From Chloranthus sessilifolius (lineage: Eukaryota; Streptophyta; Magnoliopsida; Chloranthales; Chloranthaceae), in contig CM037590.1 in the NCBI GenBank assembly GCA_021018995.1, positions 44,394,287 through 44,458,286 of the forward strand: a stretch of DNA of 64,000 nucleotides, given 5' to 3'. A model generated the notes under the pieces. That model searched no databases and had not been told where the DNA came from. It saw nothing but the letters and a program-made list of their open reading frames with translations. Numbering within the stretch: the first letter of the stretch is position 1; every line of letters begins with the position of its first letter. Positions 1 through 64,000 of the stretch are shown here, piece by piece. Position numbers and translations under genes: made by a program.

Positions 1-404
1 ATGGGGAAAGAGTGACCCAAAGGAGAAGAGAGCAACGTGGCACCCGGAAATGAGCCTTGTCTCACTGTTTGAAATAAGGGATGGAGCCTGTACTCACATT
101 TTACAATGGAGAAGCACTCTTTTTAGTAGAAATATTTTAGGAATAATCCCGTTTTGCTAAAGTGCCCTAGAATATATTGTTCCCTATAGTTTGTTATCCT
201 TCACTAGTCATCATCCAAAATTTGCAAAACTCACATTCCTATAGCTGAAAGTAGGAGACGGGCCACCACGGAAAATGTTAACCTTCTTCCACGCCATTTG
301 TACCTGTGACAAAACGAGATAACATCCGCCGATGCAAAATTAGAGGATTATTCGTTCAACCCACATATGGATGGAAATTCAATCAGGAGATTCTAATTCT
401 CTAC
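1..404. other. Start of intron 1 of WAT1-related gene B, no gene seen
   Basis: This lies downstream, on the minus strand, of the exon ending at 405, so it is the start of that gene's first intron. I see no further exon and no named repeat. The rest of gene B would lie beyond the left edge of the window. Confidence 0.5.
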
Positions 405-661
405 CGTTCGATGAAGAAAGCAAAAGGCATCAAGCCGACGACAGCTATTAATTGGGAATAGGCAGATAGAGCAAAGGGTTTGACATTGCTAGAGAGTAGT
501 TTCCCTGTGATCACTCCCAGTGCACCCGAGATCAATTGGGAGAAGATGAGAGCAGAGTAGATGGCTACGTCCTCCGAAACCGGCCATATTCTAACACCCA
601 ATGCCATACTTCCGGGGAGTTTTACTGAGTGCCAAAGTGAGAGTGTAGTGCTTCTCTTCAT
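405..661 (-). CDS. WAT1-related transporter gene B, exon 1 (rest outside window)
   Basis: This is the first coding exon of an EamA/MtN21 (WAT1-related) membrane transporter. These proteins usually have ten membrane helices and sit in the plasma membrane or tonoplast. Some members move auxin or amino acids, but the substrate here is unknown. The exon encodes about 85 residues with two hydrophobic segments and ends FAFFIER before a GT donor at 404-403, the usual exon 1 boundary of the family. It aligns along its length with exon 1 of gene A (51276-51477), including the LLS segment. The start at 661 is the first ATG of the open frame, but the ATG of the GSM segment matches the gene A start and may be the real one. 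It is the next family member downstream of gene A on the same strand. Confidence 0.75.
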
Positions 662-3608
662 AGTTATACTCCAACACTGCTCTCAAGTGATTGGTGAACT
701 TGAGTTTTAATTTCAAAGAAGTTTTTACGTCTAGCTTGCTTGATGCCTTTTAGCCAAATTAGTTAGGAGAAATCCCCTCACTATGGTATGGCAACTTTTT
801 ATTCAATGGTTGTTATCAAATTATTGCTTTTTTTTACTTTTACTAATTGAGATGTACGTGTGGAGTAACAGAAAGGATAAATGTGGGAACCAATAAATAA
901 AAATAAATTTGACAGTGACACTTATAAAAATAAAAATTAAGAAATGTTGCTTGAGGTGATTTGAACATCTTCATTAGAGGCACGAAGGTATAGGAGAAGA
1001 TGAACAACAAAGACGTGGAGAGAAGCCATGAGACGAGATATGAAATGAAGTTACTTAGAGCTCAACGGTAATGAGAATTCAAAAATGAGTGAGGAAATAA
1101 GACTTGCAAAGCCAACCAGGTAGAAATAAGAAAGGCTCTAATTATGACCTTAGGCTTTAACTGATGCCCCAAAGGGTGTGTAAATCTTGATATGGTTGGG
1201 GGGAGGGCATCCCTTAGGAAATAGTTTAAGTGTAAGCTTGGGATATCGTAAGTTATATATATATATATATATCCTAGTGATACTAGTTTAGTGGGGGAAC
1301 TTATCTTTCTATAGAGTGAAAAATAGATGGACACAATTGAGCACGACTAATGATGAGTGCATCATCTATATCATATACGATGCAACTATTGAATTATTGA
1401 GGGCAACTATATTGAAAGCCATCGACTGTTTTGAATTAAATGATAGACTACTTTTTATCCCAATCTTGATCCCATGGGACAATCATTTTTTTATTTTATG
1501 TGGCACACATTCCAAAATATAACCGAAAATTATGTTTGAGCATGATGGGTGTTATTTGGTTTTCAAGTCACTTTTTGGGGTATGTGCTTTGTGCAATCAA
1601 AAATTGTCCGTCTAATTGTACGTCCATGATTTCAAGATCCATTGTGTGGAAGATTGAGATGAAAAACAATATCCATAGTCTGATTTAAAGCAATCAAGAG
1701 TTATCAGCATAGGTGCCATCAATAATTTGATAGGTGTGAATGGAGTTATCCTATTATATATTGGTGTTATGAATTATGACAGCCCAATTTTACTCTAGAT
1801 AGCACACATCTGTGATCAATGTAAGTAATTCATTTAGCAGCCCAATTGTTGGGATGGGTGGTGCAGAGCCAAGGCGAAGGTGTTGGCTTTATCTGAAGTT
1901 TTCTTATATTAATTTGTTCATCTCAAGTGGATTGGTATGGGAAGTGACCTTAAGAAATAAGATAAGCTAAGACCATTGGGTCATTGATTTCTTGGTCCAA
2001 AATATGCCGAAGACGTCATTTATTGAAGTTATGGATTCGATAAATATATGGCTGTATGTTTGGAATGGGTAGAAAATGGCTTTTTAGGATCTTCCTGCCT
2101 CTACATAAACTAGGCATATATGGAAACATGCGTGTTAGATGCTGCAACCCTAAGAATAAGAAGCTCAAAGTTACTTGAATGAAGTGGGTGTGACGTATTA
2201 TTCAACTTTTGCTAAGATTGGAGCTCATATGGAATCATATGGAATTGGCTAATTTTTCTTTTGTTTGATGCAACACTTAGCATGTTGGTGTGGGAATTGA
2301 GCTCCTTGCTCCACTCTCCTCCCTTCCTTTTTAATGAAATTTTTTATTTTTATAAATAAATAAAAGATGTATTATACAATTTTCGTACTTAAAAAAAAAT
2401 TAAGAATAATTTCTTTTGCTATTGGTAAGCGAGGTTAAGTGGACCCCACCCAATTTTATATTAAATAAAAGATTACGAGCATGCATAATTAATTGGTTAG
2501 AAATTTCAAGGTTACCAATTGGAAAAAAAATTGTAATCTATTATGGTGTTGGCACAAATGCTACACCTTTCACCCAAGGGGCACCCGACTTTGTATCACC
2601 CTTATTACGCCCTACGAAACAGACACACATAATATACCCACTAAGAAGGGGTTCATGAATCTGATGTCATATGATGGACTCCCTCTCGTCAAATTCAATC
2701 ACGCCTTAGAGCCGATATGATCTCTATCTATTATTTTTTGATAACTTAGGGTATCCCGAGCTTAGGCTTGAACTAATCCCTAATGCCCTAAAATCATATT
2801 TGAGCGTGATGTATGTCATATGATTCAAGAGCCATGCTTTGGAAATATGTGACACATGAAATCAAACACTGACCATCTAATAGGCGCTCTATGATCTCAA
2901 GATCTATTGTACGAAAGATTTGGGTGAAAAATGATCTCCATCTAATTAGAATGAATTAGTGGTTTTCAAGGCCTCTAGGATGTGGGCGCTTTCAGAGAAT
3001 GCGTAAGCGTGAATAGAGGTACTGTAAACAATTTTGTAGATGGTGATTAATAACTTTATATGTTATCCAAATGTATACTTATTAAAAAAAAAAAAAAACA
3101 TGTTATCCAATGTGTGCAAAGAGCACATTTTAGTAAATAAGCTGTGCGTTTATTTGTACTTTGAGACGCACAGGGATTTTGTTTCATGGTCTGCTTACTG
3201 CCGCTGACAAGACAGAGCTCGGCCCGTTGGTTCGATAAGTACAAGTCATTGCTCACTGTAGAAAAATCTTCTGGTTCTTAGGGTGGCGTTCCTTTTTCCA
3301 AGAGTGACAAGAATCAACGATGGAGATTATTTTTTGGCCGAATCTTCCAAAGAACTATCTTTCCATTATAGTTCACCTGGCTCACCTAACAGAGAGGGCC
3401 ATATGTTAATTTCCTGCGACACACATATCAAAAATGACCTAAAAACCTCTTTCCATGGTTTGCTCATATTCAGCCATTTTTAAGGAAGTGTGTCATGTAG
3501 AAACAATAATTGAGCGTTTGATAGGCAAGCCATTGGCTTTGGAATGTGCACGGATTACCATCATACCATGCTCTGTAGAGTCAGGTGTAAACCTTAAAGA
3601 CATCAGGT
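662..3608. other. Intergenic DNA with degenerate MITE pieces
   Basis: No gene can be supported here. Around 1480-1700 and 2790-2960 there are degenerate pieces of the foldback MITE family, recognised by ATCTCAAGATCCATTG and TGTGCCACATG-like words. A short T-rich piece at 2733-2790 resembles the 3' end of the SINE family (GATAAC...GGGTATCC). A short AT run lies at about 1255-1271. Short open frames here have no family resemblance. Confidence 0.5.
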
Positions 3609-3781
3609 CAGAGGATCAAATTTCGGCCGAAATGACCGAAATTATCGGTTTCGTTCCCCACCGAAACAATAACTTGGACCAAAATTTTGGTCCAAATTTT
3701 GTATGGGATTGAAATTATCAGCCGAAATTTTGATTTTGGTCCCCTCCGAAACCGAAATTAAAGCTGAAATTTTGATCCTTG
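3609..3781. mobile_element. hAT-type MITE, ACCGAAATTT family
   Basis: The element has ends CAGAGGATCAAAT and CAAGGATCAAAAT (read inward) and is flanked by CATCAGGT (3601-3608) and CACCAGGT (3782-3789), a 7-of-8 match of the 8-bp target duplication expected for hAT elements. Its interior is a degenerate reiteration of ACCGAAATT and its complement. It has no coding capacity. Confidence 0.7.
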
Positions 3782-4009
3782 CACCAGGTCACCGTCTACA
3801 ATAAGTCCTCGGAATGCATACAAAATCAAATGTTTAAAATTTTTTCTATAAGAAGCCAATGGCTCAGTGTAAAGTAGTAATCTTAGTTAATGAGCTGAGG
3901 GTTTTCCAGTTAGGGAGCTATGTAAAGGGTGAGTTGTACATGGATTTTTATGCTCTTTAAAGTTTATGATGTATTTTAAGGTCTACTAACTTAATACCAA
4001 CTCTAAGAC

Positions 4010-4317
4010 TCTGTTTGGCATTGCTCTTTAAGAGAATAGAAAAGAGCAACGGCTGCTCTTTGTTGTTGCAAATGAATATGATAGAGAATGAAGAATTGGA
4101 GGAAGAAAAAAGGGTTGCTCTTTAAAACATGAAAGATCTTTCTTTTTTAAAAAGCATGAATTTCATACTCTTTCAAAGATGGCTTTTTTCCTATTTTAAA
4201 GAGCAACCTCCCTTTTTCCTTCCAATTCTTTTATCCCTCCCCACCTTCCTTTGTACTAACGAAGAGCATCAACTCCTCCTTTCTACTCTCTCAAAGAGCA
4301 ATGTCTAACACAACCTT
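4010..4317. mobile_element. Non-autonomous MITE with GCTCTTT ends
   Basis: The left end reads CTGTTTGGCATTGCTCTTT and the inverted right end reads TTAGACATTGCTCTTTG, giving imperfect terminal inverted repeats around about 300 bp. The interior is purine-rich on one side and pyrimidine-rich on the other. The ends resemble hAT-type MITEs, but I see no clean target duplication. Confidence 0.5.
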
Positions 4318-4473
4318 AAGGACGTGTAAGGAATTTGACTTGAGCACTGCCGGCCTTTCTCGAGTCATTGGAGCTCCTTCTGCCAAAATGATGAAGCCTC
4401 CGGAGGAAATTGACCCAAGTACAGTAATTAGTGTTACGGTCGGTACTTAATACCAAATCTTGAAAGTTTAAAA

Positions 4474-4625
4474 CCACACACACACACACACGGATATATG
4501 AACCCCAATTCCGTCCTCCAATGAAGGATGATGCCGTCTTCCAAGATCTACATGGAGCTCCATGTGACACCCAAATTGTGTTTTGGTGCCACATGGAGTA
4601 CGAGTGCATTATTTAGATCAAATTA
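4474..4625. repeat. (CA)n microsatellite next to a half MITE
   Basis: A CA run at about 4474-4492 directly adjoins a sequence with ATGGAGCTCCATGTGACACC and GGTGCCACATGGAG. The same words occur in the MITE at 9666-9992, where AT and GA runs also adjoin the ends. Confidence 0.55.
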
Positions 4626-4867
4626 AAATAATTTTTTTTTTTTAAATCGTAAAAAATGCAATAACTCATGAGAATAGGATATCCTATAGTTATCATTGAC
4701 TAATTCATATATTATTATAAAAAGGGATTTTTTGCAATTACCCCCGAAAATATGTCGTATTTACACTCCGCCCATGTTTCACCTATTTGCACTTGGGTCT
4801 CTGGTTTTGTGTTCCCCTTGCATTTTGCGCCCTATAGCGAGAAATCAATCGTTGACTATTATAAAAC

Positions 4868-5150
4868 TAAAATTTGATTGCTTGGAATTAGATGATGGAG
4901 ATCAATTTTCATCATAATTTTCTATCCAATGAATCTTGAGATCATGGGTCTACCATCAGAAGGTCAAATTTCGATTTCATGCGACATATAATACCAAAAG
5001 TGATCATGATCGTGGACGCGTATCAAACATGATTCTTAGATCACTTTTCAATATGTGTGCTATGTGAATCAAAATTTGATCGTCTGATAGTAGACTCATG
5101 ATTTCAATTCATTGGGTAGAAAATTATAGTAAAAAATATTCTCCAACATT
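4868..5150. mobile_element. Foldback MITE
   Basis: The left arm (GATGGAGATCAATTTTCATC ... AATCTTGAGATCATGGG) returns inverted on the right (CTCATGATTTCAATTCATTGG ... AATATTCTCC), so the element folds into a long imperfect hairpin. It belongs to a family with many copies in the window, including 5579-5891, 13177-13436 and 62463-63063. Confidence 0.6.
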
Positions 5151-5578
5151 GAATTCCAAGCACTCAAAATTTAGTTTTAAAATAGTTAGCGATTGATTCC
5201 TCATTATTTGGAGGCAAAATGCAAAGGAAATATAAAAGTAAGGGCTGCAATGTAAATTGATGAAACATGGGAGACAAGAGTGCAAACACAACATATCTTA
5301 AGTGTGAACTGTAAAACTCCCACAAAATGTGTACCATGAGGTGATAAGGACCAAATTTGGAAAAGCAGAAATAGGCACAAATATTTGGTGCATTAATTCA
5401 AAAGAAGATATGGGATTATAAAATAATAATAAAAAATCTTAATCTATTTAAAGCTATAAATATTTTTAAACAATAAAACTTGTAGATTACATTAGTCACA
5501 TGCCTCACAATTCACAAATAAGGCATAAATGCATAATATAGCATAAATTATAGGAGTATAATAGTTACCTATATTTGC

Positions 5579-5891
5579 ACCAAATCTTTGAGGGACTAAT
5601 TCCCAAAAAAAAAGTGATTAATTGTTTTGAATCTAATGATGGTGATACTTTTTATACCAAACAATCACGCAACGCGATTGCTATCATGGGTGTACTATGG
5701 AACAGTTAGATTTAGGTTACATGTGACACACATCTCGTAAAGTGACCTGGAAATTAAGTTTGACTGTGTTGTGTGCAACATAATTTTTGTGATATATGCC
5801 ACATGAATTAAAATAATTTCCATCCTCTATCTCAGAGCAATCAATGGTTTTTGACAAAGGGTGCCGTTGCCTTCAAAGATTCGGTGGGTGC
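5579..5891. mobile_element. Foldback MITE
   Basis: The outer ends are CACCAAATCTTTGAG and its approximate inverse CAAAGATTCGGTGGG. The interior words (TAATGATGGTGATAC, GTGACACACATCTCG, GTGACC) match the other foldback copies. Confidence 0.6.
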
Positions 5892-5946
5892 AAATATAGG
5901 TACCCTAATAAAAAGGATAAAAATAATAATAAAAAAATACCGAGAA

Positions 5947-6093
5947 CACTACAAAAAATAAAATCATTAGTGGTAGCTATAAGCTGTCACTATTAACAAA
6001 AAACTGCCGCTAATAATCTTAATAGTTTTTTTATTAATAACGATAATTTTTTACTAAAAAAAACTGTCGCTAATAATCTTATTTTTTATAGTG
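5947..6093. mobile_element. CACTA-type MITE
   Basis: The element begins CACTACAAAAAATAAAATCA and ends with the inverse of CACTATAAAAAATAAGATTA, the typical plant CACTA terminus. It is flanked by the 3-bp duplication GAA (5944-5946 and 6094-6096), as expected for this superfamily. It is 147 bp with no coding capacity; the interior repeats CTGYCGCTAATAATCTT. A partial relative lies at 47391-47462. Confidence 0.85.
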
Positions 6094-6124
6094 GAATTTT
6101 ATTAGAGGGACTGAATATGGGACC

Positions 6125-6374
6125 TAAGGATCAAAATTTTAGTTTTCGTTTTGATTTCGGTCCTGCCCAAAACTGAAAATTTGAAATTTTGGTCGAAAAA
6201 ATTTCAGTGCACTTAAAAAAAAAAAATTTCAAATTACCGAAGAAGCAAATTATTAGCCGTTTATATGCCGAAATCAAACCGATACCGAAAATATGGAATT
6301 TTTGTTTCTGGAGCTTTCAAAATTGATGCGTTTCGGCCGAAATCATAAGATTTCAGCTGAAATTTTGAACCGTG
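6125..6374. mobile_element. hAT-type MITE, ACCGAAATTT family
   Basis: It is flanked by a perfect 8-bp duplication, ATGGGACC (6117-6124 and 6375-6382). The left end is TAAGGATCAAAATTTTAG and the right end is the inverse of CACGGTTCAAAATTTCAG. The interior is a degenerate repetition of the CCGAAATTTTGG word. Confidence 0.8.
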
Positions 6375-6638
6375 ATGGGACCCCTCGTCAAATAGAAAAT
6401 CATAAATTGTATTACCTGTGTTATGCACGTATACCCCACCTTTATTAATATGTCATATTCAAACATGAAATATATAGATTATGAACATAGTCTGATTGTG
6501 CATAAAAGTTTGGACAAAGGAAAAGGGTGTGGTCAAATCTATTTTTCTCTCATTTAAAGCTCACCCAATTTGTGTGGCTAAATGAGGTTTATTTGAACCA
6601 ACTTGTTTCTTTCTTAAATATAAGATTTAAGGTAGTAG

Positions 6639-7010
6639 CATGGGTCAAAAAATGGTCCGATACCGATACGTATTGGTTTTGAACTTGGGCGGTACGATAC
6701 AAAGGCATTGTATCATATCCCCTTAAAAATAATGTACTTATTGTCCGATACGGATAATATATCGCCTGTATCGGACGATACATTGAAATTATAGGACGAT
6801 AATTTCAATATATCGTTCGATAATATGTATATATATTTTTTCCGATTGTCTACACAATCGATGGCGACTGTGTAAACAATCGAATTTTTTTTTTTCGATT
6901 GTCTACACAATCGATATCACCGATACATTAAATGTATCGGCCGATACCCGATACGTATCGTCCTAGAGATCAAGACGATACGTGTCGGTTTACCGATATT
7001 TTGATCCTTG
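6639..7010. mobile_element. hAT-type MITE, CGATACGTATCG family
   Basis: It is flanked by a perfect 8-bp duplication, GGTAGTAG (6631-6638 and 7011-7018). The ends are CATGGGTCAAAAAATGG and, inverted, CAAGGATCAAAATATCGG. The interior is almost entirely variants of CCGATACGTATCGG. A stretch at about 6835-6915 switches to blocks of ATTGTCTACACAAT between CGATNNCG cores, with the 22-bp spacing seen in the MULE at 23-47 kb. Confidence 0.85.
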
Positions 7011-7259
7011 GGTAGTAGATTCGCTTGTAAAAATGAGCGGCATCTAGCGAGGTCAGGAGTGGAAGGGCTATGAAAAGCTTAAATGTACATTATATTATTG
7101 TTGAAAGTGGGAGAGTGAGCGAGATTTTGAAGCATGAGCGGCACCCTAATTAGAAGATTCCTACTATTAGGGAAATAATTGGAGGGCTCACTATTAACAA
7201 TGAATTAAAAAAAAAATCAAATTAAAAAATCAAGTTTTTTTTTCTAAGAAAATGCACAG

Positions 7260-8480
7260 GGTGACCCAATCATAGTGATTGAATTCTTGTTAGATTTTTT
7301 TACAGATTTAGGCTCGAATCACACGATCAAAATACATTTTTATATGAACATGCGTACCTTGTATTTATTTTCGGGTCGATGCGCTAGTGATCCCTATAAT
7401 GAAAATGATGATCTCCGCAAGAGAATTCGAGTCTACATTACCTCTATTCTTCTCTAAGTTTAGCCTCTAGATAGAAATATGTTAGGGTTAGAGGAAGAGG
7501 AGACGATGACCTTTTTATATAGTCACTTCTCTTTCCTAACCCATCAAGGAAAGAGAGTGGAGACATATCATTTATATTAAGAAATTATTTGCTTCCTATC
7601 ACCTCGAGATACTTGTGATCAAATGTCTAACCCAATTTTTAATGAAAACCCAAAGATGGGTTAATAAGGTATTGACCACAAAAAATCCAATGTTCTCCTA
7701 CTTGGTCTACACCTTAACTCATCTAAACATAATTTTGAAAATGAATCTCTAGTCTGACAAACTCTGAAAAGCGAATGATCATCCATTTTATATTTTAAAA
7801 AATCATTGACCCCATCTACCTCGATGTTTCATAACAATCACCCAAATTCAATAACAATACTAGTAAAGGATCATGGCGCACAATATATTCTATCTTACGA
7901 ATCGACACTAGGCAATTTATTGTCATAAAACTAGCATTATTAATGGACTTAAGTCTTTACTTAGTGATATCAGGCAACACACATATATGTCGTACCTATA
8001 TTTGTTCATTTTCAGACTCCAGGATATGTCTTTCTGATATCTTAGTGGCTCCCACTTGTGGCTCATATCACCAATCTAACAGAAAGAGGACATATCGATA
8101 TGGTGCCTAATCACATATAACCCAAGCATATCAGTTAAAATGAAATCTAACTTCACCACTATACCATGTGATACAATCCCCATGCAGATGGTCAGAGTAC
8201 AATCACATATATCATCAATAACACGTGCACAATTTCATATGATGAGTCAGCCATAATATATATTTAAAAACTCGTCAATCTGAACAAATTATCTCCCATT
8301 GATTTGACCCTTAATAATAGCAATCAATGAACAACAAAACTTAACATAAACTATTTATAATCATTTAATTAAACTTATGTAAACCAAGTCTATCAAAGTA
8401 AATGTCAAAGTACTGACTAATGTATTGCAAGAATAAATGACGGAAACATGATTTAAAAAAAATTGCGAATTTCACAAAAT
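7260..8480 (-). other. Possible degenerate LTR-like sequence with TATA box
   Basis: On the minus strand, ATATAAAAAGG at about 7526-7536 is followed by pyrimidine-rich sequence and CTAACCCTAAC, which resembles a plant LTR promoter and leader. I could not find TG...CA ends, a target duplication or adjacent coding regions, so this may be ordinary intergenic DNA. If it is an LTR kin it is an old fragment. Confidence 0.25.
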
Positions 8481-9262
8481 ATTCATGAATTATTCATGGG
8501 TTCCCTGATTTTTTCAAAATATTTCCTGATATATTTTGTATTTTTTTTGCAGTTTTTAATTAGTATAATCTTATACTTTTTGTTTTTATTTTTATTTTTA
8601 TGAAATTTGACCTTTTCTTGAATTTGAAGAATTTTACGAGAATGTTTGAATTTCTTCCAAGCCGATTTATTCCCCAACCCTGACTTAGTCACTTTGATCC
8701 CAATTTGGGCTTGGAATAAGCCTTGAAGAGTGTAGTGCCCAAACCGTTGAGGACATATCCCGGATTTTCATCTGATTGGGGCTAGTGATGGTCGGTAAAT
8801 GTTAATAGTCAATTTATCATAGTTGAGGGCTTGTGCATAAAATCATAGTGACCAAGTTTAGGTATGGGAATTAAACAATTCCGATAATATGCTGAAAGAG
8901 GTAAATTTTGGCAATTTCAGAAGAAGAAAAAAAAAAGGAAAAATTTCTAAGATTAAAATTTATATATATATTTATAAATAAATAAATATATATATATATG
9001 CCTATGAAACACGAGTTTTAAATGAGAGAACACGTTTAATTTAGTTTAAAGTGGCATCAAATGCGGGGTTTTAGCTTTTGTAATTGAATCTTTTTTAGAA
9101 ATGACATTTTTTTCGTGTTTTTTTTTTCATTTAAAAAAATTTGCGTCTTAAACCTTAAAAAAAAAAGAGTATTTTTGGTCACTACGCATAACATTAGATG
9201 GTCAATTAAAACTAGTTCAACAGATTCTTGTTAAAAAATTTAAGACAGATTGATCACTTGAT
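8481..9262. other. Stretch without recognisable gene
   Basis: AT-rich DNA downstream of the duplicated WAT1 terminal exon. Homopolymer-rich open frames at 8483-8692 look like composition artefacts. I see no element ends. Confidence 0.5.
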
Positions 9263-9440
9263 TTATATTTGCTTATCCAAGCAATGATTTTCCAAATCGC
9301 TGCCTTGTGCAATTGATTTCCTTGCTTGGGTTCCTACAGCTCTTGCATTAGTCTCTCCTTCATCTTTTGTATAGTTTTCTTTGCTTTTAGCCCACAACAC
9401 AAAGTACAGGCCTACGAATATGAGAATTGCTCCACCCAAG
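9263..9440 (-). pseudogene. Duplicated WAT1-related terminal exon (exon 7 copy)
   Basis: This is a second copy of the last coding exon of gene A. After the acceptor CAATCAG, the frame reads [20 protein letters not shown], the last membrane helix and the short basic cytosolic tail of the family, and it stops at 9263-9265. Gene A's own terminal exon (11218-11386) reads [20 protein letters not shown], so the two are clearly homologous but diverged at the C-terminus. The exon is open and has an acceptor, so it could serve as an alternative terminal exon of gene A. Its partner exon at 10518-10661 lacks a good donor, so I favour a dead partial tandem duplicate. Confidence 0.7.
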
Positions 9441-9598
9441 CTGATTGATAGAAAAGCATGACTAATTTTAATCACATTTGAAGCAGATCTAAAGTCACCC
9501 AATGCCTAAAGCAAAAATTCGTTAAAAAAAAAGCAAACTATAGAAAAGTTAAGAAAAAAATTTAAAGTGCTAAAAATAGGATTAAAAATTATGAACAA

Positions 9599-9601
<3 letters not shown>

Positions 9602-9665
<64 letters not shown>
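9602..9665. repeat. (TA)n(GA)n microsatellite
   Basis: About 30 bp of TA repeats pass directly into about 32 bp of GA repeats, ending at the left edge of the MITE at 9666. Confidence 0.95.
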
Positions 9666-9667
<2 letters not shown>

Positions 9668-9992
9668 ACGTGGAGCTCCACATGACACTCAAAACAAATT
9701 TTGGGTGCCCCGTGGGGTATAAGTGTGTTGTTTAGTTCAATTTAAAAAAGAAAATTTATTTCATAAAATTATTTTTAAAGCACAAGTCAAATAAGAACAA
9801 GTTATAATGGTCCAAATTTTATTTCTAAAGAAATACATGGTAAAGATGAGCTTTCAATTATATATTTTTTCAAAGATAATTTAAGCAATGCACCTGTGCA
9901 CCATGTGGCATCAGAATTGTGTTACGAGTGCCACATGGAGCTCCATGTAGGATCTTGGAGGATGCTCACCATCCATTAGAGGATGATGAGCG
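9666..9992. mobile_element. MITE with GTGGAGCTCCAC ends, between microsatellites
   Basis: The left part has CACGTGGAGCTCCACATGAC and the right part has GCCACATGGAGCTCCATGTAG, so the ends are near-inverted. The element is bordered by (GA)n on the left and a long (AT)n on the right. It lies in the intron between the two duplicated terminal exons. No target duplication can be seen because of the microsatellites. Confidence 0.5.

Positions 9993-10062
<70 letters not shown>
9993..10062. repeat. (AT)n microsatellite
   Basis: About 70 bp of uninterrupted AT repeats adjoin the MITE at 9666-9992. Confidence 0.95.
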
Positions 10063-10066
<4 letters not shown>

Positions 10067-10517
10067 TGAAATTTTTTTAAATTAATCGTAAAAGATGCAA
10101 CTTTAAAAATAAAATTATTACATTTTAAAGAGGTTCGTATCTTTATATGTTTGTAATTAACTCGCGATTTAAATAAAAAAAAGCAACATATCCCAAAGTT
10201 AAGGAAAAATCATTGCAAGGTTAAAAATTATGAAAAAATATATAAAAAAAGTTGTAAATTAATCATGAAGTTTGTGCCTTCAAAACGAAATTGTTACATT
10301 TTAAAACCGTTTTGATAAAACAAAATTTATTTGTTTTTTTAATGGCAACCTTTTCAAAAAGTCTCCGACTTTGGTAACCATGAGTAGACCTAACTCTAAC
10401 AATAATCGCAAGACTCAGTTCATAACTTAGTCAATTATATTCTTTGAATTTGGGCGCCAAATCTTAAATTTAGCTATTTTTCGATAATTTGAATTTGAGA
10501 CTTGATCTCGTGTATGT

Positions 10518-10661
10518 CTAAAAGATGTTGCCTAGGAAAATGGAGAAGAGGATCAGAGAGCAAATGGTGGTGAGGGGACTGAAGATGATGACAAGTATAA
10601 GACCTCTCTTGCGCATTGCCCACATTTGAACGGCCATCGTTACCCCATCTACACCAATCCC
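10518..10661 (-). pseudogene. Duplicated WAT1-related penultimate exon (exon 6 copy)
   Basis: After the acceptor ATATCTCAG the frame begins GIGVDGVTMAVQMWAMRKRG, a close match to gene A exon 6 ([20 protein letters not shown]). The reading then covers the helix after the RG turn and ends LGN. The last dozen bases differ from exon 6, so the conserved YIGR end and the GT donor are gone. The following intron sequence (TTTGGGCGCCAAATC at about 10450) also matches intron 6 of gene A (TTTGGGCACCAAACC). The duplication therefore included intron DNA. Without the donor, this copy cannot splice normally to 9263-9440. Confidence 0.7.
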
Positions 10662-10846
10662 CTGAGATATATCAGAAGTATGGTAATCTCTAAAAATCAA
10701 CACTTTAAAAATCATTAGCAATAGGCATATGCACATCCAAAGGTATTGAGGAGGGATATAAGGTTACATATGGGCCATCACGATATATAGGCTGATATTT
10801 GACCTCATATCGAATCAGGGGCGTATTCGTATCAGATTGGCTTAAC

Positions 10847-10851
<5 letters not shown>

Positions 10852-10914
<63 letters not shown>
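10852..10914. repeat. (TA)n microsatellite
   Basis: About 63 bp of TA repeats between exon 7 of gene A and the duplicated exon 6. Tyr-Ile runs read from it are artefacts. Confidence 0.95.
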
Positions 10915-10917
<3 letters not shown>

Positions 10918-11217
10918 CACATTCCTAATAGAATCAGCTAAATATTAAAAAAAAACTTCAGTTTGTAAAATCCTCTATTCTATGCAATAAAAATGCAATT
11001 ATGCATCTTGAGACACTAGATTTACTAGTGTCATCATTTTGCTGACTTTTAAGAGATATATACAATGCATCCACTACATAACTTTTTTCTCGCTAGATGT
11101 CACATTATTCTCGATAAAAGAGGAGGCCTAAATTGATCATTTTACTCAACTATTTTAAATCAAATCGCTATATGAGGAAGTTTCACTTATTAAGATTTTA
11201 CACTTATTTACATATGC

Positions 11218-11386
11218 TTACCCAAGCAATGATGCTTCCAAGTTGTCTCCTTCTACAAATGATTTCTTTGTTTGGGCTCTTTGAAGAGTCTCGCTTTGAT
11301 CTTCTTTGACTGGCTTGTAGTCTTCTTTGCTCTTAGCCCACAAAACGAAGTAGAGACCAATGAATATGAGAATTACTCCCGTCAAG
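11218..11386 (-). CDS. WAT1-related gene A, exon 7 (terminal)
   Basis: The exon encodes the last membrane helix ([20 protein letters not shown]) and a charged tail ending SLLG, stopping with TAA at 11218-11220. The acceptor is chosen as TTTATTAG before 11386: it completes the split codon left by exon 6 (AG plus C gives Ser) and gives the family's typical Gly-Ser-Leu junction. The duplicated copy at 9263-9440 has an acceptor at the same place. Confidence 0.8.
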
Positions 11387-11847
11387 CTAATAAACAAGCA
11401 TGGCCATATCAATTATCAATCACATGTGAATTAGTCCTAGCCCTAATAATAATATGAAGACTTTGATCCATGGTTAATTTTAAATATTAGCCATATTCAA
11501 TCAATATTGGCTCATATAGGGTAATATCTGTTGATATCAGATCATATAGGCCGATATAGATATGTATAAGATATGAACCCGATATCATACCCAAATTCCC
11601 TTAAGGCAAATTTTGAAATATTTTTTGTTTTTTAATATTTTTTTTTAAATGGGCCCTTTAATATTATATATCATCTGATATGAACCGATATAATACCAAA
11701 TGCCATTTAGGCAAATATTTTAATATTTTAAATTGCATATTTTATAATAATTTTTTTCTAACAAAAAAGGGTCCTTTAATATCTGCCGGTTTGGTCAATA
11801 CTTATCCAATATATCCGATATGTATCAGCTTGAAACCCAGCCGATAT

Positions 11848-11928
<81 letters not shown>

Positions 11929-14900
11929 GCTTTAAATCCCTGCTTAATTTGATCATACCTAATCAATGACATGTTTTGATTTGGGCACCAAACCAAAAAT
12001 TGGGTCATCTTTCCAATAATCCAATAAGAGTACCTTCCAATGTAAAAAGCGCCACCTAGGAAGATCGAGGAGAGGATTGCTGAGAAGACGGTGCAGATTG
12101 GGTTGAAGACGACGACAAGCACAGGACCTCTTTTGTGCATGGCCCACATTTGGATGGCCATGGATACTCCTTCCACACCGATCCCCTGAGATGCTATCGA
12201 AACTTGAATTTATCTTTACAAATAAACATTTTAGAAAGGCACATTGTCTTTAGTTTTTTTTTTTTTTGATAACCTGGGTATTCAGGCCTCTTAGAGCACC
12301 CGCTTAACCTTAGGGGCACATGCGCACCCTAAATTCAGCACATGTCGGGTCAGCACATGATATAAATTCTTAGGGGGGAGGGAGAGATTCAAACTCAGGT
12401 CTCCTGCTTTTTGAAGCAGGTACTTTAACCCCTTGAGGTTCATCGACTTTAGTTATAAGCTACTACTTTCTATGGTTTTAAATATGGATGTCTGAGGCAA
12501 TATATTTTTGGTATCTATCTAATACTCTTTTTCCGCTCATGATTGGTCTACACATTGTAGACTAATTCCATATATTCGATCTCTTTTGTTAATATATAGA
12601 ATGGATGAAGCCATGAAAGGGTAAGGGCCCAACAATCTTAATGCCTACACATTAAAGAAAATAATACATATTTTTTTTTAAAAAGAAAAAAAAAAAAGCG
12701 CTTAGCAGCCCTAGTTGCCTGGTGGTCTAGCTAGCAATCCCGTTCGCAGATAAACGATACATGGATGTTACCACTCATATGTACACATATCAAATTTAGG
12801 CTGTCAATAGGGCAGGGTTAGCCCGTCAACCCTGCCTGGCCCGTCCCTAAAATCTTAAGGACAAGGCAAAAAATGGGGTAAGAGGGTCAGGCTGAGCAGC
12901 AAGATCGATAGCTCATTGCAGGCTGGGACGTATAAGGGCTTAACAAGTTAAATTTTGGCTCAATCCACCTCACACATTAACATATGTACATATGGTATAT
13001 ATTTTATTTTTTACAATCAAATTATTAAAATAATCTTCAATATTATAGTTAGATTTAATTGATTTGAGAGTTGTAAGGATAATTTTGATAAATTGAATAT
13101 CTATAAGAATAAGTCTCAAGGTTTACTTTTGGATTTTATTTTCCTTTATTTGAAATGAGTACCTTTATGTGCACCCACCAATTCTTTGAGTGCATCCATC
13201 GCTGAAAGCACATTGTTTGTTTTGAATCAAACGATGGAACTCATCACGCTCAAATCTGATTTTAAGACCATTTGTTTTCCGATTTGTGCCACCTTAAGCA
13301 AATAATTGACCGTCTAATGATACACTCCTGATCTCAAGATCCATTAATGTGAAATATTGGGACAAAAAACGACCTCAATCGTCTGATTCAAAGCAATCAA
13401 TTGCCGCAAGGGTGAATGCAAAGATTCAAGGGGTGTTTTTAAAGGTATTCATTTGAAAAATCTGTCAATCTTTAACTAAATTTTTACATGCAAGAGTTAT
13501 AAAAATAAAATAATAAATAACAAAAACATTAAGCCCAGCCTGAGCCCTCCACGACCTGCTTACGTGAGAGCTAAGATTGGGCATATCAAGGCCCGCCAAA
13601 GTTAGGAGAGGCAGGCTAGGGCCTAGCTGTAGCATCTAGGACTGGGCTCGGTTTTAAGAAGGCCCAGATTTAACGGGACCCATTGACAGTACTAATCATC
13701 ATTTCCAGTGGCTATAATCATTGGTTGTGAACGCAGGAAAACGTGAAATCTAACAATTATAGTATGGTTGCTCACCCGAAACGAAATTTGAGCGATATCA
13801 AGTGCGCTCAAGGCCCATGTAACACGAAGGAACCCTCCATCCATGATAAGTTGGACCAAGATGCCAAATATCCCTCCTATTGAAGCCAAAAGGGTGCATA
13901 TGGTCACTGGAGCAGGGAATATTGCAACCGTTGAAGCCTGCAATTAAATTTATTTACTCATATACTTGATAAGTGACACAGTGAATAATAAAAATAATCA
14001 AAAATCTCTGACAGAGGTCAAGGACTACAATTAATTTATTACAGTAAATTATTAATATTTTTTTCTTGGTACCAATTTTTGCAACTAAATAACGGATGGG
14101 ACGGACAGGATCGGGTTGGCTTTAAACAGGCTAATTATATAATCAGGCTTCTTTAAACAGGTTGGGCCAGCTGATTATTTAGTCGGGCTTATCATACCTT
14201 AGCTCAAACCCGGCCTATGTCGGGTCAGGCGGGGCAGGGCCACTGGACACCAGTCAATTTCTACAAATTAACTCATTTGATGAGGTTGGGCCAAGTTTAG
14301 GCTGGATTTTCAGTCGGGCTTTCGAAACCAGCCACTACCTGCCCCTACTTTCAAATCTGGCCAGGCCATGTCAGCCCATTTATACATCGGGCCTACTTTC
14401 CTTAGCCCATACTCAGCCCATTGCAGGCCAGACCGATCCGCACCGGCTCAATTCCAGACCGTTGAGACCCCTATTCTAGATATTCTTGTGTTGCTCTAAT
14501 CAAATTTAAGAAAACAAAAAAAAAAAAATCACTATGCACCCCACCAATACAGTCAGCACCCTTACTCACCACCACCTACATATGCTTCTTCTTCGATCAT
14601 TGGAGTGCCATCACGACCAAACAGAAGAGGAATCTGACAATGGATCTATTTCTGCTTCTGTCAGTGGATGACCACTAATACATTTATAAACCTTTGGTGA
14701 GCTCCCACCGGCAGTCTATGTAAGTTATTAGTGGCCTGTATCTCAGAGAAAACTCTGAATTTTCACTGTTCCACAGATAAGTTTATAAAAATATTAGTGG
14801 TTGTGATGCAAGAATCTCTAGTTGCAAAAACAGGTACCATTTCTTCCTAATGCCTATGAATACGAATTATAACATGATTGATCTTGACCGTCCAATTGAC

Positions 14901-15780
14901 GGCGCCTCAACTTATAGTACGCCATTTGTGAATATGGTAATTAAGCTCCCATGTCAAACTGATTATTTGACTATAACCCAGTGATTGAATTTGGATGGGT
15001 GGTAGTGTAATGATCCGGATTTTTGCAAACGTTGAATCGTTCACTTTTGACAAAAACGCGAATATTTTGACTAATTAAGCGAATATTTTGACTAATTAAA
15101 CCTTAGTCAAACCTTGAATCGGTATGACATGGCCTCAGGCCTACCATTTGCTTGTAAGATATATACAGACGACATAATCCTAATGTGAATCCCTTAAATA
15201 GGACATATATGTATGTGCTCATGTGCGCGTGGCACATGACTCAAACCTCGAGACCGAATCGAGCCAGAGCTCAATCCCGACAATAAATCATACTTAGATG
15301 ATGCCCATCGGGTGGGCACACACCCGTGCATGATTCGAACCCTCGAGCACGAATTCGGATCGACCCCGACCCACTGACTAGAAACAAAAGTAATAAAATA
15401 CTATTTGCTTGACAAAATTCAAGTGCCAAAAGATGACACCTGAATTGCGCATAGGCAACTTTCTTAATGGATGGGATTCTCCAAAAGGGAATTCCCAATT
15501 TATGAGAATGTACCAAGTGGCACCCTATACAAAATGAAATATATGAGTGCGTGTGATGTTTGATGCATACACACCCAACTTGTGTGTGAAAGAGAGATAA
15601 ATACTTTCCTCTCTTGCCATAAAATAAAAATAGAAATTTCACCCTTATAGGAATTCGGGTGCCAGCTGAATCTCTTCCTCTTCCTTATCTAATATTTCTC
15701 TTTCCCACTTTTTTTTCTTCTCTCATATTTTTTTTTTTAGCAAGTAGAGCCCTTGCAGACTCTTTCTTTATTTCTCTCAC

Positions 15781-15832
<52 letters not shown>

Positions 15833-18800
15833 CATCCGCAGCCCCATAAATATTTCTCAAACTTTCACTCCTCTCACCACTAATTACCCTAACAGCGAGC
15901 AGCCCAAGATCTAAATCTGTGTCAAACGTCTTTCTCTACCGTCCACTTTTCTCTAAAGAGTCTGTCTCTATCTCTCTACATATCTATCTAAGAACCCAAG
16001 CAACCAGCCAAGCTCCATTTAATACCCAGGCACTCTCTCTCTCTCTCATATCACTTTTCACGCAGCAACCCCCTTCCCCAACAGTCATTGTCTTCTCTCT
16101 CCCTCTATAGAGCCCTAAGCACCCATCCCATACATGGATTAAAATATTGTCCAAAGATACGTATCGGTATCAGACTTGGACGATACGGTACATTTAATAT
16201 ACCATATCGCTATTTTGTATATAAATGTCTGGACGATACATTTAATATATCGTCTGATATTTTACCATTCCGATATGTATCGATTTTGAGTTCGGACGAT
16301 ATCATATCCGATACCCAAAATCTTGACCCATGATCCCATGTGTGTCTCTCTTTGCTTTCTCTTTCACCTTTCCAAACGTCTAATATCCTAAAAGGGTCTT
16401 TGATTTGAAATTTAATAGGGAATTCAATTTTTCATTTTTTTTTTCTTTTCTTTGAGAGAGATGTATTATGGTCGTGGGGTTCGAATCGCTTTGAATGTAT
16501 ATAATAGGAAGAAACCAACATATATGCCAGACGTCTTTTCTTACAAAAACGCATGACTTGGTAGAAGATCCAAGCAAAATCCCACGACGATGCTGGAGGC
16601 CCTTATGTAATATAGTGACAAATCGCCCTTTTTTCGAACCATCTTATGCCATCATCACCGTCGTCCACATCGAGGCTTTACTCGCGACCACACAAGGTGC
16701 ATCATCACCGGTAATCATCGAATGACCGCGGATGCTAAAGCTAGATTTGTGCCCATCCAACCGAAGAAAGGCTCATATAAGGTGGGTGCCATTCTATCCA
16801 TCCAAATTTATACATTTACACTTTTTATATATGATAAATATATGATTAATTTAGGAAAACTGAAATTTCTTAGGTTTTGTGTTGATTCACAAGATGGTTA
16901 TGGTCAAAGGGTTGACCCTATGGCTGAATCCATCGGCCGAGAACTATAGTGTACTATACTCTTCCACATGGCACCCAAGTGTGCTGGCAAAATAGATCCC
17001 ATGTCAAGAATGGGCTGCTGCCCTGTTTTGTTTTGTTGCGCACTCGATGTGGAGGTCTTTATTTGACCGTTTCAATCTTAATGATCCGATCAGTTTCTTA
17101 TCTCAATCAAATTTTGGACTCCCCATAAAATTTGATGCTTTTTACATCTAATGGCTCACATTGATATGCTTGTCTTTATTTTTATAAAGTTTAGTACTTC
17201 AAAAACCTGTGAATATATTGAATTTACACTTAGAATATTTTCTACACTTATTTTAAAATTTTGCACATATATTAGCCAAATGATCCAGTTTGACCCATTA
17301 AATTAAGCAAACCATAGACATATGAGTCGAAGCCTATGAATCTAAATAAGATCATTTGGTCATCTATTAAATCGATGGTCAGATTTTGATTATAATAAAC
17401 AAACTTCGGTCTTTGCACCGCCAAAAGTGGTGCACATAATCATAGAAATTCTTATACTTTATGCCTATAACGGCTTAGTTTAGGGTCTGATTTGACCATT
17501 TAGATATCAAATTTTAGGTCAAACTGGGACAGAAGACACCAAGAAGGATCTTCCATAAATTTTGAACCTCTGCTCATACGACGAATAGCTTTGTTTAAAA
17601 ACAGACCTAGCCGAATTAGGCGGCTGTACAAGTTTCCCAAAAATAAGGAAGGGCTTTATACTCTTAGACACCCAACGTCAAGGGACATGTTTGACTCCCT
17701 ACCTGACCTCGAAAATAATCAAATTAGTGAGGGACCCAAATGAAAACCCACCTTCTATGTCTTAATGGACTCATTAGATGTATTATCTATCCATGCTTTG
17801 AAGCATGTGGTACGCCAATGATCATACAATGGGATGATCTCAATTGGAAATGAGTGACTGTTCAGTTAATGGTCTAAATAATCAAATTAATAGTGAAAAT
17901 CATGGGAAACCTGAATATCCATTACACTGATGATATCGGTAGGATTTGAATATTCTAAACTCGATCACGTTCACCTTAAAATGCGTGTATCGAATATTCG
18001 ATAGTCTATAAGTGACTGAGTCATATCGAGACTAAATCTCATCGAAATCATGTAAATGATCAGTCGACAAGATCTATCTGATGAGACTAGTCTAATATCT
18101 CCTTGTGATACGTATTATAATACTCACGTACCTTCATTGTAGGTCGCCTTCTTCTCTCTCTTAATGATGAGCAAGACGTTCAAATTACGAGTAATATTAG
18201 TTTCCTTTATGGTTAGATGTTTTCTTATTATATGCTTCATTTGCATTATTTGACATTCATCATTTAGAAGTGCGTTAGGGTATATGTATGTTAAGAAAAA
18301 TGAATAAGATATGACACATGACTTTTAAGCCTTTGTCATGGTAGGATTTCTTTCACGATCACGTGAAACTTATAATGTCGACATTCATGTATGGATGTAA
18401 CACCTTTATGAGAATATCGACTGCCACACGAAGTACATCCAAGTTACTACGGAACCCATTCCTTGAAAAACGTTATTAGTGAAGCCTATCGCACCATGAT
18501 CTATTTAAATTAAGTTTAAGAAAAGATAGAATATGAATATGTTAAGCTACGAGATATTAAGAAAGTGAGGACTTAAGCTCACGCAAATATGAAATCAGGG
18601 CGGGGACTTAAGCCCAGAACCGAATAATGTTATGATAGTTTAAGATACGCTGTGAAAGCCAGTTAAACATAAATTAAGTTTCTACGCGTGTCATGTCTTG
18701 TGTGCCACCGCAAGATTTAACATCTGCAGCCAAGACGGATCTTAAGGACAATATGATACGACATTGTCTTAACGTAAGGGGACACTGATTTTTATGTGCG

Positions 18801-21800
18801 CAATCTCATTGGGCTGGATGGTGATTTATGTTATGATATGAAGGTTAGATAATTATCTACACGTGGACCTCGCGTGATAGGCTCAAGTAACGATCCTAGT
18901 ACAAATCTTTTAAACAAGATAAGTAAGATACGAAGTACGTTGTGTAGGTGTATGGTATAATAATAAGACTTTCGATATACTACGTAAGTTAAGTTGACAA
19001 GACAAGTAAGAAAAGTGATAAGCTTAGAAGCATCATATGCATTAAACCAATTACGTCCTTTCAACTTGTTATGAAATATTTATGAGTACTTTGATTATGT
19101 TGTTTAGACAGAATTGTAAAAGATTCACTGTACTCACAAGGTTGTACCCACAATCACGTGGGTAAATTGTGGTGGATCGGTTGTGCAACCCACTGAGTTT
19201 ACGTGAATGAGTAAACTCACCCCTCCCAAAAACTAACAGCTGCAGGTGAAGATATGGACTACACTGCCCGGTGGACTTGATGTATTGGTAGATTACGCGG
19301 TTTATGAGAGTATGATGTGGATGACCAGTTAGACGATATCATGTATATATTAAATATTTGGAAAGACATTCTAATAGTTGATTGTACTTTTATTTATAGT
19401 CATTTAGTATCGTGGATTCCAAATTCAATGTAAACATAATTAAGAAAATTTTTAATGTAGAAGAAATTTTAGTTTATAATTTTTGGGAGCCCAGTTTTAT
19501 ATAAAATCTAGTAAGATATGTATGTCTGCTTATCGCCTTAACAAGCGTGCTGTATCATAATACGGAATTCTAGGCCCTTTAGATCGGCTAATATTCTGGG
19601 TCGTGACAGGTAGATTCTTGTTGTATAAGAATCACCTTGGGTTATTTATCAAAAAATAGAAAAATAAAAGAATCACCTTGGGTCGAAGCCATCCTTATTA
19701 CTAGGAAGAGTGACGGACCTAGATAAGGCCAAGGTGTCAAAATCGGTATCGGACTCGGGTATCGGTTCATGGAGGATCGATACGACTCGGCCGATACATA
19801 TCAGTTTACCGAGAATCCGATACATATTGCTGATATGTATCATTTTGGCCGATTTTTGATACCATAGTTAAGGCCCCCCACATGGGCAGATGCCCACAGT
19901 GACTCAAGAAAAAAAGGAGAAAAAAATCAGTTTCATACAAAAGCCCATTCTTAAATATTTAATTATGTAAGTTAGCACACTACATGATAATTCTGTCAAG
20001 CCTTTAACCGTCTGATAGGTGGGTCATTACCTCAAGATTTATTATATGGAAGATTGGGATGAAAAAAAAATCTCCATCATCTGATTCAAGGTAGTCAATA
20101 GTGCTCTGATCATGGGTCAAAAATTGTTCGATACCGATACGTATCACCCGATACGTATCGGTTTTGGACCTGGGCGGTATGATACATTGCCTATGAATCG
20201 TACCCCCTAAAAAATGAGGTAATTATCGCCCGATACGAGCAATGTATCGCCCGTATTAGACGATACGGATGATACATTCAAATTATCGGGCGATAATTTC
20301 AAGTTATCATCCAATAATTTGATTTATGAATTTTTGAAAAAAAAGAAGTATCAAAACGATACATTCAATGTATCGCCGATACATTGAATGTATCAGATGA
20401 TACGCGATACGTATCGAACGATATGGACGATAATTTGATTTTTTAGATTTTTTGAAAAATAAAATAAAAATACATTGAATGTATCGTCAATTTTTTCTTT
20501 CATGTGCCACACATTCTCAAAAGTGACCTTAAGATTAAGTTTGAGCATTAACGTGTTTCATATAATTTTAGGATCATTTTTTTAGATGTGTGCCACATCA
20601 AATCAAAACTAATCGTATAATTAATACATCCATAATTTGGAGAAAATTTTTATGCCATAATTATCAACTTTCGAGTGCTCCCTTTTAGGAAAATCCTGCG
20701 TCCCCACCAACCAGGAATGATATAGTATATACCTGGAGTATGATGGAGAATGCCTCCACTGAGACTGCGATAATTAGGTAGATGGAACCTCTGGTCCACT
20801 CCCGATAGCTACTTTCACCAATGCTGTGGCCGGCCATAGTTGTAATCAGACGGCTGAAGATGCTTGATAATGAAGGTCCTCGCAAGAAGCTCATGACCAT
20901 GGCCCCACTTAAGCAAACCAAGGTCCCTATGATCTTTGCCCTACTGGATCTACACGTGAGATCCACCTTCTCCCACCTGGACCAAGCAGATCATGCCCCA
21001 TCAGTAAAAGACAATGACCAACTGGGCCAGCCCACTGAGCCTTACCTAGGTTGAGGATTTTGGATTGTAGCCTAGGGATGCAAGTTTTGACCCAAAATCT
21101 TGATAAATTTAGACATCCAACTCAAAACCTGAGTGGAGAGGCCTTAGATCTTATAAGAAGAGAGACAAGGCCTATGCGATTGTCTGACCTGGGACTAATC
21201 TTCAATATGCCCCCACACGTGTTGGCTCTGCTGAGCCAAGCAACTTGAAGATATGAACTGGTGACGTGGAGTTGAGAAAGGCCTACACTGATACCATGAT
21301 AAGTTTGAGCATCCAATAAATCCGACCCGAAAACTGCAAGAATTGAACTAGTTTGAACTGTCCCGAAACCCAACTCAGACCGAACCGAGCTGATTTTGAG
21401 TTAGTTCAATTACAGTTTTGGGTGGCAAAAACCAAAAATTGATTAGGTAAGATGAGAAAAAAAAAATTTCAAAAAAAACAAAAAAGTGGCTAAAGAAAAA
21501 CAAACTAAAACCGAACCCAAAAAAAATAAAAATAAAATAGAAACGAAAATTTCAATTTCGGCTTAGGTTTAGGTTCAGTTCTGAGTTGGGCCAAGTTTGG
21601 TATCCGAACCCGAAACCGATTTGGTTCGGGTAGGAATCAGCTTTGGGTGAACTGACCTGAAAACCGAAAAATCAATTTCGGGTCAGGGTCCGGTATCCGC
21701 ACTTGCATCCCTCGTGTCATCAATGGGATGGTCAAGAAGTAGGGATTCAGGAATTATTCCATGGGGGTAAAAAATTGTAATAAGAGAAAAATCTTTACAA

Positions 21801-24800
21801 ACAAAAACGTCAAACAAAAAAAAAAAAAAAGGGCGTCCAAAGCGGATTTGATGAGGAAAAAAATCCACAATTGAGGGAAAAAAAACTGTGGAAATTGGAG
21901 AAAAATTGTGAAGGGATATTAAAAAGGGCGCCATTACTTGCACACACTTTTTAAATGATTGCATCGAGATTAAAGAAATACTTTGCATTTTAGGGACATG
22001 AGACATGTGAAAATGCAATCTAGGCCATCTGATTTAAAGTTCATGATCTATAGATCCTTAGTGGATAAGATTGGAGCAAAACACGATATTTATCATATGA
22101 TCTATTATTGTCAACCGTTGAATCAAATAATAATCTTTGACTATATTTAATTATATGATGAAGATTATATTTCATGTCAATCTTATCCACTAGGGATCTA
22201 TAGATCATGAACTTTAAATCAGACGGCCCAAATTGCGTTTTCATATGTCACATGTCCCTAAAATATAAAGTCTTTTTTTAAACTCGGTGCAATCACTTAA
22301 AAAGCGAGTGCAAATAAAGGATCCCTACTAAAAAAAAATTGAAGCGTAGAATATATTTTATTTAAATTTTTTGATTCAATTATAATTAACTAGACTTAGA
22401 CGTAAAAATTTTAAAAAAAAGTTTGGAGACTTGCAACGATTACTCTGCTAAACTTAGTTAATAACAAAGAGTACATTTCATGTAAAAACTATAATTTTGG
22501 CTTCTAGGGGATTCGAACTGAGTTTGTGTAAGGTATTATACTTTTTACAATCAAGGTATAAAAAATCGCCCAAATCAATACATATTAGTATTCGGCCAAA
22601 TCAATACATATTAGTATCGCCAATACGTATCGGGTTTCGGCCGATACGTCTCAATTCCAACCAAAAATTTTATTTATTTTTTCTTATTATTATTTTAATT
22701 GGCCAATACGTATAGGTATCAACCGATTCATCTTAGCCTTAGACAAATCGATACCCGAGATCAATACCATTTAATACCTTGATTACAATTGAGAGTTAAC
22801 TAATGATCACTTTTGTACATGGTGTATTATTTCGACCCTATGTGGTATCATGAAATGAGGTGATCATATAGGTTGGATTCTTTATATTGAAAAGTTATTT
22901 TCTTCATCTTCACAGCTTGCCAGTGCCATGAAAACCAACGGTCATCATGATTTGTCCAATCTGCTGTAGCTGTTCATTATTATGCTCTTTTAGCCTCATA
23001 ATTACGAATTTGATACATTTTTGGGAAATTTACCTGATCGGCCTTGTCAGATACGCCTTTTATGTCAGAAGCCTTATAGTTTCACCTTTACCCAAACCGA
23101 GCAGCTCCAAGCCTAGCCGACCCTAAGGAGAGTAAATGGTCCAAATTACCCCCTTCTATGACCTTCTTTAACCAGCAAAGTATCATCTTCTTCCTCATTT
23201 TATCCTGCAAAAAAGTTAGAGGTGCAAAACCCTAGACGACTCCTGCCTTAGTCTGATCTGCTCCGATCTGCTATTTCGAAGAAGAAAACAAAGGCTTGGG
23301 AGAAGAAGCCCTGCATTTCTTCATTGTGACAAGAAGACCCTGCAGTTTATCCTTGCGACGCGAGGTAATCCTACTTAAACCCTATTTTCAGTTTATTAGT
23401 GTCTCTTAGTGATGCAGTATCTCCTATTCGCGTAGTATAAGAAAGTCTTTATATCCTTCGATCCGTTTTTTTTTAAATATATATTCATTGCAAATACAAT
23501 CGTCATCGATTCCATATAGAGTCGATATCGATTGTATATAGAGTCGATAACGATAATATATACAATCGATATCGATTGTACGTTATCGACTCTATATACA
23601 GTCGATATCGACTGTATATGTAGTCGTTATCGACTTTATATACAATCGACTAAGATTTATAGTCGTCTTTTCTCTTTTATTTCATCAGTCTTATGACCCA
23701 TTCCTTCTCATTCTTAAACAGACGATGACGGACGTGAGGATTCCTCTTCTTGGTCACTATGATGGCCTTCTTGTAAAAGATGATGGCTTGTATGAAGGTG
23801 GCCGGCGGAGGCTTATTAACATTTCAATTGATATTTTTTACGAACAATTCATAAGGCGAATGTCTGCTGTTAATTTTGCGAAGGCGGATGAAACAGTTTC
23901 CACAAAGTTTCATATGAAGATAGTGAATACGCATGTGGTTGTCGACATTTTGGACTCTGATGATTTGGTCACCTTATTTACGTTTTATAAATCCGCGGTG
24001 GACGTTATAAAAGTATTCATCATTAAGGAACCGTTATCCTCCCCAGTCGAAGCTGAACAAGCAGATCTCGGCAGGACAAATTTTGTGACTCATTCATTTC
24101 AGCCATGTAAGTTTGAGGATGAAATTGTATACGATACCGTCCCATTAGGCGATGGCTATTATATTGCGGAGAACGATGGCAGAGGGAAAACAACTTTTGA
24201 TTTAAACGATGCTCCGATTGAATCGTATGATGACCCAGTAAAATACATGCATGAGTCACAACAATGTAGTCAATGGTTAGACTACACTTCAGAAAGGGTG
24301 GTAGATACCGACGATTTCAGTCATATCATCCCCGGTGGATGGACAATTTGGTTTACTCAATAATTATGTTCTACCATGCCATCGATGGGAATTACCGGAG
24401 AAACTCAACCCCATGTTCATACACATGAGCACCCCTTCGGTGAAGGGCCTAGCCAACCACGCCATTATCCATTTGGTGAAGGATCCGGTCAATCACATCA
24501 GAACCCCTTCGGTGAAGGATCTAGTCAACCACCTGAGAACACCGCTAGTGAATGGCGTAGTCATCCTCAAGCTACTAATGAAGATACCTTAGAAGAAGAA
24601 TATGAAAGCGAACCAGATGGGTTTATCAAAGAGGATCTAAAATTTTTTGTGAGAGACATTGACAATCCCCTAGTAGACGGAGATTACAAAATGTCAGAGA
24701 CATCGGGCGACTCATCCGATGAAGAGGTGGAAACTGAATATCGGAATTGGACGTTTAAAATTGGAGAGATCTTTCGAGACAAACAAATATTTCAAAGAGC

Positions 24801-27800
24801 ATTGAAAGAGCACGCGGTGGAGAAAAACTTTTAAATTCGGCCTTTGAGAACCGCTAGGTTTCGAGTGACAGTTGGATGCTACGAACCTGATTGTTCGTGA
24901 CGAATACATGCTTCTAAATTGACTGGGCTCGATTCTTTCCAAATCAAGACATTCAATAGTACTCATACATGCAGAGCCGGTAAGATCGGACCGCACGGTC
25001 ACCGTAATACAACAATCTCCTTCGTAGCGAACTATGTACGGGATAAACTTATGGAAGGATTCGACTATACACCGGCGTCGATAATATTTGATATTACAAA
25101 AACTTATAATGTGCAAATCTCATATGCAAAGGCTTGGAGGGGAAAAGAACTTGCCTTTAATGATATTAAAGGTAGTTGGAAAGGACAATTTGTTGATCTA
25201 CCGGCCTACGTGAAGGAGATGGAGAGGGTAGATCCTAATGTACAAACATCCTTTCAACTTACTCTTAACGGTAAGTTTCAAATTTTTTTTTAGAGTTTTG
25301 GCCCATGCATCGTGATGTGATTTTTTAATGTATGTTTTACTCGCAAGTGCACGAATCGGTTTGTATATAATGGGTGCGGAGTACGAGATCGTTCCCACGA
25401 GGATTAATGTTGAAATACCTAAAAGAGACAAGTAATTCTAGAAATCTATTAAGATCTAACAGTATTCTACCAATTTTATGATTTAAGTGGTTGGTGAGAT
25501 GGTAATTAATGACTACAAACTAAAATTCAATTGATAATTCGCAAATAAAAGTGAAGATGATGATAAAGATGAAGATACTAAATCCTCCCATCTTTGGTCC
25601 GTTCTTCCTATAATATAAATCTAAGGATTAACTTATGAGATACTCATTAGTAACAAACATCTTTTATGGAAGATCAATGGTCAACACCCTAATAGGTTCC
25701 ATGTTGCATCCCTGCAATTAGGACTTAGATGATTTTCATATATAGATCTGGGATCAGGGGTACGGCTAGACACGCATGATCTCAGGTTCAAATAAAAACC
25801 ATCCCCAAAGTGGGTGAAAATTCCAACAAGAATACCACTTACAAATCTGAAATCAAGGGCATGGCTCGGCACACTTTATTCAGATTAGGGATATTTAAGA
25901 TAAAATTACCATTACAGAACCAAGATCCAGGGCATGGCTCGGCACACTCGATCCCAGAACATAATCATAATTAAATCCACACAACGAAAACACAAAGACC
26001 ATAACAATGATAGGGTAAAATTTATCACACAGATCCGGGATCCCGGGCATGACTCCACAGCGATCCCGGTTAGTGGTATGGGATTTCATCCATTCATGAT
26101 AGCACAATAACCATAAATTAAAAATCTCATATTTTAATCCCTAATTTTATATTATTAAAAGTACATCCCTCGGATGGGAATCATTAGATCCCCATCCCTA
26201 TAAATTTAGCCACACATATTGAAAATAAATGACATAAATAAATAAAGACGGGAAAATAACATTAATTAAAATTACCTCAAACTTCAAAATAAATTACCTT
26301 GATCCACACGTATGATCTTCAGAAAATTAATGCAAAAATAAACTTTGAATAAAATTTAGGAACGAGTACTTGAAAAATCAAAGAACAAAGCTCTCAAAAG
26401 AAATAATAAAACTTCCTATTTCTATGAAAAATAATGGCTAAAAACTAAGAACTCTAAGAACTAAAACTATTCCTACGTAATTCTAATGCTAAACAAAATC
26501 TCTAAAAATTAATCTCCTAATCTACTCTCTACGTTACTCTACTCCTATCTAATTAATTTTTCCCGAAGTGTTTGAGTCTTTAAATAGATTCCGTCGCGCA
26601 AAGGTATCCCACTTCGACTTTTTAGGGTCGATTAATCGACCCAGAGCTGTCGATGCATCGAGCCGACAGAAAATCCTCAAAATCACGTTTCTAGTGTCAG
26701 AATCGTGTCAGACTACTATTCCTGCTCGATTAATCGACCTGTAGGGTCGATGCATCGACCCCAGAAATCCGTGAAAATCAGCAATTCTTGTGGTTCAGAC
26801 ACTGCTTCAGTATTTCGGCCATAACTTTCTGTCCCGAACTCGGATTGAGACGATTCTTGCACCGTTGGAAAGCTGACGAAAAGATCTACAACTTTCATGT
26901 TTTGACAATTTTGTAATTCAGCCGTCTTGAAGGTCCAAATTTAGCCGCAAGTCGCACCAAGTTCTTGATTACCCGAAATTGCAGTGTTTTTGCATTATAT
27001 TCGTGAGTTGCTTTCTATACTTGGCTCATATTTACCTGAAACACTTCAAATCTAATAAATCTTATCAGATAGCCTTCATCGGACAGCTAAATATAGGTAT
27101 TTAGGGGTGAAATATTCTCATTTTTCAGTACTCATCATACCCCCAAACCTACACTTTGCTAGTCCTCGAGCAAAGCAAACTAAAGAAACTAAATAAATGC
27201 CACTTTCGTAGGGAACACGATTGCACTTAGCATGTGCAACAAGCCTTTAAACCCCTAGGTGATCCTAGTGGAGGAGTTATGTCTCCTGAGGGTTTACAGT
27301 GAAGTTACCCACAAACTTCAATACATTTTTGAAATCATCGATAAAATTGAGTTTTCAAAACATGATTTTGATAACATATATACCATTCAAAAACAAAAAT
27401 CATTAATCAATTCAACATGCGAATCCTCAATTTTAAATAACAATGTTATACTAATCATACTCATATCCATTCAAATTAGTCTACTGCTCAAATCGTTAGA
27501 TAGCTCATCCATTCATGCCTAAACGTGAAGTGTGTGCATAACCAAACCAAAATTCATTCATCTCAGATCTAGTTCATAGGGAAAATCGTTGGTTCTGTTG
27601 TTTTGACTCAATCTCCACTTTAGGTATACTCTGAAAATATAAAAACATCGATAGTGGATAAATTTTACATATGTGAGAAGTCAATACAAAGCAAATAAAA
27701 GGTCTCATGATAAATGAAACGATGTAATCAATGAACAAAAATAAATCTCATAAGAAGATACTTGTATATCCTAAGCATGTCATATCAAGTGTCATAAGTA

Positions 27801-30800
27801 TCACATATTTACTCTCCACAAGACAGTTACTAATGCAAGATCAGATCATGAAGGTCTTTTTAGGGTTGTAATGGGGCTCAGGAAAGGGTAAGAAAGAATT
27901 GGAAGTTGGGATTCAAGGTTTCTGAGAAATTGGAAAAGAAACAACTTTTTTTTTCTATTTTTCTTCTTTTTCTTTTCTACTCTCTCACTATTTTTCTCAA
28001 TTTTTTCTCAACTCACTTTTTCTTTTAAATTTCCTTTTCTTGAAGCACCTCAGATTTTTCATTATTTTTCACAATTTTCTTTTTCTTTTTCTCTCTCCTT
28101 TTTCTTTTTATTTTTGCCATACACTCTCAAGAAACACCACAACTCAAGATCTCTCCACTTACTCTCTTTTCGCTCACTCATCCCTCGCTTCCTAATTTCT
28201 CGAAATAAGAAGGGTAAAGCTGAATTTTCAGAAATGGTGAAGGGTTAAAGGTTAACGTGGCTTATCAAAGAATGTATAAAGGTAAATTTTCAATAGGCTC
28301 AAAGGGGTACTAGAAAGATAAATTTATTTGAGGTGGGGCATTTTAAGCACAAACGAGCCAAAGATGGCCTTCAATCATATCCTTAAAAGAAAGTAACTTT
28401 GCCTATTTGTCTTGAGTAGATATACAGTACATTCTAACATAATGATATAAATTTGATTTCATGCAAAGTCACAAGTCAAAATGAAGTGTATGAGATTATG
28501 CAAAATAAATCGTATTCAAAGAAAACTCCGAGTTTATATATTCACTCATCAATGACGGGAAATTAGCTCTAAAGCTCACTGGTTTTAGTCTCCACTAAGA
28601 TCCTAAGATTCAACATTCAAAACAGTTCATCGATTTCTAAGTCTTAGCTTGGTATCAGTGTAAAAAGTCTAAGCATGAATATCAAAATTATCCACAACAT
28701 ATCACATTAAGCTTTATCATCTTAGATACAAGTAATCAAAATATGACACTATTATTCTCAAAATTAAATTCACATGCATCATCAACTAAAGTTTGAAAAC
28801 AATCGTAAAATAATGTGCATGATGACTTCAAAAAAATTTTTTTTTTTTTTTTTTTTTTTTCAAATAACACAAATAAATGACGTAAAATAATTAACCATAC
28901 CCCCAAACCTAAAGATGACAATGTCCTCATTGGTGAAAAAAGTAGCACCCCAAACTTTTGAAAAAGTACCTCAACACAAAGATCAGGTGCAGAGAATAAT
29001 TGTATCAAATTGGAACATTACAAAAAATATATTGAAGGGCATATGGTTACACTATTGAGCGAATTACAAAAAACAACCTAAACTAAACAAAACAAAACAA
29101 AAGGAAAGAAAAACTAATAAAGCCTAAATCCTAAATCCTAAACTAAACAAGAATCCAACTCTGTTAGACATTAGTAGGCGGACCCATCCACCTCGGATCA
29201 CTTAAATTGATATTCTTAGGCACAGGGAACAATTTCTCCCAAAGATCAAGGGGAAATTGATGAGACAACGCCGATGGTATGGATGGAGGTGGGGAGGCGA
29301 AAGTAGGAGATGAAGATGGGGGAGACGGTGACGGCATCACATCAATTATCTCTCGATATCAACATCAAGTAGGAGATTTGGAGCGATTTACCTTTTTACG
29401 AGATGGTTCTCCCCAGGAAGGAATGATCATCGGATCAAGGTCGATGATATCAACATTGTTTGGCACAAAAGGGACCGTCCGATGAGAGCGGCGCTCCCGC
29501 TTTTTAGCAGTCTCCTCCATCTTTGATAATCGGGCTCTGGTAAGATATAATCGTCGGGCCATAAGAAAGAATGTGCAGAGTTAATGAAAAGTGAGCCTAA
29601 AGGTGAATATAAAGGGAAAAATATAGAGTTGGAGTAGGAGTGGAAAGAGGTGTCCTGCAGAAAAGAGACAATGAAAAGGTGTGGCAGTACGTCCAAGGGA
29701 GTCCATATACGTGAGAAAATAGGCAAATTAGAGTTCCAATAGAAGTGCCCGCGAAAAAAAAACAAACAAAAACAGAAAAAGGTGGGGTCGATTAATCGAC
29801 CCTTGAAGGTCGATGCATCGACCCTTTGGTGGTCGATTAATCGACAGTGGGGTCGATGCATCGACACCCAAAATTTTTTATTTTATTTTTATTTTTTATT
29901 TTATTTTTTATTTTTTTAAGCAACAGAGGGTCGATTAATCGATCCCTAAAGGTCGATGCATCGACCCTTTAGGGGTCGATTAATCGACAGAGGGGTCGAT
30001 TAATCGACCTCCTACAAATTTTTTTTTTTTTTTTTTTTTTTTTTCGCAAACAGTGGGTCGATCAATCGAGTATAACCCTCGATTAATCGACACCATCCTG
30101 GCAGAGAGTTGAAAATTTGTGAAAATTAACTTTTTAAAAATGCGTTCCAACTACTCTAAAGGCAACCGATAATTTGCAAAATTTGACAATCCCACACAGA
30201 TTAGAAAAAACACTTTTTCATTGATAAAGACGATGATTACATGGACACTTCTGATTTGACTCCTAAAATAAACAGCCTAAACAAAAGAAAGAAAAATAAC
30301 ACAAAACGAAAAATCCTAATCCTAGACCAAACTAACTAATCATCGCCATCCTCCTCGGCTTGGCGAGCCCTGGCGCGCATCTCATCATAACTATCAGGCC
30401 ACATGCGCTGCCCGATCTGATGGAGGAAGGAACGATCATAGTGGCTACGGCGTAGGAGTGCACCATGGTGTCGCTGCTGCTCTTCTTGTAAAGAGGTAAT
30501 TTGGGCTTGGAGCGAGCCAAGCGACACACCCTCCTCGGGTCCTTGATCAGGTGCATTTTGATCATCTTGACGACCTGGCGGCGGGCGTGGGGGAGCCGGT
30601 GCATCAGCATGGGCATCAGGGACATTTCCCAAGAGACGCATACTGCGGTTCCACTGGGTTGCACCATATCGATAGAAAGCAAGGTCCCCGATATCATCAT
30701 CCCGGTAGAACGGGAAACGAAGAAAATTCAGCAACTTCATAACATAATGGGGGAAGTAGACCAACGGGGCTTCACCAGTGGTAGGTTTAGCGAGTTCGTC

Positions 30801-33800
30801 ATGGCATCGCCACATGCCATCATGAATGATCTTAGGCACGTTGATCCATGAATTGCGGTGGGCCCCATAAAGTGCTTGAACCCGATCACCGGTGCGCTCA
30901 GAAAGCGTGTACGGGACAAAGATTGCTACTGACCACACTATCCCAAAACAAAAGCTGGCGCGGCAACGCCGATCGCCTAGTGGCGATCCCAGAAGAAAAT
31001 ATGCCGCGGCACATCTCGTTGATAATGTCCTCCTGAGACTCGTCAAGTTCCTCACCCAAAATGTGATCGTGAGGGCTGACGAAACATTAAAGACCTCCGC
31101 AATGGTGTGCGAAAATCGGTCGCGACCACCCATCAATTGTAACAGAAGTGGTGGCGACTTGGTTCTCGATGGAGGCGGGCACCCATGCCATATTCTCGAT
31201 AGAATAACCGAACAACGTTCGGACACTTTGATCACGCAGGTGGAGTGAGGAGAAAATAGGCATTGAGCGCCATCGCATAGGCGAGGGAAGCGGCGAATAG
31301 GCGGTGCTTGAAAGCCGCAAGATCAAAACATATTCGAACAGTCGCGGGTCGCGGCGACACTTGGCTGATCACGTGGATGATCGTAGGCGTTGTACAAGTC
31401 TTTGGCGGCGGTCGGTAAGCCATGATTGCACCGCTTTCGAATGTCGAGGCGTCGGAAAAACAAATACAATCAAACTCGTAGTGAGAAAGGGTGAGACTCC
31501 TCCATTTAAATAGGCGCAAAGCGCCTCGGGACGGACACAATCAAAATAATCGATTAACCGACCAAAAGTGTCGATTATTGGACTTGAATGAAAAGAGGCG
31601 CGTCAGAAGTCCCGACGCATGGAAACAGGCAACGTCTTTAAGTGAAAAGACGCACGTCGGAAGTGGAAAAGTCGATTAATCGACGCACTTATTCGATTAA
31701 TCGATAAAAATCGAGGCAAATAAAAAAATAAAAACGCACGTCCCAAAATAAAAGTCGATTAATCGATCCATAAAGAGTCGATTAATCGACACCAAATAAA
31801 AAACAAAACTGACGGATATTTAAGACGGCTCAATTTTCAAAAAGTGTAGTCGATGCATCGACTCAAGGAGTCGATTAATCGACTAAAAAAAAGTCAAAAA
31901 TCGCCATAAATGCACTGTCCTTGAAAAGGACACTGAATTTAAGACTCCCGATTAATCGACCAAAAGAGTCGATTAATCGAGCATAATTGGGTCGATGCAT
32001 CGACCCCTAATGGTCGATGCATCGATCCAAAAATATTTTTTTTTTTTTTTTTTTTTTTTTTAACGAAACAACACACAATCAAACGGAAAAATACACAATT
32101 GGGTTGCCTCCCAATAAGCGCTAGTTTAAAGTCGATAGCTCGACCTTGGGAATCACTCAGTCAGGGTGAGCCAGTGGCTCACTCAAAGAAATAGTGTCAG
32201 AGAACGCAACCGCATTCTCAAGGAACGGTTTCAATCGGCTAACTGTTAAAAAACATTCCGTGTTTGGGTTGATAATATCTCTTGCCCATTGGGAGTATTC
32301 GAGAGATTTTAAAGGACCACTCCACGGGTTTTTAGTTTCCAAATAGATGAAGTCGAATTGTAGAGTAAAACTAGTTGACCAACAACGAACGATTTTCGCA
32401 GAATATTTTGATCATGAACCCGTTTCATCCGGTCCTTATACGATTTAGCACAGTCATATGCATCAGCACGGCTTTCCTCTAATTCATTTATTTGGAGACC
32501 CCTTTGGGTAAAGTATTCCGTGAAATCGAAATTCAATGACTTAACGGCCCAAAATGCTCGATGCTCTATTTCAACCGGAGGTGACATCCTTTACCAAAGA
32601 CCAACCGATACTGGCGACATGCCAATCGGAGTTTTAAATCTTATTCTATCGCCCATAGGCGTCATTCAATTTTAACGACCGTCTTCACGGTTCGGATTGA
32701 TTGTCTTTTCTAAAATTTGCTTAAGTTCCCGATTAGAGACTTCAACTTGGCCACTTGTCTGAGGATGGTAGGGTGTAGCAACTTTGTGTGTGACACCATA
32801 TTTCTTCATTAATTGGGTGAACACTTTGTTGCAAAAGTGCTTTCCACCATCACTGATTATCGCTTTTGGAATGCCAAAACGTGAAAACACTTGATCCTTG
32901 AGAAATCTGATCACTACTCTGTGATCATTAGATTTACATGCCACGGCCTCTACCCATTTCGAAACATAGTCAACGCCGACAAGAATGAACGTATTTCCAA
33001 ACGAATTCGGGAAAGGACCCATAAAATCGATCCCCCAAACATCAAATAACTCAACTTCTAAAATTGGATTGAGCGGCATCATGTTGCGCTTTGAGATTCG
33101 GCCTAGCATTTGACAGTTGTGACAGGACTTGCAATGTTGATGGCAATCCTTAAATATCGTCGGCCAGTAAAAACCACTTTGAAAGATCTTAGCTGCAGTC
33201 TTTTTGGAACTAAAATGACCTCCACAAAGTTAACTCATGTGACGAGATGATTCGTGGTTGCTCAGATTCAGAATGCATCGTCAGTATGATTTGATCAGAC
33301 GATATTTGAATAAATCGGATCCTCGAAAAATAGTGTTTCACCCGAGCTAAGAAAATAGATTTCTCATTCCTCGACCAATGGTGAGGTAATTTCTGACTAG
33401 GAAATTGACAAGATCCGCATACCAAGGTGGGCAATCAATGAACAACTGTTCATCGGAAGTGCTCCAAGATTGGAAAGAGCGTTTTCTCAATAATAATTCG
33501 TGACAAATGATCGGCCACCACATTTTCTGAACCCTTCTTGTCCTTGATCTCCAAATCAAACTCTTGTAACAACAAGATCCACCTTATTAAACGTGCCTTA
33601 GCCTCTTTCTTAGCGAACGATATCGCAGAGCTGATCTCGTGAATACCACAACTTTAGATCCTAATAAATAGGATCGAAATTTATCCAACGCGAACTACAT
33701 ACCAGTTCCTTTTCAGTGGTCGAGTAGTTCAACTGGGCATCGTTTAGAGTGCGACTCGCATAGTAGATCACATGCGGTAATTTTTCTATTCGTTGCCCCA

Positions 33801-36800
33801 AAACAGCTCCAATTGCATAATCGGAGGCGTCGCACATAATTTCGAACGGGAATTCCCAGTTCGGAGATTGAATTATCGGAGCCTTTATCAATTCGCCTTA
33901 ATAGCTTCAAAGGCCTGCAAACATTTATCATCAAAGATGAATGGAACATCTTTGGAAAGTAAGCTGCAGAGCGGCCGTGCTATCTTACTGAAATCTTTAA
34001 TAAAACGCCTGTAAAAACCGGCGTGGCCCAGAAAAGATCTGATTTCCTTCACTGTCCTCGGTGGTGGTAGGTCGGCAATTAAATCAACTTTAGCTTTATC
34101 GACCTTGATACCCTGGGACGATATGATGTGTCCCAAAACAATGCCATCTTTAACCATGAAATGACATTTTTCCCAGTTAAGAACAAGGTTCTTCTCCTGG
34201 CATCGTGCAAGCACTAGCGACAAATGATTCAAACAGTCAGCAAAACTGTTTCCATGTATTGAGAAGTCGTCCATGAAGACTTCCAAGAATCGCTCGACCA
34301 TATCCGAAAAAATACTCAGCATACATCTTTGGAATGTAGTGCATTACAAAGCCCAAACGGCATTCGGTGGGAGAAAGTACCAAAAGGACATGTGAAAGTG
34401 GTCTTCTCCCGATCCTCCCACAATGACTATTTGGTTATACCGGAATAATAGCCATCGAGAAAGCAATAGTACTCATGCCCGGCCAATCTTTCTAACATCT
34501 GATCGATAAACGGAAGTGGAAAGTGATCTTTCCTCGTCATCAAATTTAACTTCCGATAATCGATGCACACTCTCCACCCTGTTTGAATTTTTGTAGGGAC
34601 CAGTATGTTTTCTTCATTCTTTACCACTGTGATTCCCGATTTCTTAGGGACCACTTGTGTAGTGACCCATTCTTTATCGTCCGAGATGGGGTATATGATT
34701 CCATCTAAAGTTTGATTACCTCATTTGGACCACATCTTGCATGATAGGGTTGATCTCCTCTGTGGTTCCCTAGAAGGCTTAGCATTGTCTTCCAAATGGA
34801 TTCGGTGCATACACACCGTTGGACTAATGCCTTTGATATCTTTTATCGACCAACCGATGGCACTTTTGTGCTCTTTGAGTACATTCATGAGTCGGCCTTG
34901 CTGATTCGCATCCAGTGTTGATGATATGATAACAGGTTGAGTTTCATTCTCCCCGTGTAGACATACTTGAGATTCTCCGGAAGAGGTTTAAGTTCTAAGG
35001 ACACTTTCTCCTCCTCTTTCGGCTTTTCCTTGATTAATTCAATTTGAGTTCCACACTCTATTTCCTGTTCTTCACCCAGACGTGGTGTGAAATCCAACAT
35101 GTGATTTACTTCTTGGATTAGGTGATCCACATCGAAATTTTCTCCAAAATGCGCAAGACAAGTCAGGAGGATCGCCGATTCGGATGCATTAAATATTTCC
35201 TCTACAATTTCATCGAGTATGCATGCTTGTGCATGTTCGTCATCCTCCATGGGCTGCTTGGCAATATTAAAAATGTTGAGTTCAACTGTCATATTCCCGA
35301 ATGACAGATTCATGATCCCATTTCGACAATTGATCAGCGCATTGGAGGTTGCTAGGAATGGTCTTCCTAGAATCACTGGAATATTATTCTTCAAATTTGA
35401 TGCTGGTTCAGTGTCTAGAACAACAAAATCTGAAAGTAGAAAGAATCCACCTTGATGAGGACATCTTCTACAATTCCTCGAGGGATCTTCTGGACCGATC
35501 ATTCAAGGGTCATTGCAGTGGTCTTAAGTTCTCCCAATTCGAGCTCCTTATACACAGAATAAGGCAACAAGTTAACACTTGCTCCTAAGTCCAAAAGAGC
35601 CTGATCAATACGGTTATCGCCGATAATGATCGAGATTGTAGGACAACCTGGGTCCTTGTATTTGATCGGGAGCTTTGCTTGATCTTGAACTAACCATTTC
35701 GGCTAAGAAAGCCTTTTGAATATTGGTCTTTCTTTTGATTGTGACCAATTCCTTCAAAATTTAGCATAAGCGGTACTTACTTGCGGATGGCATCCGAGAA
35801 AAGGAATATTAATTTTAATTGCTTGAAAATCTCATTTATTCCTTCCACATCACGATTTCTCAGTGGTGCCATCAATCTTTGCGGGTATGGTGCTTTCGGA
35901 ACAAGACTCTTATTTTGTTCACTCTTGTTATCTGATATTTCTTTTGCTTGTACTTTGTCATCAATTTCTTCTCTCTCTTCAGATTTCTTCTCTCCATCAG
36001 ACTCTTCCTCCTCCTCTGGCAACACTACTTTGTTATCGACCTGCTTTCCAGATCTCAACGTTGTGATCGCCCGAATTTGTTGTTGATTATCCTCTTGTGT
36101 TGAAGTTGATGTTTGTTCAACAACCATTTGGCCCCTTGGGTTAGGAACAGGTTGGCTTGGAAACGAACCTTTTTCTCTTTCACAGAGAAAGGATGCCAAT
36201 TGCCCAATTTGGGTCTCTATTTTAGAGATTGAGGACGTGTGAGAATGGATGAGTTTCATCTGGTCCTCAGTAGAAGGAGTTTGTGTATGAGGACGTTGGG
36301 CAGGATTTCCCTCTGGGTTGTTAAATCCAGGTGGTGGAAATGACGGCACAATATTTTGATGTGGTTGGTATTGATAACCTCCCATTGGTCGGTAAACCGA
36401 AAATTCTCGGTTCATTTGCCGTGGGTCAAACCCGATTTTGATTGTATTGAAATTGATTCGGGTTATTGAACCCTTCTTCTTTGAAATTGCCCTTGACCGT
36501 AGTTCTGTGCGGTCCTTGATTGAAATTTTGTTGGGGATAAAAGTTCATCCCGCTTCGGCTGCATTCTTTGATTATCTTGTTTCCATGAGAAATTTGGGTG
36601 GTTTCTCCAGCTATTTGGGTTATTCTCATTGAAAACGTTTCCTTGATTCCGCCCATAATTATTCACCACATTTAATTGTTCAGATGTGTCTTCATGATAG
36701 TTCTGCATTGAAGGACATTCATCTGCCATATGCATTGGACTTGCACAAATTGAACACGGGTCAGGTTGTGTATTGACCATATGCACATTCTTCTTTACTT

Positions 36801-39800
36801 TCAATTCCTCCACTTGTTGAGTGAGGAAATCAATTTTAACAATCGGATCTGGGAATCCTTTACTACGTACAGTCCTCCTTTCTTTGTTGAACTCCCGGCT
36901 TGATCCCGGGTTTTGACTGCTTGTTCTCGAGTCTTTGTGAAATCCCAGTGCTGAGAGTCCTCAGCTAGCTTTTCTAAGAAAGCATAAGATTCGGTTTCTT
37001 TAAGGCTCAGGAATCCTCCGCCATTCATTGACTCCACCAGATGTCTATTTGGTTGATTTAATCCATTGTAGAAACACTGGACTAGTCTCCACTTTGAGTA
37101 TCCATGGTGTGGACATTTGAGTAAGAGATCCATGAATCTATCCCAAGCTTCATATAATCTCTCATCTTCCTCTTGCGTGAAATCCGTGATTTCACGTCTA
37201 AAACGATTCGTCTTCGCCATAGGGAAGAACTTTGATAGAAACTTTTGACCATCGATCCCGGTGGTTATGGATCCCTGATGGTAGAGAATTTAACCATGCT
37301 TTGCTTTATCCTTTATAGAGAAAGGAAATAAAGCGCGCAAAACGATTCTTATTTGAAATTTTGGTAAACAGATGAGCAGACTTCAACGAAGTCTTTAACA
37401 TGCTGGTATGGATCTTCTCGATCCATGCCGTGAAAGATTGGAAGGATTTGGATGACATTTGTCCGAATTTCAAACCGGCCACCAGGTGTGGCGGGTACAC
37501 AATGCATGATGGGGTGTTTGTAGTTATTGGAAAACAATTCTCTCAATGTTGGTTCTTCCTCTTGTTGAGTTGCCCATTCATGTTGTCGATCATATTGACT
37601 TGGGATGATTCACTTAAAACTTTACGCCTTGATCTAGCGTCCTTACGATTTGGACCGAGCGCACGTTCGATCTCGAAATTTAACGTTCTAAATTTCTCTC
37701 TTTAGAAGACCTAGTGTGCATACAAAGGATGCAGCGAGGTTTTCGTGAGCAACCTCAAAACAAAATAAAATTTTTCAAAATTTTTTTTTTTTTTTTAAAT
37801 CGATTAATCGAGTATAACTCGATCAATCGAGGACAACTCGATGCATCGACAAATTCGATGCATCGACCTCAATTTTTTTTTTTTTTTTTTTTTTAATTTT
37901 AATCCTCGAAAATTCCTAAAATTTATCTGTCACCAAAAATTGATTTTCTAAATTTAATCCCAAGAACGAAAAACTTGATGTGATTTTTAATGTATGTTTT
38001 ACTCGCAAGTGACGAATCGGTTTGTATATAATGGGTGCAGTGCGAGATCGTTCCCACGAGGATTAATGTTGAAATACCTAAAAGAGACAAGTAATTCTAG
38101 AAATCTATTATTAAGATCTAACATTCTACCAATTTTATGATTTAAGTGGTTGGTGAGATGGTAATTAATGACTACAAACTAAAATTCAATTGATAATTCA
38201 TAAAAGTGAAGATGATGATAAAGATGAAGATACTAAATCCTCCCATCTTTGGTCCGTTCTTCCTATAATATAAATCTAAGGATTAACTTATGAGATACTC
38301 ATTAGTAACAAACATCTTTTATGGAAGATCAATGGTCAACACCCTAATAGGTTCCATGTTGCATCCACGCAATCGGGACTTAGATGATTTTCATATATAG
38401 ATGCAGGATCGAAGTGCGGCTGACACGCATGATCTCGGGTTCAAATAAAACCATCCCCAAAGTGGGTGAAAATTCAACAAGAATACCCACTTACAAATCT
38501 GAAATCAAGGGCATGGCTCGGCACACTTTATTTGATTAGGGATATTTAAGATAAAATTACCATTCTGGAACCAAGATCCGAGGGCATGGCTCGGCTCGAT
38601 CCCAGAACATAATCATAATTAAATCCACACGAAAACACAAAAGACCATAACAATGATAGGGTAAAATTACGTCACGGATCTGAGATCCGGGCATGACTCG
38701 AACACGCGATCCCGGTTAGTGGCGGGGATTTCATCCATTCATGGTAGCACAATAACCATAAATTACCAATCTCATATTTTAATGCCTAATTTTATATTAT
38801 TAAAAGTACATCCCTCGGATGGAAATCATTAGACCCCCAACCCTATAAATTTAGCCACGCATATTGAACACACATGACATAAATAAATAAAGGCGGGAAA
38901 ATAACATTAATTAAAATTACCTCAAACTTCAAAATAAATTACCTTGATCCACACGTATGATCTTCTAAAATTAATGCAAAATAAACTTTGAATAAAATTT
39001 AGGAATAGTACTTGAAAATCAAAGAACAAAGCTCTCAAAAAATAATAAAACTTCCTATTTCTATGAAAAATAATGGCTAAAAACTAAGAACTCTAAGAAC
39101 TAAAACTCTATTAATTCTAATGCTAAACAAAATCTCTAAAATTAATCTCTAATCTACTCTCTCGTTACTCTACTCTATCTAATTAATTTTTCCGAAGTGT
39201 TTGAGTCTTTAAATAGATTAAAATCGCAAAGGTATCCCACGACTTTTAGGGTCGATTAATCGACCAATGGTCGATGCATCGAGCGAAAATCCTCAAAATC
39301 ACGTTTCTAGTGTCAGAATCGTGTCAGACTACTATTCCTGCTCGATTAATCGACCTGTAGGGTCGATGCATCGACCCCAGAAATCCGTGAAAATCAGCAA
39401 TTCTTGTGGTTCAGACACTGCTTCAGTATTTCGGCCATAACTTTCTGTCCCGAACTCGGATTGAGACGATTCTTGCACCGTTGGAAAGCTGACGAAAAGA
39501 TCTACAACTTTCATGTTTTGACAATTTTGTAATTCAGCCGTCTTGAAGGTCCAAATTTAGCCGCAAGTCGCACCAAGTTCTTGATTACCCGAAATTGCAG
39601 TGTTTTTGCATTATATTCAGAGTTCTTGCACTGTTTTCTATACTTGGCTCATATTTACCTGAAACACTTCAAATCTAATAAATCTTATCAGATAGCCTTC
39701 ATCGGACAGCTAAATATAGGTATTTAGGGGTGAAATATTCTCATTTTTCAGTACTCATCACATCGGAAGCTACCGCAATACACTTCGTCACATATTGCTT

Positions 39801-42800
39801 GTAGACGGCACACACCTACGAGGACATTTCGAAGGGATCCTACTTATCGCCTCTGTGCAAGACGGTAATGGTCATATATTACAGTTAGCATTTGCCGTGG
39901 TCGAGTTAGAAGAAGAGGATACGTGGATGTGGTTTCTTGAACAGGTAGGTGCGTTCATGATCGGTGGGTTTAACAAAGATTTCGTATTTATCACGGACAT
40001 GTCAAAGGGTTTAATAAATGCGGTGAAACGTATCTTTCCTAACGCATATCATAACTACTGCATGCGGCATATGACACAAAATTTATAGCACAAGTATCCC
40101 AGGAACAATGTGAAGGGTCTATGGTGATGTGATGCGTCGCGCGTGCATATTCGAAAGATAAATTTGATTATTTTATTAACAAAATGAAGAAAGATCCTGC
40201 TGATTCTCAGGCCGTATAATATATTTTGAAAATAGATCCGAAGCATTGGGCACGCGCACATATGGAAGGAAGGCAGTACGATTCTCTGACTACAAATATT
40301 GCCGAAAGTTTAAACAGCGTACTAAAGATAGCTCGAGAGAGACCAATTATCGACTTAATCAGAACTACTAGAGAGAAAGTCGCCGATCATTTTTAAAAAC
40401 GTAGAGAGATATTTGAGAAATGGACCACTCTCCTCTACCCGAAAGCAGACGCGCACATGAAGAAGGTGTTGCAATGGGCCGGTAGAAAGAGCTCAACCAT
40501 ACGGGCGCGATCAATTCCAAGTCAATTTCAGAAATTTCATTCATCACGTCGACTTGGAACGCAAGACTTGTAGTTGCCGCCGTTAGCACATTCATGGCTT
40601 GCCTTGCTCCCATGCCGTGGCGGCCATCAATCGAAGAAGTTACGACTACCATAACTTTTGTGATAAATGATTTTTCACCGCTTGCTTTAGACAAGCATAC
40701 GACGAGCAATGGGTTCCAACCCTCGATAAAAGTCAATGGGAGTTCCAAGCAGAGCAACTCCCTGAAAATATGAAAGTGAGACCACCCTATTATTGCCGAA
40801 AACAAGCCGGCCGTCCAAGGAAGAGAATGATAAGGTCTAGCAAGGAATATGGTCACATGATCGCAGAACTCGCGGGCGGTGGGACCAATGGATTGACAGT
40901 GTATATTTTTAATAATGATAGATTGAATGTGAACGAGAAATTCAGAATCCATTTTTTTTTTACTGTAATATAGTCTTTACCGATTAATCATAGAGTCGTC
41001 ATTGACTATATACATAATCGATATCGATTCTATACAGAGTCGCCATTGACTATTTATAAAGTCGATATCGATTCATTTAAGAATCGATATCGATCACTTA
41101 TGCAGTCGATGACAACTCTATATAAAGTCGATAGCGACTCTATATAGAGTCGTTATCGATTATGTATATAGTCGATGACGACTCTATATATAGTCGATAG
41201 TGATTACATATAAAGTCATTATCTATATTTAGTCGATAATGGCTGCGATTTCTACTTTTTAATCACAGCTACATAAAAATAGTGCAATTATATTCAAAAT
41301 TTTTCATTAACAAAAAATATTTCATTTACATTTATAAAAATATTAAAATACAACCACACTACTGCTGCGCCCCCTCCTTTTTGTCGTCCTTCACCAGTAC
41401 TCATCCGCCATCGCCTGTGTATGTAGCCAATATATGGTCAATTTCTGTCCTAATCCTATCTATATCTGATTGCGCGAAGTCAAATTTTTTCCCCATCATG
41501 AAGTACTCGACATACTTCACAACAAACACTCCACAATCACACGAGTTGGTCTGTTGGGGGAGGGCTTTGATCCGACAGTCACTAGATGACCAAGGATAGT
41601 TCTTCGAGATCAGTGCAGTGGAGTCACCGTACGAATATAAAATCACTGGAAGGTATTGGGTCTGTTTCGAAATAATAGAGAGGAGTGTCATATATGTTAA
41701 GCTAACACTGATAAAAGATATGCTAAGCAAAATATCTTACCAGCGCCTGCAATTGGGACACATATCTTTCTTTGGAGGGCTTATTAAATATAGGGTCGAC
41801 GATCATTATCGATCGTTCGACTACCTTCACGATCGCAAGCTCCCAGTGTAGTGGTTGTTCTTAATGTATTGGCATAAATATCTATAAAAAAGCAATATAA
41901 TCTCAAAGGGTATGATGGAAAAATTAAAAAGAGGATAAAAGCATACTACACTGCATTTGTGAGCCCACAGATTTCGAAACTCATTGAAGAAGAAAGTTTC
42001 CATTAGCTTCTTCCCTTCGGTCTCTTCTTATCTATAGGCAGCCCACCGTTGAACTTGAACCTCGAACGATTGTTCGTATAATTTTTCAGCAAGCAGGAAT
42101 TTGTTGAAATTCCTCAGTTCATAGCTCATGAACGTCAGCGCGGTAGGGTCCATAAGGAAGTTTTTAAACTTTTTATCAGGATGAATTTTATCATTAATTA
42201 CTTCCAAATGTCTCAGGTAGGCGCCCATAACCTGAAACCAATGCAGTTAGATTAAAATATGTAGTTAGAGTTAAATATATAATCGTTATCGACTCTATAA
42301 GTCATCGATGCCGATGACTTAAGTCAGCGTTACCGACTCTCCAATGAATCGATATCGATGAGTTACAGAGTCGATAACGATTACATAAGCCATCGTTATC
42401 GACTCTAAAAGCCATCGATATCGATTAATATGAGAGTCGATAACGATGATGTAAGTCATCATCATCGACTCTATAATAAATCGATATCGACTCTATTTCG
42501 AGTCATCGACAGCTTTAACTATTCTTGTTTTTGCCTACAGTATGTTAAACTTACGCCCGGACATCTGAAGGATTGCACCACCAGCTTATACTTGCCGACA
42601 GTGCTTACATATTCGCTGCATAAATAATGGCCAACGTAACTAATCTTCACGATAAATATATAATAATAAAGTTAATGAATCAGGGAAGAATAACTTACTC
42701 GTCCTCCTTCAAAGGCTTGTTCAATACGTCTAGCATATATTTTTGGTCCGCTGTCAGCTCAGGTGGAAGCTCAGCAGGAGCATCTTCAGCCGCAGACTCA

Positions 42801-45800
42801 GGACCAGCGGTAATGAGTGCCACTGGTCCAGGCTTAGCGGTTGGTCCTTCACTGGCCTTCTCGGTAGGCTTCTTTACAACCGCTACCCTTCGTTGTGCCT
42901 TAGGTCTAACGGTAGTTACTTTGCTGAGTTTCCCTTGCCTAGGTCTTAAGCGAGACTCAGCTTGTTGGTGAGGAAATTGGGAAGAGGTTTCCTCTTCACC
43001 AGCAGGATCCTTATCAGTTTGAGTCTCAGGCTGCTCGTCAACAGCTGCCATCACCTCATCAATGAGAGGAGGAAGAGAAACCTGATGCACAGGAGCTGAT
43101 GGTTCCTTATCGACGACTGTGTTGCACACCTTCGATATCAGCTCCTCAATAGCCACATCCTGTTCATCGAAATAATGAAGCAAAATAAGAATTAATTTTT
43201 GGTCCCTATTTTTAAAAATCCAAATCGATTATATATATAATCGTTATCGACTGTATATATAGTCGATATCGATTTTATATATGATCGTTATCGACTCTAT
43301 TAATAATCGTTATCGATTGTATATAGAGTCGATATCGATTGTAAATATAATCGATATCGACTCTATATATAATCGATAACGATTGTATATATTATCGGTA
43401 TCGACTCTATATACAGTCGATAACAATTGTGTATATAATCGTTATCGTCTCTATATACAGTCGATATCAATTTATGTTAACAAAACTGAACATATAAAAC
43501 CATATTTCAACACATACCTTAGGTCTCGCCTCCAATAAATTTTTAAGGAGTTCTTTTATATTCGACTGGCCCTTTCTGACCACAGAGTTGTAGTGATTTA
43601 ACTTCTGCAACTCCGCATCCCTTAAATTTAGCCGCTCTTTGAACGAGTTGCATAGTTTCTCTATAGAAGCGCAACGTTTAACCAGGGCCTTATTCTCTCC
43701 TTCCAAATCGCTCACTCTTTGGGTGAGCTTCAAGTTCTCCAGCGTCAAATGGTCGACCCTCCTCAACAAAGAATCATTAGTGGTGGACTGTTCAGCTGGG
43801 CTATCTTTCGCTGTCAGGCTCTCATTGGTGGCCCTCCTAGTTCTTGGCTGACCCTCTCCCACATGAACGGGGCCCTTTTTCGAGGGGGGTTCTTCTTCTG
43901 ACGTCGATGCGTCATCTCATTCTTCCTCTTCAATATTCTCGACCGGAATGTAATTTCTTTTCTTCTTCGGCCACATCTCTTTCACAGCTTTCTTGACCGG
44001 TTCTTTCCTCTTCCCCCTAACCTCCTTTTGAACCCGTAGAAATTCTCTTAACACGGGTATCTCTAACTCAAAGTCCTGAGGCACGAGGGGAGCGCGAATC
44101 TTTTGAAAGAAAAGAAAACATGGTAAATAACAGAATAAAATGATCGTATATATAATAAATCATTCTCGATTATGTAAAGAATCGGTACCGACTATTTAAT
44201 AAATCGTTATCGATTCGGTACTGAATCGCTATTGATTATTTAATGAATCGTTATCGACTACTTAGTAAGTCATTATCGATTCCGAAATGAATCGCTATCG
44301 ACTTACTAAGAAGTCAATACCGATTCTGTACTGAGTCGCTATCGACTTCTTAAAAAGTCATTATCGATTCTGTAATGAATCGTTATCGATTCTAGAATGA
44401 ATCGGTAAGTTACTTTTTGAATTGGCAATAGACCTCATACCTTGCTGTCTAACATCTGTCCACGAGTGTAACCTTTGATCCTTGACTGCGCCCTGTCCGA
44501 CCATTTCAACAGTCGTGGGGAAGGGTCCTCCAGGCCTAGTTGGGATTGCGATATATCGGGCAGGATCTCATAAGCCTGCCATTGAAGTATACATATGCAT
44601 CCATATGTGTTGTACGTCTTCAGGGCTTTATCCATCTTGGCAGTCTTTCTATTCGCCGCGCCCTTCATTATATACTCGATCAAGTCTTGGTAGACGTGTA
44701 GACCCCACAGAGTTCGGTTAAATTTTTCCACATCATCGATGAGGTCGATGTGGTCTTCCGAAAGCTGATGGTGTGACCCGGGGAAGAGAAATATGCACAG
44801 CACAAATAGAAGGGACAACTTTACGAAGTCCTCATCACTTTCCGCTCTCCAAATTGCAGCATCTATATGAGATCGGAGAATTTTTCTAGGAGGCGTTCTA
44901 CGAAAGTATTTGTATCGAATGGTTTAGTTTTCCGATGGTTTAACGGATGGGGTATACTTTTCTGGGCCAACTACAGCAAGACCTAGTATCAATGCAATGT
45001 CTATCTTCTGAAGATAGACATCAATCTTCCCAATTCGGAAGTAGTTTTTTTCAACCCAAAATGTCAACATCGCATCCACCACATCGGAAAGAAATCCCAC
45101 ACCCTTAGGCATTTGAAATATTTCACCAAAAATTGAATCTCTCAGCAACTTCTTCCGCTGTAGTATATTCAGAGATATTCAAATGGCATGCTAACACTTG
45201 TAACAGCATGTACAACCATCTTGACAACCTTTTGAAATGAACTGTAATAAAAAAGAAATGATTGAACCCCATACTAACAAGGATAGTTTAAATGTTGAAT
45301 GAAATGTAATATATAAAACCGATATCGAGTCTAGATGTAATCGATATCGATTACATATGAAATTACCATCTGTAATCGATGGTGATTTCATATGTAATCG
45401 ATATCGACCCTATATGTAATCGATACCGACTGTAGATGTAATCGATATCGAGTCTATATATAATCGATAGTGACTCTATATGTAATCGATATTGAGTCTA
45501 GATGTAATCGATATTGATTACATATGAAATCGCCATCGACTATTTATACAGTCGGTATCGACTCAATATAAAGTCGTAATGATCTCAAAATGTTTATTTA
45601 CATTGAAAATATTTAATTTACTGATTCAAAAGATTTCATGAAGTCGCCATTGAATCAAAATGTTTTATTTACTTTCAAAATTTCAATTACATTCATAATA
45701 TTTCATTTACAATTAAAAATGAAAATAAAATCCTGCAGGTGGATGGATGAAGAGCAATCTTCCGCTTCTAACCAAAATTTAGGAAGATGGATGAAGAGCA

Positions 45801-48800
45801 GGTGGTGGATGGGATGGAGAGGCGGGTGGTTCCGTCTTTTTCTTTCTTTTTCTTTTCTTCCTTCGCCAAAAGTTCCATTACTTCATCGTATTCGTCCCAC
45901 AGGAACTACAGAGGATCTGGTTCTGGTGGTGGTGGTGGGTCCCCCCATACAGGCTCGAACTTGATTGGGTTATAGTAGGTTTTTTCTTCGTCGTCTGACA
46001 TTGGGAAAAATATGAGCTGGTAGGGATGATAGGTTTGCTAAGGACGAACTAAACCTGTATTTAAAGCCCCTAGATGGTGGAATACGAATCGTTGTATTAA
46101 ATTTTCTCATTCTTCCAAGCTTACTTGCTATAATGGTTTTACAAAAGGGTAGTTGGCAATAAATTGAACGTCGGCTGAGATAAATATAAAGCCTTATATG
46201 ATTTATTATGGGTTATGACATCGAGGGTAATAATTATAGGGAAGTTAATTCATATGATGGGTATTAATTATATTCATAGAGAGTCGATATTGATTTTTTA
46301 TAAAGTCGTCATCGACTATTTATATAGTCGATTACGACTACATATATAATCGTTATCGACTCTACATGTAATCGATAGCGACTCAATATGTAATTGGTAA
46401 CGATTACATATAAGATCGATATCGATTAAATATGGGAAAACCTTAAAAAATTATGTCAAAATGTGCACCAAAGAGAGGAGAAAAAAAAAATCTAAAGCAA
46501 TGGAAGGTAATTTTAATTCCAACTTACAGATTTGGTAGCTTGAAGATTGTAGATCTGAACGCTAGCGTCCACGAAGAGACAACGACTCTCCACCAACTTC
46601 GAATGAGAAAGTAAAAAGTAAAAAAGGTAAACAGTAAATGATTTGAAAAAAGGACGGCTATTTATTACATTGGGGGTAGTTTGGGCATTCCCTAAAGGCG
46701 TGCGTCGGCTCGGCGCGCAGCAGGTATGTTTGGGTAAAAGTGAAACTACAGGGCTTCTGACGTAAAAGACGTATCTGACAGGGCCGGTCAGGTAAATTTC
46801 CCTACATTTTTTGTTTACAATCCCATTCCCAAGTTGTACCTAATCTATGTGATGACTCTGTGAATCATGTGGCATCATATGTCTAAGCCTAGTTATCGAA
46901 AAAAGTAACATGTGGCATCATATGGGGCAAAATCACAGTTACAAATACAAAATTATTGACCTATTTACAATAAGTAATGCTTGTGTTATACAACCGGAAA
47001 ATTCTGAGAAGAAAATGGAAAAAGTACCTGGCTATATATTTAAAAGAGTTATAGTTAGTATATGATATGAGCACCATTAATGGTAGTGCTCACGTCAATC
47101 TCCCTTCACTAAATTTTACTCTTAAATTTTAAATATTCTTCTTAAATTTTTTGTGTTCAATATAATTTATCTAATTTTAATCATTTTTAATATTTTTAAA
47201 ATAAATTACGGTTAATTGCTCCAGCTTGCCCAGACGCAAGATGTCTTGGGATCACACCATGGTAGGTTACACTTGAAGATTTGTTGGTAACAAATAAAAT
47301 AAGTCCCACCTTTACATTATCTTTGTACCAGAACTGGTGATAGTCGTTGGTCACTTTTACAAACATTCCAATCTATGCCAATCATTTTGCAATTATTATT
47401 CGGCACTAATAGCAGCAGTTTTTTGTTAAAAAAATTGTCGCTAATAGTCTTATTTTTTGTAGTTTAATTATACATTATCTTTCGTCCAAGATATCAAATA
47501 TCTGATACCAATACGTATCAATTTTTCAGCAAATTGATATGTATCGGCGCCAATTTTTGTATTTTTAGGTTTTTTTTATTATTATTTTTGAAATAGGCCG
47601 CTACATATCAGTATCAGTCGATTCATATCGGTCCTCTAATGACCGAAACCGATTTTGTTACCTTGCTTTCGTCCCAATCTTCTACGAAATATATTTCATC
47701 ATGGGTTTTCGGCAAGTCTAACTAGTTGAACTCTAAATGGGGTTCTAATTGTAACGAATCCAAATATCGATGTCAATTTCGAAAGTTGAAAGTCAAGATT
47801 CGCTTGCATCCAATGGTTCCAAAATTAATTGAACCTCATTTAGAGTTCAACTAATTTGATGTGATCAAAACCGACCTTAAGATCATGGGCAAATCATTTA
47901 ATGATAAGATGTTTCATGTGACAAACAACCTAAAAAGTGATTTGAGAATCTCGTATGATGTTATGCACATGATCATGATCACTTTGTTGGATGTGTGCCG
48001 AGTAGAATCAATATTTGAATAATTATTGGTACGCACATAATCTCAAAATATATTTTGTAGAAGATTCAGACAAAAATTGATCTCCTTCGTCACCGTTACT
48101 ATTGTCTTTGCCCGTAAAAAGGTTGCATGGCAATGCAAAATTCTTTAGTGGTAAAACAGGTACCTTTTATTATCTTAAAATCTGTTGTCACATGTAATAA
48201 AATTTAAGATAATAAATTTTATTATCTTAAATATGAGAAATAGCGCTTGATAACCCTTTAAAGCACTTTTTTTTTTTTTATGAGAACCATTTTAAAGCAC
48301 CCCTTTTTTTTAGATGTTTTTAAAATATTTAAAAAGTGTTTTTTGGAAAAGGATTGTCAAGCAGGGCCTTTGACATTCCCAACCTTTTGGCATAAATTTT
48401 CTATCCTAAAATTTGAGACCATTTACCACCAAGCACTAATGACCAAAATTTCAGCTGAAAATTTGGTCAGATTTTTGTATGGGAGTCAAATCATCAGACG
48501 AAATTTCGATTCAAATTTTCAGTTTCGGTCCCTTTCAAAACCGAAATGAAACCCGAAATTTTGATCATTGCTTAGTACCACTGTTACAGATGCAAGTTTT
48601 AAATCAAAAAGTGAAACAGCCTGAAAAAAGTGGTCCGTCGATTGGACTGAAACCAATCCAAAAATGAAAAAATCGAAATTGATGCTCAATTGGTTCTGTT
48701 TCGGTTTTGGGTGGCTGAAACTGAACCTGTTTAATATATTTAAAATATCAATCTAAAATGGAAAAAAAAAAAAAAAAAAAAAAAAGAAAGAAAAAAGTCG

Positions 48801-51477
48801 AAAAAATATAATAAAAAATAAAAATAAAAAACAACTTTCTAAAAAAAAATGAAAAAAGTTAATAATAATAACTAAAAAATATTTAAGAAACAAAAAATAA
48901 TACTGAACCGAGGAGAATAGATTATTCTGGTTTCGGTTTCAAGTTTCTGGAATTTATCTGAACCCATTTGTATCGGTGCGGCTTTGGTTCAGGCTGAACA
49001 GAAAACTGAAATTTCAGTTCGTTTAGCCGAATCTGTACTCCCAAGTGTCCTGCCAAACAAGTATCCTACTCCGGGGAGTAGCGAGGATTTTCCACTGGTG
49101 GGGGCTAACAATGATCAATAGATGTTAATATTTATTTTAGCGTCTATTTGGGGGCTTGTTCACTATTAGATTTGGGAGCTTATATTAAAAGAGAGTTGTG
49201 TAAGAGGAGTATCTGATACAAATTCAAGAGCTAAGTGGGGCTTAAGCCCCTACACTCTTGTATGTGGCTAGGCCACTACCGAAATTCAAATTTTGGCAGT
49301 ATTTCCGCTCGTTGGCATGCGTGGAAAATGTCCCCACCGACTTGGCATGCGGCGCCCATGACTAACTGCCCCATTGTGTGTGCAGTCAGTCAAGTTGCAC
49401 CACATACCCTACCCATAAAATTATTTACAAAAAATAAAAAATTGTCCACTATATAACACATTACCACACGTTTGGATAAAAACATGTCTGCACAAGTGGC
49501 ATCAGCTGGTTAGCTGAGCTTCACTTACCTGAGACACCATGCAATGAGGAAGATGAGGGAAGGAATCAGGTTTGGCATGGCTGTTGCAAAAGGAGGTGAG
49601 GTTTTCGCCATCCCCATAAACGCCAGCCCTTTCGACCCATAACTGCAATTACCAATTTACATGTATCAACACGTTAATTTAAATAAAAATGGAATCATTT
49701 GGTCTTGAAAAAGCTTTCATAACAGTTTGTTCCAAACATATAAAACGATAACTTTTAGAAACTTTTAAGATCACTCAAAAGGATTTCTTCAGTGATAGTT
49801 GTTTAAGGGAAGAGTGACCATTGAGATAAATATTGGTAGGGCTGTCAACGCGCTGGATCAACTTGATTTTTAATCGGGTCGGGTAGAAAAAGTTGACTTG
49901 TCGGGTGGGGTCAAGCATGAAACCCCACCATCGACAGCCCTAAATATTGGTAAAAAAAAATTAGATAAATAAATATGATGGAGGGGCCCGCTGCATCCTA
50001 TATGGGGCATTGTGCACGTGCACGGCTCATTGCCCAATTAGCATTTTTCAAAAAATTTTTTTGACTCAGTGGTATCGGTCATATTGGCTGATCTGTATGC
50101 GATACGAAAATGATAAAATATTAAAAATGGCCTTTGGGCAAAATTTTTGTGTTACTTTATAAAATATTTTAATATTATAGAAAAAAAAAATGTATTCTAA
50201 TATTGGCAGATATGTATCGGCCTACGACTCGGCCAATATGCCGGAATATATGGGTCTTTAAATCCGTGTCTTTCAGCTCATTGTATTGAAATTCGTAGAT
50301 TCACCATCTACTATGGTGTAAAAATGTAGGACCCAAGTCTCTACTGTCATTTAGGCTGCATTTGGGTTAATTCTTTTGGGGCAAAGAATAGCTCTTGCAC
50401 TTTTTCGCTCGAGCGGAGAACTATTTTTACATTTGATAACAAATCTCTTCGCGTCATTTGCTTTGGCACGAAGTGATAGAATTGCTGAGCAAACAAAGAG
50501 TTATTTCCGCTCTTATAAGAGCTAAGCCAAATGCAACCTTAAACACCAAAATTAAGTTTAAATGATTTTACACCATCAATGGTTTAAGATGTGTGTGATC
50601 TGTATCGTCAAAGTGATAGATTAAAGTGTAACAGGCCCAAAAATAGTGTTTTTGTGATATTTGAAACATCCAATTTGTGGACTATAATAGTAACCATTAT
50701 TTTTAGTTATATTGGCTCATAATAACGTTCATCAATCGGATGATCCACAGCCACTCATAAGCATGTTTCTTTAGACCGAAAGGTGTTCCACAAATAAATT
50801 GCCAATTGAACAATTTAGATTGATCACAAATCCTATAAATCACACTTCAGGGTTTGATATAAAAACAAATCTAATTTTGATGGTGTAAGATCTTTTAAAT
50901 GAAACATCTTTAAAAAGTGTTTTCCTGATAACTCGGGTGTCCGGGCATCTTAGAGCCTTCGACTAATCTGAAGGGAACGTGCGCACCCAAAGTTAGCATT
51001 TGCCGGCTAAACATGGGATATAAATCTCCTTGAGGTTAACCTTAATTACAAAAATTTGAAAAACTCAGTCCTACAGCCAAAAGCACGATCCGAGCCACCA
51101 ACGAATAGCTTAACCTGGCAGGCCACTTGTATCTTTTGAAAATGAGTCAACAAACGTTGTCAAGCCTTGGAACGATCACGAATTTCTAACATTGGTGAAA
51201 ACCGTGAAGATAGACTATTGACCATAGCACAAAGTCATTGAGGAATGCAGGGCAACGTGTGCAGGGTTTCTATACCTTTCAGCAGAGAAGGCAAAAGGCG
51301 CCAGGGCGAGGGTAGTTGCGAGCCCACTGTAGCTCACTAAAACGTAGGGAGTGCGCCTTTAGAGAGTAGGTTTCCTACTAAGACACTTATGCTACCGTAG
51401 AATATTTGGACGGCTATTAGAGAAGAGTAGATGGCGAGGTCCTCGCCCGAGGGGCATATTCGTCCACTCGATGGCAT
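11218..51477 (-). CDS. WAT1-related (EamA/MtN21-type) transporter gene A, about 40 kb, possibly decayed
   Basis: The gene encodes a multi-helix membrane transporter of the WAT1-related/UMAMIT family; its substrate cannot be told from sequence. Six exons fit together in phase: 51276-51477, 49529-49642, 20733-20976, 13776-13937, 12034-12185 and 11218-11386. All inspected donors are GT and acceptors AG. They give about 345 residues. With the usual short exon 2 of about 20 residues this reaches the family length of roughly 340-400. Exon 2 was not found between 49643 and 51275. Exon 1 ends with two bases of a codon and exon 3 needs one, so skipping exon 2 would keep the frame. Exon 1 needs one extra base near 51350 to stay open, so this is either a pseudogene or an assembly error. 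The introns hold a MULE, an Athila element, a solo LTR and many MITEs. Confidence 0.7.
11852..11925. repeat. (AT)n microsatellite in intron 6 of gene A
   Basis: About 74 bp of AT repeats. The sequence just left of it (11460-11830) has degenerate GATATCGGCC/CGATAT words like the CGATACG MITE family. Confidence 0.95.
12034..12185 (-). CDS. WAT1-related gene A, exon 6
   Basis: It begins after ATCTCAG with [20 protein letters not shown] and runs through [19 protein letters not shown] to FYIG, then a GTAC donor at 12033. The FNP motif and the following hydrophobic segment are typical of the second EamA repeat. It is 152 bp, 50 codons plus two bases, matching the phase of exon 7. Confidence 0.85.
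12254..12449 (-). mobile_element. tRNA-like SINE, intron 6/5 region of gene A
   Basis: Read on the minus strand, the head begins CCTCAAGGGGTTAAAG (box A-like), followed by GAGTTTGAATCTC (box B-like). A conserved body with GGGTGCGCATGTGCCCC then ends in a poly(A) tail, seen as a T run at 12251-12263. CTTTAG occurs on both sides, an imperfect target duplication. The better-preserved copy is at 52547-52734. Confidence 0.7.
12797..13694. mobile_element. hAT-type MITE, GGCCCGGGC family, with nested foldback MITE
   Basis: The left end is GGCTGTCAATAGGGC and the right end is the inverse of TACTGTCAATGGGTC, close to the TAGGGCTGTC end of the copy at 49837-49942. The two outer parts are rich in AGCCCAGCCTG/GGCAGGGC words. 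The middle holds a foldback MITE at 13177-13436, so one small element landed in another. Confidence 0.5.
13177..13436. mobile_element. Foldback MITE nested in a hAT-type MITE
   Basis: The left end CACCCACCAATTCTTTGAG and the right end GCAAAGATTCAAGG are near-inverted. The interior shows TTTGAATCAAACGATGG inverted as CGTCTGATTCAAAGC, the family signature. Confidence 0.6.
13776..13937 (-). CDS. WAT1-related gene A, exon 5
   Basis: After the acceptor ATTGCAG, it reads [20 protein letters not shown] and a further hydrophobic segment, ending ISFR before a GTGAGC donor at 13775. It is 162 bp, exactly 54 codons, in phase with both neighbours. The [15 protein letters not shown] stretch corresponds to the conserved YPA(E/P)xxxTxLM region of the family's second repeat. 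Confidence 0.85.
13938..15005. other. Intron 4 sequence with GGCCCGGGC-family fragment
   Basis: The stretch 14090-14465 is a long run of GGGCC/GGCCCA-type words (GGGTCAGGCGGGGCAGGGCC), a diverged copy of the hAT-type MITE family of 49837-49942. No gene signal is present. The remainder (14480-15005) is unremarkable. Confidence 0.5.
15785..15830. repeat. (TC)n microsatellite
   Basis: About 46 bp of TC repeats within a longer pyrimidine-rich stretch (15660-16110) inside the solo LTR. Confidence 0.95.
16133..16332. mobile_element. hAT-type MITE, CGATACGTATCG family, in the solo LTR
   Basis: The ends are CATGGATTAAAATATTG and, inverted, CATGGGTCAAGATTTTGGG. The flanks ATCCCATA (16125-16132) and ATCCCATG (16333-16340) match at 7 of 8 bases. 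The interior is variants of GATACGTATCGG. Confidence 0.75.
19731..19867. mobile_element. hAT-type MITE, CGATACGTATCG family
   Basis: The left end is AAGGTGTCAAAATCGG and the right end is the inverse of CTATGGTATCAAAAATCGG. The flanks ATAAGGCC and TTAAGGCC match at 7 of 8 bases. It is 137 bp. Confidence 0.7.
20111..20490. mobile_element. hAT-type MITE, CGATACGTATCG family, nested in foldback sequence
   Basis: It begins CATGGGTCAAAAATTG and is made of CGATACGTATCG variants throughout. The right end is degraded, so the boundary is approximate. Sequence on both sides (20000-20110 and 20495-20650) carries foldback-family words such as CATGTGCCACACATTC. Confidence 0.55.
20733..20976 (-). CDS. WAT1-related gene A, exon 4
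   Basis: After the acceptor TTGGTCCAG, it completes the split Arg codon and reads [20 protein letters not shown], then [13 protein letters not shown], a cytosolic linker, and the hydrophobic start of the second repeat, ending SIILQ before GTATAT at 20732. The SRAKIIGT and GP motifs are hallmark positions of the family. Length 244 bp, in phase on both sides. Confidence 0.9.
21068..21711. mobile_element. MITE, CCGAACCGAA family
   Basis: It begins CTAGGGATGCAAGTTTTGAC and ends with the inverse of AGGGATGCAAGTGCGG. Much of the right two thirds is degenerate CCGAACC/CCGAAA words. Related copies at about 48594-49035 and 58480-58795 share the GATGCAAGTTT end. Confidence 0.6.
21932..22326. mobile_element. 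Foldback (hairpin) MITE, second family
   Basis: The left arm (about 21932-22078) and the inverted right arm (about 22181-22326) are each about 145 bp and clearly similar, sharing for example TTTAAAGTTCATGATCTATA and GTGGATAAGATTG. Only about 100 bp separates them, giving a long stem-loop. A partial relative lies at about 51950-52150. Confidence 0.75.
22552..22781. mobile_element. hAT-type MITE, CGATACGTATCG family
   Basis: The ends are CAAGGTATAAAAAATCG and, inverted, CAAGGTATTAAATGG. The flanks TTTACAAT (22544-22551) and ATTACAAT (22782-22789) match at 7 of 8. Confidence 0.7.
23023..23097 (+). repeat. Left terminal inverted repeat of the MULE
   Basis: It begins GGGAAATTTACCTGATCGGC and matches the inverted right end with roughly eight mismatches in 75 bp. 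Weaker similarity continues inward. Confidence 0.92.
23098..23724 (+). other. Transposase leader with a 5'-UTR intron (23365-23721)
   Basis: A plausible donor GAG/GTAATC at 23364/23365 and an acceptor TTCTTAAACAG ending at 23721 bracket a 357-bp intron. The transposase ATG lies four bases into the next exon at 23725. The intron contains the first 22-bp periodic tract. Its size matches the long introns of the minus-strand peptidase gene (323-358 bp). The splice sites are inferred by eye. Confidence 0.55.
23499..23652. repeat. 22-bp periodic palindrome tract 1 (transposase 5'-UTR intron)
   Basis: Successive cores CGTCATCG, CGATATCG, CGATAACG, CGATATCG, CGTTATCG, CGATATCG and CGTTATCG are separated by 14 bp, apart from one 6-bp gap. 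Each core is flanked by complementary ATT/ACT and AAT/AGT, giving 14-bp imperfect palindromes. Confidence 0.9.
23725..25312 (+). pseudogene. MULE transposase, N-terminal half (interrupted by LTR element)
   Basis: The open frame starts at ATG 23725 with [17 protein letters not shown], an N-terminal domain of MuDR-type transposases. An acidic, HPFGEG-repeat linker (about 24400-24600) follows. From 24750 comes the conserved DNA-binding region: [29 protein letters not shown], and THTC with downstream basic residues. The reading frame is continuous but has in-frame stops at 24361, 24832, 24898 and 25291. At 25312, within SFGPCI, the LTR element begins. The frame resumes unchanged at 39766 if the insert and one CATCG copy are ignored. 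The protein would bind the terminal repeats and catalyse excision; as read, it cannot be made. Confidence 0.85.
25313..27137 (-). repeat. 3' LTR of the Athila-like element
   Basis: 1,825 bp with TGATG...CATCA ends, matching 37976-39760. It contains the paired words TCGATTAATCGA and TCGATGCATCGA near 26630-26760. On its inner side (minus strand) it is preceded by a purine-rich tract, AGGTTTGGGGGTA, at 27138-27150, a likely polypurine primer. Confidence 0.93.
27138..30335 (-). other. Athila-like element: non-coding 3' region
   Basis: AT-rich DNA between the extra open frame and the 3' LTR. A second copy of the purine-rich primer-like tract (GGTTTGGGGGTATGG, minus strand) lies at about 28904-28918. 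A palindrome array lies at 29785-30095. A short open frame at about 29365-29562 has no recognisable family. Confidence 0.6.
29785..30095. repeat. TCGATTAATCGA / TCGATGCATCGA palindrome array (Athila-like element)
   Basis: Two different 12-bp palindromes, often extended to 14 bp as GTCGATTAATCGAC and GTCGATGCATCGAC, alternate with spacers of mostly 6-9 bp, so starts are about 20-23 bp apart. Similar groups lie at 31670-32030, 37798-37868 and in both LTRs. Confidence 0.85.
30336..31540 (-). pseudogene. Athila-like element: extra open frame downstream of pol
   Basis: This is a fossil coding region in the place where Athila elements carry their additional (often called env-like) open frame. It has a proline-rich, acidic C-terminal part with a short predicted coiled coil. 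I do not recognise a precise domain; related frames are sometimes annotated as putative plant transposon protein. It is broken or partial. Confidence 0.5.
31670..32030. repeat. TCGATTAATCGA / TCGATGCATCGA palindrome array (Athila-like element)
   Basis: At least eight copies of the palindromes occur between the extra open frame and the end of pol. Spacing is looser than in the 29785-30095 group. Confidence 0.8.
32590..33130 (-). pseudogene. Athila-like element: integrase region
   Basis: A fossil part of pol. The frame shows [12 protein letters not shown] and the downstream acidic motif region of the Ty3/gypsy integrase core, followed leftward (to about 32310) by the Athila-type segment [17 protein letters not shown]. 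No repaired reading is attempted. Confidence 0.85.
33400..34660 (-). pseudogene. Athila-like element: reverse transcriptase and RNase H region
   Basis: A fossil part of pol. Recognisable blocks are VCIDYRKLN, the FMDDFSI catalytic box, [20 protein letters not shown], and the RNase H start [19 protein letters not shown]. Their order and wording match Ty3/gypsy elements of the Athila group. Confidence 0.88.
35100..35620 (-). pseudogene. Athila-like element: protease region
   Basis: A fossil region with a retropepsin-like segment near 35560-35600 and [17 protein letters not shown] at about 35360-35400, the usual C-terminal part of gypsy protease domains. Confidence 0.7.
35780..37500 (-). pseudogene. 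Athila-like element: gag-like region
   Basis: A fossil gag-like region. The capsid-type part (about 36800-37500) includes [19 protein letters not shown], a conserved gypsy gag wording. A zinc knuckle, [14 protein letters not shown] (CX2CX4HX4C), lies at about 36715-36760. A low-complexity proline- and glutamine-rich part follows. Confidence 0.8.
37976..39760 (-). repeat. 5' LTR of the Athila-like element
   Basis: 1,785 bp, 40 bp shorter than its partner because of many small gaps. It ends at 39760 next to the CATCG duplication. The stretch 39300-39600 is almost identical to 26690-26980. Confidence 0.93.
39766..40973 (+). pseudogene. MULE transposase, C-terminal half
   Basis: The reading resumes directly after the LTR element with the catalytic core: the first Asp in [12 protein letters not shown] (about 39800), the second in [11 protein letters not shown] (about 40000), and the Glu in [10 protein letters not shown] (about 40300). 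A SWIM zinc finger follows, with CSC at about 40570 and LPCSHAV at about 40605, and then a basic QAGRPRKR tail. The frame stays the same as that of the N-terminal half except between about 40.13 and 40.53 kb, where it shifts by one base and back. Several in-frame stops occur. The family members bind terminal repeats and cut DNA; this copy is inactive. Confidence 0.85.
40981..41241. repeat. 22-bp periodic palindrome tract 2 (between convergent genes)
   Basis: About eleven cores (CGATATCG, CGCCATTG, CGATAGCG, CGTTATCG and so on), each separated by 14 bp, lie between the 3' ends of the transposase and peptidase genes. Confidence 0.92.
42281..42510. repeat. 22-bp periodic palindrome tract 3 (peptidase intron 4)
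   Basis: Eleven cores in exact 22-bp phase fill most of the 323-bp intron 42232-42554. The linkers are more varied than in tract 4 (CTATAAGT, AATATGAG and so on). Confidence 0.93.
43223..43470. repeat. 22-bp periodic palindrome tract 4 (peptidase intron 2)
   Basis: About eleven cores in 22-bp phase, with mostly TATATATA-type linkers, fill most of the 358-bp intron 43160-43517. Confidence 0.93.
44164..44406. repeat. 22-bp periodic palindrome tract 5 (peptidase intron 1)
   Basis: About eleven cores (CGGTACCG, CGTTATCG, CGCTATCG and so on) in 22-bp phase fill the 341-bp intron 44100-44440. The linkers lean to TTAATAA and CTAAGAA rather than TATATA. Confidence 0.93.
45320..45572. repeat. 22-bp periodic palindrome tract 6 (upstream of DUF1985 exon)
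   Basis: Cores CGATATCG, CGATACCG, CGATAGTG and others in 22-bp phase, starting about 80 bp upstream of the acceptor at 45241. It is probably part of another intron, but I found no convincing donor. Confidence 0.9.
45768..46001 (-). pseudogene. Small proline-rich and lysine-rich open frame in the MULE
   Basis: From ATG 45999-46001 the frame reads [19 protein letters not shown], then a Pro-rich run, an in-frame TAG at 45906-45908, then [16 protein letters not shown] and a lysine-rich stretch, ending at TAG 45768-45770. It lies upstream of the peptidase gene on the same strand. It could be the first exon of that gene, with tract 6 in its intron, or a separate small gene. I recognise no family. 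Confidence 0.35.
46280..46432. repeat. 22-bp periodic palindrome tract 7 (near right end of MULE)
   Basis: Seven cores (CGATATTG, CGTCATCG, CGATTACG, CGTTATCG, CGATAGCG, TGGTAACG, CGATATCG) in 22-bp phase. A possible donor, AATCT/GTAAGTTGG (minus strand, near 46528), lies upstream, so this may be a 5'-UTR intron like that of the transposase. Confidence 0.88.
46728..46802 (-). repeat. Right terminal inverted repeat of the MULE
   Basis: Read inward it begins GGGAAATTTACCTGACCGGC and aligns with the left end. It is followed outside by the 9-bp duplication TACATTTTT at 46803-46811. Confidence 0.92.
46812..47486. other. Intron 3 right part, CACTA remnant, no gene
   Basis: The only recognisable piece is 47391-47462, with GTCGCTAATAGTCTTATTTTT ending in TGTAGT, a fragment of the CACTA MITE family seen complete at 5947-6093. 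Otherwise the stretch is AT-rich intron DNA. Confidence 0.5.
47487..47665. mobile_element. hAT-type MITE, CGATACGTATCG family
   Basis: Flanked by a perfect 8-bp duplication, CTTTCGTC (47479-47486 and 47666-47673). The ends are CAAGATATCAAATATC and, inverted, CAAGGTAACAAAATCGG. The interior is variants of GATACGTATC. Confidence 0.85.
47666..49528. other. Intron 3 right part: fragments of three MITE families
   Basis: The stretch 47870-48090 carries foldback-family words (ATCTCAAAATATATTTTG, GTGTGCC). About 48430-48572 is an ACCGAAATTT-family copy (GACCAAAATTTCAGC ... GAAATTTTGATCATTG). About 48594-49035 is a CCGAACC-family copy beginning CAGATGCAAGTTTTAAATC. I see no gene and no clean target duplications. 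Confidence 0.5.
49529..49642 (-). CDS. WAT1-related gene A, exon 3
   Basis: After the acceptor AATTGCAG, it reads [20 protein letters not shown], then [17 protein letters not shown] and a split Arg, before GTAAGT at 49528. The P(F)ATAMxNLIPxxxF wording is the most conserved stretch of the family's first EamA repeat. Length 114 bp, in phase with exon 4 across a 28.5-kb intron. Confidence 0.9.
49643..51275. other. Intron between exons 1 and 3 of gene A: MITEs and a SINE, exon 2 not found
   Basis: Recognised pieces are a perfect hAT-type MITE (49837-49942), a CGATACG-family copy (about 50062-50270), a hAT-like MITE with ends GGCTGCATTTGGGTTAA and, inverted, GGTTGCATTTGGCTTAG (about 50348-50543), a foldback copy (about 50545-50915, GATTTTACACCATCAATGG / TTGATGGTGTAAGATC), and a degenerate SINE (about 50925-51125). 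I looked for the short exon 2 of the family on the minus strand and found nothing convincing. Confidence 0.5.
49837..49942. mobile_element. hAT-type MITE, GGCCCGGGC family
   Basis: Flanked by a perfect 8-bp duplication, AATATTGG (49829-49836 and 49943-49950). The ends are TAGGGCTGTCAACG and, inverted, TAGGGCTGTCGATGG. At 106 bp it defines the ends of this family. Confidence 0.88.
51276..51477 (-). CDS. WAT1-related gene A, exon 1 (with one frameshift)
   Basis: From ATG 51475-51477 the frame reads [20 protein letters not shown], then [20 protein letters not shown], the first membrane helix. Near 51350 a base is missing relative to the family, so the frame hits TAG. The next frame continues [20 protein letters not shown] to FSAER at a GTATAG donor (51275). 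The same region in gene B exon 1 (405-661) is open. The ATG was chosen because the frame is closed just upstream. The shift means a pseudogene or a sequence error. Confidence 0.75.
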
Positions 51478-52546
51478 ACTTCCGGCAGCTGTGTCTCAGA
51501 ACAACTGGTTCTGATCACTTTCTGTGCAACGTTTGTGAGGGGAAGATGTACTTTGTTAGGAGTGGGATGCTGAAATTAACTCTAAGGGCATAAAAGTTGC
51601 TGGAAAACGACTTGACAAGATTTGACAAGACTTTTATTAAGGAAGGAAAATTATACAGGGTAGACACATTTATTAAGGACAAAGTGAGAGAGCTGACAAA
51701 GCTGACGACTGCCCTTGCATTAATTGAGCCCCACGGCACCTACCGTCCTTCAGTGAATTATTATCAAAGAAAAACTTGTGAATTTTTATTTAGGGATCCA
51801 TTGCTTGCAATCCAAAAGTTGGCTCTTACACCGATATTAAAAAGAAAGCCTTCCAAGTTTGGCTACCCGTATTATTTAAAAATACTATTCGTTTGATTTA
51901 AATGTTATGATTTAAAGATATAAAAGATTAGAACGAAATATATTTATCATCATGTGATTAAATGGTGTCAAAGACAATTACATGATTCAATTATTAACTA
52001 TAATAAATCATATGATAAGTATCGGTTTTTACTCCAATTTTATATACCGGAGATCTATTGGTTATAAACTTCAAATCAGATAACCCATATTGCAATTTTA
52101 TATGTCACATGTTTATAAAATACCAAGTCTTTTTATAAATCTGGAGCAAAGGCCAACATTCCAATTACAAGCATTGACTCCCTTTTATTTATTATATTTA
52201 GATTTGGGAAAAGATTAAGTAGCTTGGTTACCCTTGACCACATAACTTACTCGATCCAAAACAAATTTACAGCCAAAGAAATGAGTGGCTTAATTATCCT
52301 AACTGATTTATTAAAAAAATTTAATTAAAATATATGAAATTGCACGGTCGAAGGGCAGCAAGGGTGGTGAGAAATGAATGGTGAAATCATATGCCATGTT
52401 CATTTTACGTGTAATTGACTCATTTGACTGCATGATTTTATATTATTAAATTTTTTTCACAAAACAATTAGAATTATTGGGCCACTAATATACATGTCAT
52501 CTGCCCATGTGATTTGGTGTCATATGGCTCTAAATTATTGTGGGGC
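51478..52546. other. Upstream region of gene A
   Basis: This would contain the promoter and 5' UTR of gene A (minus strand). I see no clear TATA box at a convincing distance. A partial copy of the second foldback family lies at about 51950-52150. The open frames at 51515-51739 (minus) and 51597-51896 (plus) have no family resemblance. Confidence 0.4.
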
Positions 52547-52734
52547 ATGTTTTTTTTGTTTTTTGTGATAATTTGGGTATCTCAAGGGACACATGTGTAC
52601 CCTAAATTCAGCACATGTGAAGTTAGCACAGGATATAAATCCCTAAGGTGGCCTGGAGAGGGGAGAAGGGATTCTAACTCAAGTCTTTTGTATTTGGAAG
52701 CAGGTACCTGGCCAGCTCACCTAACCCCTTGAGG
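52547..52734 (-). mobile_element. tRNA-like SINE with 9-bp target duplication
   Basis: Flanked by a perfect duplication, TTGTGGGGC (52538-52546 and 52735-52743). On the minus strand the head CCTCAAGGGGTTAGG is followed by GAGTTAGAATCCC (box B-like), then the conserved body (TGCTGAATTTAGGGTACACA) and an A-rich tail. It is 188 bp. Relatives lie at 12254-12449, 50925-51125 and 58274-58395. Confidence 0.85.
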
Positions 52735-52743
52735 TTGTGGGGC

Positions 52744-54073
52744 CAAGTAAGTTATGTCATCCTTGATACGAGGCTACCTATATCATTTAGATTTTGCTAG
52801 AGTAATTGATCGGTTCAAATCAAAATTATCAATGGATCACTGATTTTGATCTGATACTAATTTTCATCGAGTTTGTCCAACATTATAGGAAAGACTTGGT
52901 GTGAAGATCTGATGGGTCAAAAATTGCATTGAAAAAATACCTTCATCAAGCGATTTAAAGATGTTAGGGCCTTTAAAATTAGGGTAATGCCTTGTAACCA
53001 CATTTAAACACCAAAATGGTGTTTAACTAAACTTACACGATTAGAGTTATAATTTTTATCTCACGCCATTAATGTGTGATTTATCATTATGCCATATACC
53101 GCACATTTGTGATTAATCTAAATTGTCTAAGCGACAATCTATCATCAAAATATATTGTAGCCCAAAAAAACATGCCTATAACAGGATGTGAACCATCCGA
53201 TTGATGAATTATAATATCAGCCATTAAAATTGAAAACAATGGTTGATATTATTGTCAACAAGTTGGATGACTTAAATCTCACTAGAAGACCTTTTTTGGG
53301 CATGTTGTAGTTTAATCTATGATCTACTTTGACGATAAGGATCGCCCACTTCTAAAGTCATTGATGGTGTAAGATTATTTAAACAATACTTTACTGTTTA
53401 AATGATGATAAGGAGCGTCAGGTTCTATTTGTTGTAATAAGTTGACTAATTTTAGAGATTTAATTGTAATCCTACATTTAGGAAGTGCTCCGCTGCTTTT
53501 CAATGCAATCTGACACTATTTTTTTGTTGGATATTTAAAAGTTTTTTAAACTTGTCTTTTCCAAAAAGGTGTGTGTTTTCAAAGTTATGTGTCCTTTCAA
53601 AAGAAGTGTCTTTTCGAAGTGGTGTGTCTTTTTCGAAGGAATGTCTATAGCATATTTTCATAGAAATATTGTGCATTAACACATCACTTGGATTTTCAAT
53701 TTAAGGAATCTAAAATCATTATTTTATATAACGATGTTGGAGTCTCTCTTCTCTCTGATTCTGTCTTTAAGATCTTGATAAGAGCGTTCTTGTAATATTT
53801 AGTATTCGGATAGCGTGAACGGATTCATCAAATCCTTCACAAGAATACACAATTGATTCATTATATTTTAGAACTAGTTTGCCAACAACCTGTTGGTGAC
53901 CACTTCGTCGAAGTGGTGGAGGCAAATATTAGTTTAAAGACAATGATATTTCTCTTGCTTCGGACCGATTTTCTGTATTATTTTGGATCAACATTTTGCA
54001 TTTGTCCAACATTTTCTTTACGATTGATCTTCCGTATCAAACGGCACATTTCTTAAAAACAAATAGCACATGT
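52744..54073. other. Intergenic DNA with a foldback MITE
   Basis: About 53009-53405 is a foldback element whose left arm starts CATTTAAACACCAAAATGG and whose inverted right arm starts CATTTAAACAGTAAAG, with ACTTACACGATT matched by TCTTACACCATC. The rest, including the AAGGTGTGT/TCGAAG-rich stretch at 53550-53640, shows no gene. Confidence 0.5.
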
Positions 54074-54232
54074 CATAGTTCAAATTTTTGACCTAAATCT
54101 TAAGATTTTGTCCGAAACGTTTTGGTTTTGGTCCCTATCGAAACTGAGAACCGAGATTTCAGAGCTCAAATGTACTAAAGGGAAGTTTTTGGCCGAAAGT
54201 TTGGTTTCGGCCATGATATTTTGACACCCTTG
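54074..54232. mobile_element. hAT-type MITE, ACCGAAATTT family
   Basis: Flanked by a perfect 8-bp duplication, GCACATGT (54066-54073 and 54233-54240). The ends are CATAGTTCAAATTTTTGAC and, inverted, CAAGGGTGTCAAAATATC. The interior repeats TTTCGGCCGAAA-like words. Confidence 0.83.
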
Positions 54233-54240
54233 GCACATGT

Positions 54241-55201
54241 TCAAAATGGTGACTTAATTAAAATCTATAGTTGTAATTGGTCGGGTATCCTGTACCCATT
54301 TAAGGAAGGTTTGGGCTTGAAATAAAGCCTGATATTTTGAACCTTGCACATGTTTTAATTGGTGACTTAATCACAATCTATAGTTGTAATTGGTTGGGTA
54401 TCCTTTACCCATTTAAGGAGGGTTTGGGGTTTATTTGAAATAAAGCCGGTGGGACGGACTTGGGCTGTCACTTAAGCCCAAAATTTAAATGGGCCAGACT
54501 TGGATTTAAGCTCGTTGGACATTTATATATAATGTACATATTGAGTTTCCCTTCTAATATTAAAAATAATACACTTAAAGATGAACAGTGTAATACAGTT
54601 GACAATTTTCAATAGATAATTTTGGAGGCAGCTTATGTGGGGCAATATTTATGTTGCATACATAGTGAGGCCCAAGCACTGTAGCAGCTAATGACGTCAC
54701 GCCACATGACCTGTCTGTAAAATTGTCTATAAATAATTGTTCACGATTTATAATTTTTCCTTAAAGACTTATAGTTTTTTGTTTTTCCGCTTTAGAAAGT
54801 GGACATAGATATTAGTTTCTTATTATATAGTTGCATTGTACAAATTTTTGTAGTTTCTCAAATATAGGGTTAATTTATTTTTGTATGTATATTTTTTCTG
54901 ACCGATGAAAGAATATAGATTTATTTTTTTGTAAATCAACAAATAGTTTATGAATAAATGGGTTGGGTCGGACCGGACAGGGCATGGGATCATAATCCCA
55001 CCATGGGTTTAGGCCGGGCTTGGGCTAAGTTCAAATAGACAGGCCAGGCTTGGGTTTACCCTAACTTGGCCCACGCCTGCCCCATTGTTACTCTTACCTA
55101 AAGAGTTAAAATGCACTTGTTTTGCCTCTTGGCCTATATCTTCTAATTATTCAACCAGTCTAAGTTGGAAATCATCTTGTGATTGAATGTTAGGCTTAAA
55201 T
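54241..55201. other. Intergenic DNA with GGCCCGGGC-family fragments
   Basis: A short direct duplication repeats ATCTATAGTTGTAATTGGT at about 54262 and 54372. Runs of GGGCC/GGCCC words at 54440-54520 and 54960-55090 are fragments of the hAT-type family. No gene is seen. Confidence 0.5.
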
Positions 55202-55585
55202 TAGGATGTCAATGGGCTGGATCAGGCCGGGTTTTGTCATACTTTGAACGGATCAGTTCTTAATTGGGCTAAAAATTTACGCCCAACTCAATAATTGTGC
55301 CGCGTTAGGGTTAGGCCCGATTATTAATCTGGCCTAATTCGTTAATCTGAACTTGGCTCAAATTGCATTGGGCCAGGCCACGGGCCAGTCTACCGATTAC
55401 CCTTAAGGTAGTCATATTTGATAGGGTTCGGTTTGAGTGGGGCTTGAATGAACTAATTCTTAATAGGGACTAAAATCTAGGCTCGGTCTAGCCCATTAAA
55501 CAATTAGGTCGGTTGTGCCTAGGCCCGATTATTAATCAATTGGGCTGTCCTGGCCATGGGCCAATCGGGCTCGTTCACACCCCTA
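55202..55585. mobile_element. hAT-type MITE, GGCCCGGGC family
   Basis: The flanks GCTTAAAT (55194-55201) and GCTAAAAT (55586-55593) match at 7 of 8. The ends are TAGGATGTCAATGGGC and, inverted, TAGGGGTGTGAACGAGC. The interior is made of GGGCTGG/GGCCCGATT words. Confidence 0.75.
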
Positions 55586-55725
55586 GCTAAAATGGGCGTC
55601 TATGAGGATTCTATCCATTAGATAGACTGATGTTCATATCTGATGAAGACATTGAAATCCTTGGAATTCATGTATGAGTATGTCTTTGGGGATAAATGAA
55701 ACTCAGAGGATTGGTATTAAATATA

Positions 55726-56719
55726 GAAAAATTTACAAGATCGACCCAGTCAGATTCACCTTTTCCGCCAGAGACTCTATAATTTCACCTTTCCAATAAC
55801 CGACCAGCTTGAAGCTGAGTTAGTTCCAGCTAGCACAAAAAAGTCTGAAATACCCCCTTCTTACACCTTTTATTGTTCTACATGGTTAAAATTTTTAAAT
55901 TTTGCTCTTTTTGATATTTATGTGATATAAAGTTTCATCTATGGCGTTTGATTTGAAAGCCACAATGTAAAGATCGATGATGCGAAAGATCGACACGAAA
56001 CATAATCTATCATATGATTATTTAAAGTCAAATATCAAATTTAATGACAAGTTTAAAGAAAGAATTGTCGCCGATAAAATAATCAATTATCACCGATCTA
56101 ATAGCAACTCGTCATCGCTCTGATAAACAATCGTCAACGATCTGCTAACAAATCACCTTCGCTATGGTATAAAATCACCACCCATCTAATAAAAAATCGT
56201 CATCGCTTGGATAATTAATCATCACTGTTGCAATCATGTATCGCTGATTTTTAAATATCAATATATTTTAAAAGTGCTCCAACTCTAGCATGAAATTAAC
56301 TTGCAGTGCATTTGTGGTTTGTGCTTCAACTAGCAAAAGTTGCTATCAAGTTTCAAACTCAAGTCTCTTAAGGTGGTAAAAGAGTATCCTAACCAGCTCA
56401 TCTCGAATATACATAACTAAGATATAGTGATAATCGCAAATATGAATATGAGATCGAAGACGATTCATTATTTTATCGCGATGATTCATTCTTTAAATTT
56501 ATCATTATATTTGATAGTTGACTTTAAAATATCAGCTGTCATAGATGATGCTTTATATTGCATAAATATCAACAAGAGTAAATTTTAAATTATATAGAAT
56601 GATAAAATATGTAAGAAAGGGTATATCAGACTTTTTATTGCTTAATTGGAACTGACTCGGCTTCAAACTGGTCCCTTATAGGAAAGGTGATATTATAGGA
56701 TCTATCGTGGAAATTTTCC
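55726..56719. mobile_element. Non-autonomous MULE related to the 23-47 kb element
   Basis: The left end GAAAAATTTACAAGATCG and the inverted right end GGAAAATTTCCACGATAG both resemble the big MULE's GGGAAATTTACCTGATCG. They share the following CTATAATNTCACCTTTCC and GACCAG(C/T)TTGAAGC with each other. At 994 bp it has no transposase. A tract at about 56075-56230 repeats cores such as CGTCATCG and CGTCAACG with 14-bp gaps, the same 22-bp period. The flanks match only partly (5 of 9), so it is old or the ends are off by a base. Confidence 0.75.
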
Positions 56720-57956
56720 TTAAAATGTAAGGCAGGTCGCATCATACTACTAAAACTCTACTTGATGTGGCCTTTTTATTGTTCTTGATGTCATAATCAA
56801 ATCTCTTTTCTAAATGTGTTTTGTTTATTATAAAAAAGATGTCATATCTATTTCTTTGTATAAATGGACTTTGATTATTATAAGAAAGCTATCATTTTTC
56901 ACTTATTATAAGAGTGAAAATAATTTTATACTTTGACTTTGTACATAAAAGTATTAAATATAATCTCATTGTCTCACCTAATGACAGCCCTTAAACAAAT
57001 TGTGCATTACCCTCCACGTTGGCCACGTTTCCCCCATGTTTGATCAGATCATCAGTGACGCCTATCTCACTTAAAAGTCACTCCTGTTCTCGAATTCTAA
57101 ATATATGATTTAGGGACAGTGTTATATAGAGGACATATTTTATGTTGTACAAATAATTATGTGGCGCGATGTAATTAACTGAAAGTGCCGTAAGGCTCAC
57201 GTCATGTCAGCAGCCTACATATTGTTCTCAACAAATTTATCATTCATTTATAATTTTCATATAATTTCATTTAGTGCACTTTAATTTTAATCCTAAGATG
57301 ATAAATAATTATATAAAATAAATAATAATAATTAATCATTTATTTAAAAATATATAGGTCAGATGGTTCAAATCCTTCTATAAGTGTGACTTTTAAGCCC
57401 ACGGCCCGAGTAATGTGGAGAGGTGGTGATTATTCCTTTAAAATCGAAAGTGCATAAGTTAATAAGAAATATAGCTATTTAAAGTTTTGACCAATTGTTA
57501 TAATGTCTCAAAATAAATCACAAACTAGTAATAAACGAAGGCTAAAGATAATCGGTCTGGTCCTACACTGATTTGCAGCAATGTGACATCTAATCACATG
57601 ATCGGATTCTATGAATAAGAATGAATCGATGACCACAATTATTTTATGAAAAAAAATGAAAATAGTAATAATATATAAAATGATTTTGTCAAAAGAGTCA
57701 ATCGCCTGTTAAGTAAACAATAAAATTACATTTGATGTTACTGTTCATTTCTAATCATTATTTGATGCCATTAATTATAGAGTTTTATACTCTTTATCAA
57801 AAAACCATTTCATAAAAATGATCATCGAGGCGGCCTTATCTATAACACCTCATCATTAAATTGTGTACCACATCCCTGCAAATTAATCCGGGGCCAAGTT
57901 AATTACCTAGTATCTATAACACCTCATCATCATACCACCCATTAGTAAATTATAAA
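56720..57956. other. Stretch without recognisable gene or element
   Basis: AT-rich intergenic DNA. I see only a small direct repeat (CTATAACACCTCATCAT at about 57840 and 57904). Confidence 0.5.
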
Positions 57957-58800
57957 AATATCAAAATTTCGGCTAATAATTTAAATTATTAGGAGAAATA
58001 TATTTGTTTCAGTCAATACCAAAATAAAATTTAAGACCGAAATTTTGGGCTTAATAGTATATAGAAGGCAAAATTTTGCCCCAAAAATCAGTCAAAATAC
58101 TAAATTTTGATCAAATTTTGAGTTTTGGCCAGTCCCGAAATCGAAAACAAAATTTACATTTTGATCGTTGACCATAAGGCCCACTTGAATTTATGCAAAA
58201 TCTAAAAAATCCATTGTCCAACAGCAACGTGGGTCCCACCTTCTGGTAAAAGAAGGGCAAAGAACTCCCAATTATTATTTATTTATTTTAATAACTTGAG
58301 TATTTGGGCCTCTTAGAGCACCCACCTAATTTTAAGGGCACATGCGCACCCCAAATTCAGCATATGTCGGGTCAACACAGGATATAACTCCCAAAAAAAT
58401 TTGGGTCCCTAAAAATCATTTCTTTCAGTGACTTGCGAAAATTGGTTTTCTGCCCATTCATGAGCGCTAGTAGGCATGCAAGCTTTGAACCGAATACTGA
58501 AACCGAACAAAAAACCGAGGGCCACGAAACAGACTGAATCGCACTGAAAATCGACACAAACCGAACCGAAAACCGAGAGGGTAGGTTGAGTAAACTGATA
58601 AAATCGAAAAAATAAAAATAAAAATACATTAAAAAAATAAAAAAAAGTAGGTATTTTACCTACACCGAATGGAATCGGTTTCAAAAAAATAAAAATGAAC
58701 CAAATTGAACCGAATGGGTTTCGGTTTGGGGTGTACCGAAATGAACACCAAATGATTCGGGTTCGGTTTGGTTCGATACACCAAACTTGCATCTCTAGCC
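57957..58800. other. Cluster of three element fragments
   Basis: About 57957-58170 is an ACCGAAATTT-family copy (ATATCAAAATTTCGGC ... CATTTTGATCGTTG). About 58274-58395 is a 5'-truncated SINE on the minus strand, with a T-rich start and GAGCACCCACC. About 58475-58795 is a CCGAACC-family copy with ends GGCATGCAAGCTTTGAACC and, inverted, AGAGATGCAAGTTTGG. Confidence 0.55.
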
Positions 58801-59400
58801 ACTGGTAATCATGCTCACAGACAGCACCTGTATTTACAGCCAAAGATATTGCAACAAAGAGATCCCACCGTTAAAAATATTAACTGCTTTGAATCAATTA
58901 TTGGAGAACATTTTTGGTCCCAATTTACGGCACAATATATCTAGGTCGTGGCCTCGAGGGGAACCAGTCATACGGCTCAAATGTTTATTTCACATGGAGC
59001 GCATTCCAAAAATGACCCAAAAACCATTCTCGTGTTAGTCATTATTATGATGACTTTTGTGGATTTGTGTCATGTGAAATCTATATTTAGCCGTCTGATA
59101 GGTGAGCTATGATCTTCAAATGTATTATGTAGATCTATTAAGTGAACGATTAGGATGCAAAATAGTCTCCAACAGGGATTCAGCGATTTTAACAATTAAA
59201 ACTTATGATTTCAGATGTAGAATCTTTAAGGTAAATGTCAATACCTAAGACAAAAATAAACTTGCTCAGCTGGGAATGAGTTGTATACGGTATTCACTAT
59301 AGTGCGAACCGCATGATTGATTTTCTACACATGCTTCTCATGACCACCATTTAAACTAATAAAATGGTGTTTAAATGATCTTATATCATTAATGATCTTG
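58801..59400. other. Foldback-family fragment, no gene
   Basis: About 58870-59185 carries the foldback words (TTTGAATCAATTATTGGAG, CATGTGAAATC, GTCTGATAGG). A second short piece near 59350 has TAAAATGGTGTTTAAATG, like the foldback at 53009. Confidence 0.45.
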
Positions 59401-60066
59401 TAAAAGTTGTTAAGATAGTACGCCGTTGAAAGTATATTACTGATCATCTTTGTACGCGAGACCAAGGTATCAAACTTGGTATCAGTCCATGGAGGACTGA
59501 TACATATCTGTCGATACCGAGTTGCATCGGTGCCATTAAAATTTTTTTTCTTAACGAAAATAGAGGACTGCTTAGACAGTCGATCCCGATTGTTTAAACA
59601 ATTGCCATTGATTGTTTAAAAAAATATATTTTATTTTATATATTTTTTTATTTTACATAGTCGATGTCGCCTCTTTAAGCAATAGGTACCGACTGTTTTA
59701 AGAGTTGCCATTGACTATTTTTTTAAAAAAAAAATAAACAAAATTAAGAGGCAATTTTGCCTTTTTTTCATATTTATCTTTGGCACCATCAATTTTATAT
59801 TGGGGCCTTCAAATCAGACGGCATAGATCTTGTTTAACGTTTAGTAAATATAAACAAGTAAAAATATTTAAAATTTTAAATTATATAGAACCAAAAAAAT
59901 GTGGAAGAAGGGATATTTCTGACGTTTTATTCTAGCTGAAAATGATTCAACTAAAAGTTGATCGATTTGGATAAAAGTAAAAATATAAGTAAATTTCCCT
60001 TATTGTAAAGGCTGTTAAGCTAGTACATTATTGAAAGTGTAATATGGATCATCTTTGCATGCGCCA
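59401..60066. mobile_element. Composite repeat bracketed by a 60-bp direct duplication
   Basis: TGTAAAAGTTGTTAAGATAG (about 59398-59460, continuing TTGAAAGTATATTACTGATC) returns diverged at about 60004-60066 (TGTAAAGGCTGTTAAGCTAG). Between the copies are a CGATACG-type start (CAAGGTATCAAACTTGG), a 22-bp periodic stretch (about 59571-59715: CGATCCCG, TGCCATTG, CGATGTCG, TGCCATTG, with 14-bp ATTGTTTAAACAAT-type gaps), and a MULE-like right end whose inverse begins GGGAAATTTACTTATATT at 59999. Confidence 0.5.
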
Positions 60067-62462
60067 CAATAATTGTTCTCATCGTAGCTGTCTATGTGAT
60101 GATATCGGGTGTCCCATATAATTCTGTACATTCTATTATCAACTTATTATTCTTATTTTTTACAGGCAAATATTGAAATTCATTGATTGGACTGTATAAG
60201 ATTGATTATTTTTTTTTAGTGTGAATCTTCAATTTTTTTTTAAATTTATTTATTTTATTTATTTATTAATTTAGTTGAGATATGTTCAATCATGGACAGC
60301 CACTTCGATCCTCTAGATTGAACACGGATATTCGTCACATGTCATAACTCATAACAATAAAGCATACAGAAATGGTGTATGATAAAAAAACCCTTTGTAA
60401 TGATTAAGATCATTGAAAATCCTAATTTTTATCATTTTTATAACAAAACGACTGAAAAATAAAATTTTATAACAATTGTTTAAACGAATTAAAAGTAAAT
60501 AAATAAAACTTCCATGAGTGTTTTCTTGACAAACCCATACTAAGTAAAAGAAAAGAAAACTACCCATAAATTTTGCCAAGCAAGGCCTAAAAGGGAGGGA
60601 TATAGCTTTGAATTTCATGTTTTATTTTTCATTATTTTGATTTTCTCATTAAAAATTTGTGTCCCCAAAAGAGCAATAATATTATCTTTACAATTATAAT
60701 GAGAGAAGGCATGCTATTAAAATTAGTTCCATTTTTTTGTAGTAACCGAAACACACTTAAATTTTAAGAATCTAAAATGCATACTTTAATCTTAAGCATA
60801 GTTAATTTAATTTTTTTTTTTTGTGGATAATTATGTTATCTCAAAATACACTTCCATCTTTTTTACTATTATAATAATCATAAAAAAAGTAGAATATCAC
60901 GCTTTCTCATATGAGCTGGTATAGGTTAACCTACTTCCGAATATTTGTCATGTGGAGTCAATATATGCCCTTTTGATAGTATAATCATGAGCCAAAGATC
61001 TATAATGTTAAAAATTAAGAGGAAAATGCATGTTCGGCATGTGATTCAATGCAATCAATGCCCTTTAAAATGAATAGTTAAACTGAATTTTCAGATTCAT
61101 ATAATGATTCTTGATTCTATGGTATAAAAAATGGGTCGATACTGATGTGTATCGATTTCTCGACAAATCGATACGTATCAGTATCTCAACTCGGTATCGG
61201 TATAAGTATTGGCCAACAGCGAAACCGTATTGGCTGAGTGTCCAACCTAGATAGGAGCAGGTATGCCATCAAATGAACTTATACCAATTTTGACACCTTA
61301 GTTTTTACTACCGCAAATCAAATAATGGTCTGTTTTTCGTCTCAATCTTTAATACTACAAATCCTTTGATCACATAGAATACCTCACAGCAAGTGGCACA
61401 TTTCAAATCACGAGCTAGTTACATGGTCTTTCGAATCACGCAACCTTTATTGAAAAAGAAAATAAGGTAGCTCGATTTGCTCCAATCAATGCTCTCACCC
61501 ACCTAGCCTCACCAGTAGATGATTTAATAGGTGTTAGCAAATAAAATATCTCACAAAAAAAATGTAAAGAATTAAAAAGTGACCCCAAAAATAGAAAGCC
61601 ATAATTCTATAAAAGGCCTTTAACTTGAGTGACATAAAAATCACTATGATAAGAAGCTAGTTTAAGGTATCGGAGACACTTTTTCTTCGGCAGGTGGACT
61701 CAAATCAAATGCATTTTTATGTCCAACCGGCTTCATTTTAAAATGAGCTGGTGTACGGTTCCCAACCCGTTCCCAATCTAGATAGGAGCAGGTGACAAAA
61801 ACAGAATTTTCATTATTAGTGCGTTACTAGAAGCGAGGAACCCGATATAAAGATTGGACTTAGTCAACGATTGCAAAAATATTAAAATAAATCTTCATCT
61901 TTTGATTCAAAACGGCATTTAGAAAGAGGAGTTGCCATTAACCTTTGATTGTAAAAGTATTTGACCACATTCAATTAGAGATGTTTTATGGATGCAATCT
62001 TTAAGAGTTATATAATTTTTTGGGTTTTTTTTGCATATATCCCGTGAGATATGCCGATATTGTATCAAATCCCATCAGTTATGAGTATTTATTCTATAGC
62101 CCTTACTATTGTGTTGCTGTTTTATATACCCCTGCTGCTGTTAACTAGTCGTGAGTTTATAAATTAAAAGGACTATTTTGCCCTTAATAAAATGGGATTT
62201 TTGTATATACCCCTGATTTATGCTAATATTACAAATAACCCCCTCAGTTATAACTATTTGTTCTAAACCCCCTAATTAGTATTTTGGTGTTCATAAAACA
62301 TCCTCCTTAATGGATGCAACTTTAAATGATTAATCAGCTATTAAAGAATAGCCTAAATACCATATTTATTATTTTTAAAATTAAATTACTAAATTGCCAA
62401 CCTCTACACGTGGTTAGAGTTGATGGCCCTCAATTTACAAAAAAGAGTAGTTTTAAATCCAC
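60067..62462. other. Intergenic DNA with one hAT-type MITE
   Basis: About 61117-61301 is a CGATACG-family copy, with ends CTATGGTATAAAAAATGG and, inverted, CTAAGGTGTCAAAATTGG, without a clean target duplication. GATAGGAGCAGGT occurs twice (61251 and 61780), probably part of a dispersed repeat. I see no gene. Confidence 0.5.
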
Positions 62463-63063
62463 CCACCAAATCTTTTAGTTAACCCACACTGAAAAGCATT
62501 GACTGCATTGAATCGGACGATGGAGATCGTTTATCGTCCCAACCTTTCACACGATGGTTCTTGAGATTACGGAGGCACGATTAGACTATTGACTGCATTG
62601 AATTGGACGATGGAGATCATTTATCGTCCAAACCTTTCACACGAGGTATCTTGAGATTATGGTGGCACCATCAGACAGTTGACTACATTGAATTGGACAA
62701 TGGAGGTCGTTTATCGTCCCAACCTTTCAGACGATGGATCTTGAGATCATGGTGGCACCATCAGATGATTGACTGCATTGAATCAGACGATGGAGATCAT
62801 TTATCGTCCCAACCTTTCACATGATGGATCTTGAGATCAAGGTGGCACCATCAGACGATTGGTTTTTTATTTCATGTGGTACACACCCAAAAAAATGACC
62901 TTAAAATTATTTTTAATCGTATACGTGATGTTAAGGTCACTTTTCTGAAATGTGTGCCACGAAATAAAACACTAATCATCTAATGGTATGCTTAAACAAT
63001 TTCCATTGTCTAATTCAATGCAATCAATGTGTTTTAGCGTGGGTAAACTCAAAGATTCGGTGG
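62463..63063. mobile_element. Foldback MITE with amplified left arm
   Basis: The outer ends are CCACCAAATCTTTTAGTT and, inverted, CCACCGAATCTTTGAGTT. The right arm is single (about 62930-63063). The left arm carries four tandem copies of a 90-bp unit (62499-62858), followed by the central part GTGGTACACACCC ... GTGTGCCACG. So one arm has expanded while the other has not. Confidence 0.8.
62499..62858. repeat. Tandem array, four 90-bp units
   Basis: Units start at 62499, 62589, 62679 and 62769, each with TTGACTGCATTGAAT or a close variant, and are very similar. Because 90 is a multiple of three, an open frame persists with a 30-residue period; this is not evidence of a gene. Confidence 0.95.
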
Positions 63064-63796
63064 ATGGAAGCAAACACGGATAGACAATCCAATTCCTAAA
63101 ATAAAATAAAAAGATAAATTTTTTGTACATAATGATAATATGAAGCACTACACAAATATTATATAATGGTTACCATTATACCAACGATGATATGGTAGTG
63201 AATCCGATCAATTGTATAACCAATGATTCATCAAATGGTAGCAATCAATCGAATTTAGAAATTTTATAATCCATAATTGGGCCTCAAAGCTCGGGTTCTG
63301 TGGGGTAGGCTAAAAAGTTGGATGGACACGATATTTATATACAATCTAGGAAATAAGAGGGTTTTGAACCGGATAAAGGCAGATGAAGTAGGGGCTCGAG
63401 TCCGGTCGACTGTCAAAATTTTGGCTTGCCCCAACCCATTGGCAACCTAATTTTCACTAATTTTTAGGGTCTTGATAGTTGAAGGAGTAAGTTTTTTACA
63501 CAATAGGCTCTTCATAAGCTTAATATTCTCTTGATGTCGATGATGGCCCAACAATGAAAATACCCAATTGGTCTTTCATTTGATGGGTCTTGAATCATAT
63601 ATGAAATTAGAGGGACGGGTATTTTGAGTGGAACATATAGATTGAAGGTTTTCTTTTAAAGAATAATTACATCGTTTGCCACAAATCCTCCATTGGTTGA
63701 GTATTCGTCCAAATGTTGGTATACTTTAATGGGGAATCACCAATTTGATGAGTCTTGAATATGATGGGTGAATGAAGGGCCTTTTAGAAGAGTTCC
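63064..63796. other. Stretch with a weak GGCCCGGGC-like fragment, no gene
   Basis: Around 63275-63450, words such as TTGGGCCTC, GGGGTAGGC and TGGCTTGCCCC suggest a diverged fragment of the hAT-type family. Nothing else is recognisable. Confidence 0.4.
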
Positions 63797-64000
63797 TTTA
63801 AATCTACCCACTGAATCTTTAAGTTCACCCACGCTGAAACACGTTGATTGAATTGAATCAAACGATGGAGATCATTTATCCTCCTAATCTTTCACACGAT
63901 GGATCTTGAGATCATGATTGTACCATCAGACGGTCAGTATTTTAATTCACGTGGCACACATCTCAGAAAAGTGACCCTAACATCACGTGCATGCTTAAAA
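63797..64000. mobile_element. Foldback MITE, cut by the window end
   Basis: It begins CCACTGAATCTTTAAGTT and continues CACGCTGAAACACGTTGATT and AAACGATGGAGATCATTTAT, the same left arm as the element at 62463 but with a single unit. Confidence 0.7.

Follow-up and report, generated by a model that had tools for sequence, protein, structure and literature searches.

What purpose is served by seven arrays of one 14-bp palindrome, ARTCGnTAnCGAYT, repeated with a period of 22 bp inside a single MULE? This question is raised by a 64,000-bp stretch of the Chloranthus sessilifolius genome (contig CM037590.1, positions 44,394,287 to 44,458,286), further referred to as the window. The answer we favor, with a probability of roughly 0.7 judged from sequence comparison, is that the arrays are putative cis target sites of the MULE's own DUF1985-C48 protein, which would be a VANC-like sequence-specific anti-silencing factor.

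The MULE (element A) occupies positions 23023..46802 with no strand assigned and measures 9,332 bp once a nested LTR retrotransposon is subtracted. Its TIRs (23023..23121 on the plus strand and 46704..46802 on the minus strand) are 90.7% identical across 75 bp and 84.8% identical across 99 bp, and a 9-bp TSD, TACATTTTT, is present on both flanks. The transposase gene (23725..40943, plus strand) consists of the coding pieces 23725–25270 and 39766–40943 and is disrupted by stops and a frame change. It contains the PF10551 (MULE transposase, 2.7e-20), PF03108 (2.1e-9) and SWIM (6.2e-9) domains; the transposase domain together with the TIRs and the TSD identifies the element as a MULE. Among the 120 of 528 matches listed, the transposase homologues are MULE/SWIM proteins with about 29–33% identity, and none carries a VANDAL name. 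The nested retrotransposon (25313..39760, no strand assigned) has LTRs at 25313–27137 and 37976–39760, which are 93.5% identical; their MAFFT alignment contains 88 substitutions and 30 gap events. Palindromes within this retrotransposon (29786–30008) resemble the arrays by eye; they show no 22-bp autocorrelation peak and were set aside.

The 22-bp period had been proposed in a first-pass annotation of the window and was borne out by autocorrelation. The top lag equals 22, 44 or 66 bp in all seven tracts (0.64–0.80), and the value at lag 22 proper is 0.55–0.72, compared with maxima of 0.39–0.45 when each tract was base-shuffled 300 times. All seven tracts also have secondary autocorrelation at a lag of 11 bp (0.36–0.49). 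A palindrome matrix yielded 73 hits inside the tracts and hence 66 intervals between neighbors, 60 of which are exactly 22 bp long. The other intervals are 11 bp (three cases, where palindromes in the linker score too), 14 bp (one, in T1), 35 bp (one, in T6) and 39 bp (one, at the end of T2). Outside the tracts the matrix found 26 hits in 64 kb, versus 20–27 in five Markov simulations. Each palindrome carries two CpGs.

The arrays occupy noncoding DNA. Array T1 (23498..23657) lies inside the 5'-UTR intron of the transposase gene, as initially annotated; it covers only 160 bp of this 357-bp intron and does not fill it. T2 (40972..41244) is situated between the two convergent genes of the element. 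T3 (42281..42503, its final hit being a linker palindrome), T5 (44158..44391) and T4 (43217..43472) are indeed located in the long introns of the second, peptidase gene, but the earlier statement that they fill these introns exactly does not hold, because the arrays measure 223, 234 and 256 bp and the respective introns 323, 341 and 358 bp. T6 (45317..45563) lies upstream of the DUF1985 exon, probably in an intron, and T7 (46282..46427) in a putative 5'-UTR intron with a donor-like site at 46527. None of the three short introns (65–83 bp) contains an array; they had been described as array-free with lengths of 68, 83 and 79 bp, and our splice reading gives 65, 83 and 79 bp. In total, arrays are present in all seven noncoding segments longer than 300 bp examined in the MULE, a count that omits the TIRs and the transposase intron holding the retrotransposon, whereas the coding DNA of the MULE contains one site in 5,548 bp.

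The second gene (41404..46030, minus strand) encodes a DUF1985-C48 (Ulp1-like) protein; it is disrupted by stops and frame changes, and its first exon is putatively placed at 45770–46030. The C48 (Ulp1) domain scores above the Pfam cut-off (2.3e-21), while the matches of the window protein to PMD (5.1e-7) and DUF1985 (6.9e-4) are both below it. The DUF1985/PMD-like exon (44441..45215, minus strand) was delineated with a profile of homologues and hhalign. The profile, from which the window protein had been excluded, retrieved the ORF 44923–44438 at 6e-12 among 657 six-frame pieces, and hhalign linked the window exon to the homologue family at 95.8% (7.3e-9). The homologues carry both DUF1985 and C48, and their family matches VANC21 in PDB (2.3e-7 and 4.2e-17; 9e-15 with the window protein excluded), while the window exon on its own gave no match to VANC21. 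Through profiles of its homologues, and not directly from the exon alone, the MULE is predicted to encode a DUF1985 protein homologous to VANC. The predicted fold of the window exon was poor (mean pLDDT 53.2) and was left unused. The link to VANC was absent from the first-pass annotation.

Chains of the same period occur in other elements too. The seven arrays are all within one MULE, as had been claimed, but 22-bp chains are also found beyond 23023–46802. Element B (55726..56721, no strand assigned; approximate ends, without an established TSD) is a short foldback element whose inverted repeat is 78% identical over 183 bp and 80% over 108 bp, and whose left end shows 74.7% identity to the MULE TIR across 87 bp (1.8e-12). 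Element C (59578..59999, no strand assigned, left end approximate) combines an arm akin to element B (71.9% across 217 bp) with five sites that form two 22-bp runs (59578–59613 and 59659–59716), 59 bp apart and mutually out of phase; at 59989–59999 it retains 11 bp of the MULE TIR, a match with an E-value of 1.4 by itself. No MULE gene was found in either element by tblastn, which gave no hit in element B. With the matrix trained on the seven MULE arrays, the chains of both elements outscore all 40 simulations, and only 22 is positive among periods 18–26. In the chain of element B (56063..56230) three of the nine in-phase positions score at least 6, and most units are weak. A further short 22-bp chain of three (6834..6891) scores 10.4 versus a maximum of 4.9 in 40 simulations, with only 6856 passing 6 alone; the repeat that contains it is a different one, and we do not assign this chain to the family.

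Several features of this organization are shared with described anti-silencing systems. VANC21 is an anti-silencing protein of Arabidopsis, and PMC5735166 describes VANCs as binding short motifs tandemly repeated in the noncoding parts of the MULEs that encode them; the repeats bound by VANC21 are intronic in the genes VANC21 and VANB21 and upstream in the case of VANA21. VANC6 is also described as acting on an unrelated TE bearing the VANC6 motif (PMC5735166; PMC10398659). Judged against these accounts, the window has in common with the VANC21 and VANC6 systems of Arabidopsis VANDAL MULEs a MULE, a DUF1985 protein, motifs that are dense and tandemly repeated in introns and intergenic DNA and rare in coding DNA, and local array turnover, the local duplication being seen in the linker identity within tracts. 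The sites of VANC21 are described as non-palindromic, arrayed in a single orientation and without CpG (PMC5735166), whereas the window motif is palindromic, contains two CpGs and recurs every 22 bp. Being palindromic, it has no orientation, and the single-orientation arrangement is therefore not found here; this arrangement is a trait of VANC21 and is not known to define VANC-type systems. No regular period of VANC21 or VANC6 motif repeats is stated in the accessible parts of PMC5735166 and PMC10398659. VANDAL21 has three genes (VANA, VANB and VANC) and the window MULE two that we could see. The joining of a C48/Ulp1 domain to a VANC-type DUF1985 protein in a MULE is characteristic of KIU, Ulp1-bearing VANC genes which PMC13317346 reports to act on their own kind. 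That review describes KIU-carrying MULEs as non-TIR, while the TIRs of the window MULE are about 75–100 bp long; the contrast may be one of degree, as TIRs of VANDAL21 are mentioned in PMC10398659. No published description of such 22-bp arrays was found among the matches listed in open-licence literature.

The pattern of change within the arrays bears on whether they are maintained. The earlier suggestion that spacing is more constrained than sequence was upheld: three phase breaks, counted by eye from the matrix hits, contrast with a minimum of 177 base changes within tracts. The LTR pair served as a yardstick, and with its 30 gap events to 88 substitutions the deficit of phase breaks has a Fisher p = 1e-10, or p = 4e-4 if the LTR gaps are restricted to the 12 that exceed 1 bp. 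We aligned 71 units, namely the 73 hits minus three, which are the linker hits of T2 and T3 and the final hit of T2 past the phase break, plus one in-phase T2 unit scoring below the threshold. The 324 departures from tract consensus comprise 157 at the 14 core positions and 167 at the 8 linker positions, core bases being conserved above the linker and the central free bases. Deviation on both sides of the palindrome's free pair occurs in 4 units against an expectation of 9.5, a pattern that would result if one good half-site had to be retained. A distinct linker flavor of each tract, also noted previously, was confirmed (identity 0.56 within versus 0.47 between tracts, equaled in 0 of 1000 permutations). 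A within-tract excess is absent from the inner ten core positions (0.789 vs 0.782, p = 0.11) and small across all 14 (0.755 vs 0.738, p = 0.001). Core CpGs are intact in 119 of 142 cases, and 19 of the 23 changed ones read TG or CA; the LTR pair shares 43 of 56 CpGs, with 7 of 13 changes to TG or CA. Since the LTR pair shows no more CpG loss than the arrays, this comparison gives no sign of past hypomethylation and no support for CpG sparing as its mark.

It is improbable that the arrays are neutral minisatellites, seeded once and then copied around the MULE. Homogenization of linkers within tracts and the block structure at periods 44 and 66 would be expected of such repeats, but the conservation of the core bases, the phase deficit relative to the LTR yardstick, the exclusion of arrays from coding DNA and their presence in all seven long noncoding segments examined argue against it. 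Other DNA transposons have subterminal repeats that bind the transposase, with sites clustered near both ends. The window arrays resemble them in providing many short sites in a transposon and in the placement of T1 and T7 at 475 and 375 bp from the MULE ends; unlike them, the arrays are not clustered but span the whole element, and the remaining five occupy introns or intergenic DNA at a distance of 1.2–4.3 kb from whichever end is closer. Hence we give little credence to their being transposase-binding sites. A DNA-structural role such as nucleosome placement, in which CG cores alternate with TA-rich linkers about one turn apart, would agree with the secondary 11-bp autocorrelation; it has no need for strongly conserved TCG and CGA bases, and we consider it very improbable.

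An RNA function, in which transcribed arrays form long hairpins that influence splicing or give rise to small RNAs, used by the host for silencing or by the element to regulate itself, is unlikely, though folding in silico provides arguments for it. Three array-bearing introns have z-scores of −12.0, −8.0 and −11.7, with none of 100 shuffles as good in each case, but palindromic arrays fold by construction. The native order of units folds better than permuted orders (matched in 0 of 150 for T2 and 4 of 150 for T4; combined p = 0.0095 over eight pieces), an effect that could equally stem from block duplication. Column-shuffled arrays folded equally well in 0, 0, 1, 4 and 2 of 150 cases for T2, T3, T4, T6b and T1b, and in 19, 32 and 63 for T5, T7 and T1a; half-swaps did so in 1, 3, 2 and 4 of 150 for T2, T3, T4 and T1b, and in 47, 72, 46 and 115 for T5, T6b, T7 and T1a. 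The palindrome arms pair in 354 of 497 cells, below the shuffled-arm null of 367 (sd 5.7), and upkeep of hairpins through compensatory change is unsupported across the 71 aligned units. Moreover, T2 is intergenic, and no gene was found in elements B and C. Of the three roles suggested by the first-pass annotation, namely intron hairpins, a source of 22-nt small RNA and the binding of protein in phase with roughly two turns of the helix, the last fits best, while the hairpins lack covariation of the palindrome arms.

Binding by a protein is favored by the dyad motif, the constrained phase, the occurrence in seven of seven segments, the gene-less elements and the DUF1985 gene in the MULE itself. 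On the best reading of these sequences the arrays would be VANC-like targets of an unusual sort, with a palindromic motif, CpGs and a rigid phase. The DUF1985-C48 protein would bind the 14-bp dyad, its probable form being a dimer. At a spacing of some two helical turns, adjacent units would lie on nearly the same face of the DNA, which may permit cooperative binding, and dense binding would strip silencing marks from the MULE. The arrays may expand through local duplication of 22-, 44- and 66-bp blocks, and gene-less elements retaining a chain could rely on the factor in trans. Far more tentatively, and with odds well short of even, this MULE may represent a second architecture of transposon-encoded anti-silencing, in which a dimeric DUF1985-Ulp1 factor binds rigidly phased palindromes cooperatively, their two CpGs make binding sensitive to the methylation that the factor counters (a self-sustaining epigenetic switch), the MULE bears TIRs, and gene-less relatives retain the array so as to exploit the factor in trans.

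If our interpretation of the arrays as targets of the DUF1985-C48 protein is true, sequence-specific anti-silencing would extend to a clearly TIR-bearing MULE, and a phased palindrome could serve as the target code; the target of a DUF1985 protein could then be read from sequence by scanning the element that encodes it for phased arrays. Two further questions would become testable, namely whether short elements without genes parasitize an anti-silencing protein in the way they parasitize a transposase, and by what means the factor of a transposon extends over DNA from dense sites.

Element A, the MULE at 23023–46802, is bounded by TIRs with 90.7% identity over 75 bp (84.8% over 99 bp in a second alignment) and flanked on both sides by a perfect 9-bp duplication, TACATTTTT. 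An LTR retrotransposon (25313–39760, LTRs 93.5% identical) is nested in it and splits its transposase gene at an apparent intron; without this insertion the length of element A is 9,332 bp. The transposase gene lies on the plus strand and encodes MULE, MuDR DNA-binding and SWIM domains. Within its reading frame, at 24422–24552, a 36-bp unit is repeated in tandem approximately 3.3 times and yields a repeated peptide. The second gene is located on the minus strand, convergent with the first. Its C48/Ulp1 domain is above the Pfam cut-off (2.3e-21); matches under the cut-offs were obtained for PMD (5.1e-7) and DUF1985 (6.9e-4) in one region and, weakly, for a bZIP zipper (0.0028) in the middle. 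Stops and occasional frame changes disrupt both genes, and this MULE copy is broken. Named protein relatives of the transposon genes are flowering-plant proteins, which makes a flowering-plant origin of the window very probable.

With the second-gene protein as query, some 5.8 billion proteins were searched and 7,998 candidates were scored. This yielded three matches, two in Cucumis melo and one in Ficus carica; all are plant proteins that carry both DUF1985 and C48. A profile of nine homologous DUF1985-C48 proteins, with the window protein left out, was run against 657 six-frame pieces and found the unmended window ORF 44923–44438 (minus strand) at 6e-12 and the C48 ORF 41736–41404 at 1.5e-8. 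Comparison of the window DUF1985 exon with the homologue family by hhalign gave 95.8% and 7.3e-9. In PDB, the Arabidopsis VANDAL21 anti-silencing protein VANC21 (9lnj, 9lnk) was matched at 2.3e-7 by the Ficus homologue alone, and VANC21 was matched at 4.2e-17 by the profile including the window protein and at 9e-15 by the profile without it; the window DUF1985 exon alone gave no VANC21 match there. A wider family search produced 142 matches. Among the 120 listed, the annotated proteins P0079 and P0069 fuse DUF1985 to MULE-transposase or SWIM domains, which fits DUF1985 genes residing in MULEs. The Ficus carica annotation, from which most of the 120 listed matches come, is very rich in DUF1985-C48 proteins.

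The seven tracts of 22-bp period reported in element A by the first-pass annotation are real, the top autocorrelation lag being 22, 44 or 66 bp in each of them. A symmetric matrix trained on these tracts has the consensus ARTCG-n-TA-n-CGAYT, and 60 of 66 intervals between neighbouring matrix matches equal exactly 22 bp. Base frequencies were taken from an unsymmetrised alignment of 71 units. The frequency of the commonest base was 0.86–0.99 at the core C and G positions, 0.89–0.90 at the central T and A, 0.55–0.70 at the two free positions flanking the central TA, 0.52–0.59 at the R and Y positions and 0.41–0.92 in the linker. Arrays of 7 to 13 matches are present in all seven examined noncoding segments of element A longer than 300 bp, a count that omits the transposase intron holding the LTR element. 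No palindrome matches were found in the three introns of 65–83 bp, and a single one was found in 5,548 bp of coding sequence. With the array subtracted, the three array-bearing introns are 100–107 bp long, near the lengths of array-free introns. The CpG observed/expected ratio is 3.0 in the arrays vs 0.87 in other noncoding DNA of the element. Palindromes distinct from those of the MULE, namely GGTCGATTAATCGACC and its relatives, form tandem copies of 20–23 bp in the nested retrotransposon (29786–30008 and 39249–39376); they resemble the MULE half-site by eye, and autocorrelation shows no 22-bp peak in them.

The LTR pair of the nested retrotransposon served as the neutral yardstick for array change; its members differ by 88 substitutions and by 30 gap events, of which 12 exceed 1 bp. 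In the arrays, at least 177 within-tract base changes stand against three breaks of phase, with shortfalls of 8, 9 and 5 bp. The earlier impression that spacing is more constrained than sequence is supported (Fisher p = 1e-10 vs the LTR pair; 4e-4 when only gaps longer than 1 bp are counted), with the caveats that whole-unit exchange during growth may by itself favour in-phase copies and that the short gaps between the LTRs could stem from assembly errors. Tract-specific linkers, also suggested earlier, are supported by identity of 0.56 within vs 0.47 between tracts, a difference reached in 0 of 1000 permutations. For the ten inner positions of the core no within-tract excess was seen (0.789 within, 0.782 between, p = 0.11), and for all 14 core positions it is small (0.755 vs 0.738, p = 0.001). 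Since linker identity is tract-specific and inner-ten identity is not, the arrays turn over locally, with the inner core constant across element A. The arrays have lost CpGs no less than the LTR pair has; there is therefore no sign that this copy escaped methylation.

Chains of 22-bp period outside the arrays were scanned with the element A matrix, using 40 simulated windows as a null. The best chains start at 59659 (three units, score 33.6; simulated three-unit maximum 4.9) and at 56085–56129 (up to six units, score 30.5; simulated six-unit maximum −34.8). When chain periods of 18–26 were compared, the score was above zero only at 22. In element B (approximately 55726–56721), a short foldback element, the chain occupies 56063–56230, and 3 of 9 in-phase positions score at least 6; the left end of this element matches the MULE TIR (74.7% over 87 bp, 1.8e-12). 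Element C (around 59578–59999) has an arm in common with element B (71.9% over 217 bp) and five sites in runs of two and three units, which are 59 bp apart and hence mutually out of phase. Its 11-bp TIR match (E 1.4) is not significant alone. A 61-bp direct repeat (78.7%; 59398–59458 and 60003–60063) flanks element C and exceeds the length of a MULE target-site duplication. No genes were found in elements B and C by tblastn with the MULE proteins. Because chains occur in these gene-less elements, such arrays do not depend on introns. The expectation that related copies keep the tracts was examined on these short relatives within the window. The third chain (6834, score 10.4) is short and lies inside a different repeat. 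Palindrome-rich repeats 6639–6960 and 20111–20416 are related (72.9% over 225 columns); the extra sequence of the former, with the three-unit chain at 6834, is seemingly missing from the latter. The window also contains a 90-bp tandem repeat (62498–62861, four copies, 87% matches) and long foldback stretches at 4771–5271 (75.7%) and 4012–4310 (72.1%).

We consider the element A arrays to be most probably VANC-like target arrays (probability about 0.7), because a like gene is found in a like element with arrays in like places. According to excerpts of PMC5735166, VANC21 binds the motif YAGTATTAY, with binding falling sharply upon single-base changes, and its sites are dense in the introns of VANC21 and VANB21 and also upstream of VANA21, where they often belong to tandem repeats. 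The same excerpts describe other motifs for VANC6, which also affects AT9TSD1, an unrelated TE bearing the motif. Parts of PMC10398659 report overlap between VANC and RdDM targets, and parts of PMC13317346 give the name KIU to Ulp1-bearing VANC genes, whose action is said to be directed at their own kind. Unpublished work on a VANC structure with target DNA is mentioned in a portion of a meeting report (PMC12859917). The likeness to the VANC21 system consists in a DUF1985 gene within a MULE and in comparable locations of the arrays. However, VANC21 sites, as these excerpts present them, are non-palindromic and in one orientation, whereas those of element A are palindromic, carry two CpGs each and keep a rigid 22-bp period. 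Element A has TIRs of approximately 75–100 bp, whereas VANDALs are called non-TIR in the consulted part of PMC13317346, unlike in that of PMC10398659, where VANDAL21 TIRs are spoken of.

An RNA role, with array transcripts forming hairpins, seems unlikely. RNAs of the three array-bearing introns fold strongly (z −12.0, −8.0 and −11.7), but this is expected of any palindromic array, and arm pairing (354 of 497) is below that of shuffled arms (null 367, sd 5.7), which argues against selection on within-unit hairpins. Column-shuffled and half-swapped arrays fold worse in several tracts, and native unit order favours long hairpins in the tract between the convergent genes (T2, 0 of 150) and in an intronic tract of the DUF1985-C48 gene (T4, 4 of 150; combined p = 0.0095), although its effect is not clear for the remaining six (18 to 113 of 150). 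Neutral growth of the arrays would account for the homogenised linkers but leaves the conserved core and phase unexplained, and we regard it as quite improbable. Binding of the transposase to these sites is less likely, because five of the seven arrays lie 1.2–4.3 kb from the nearer element end. If the arrays are VANC-like targets, the DUF1985-C48 protein would bind the 14-bp sites and lift silencing of the element; the dyad suggests that it may act as a dimer, and a period close to two helical turns is consistent with cooperative binding between units.
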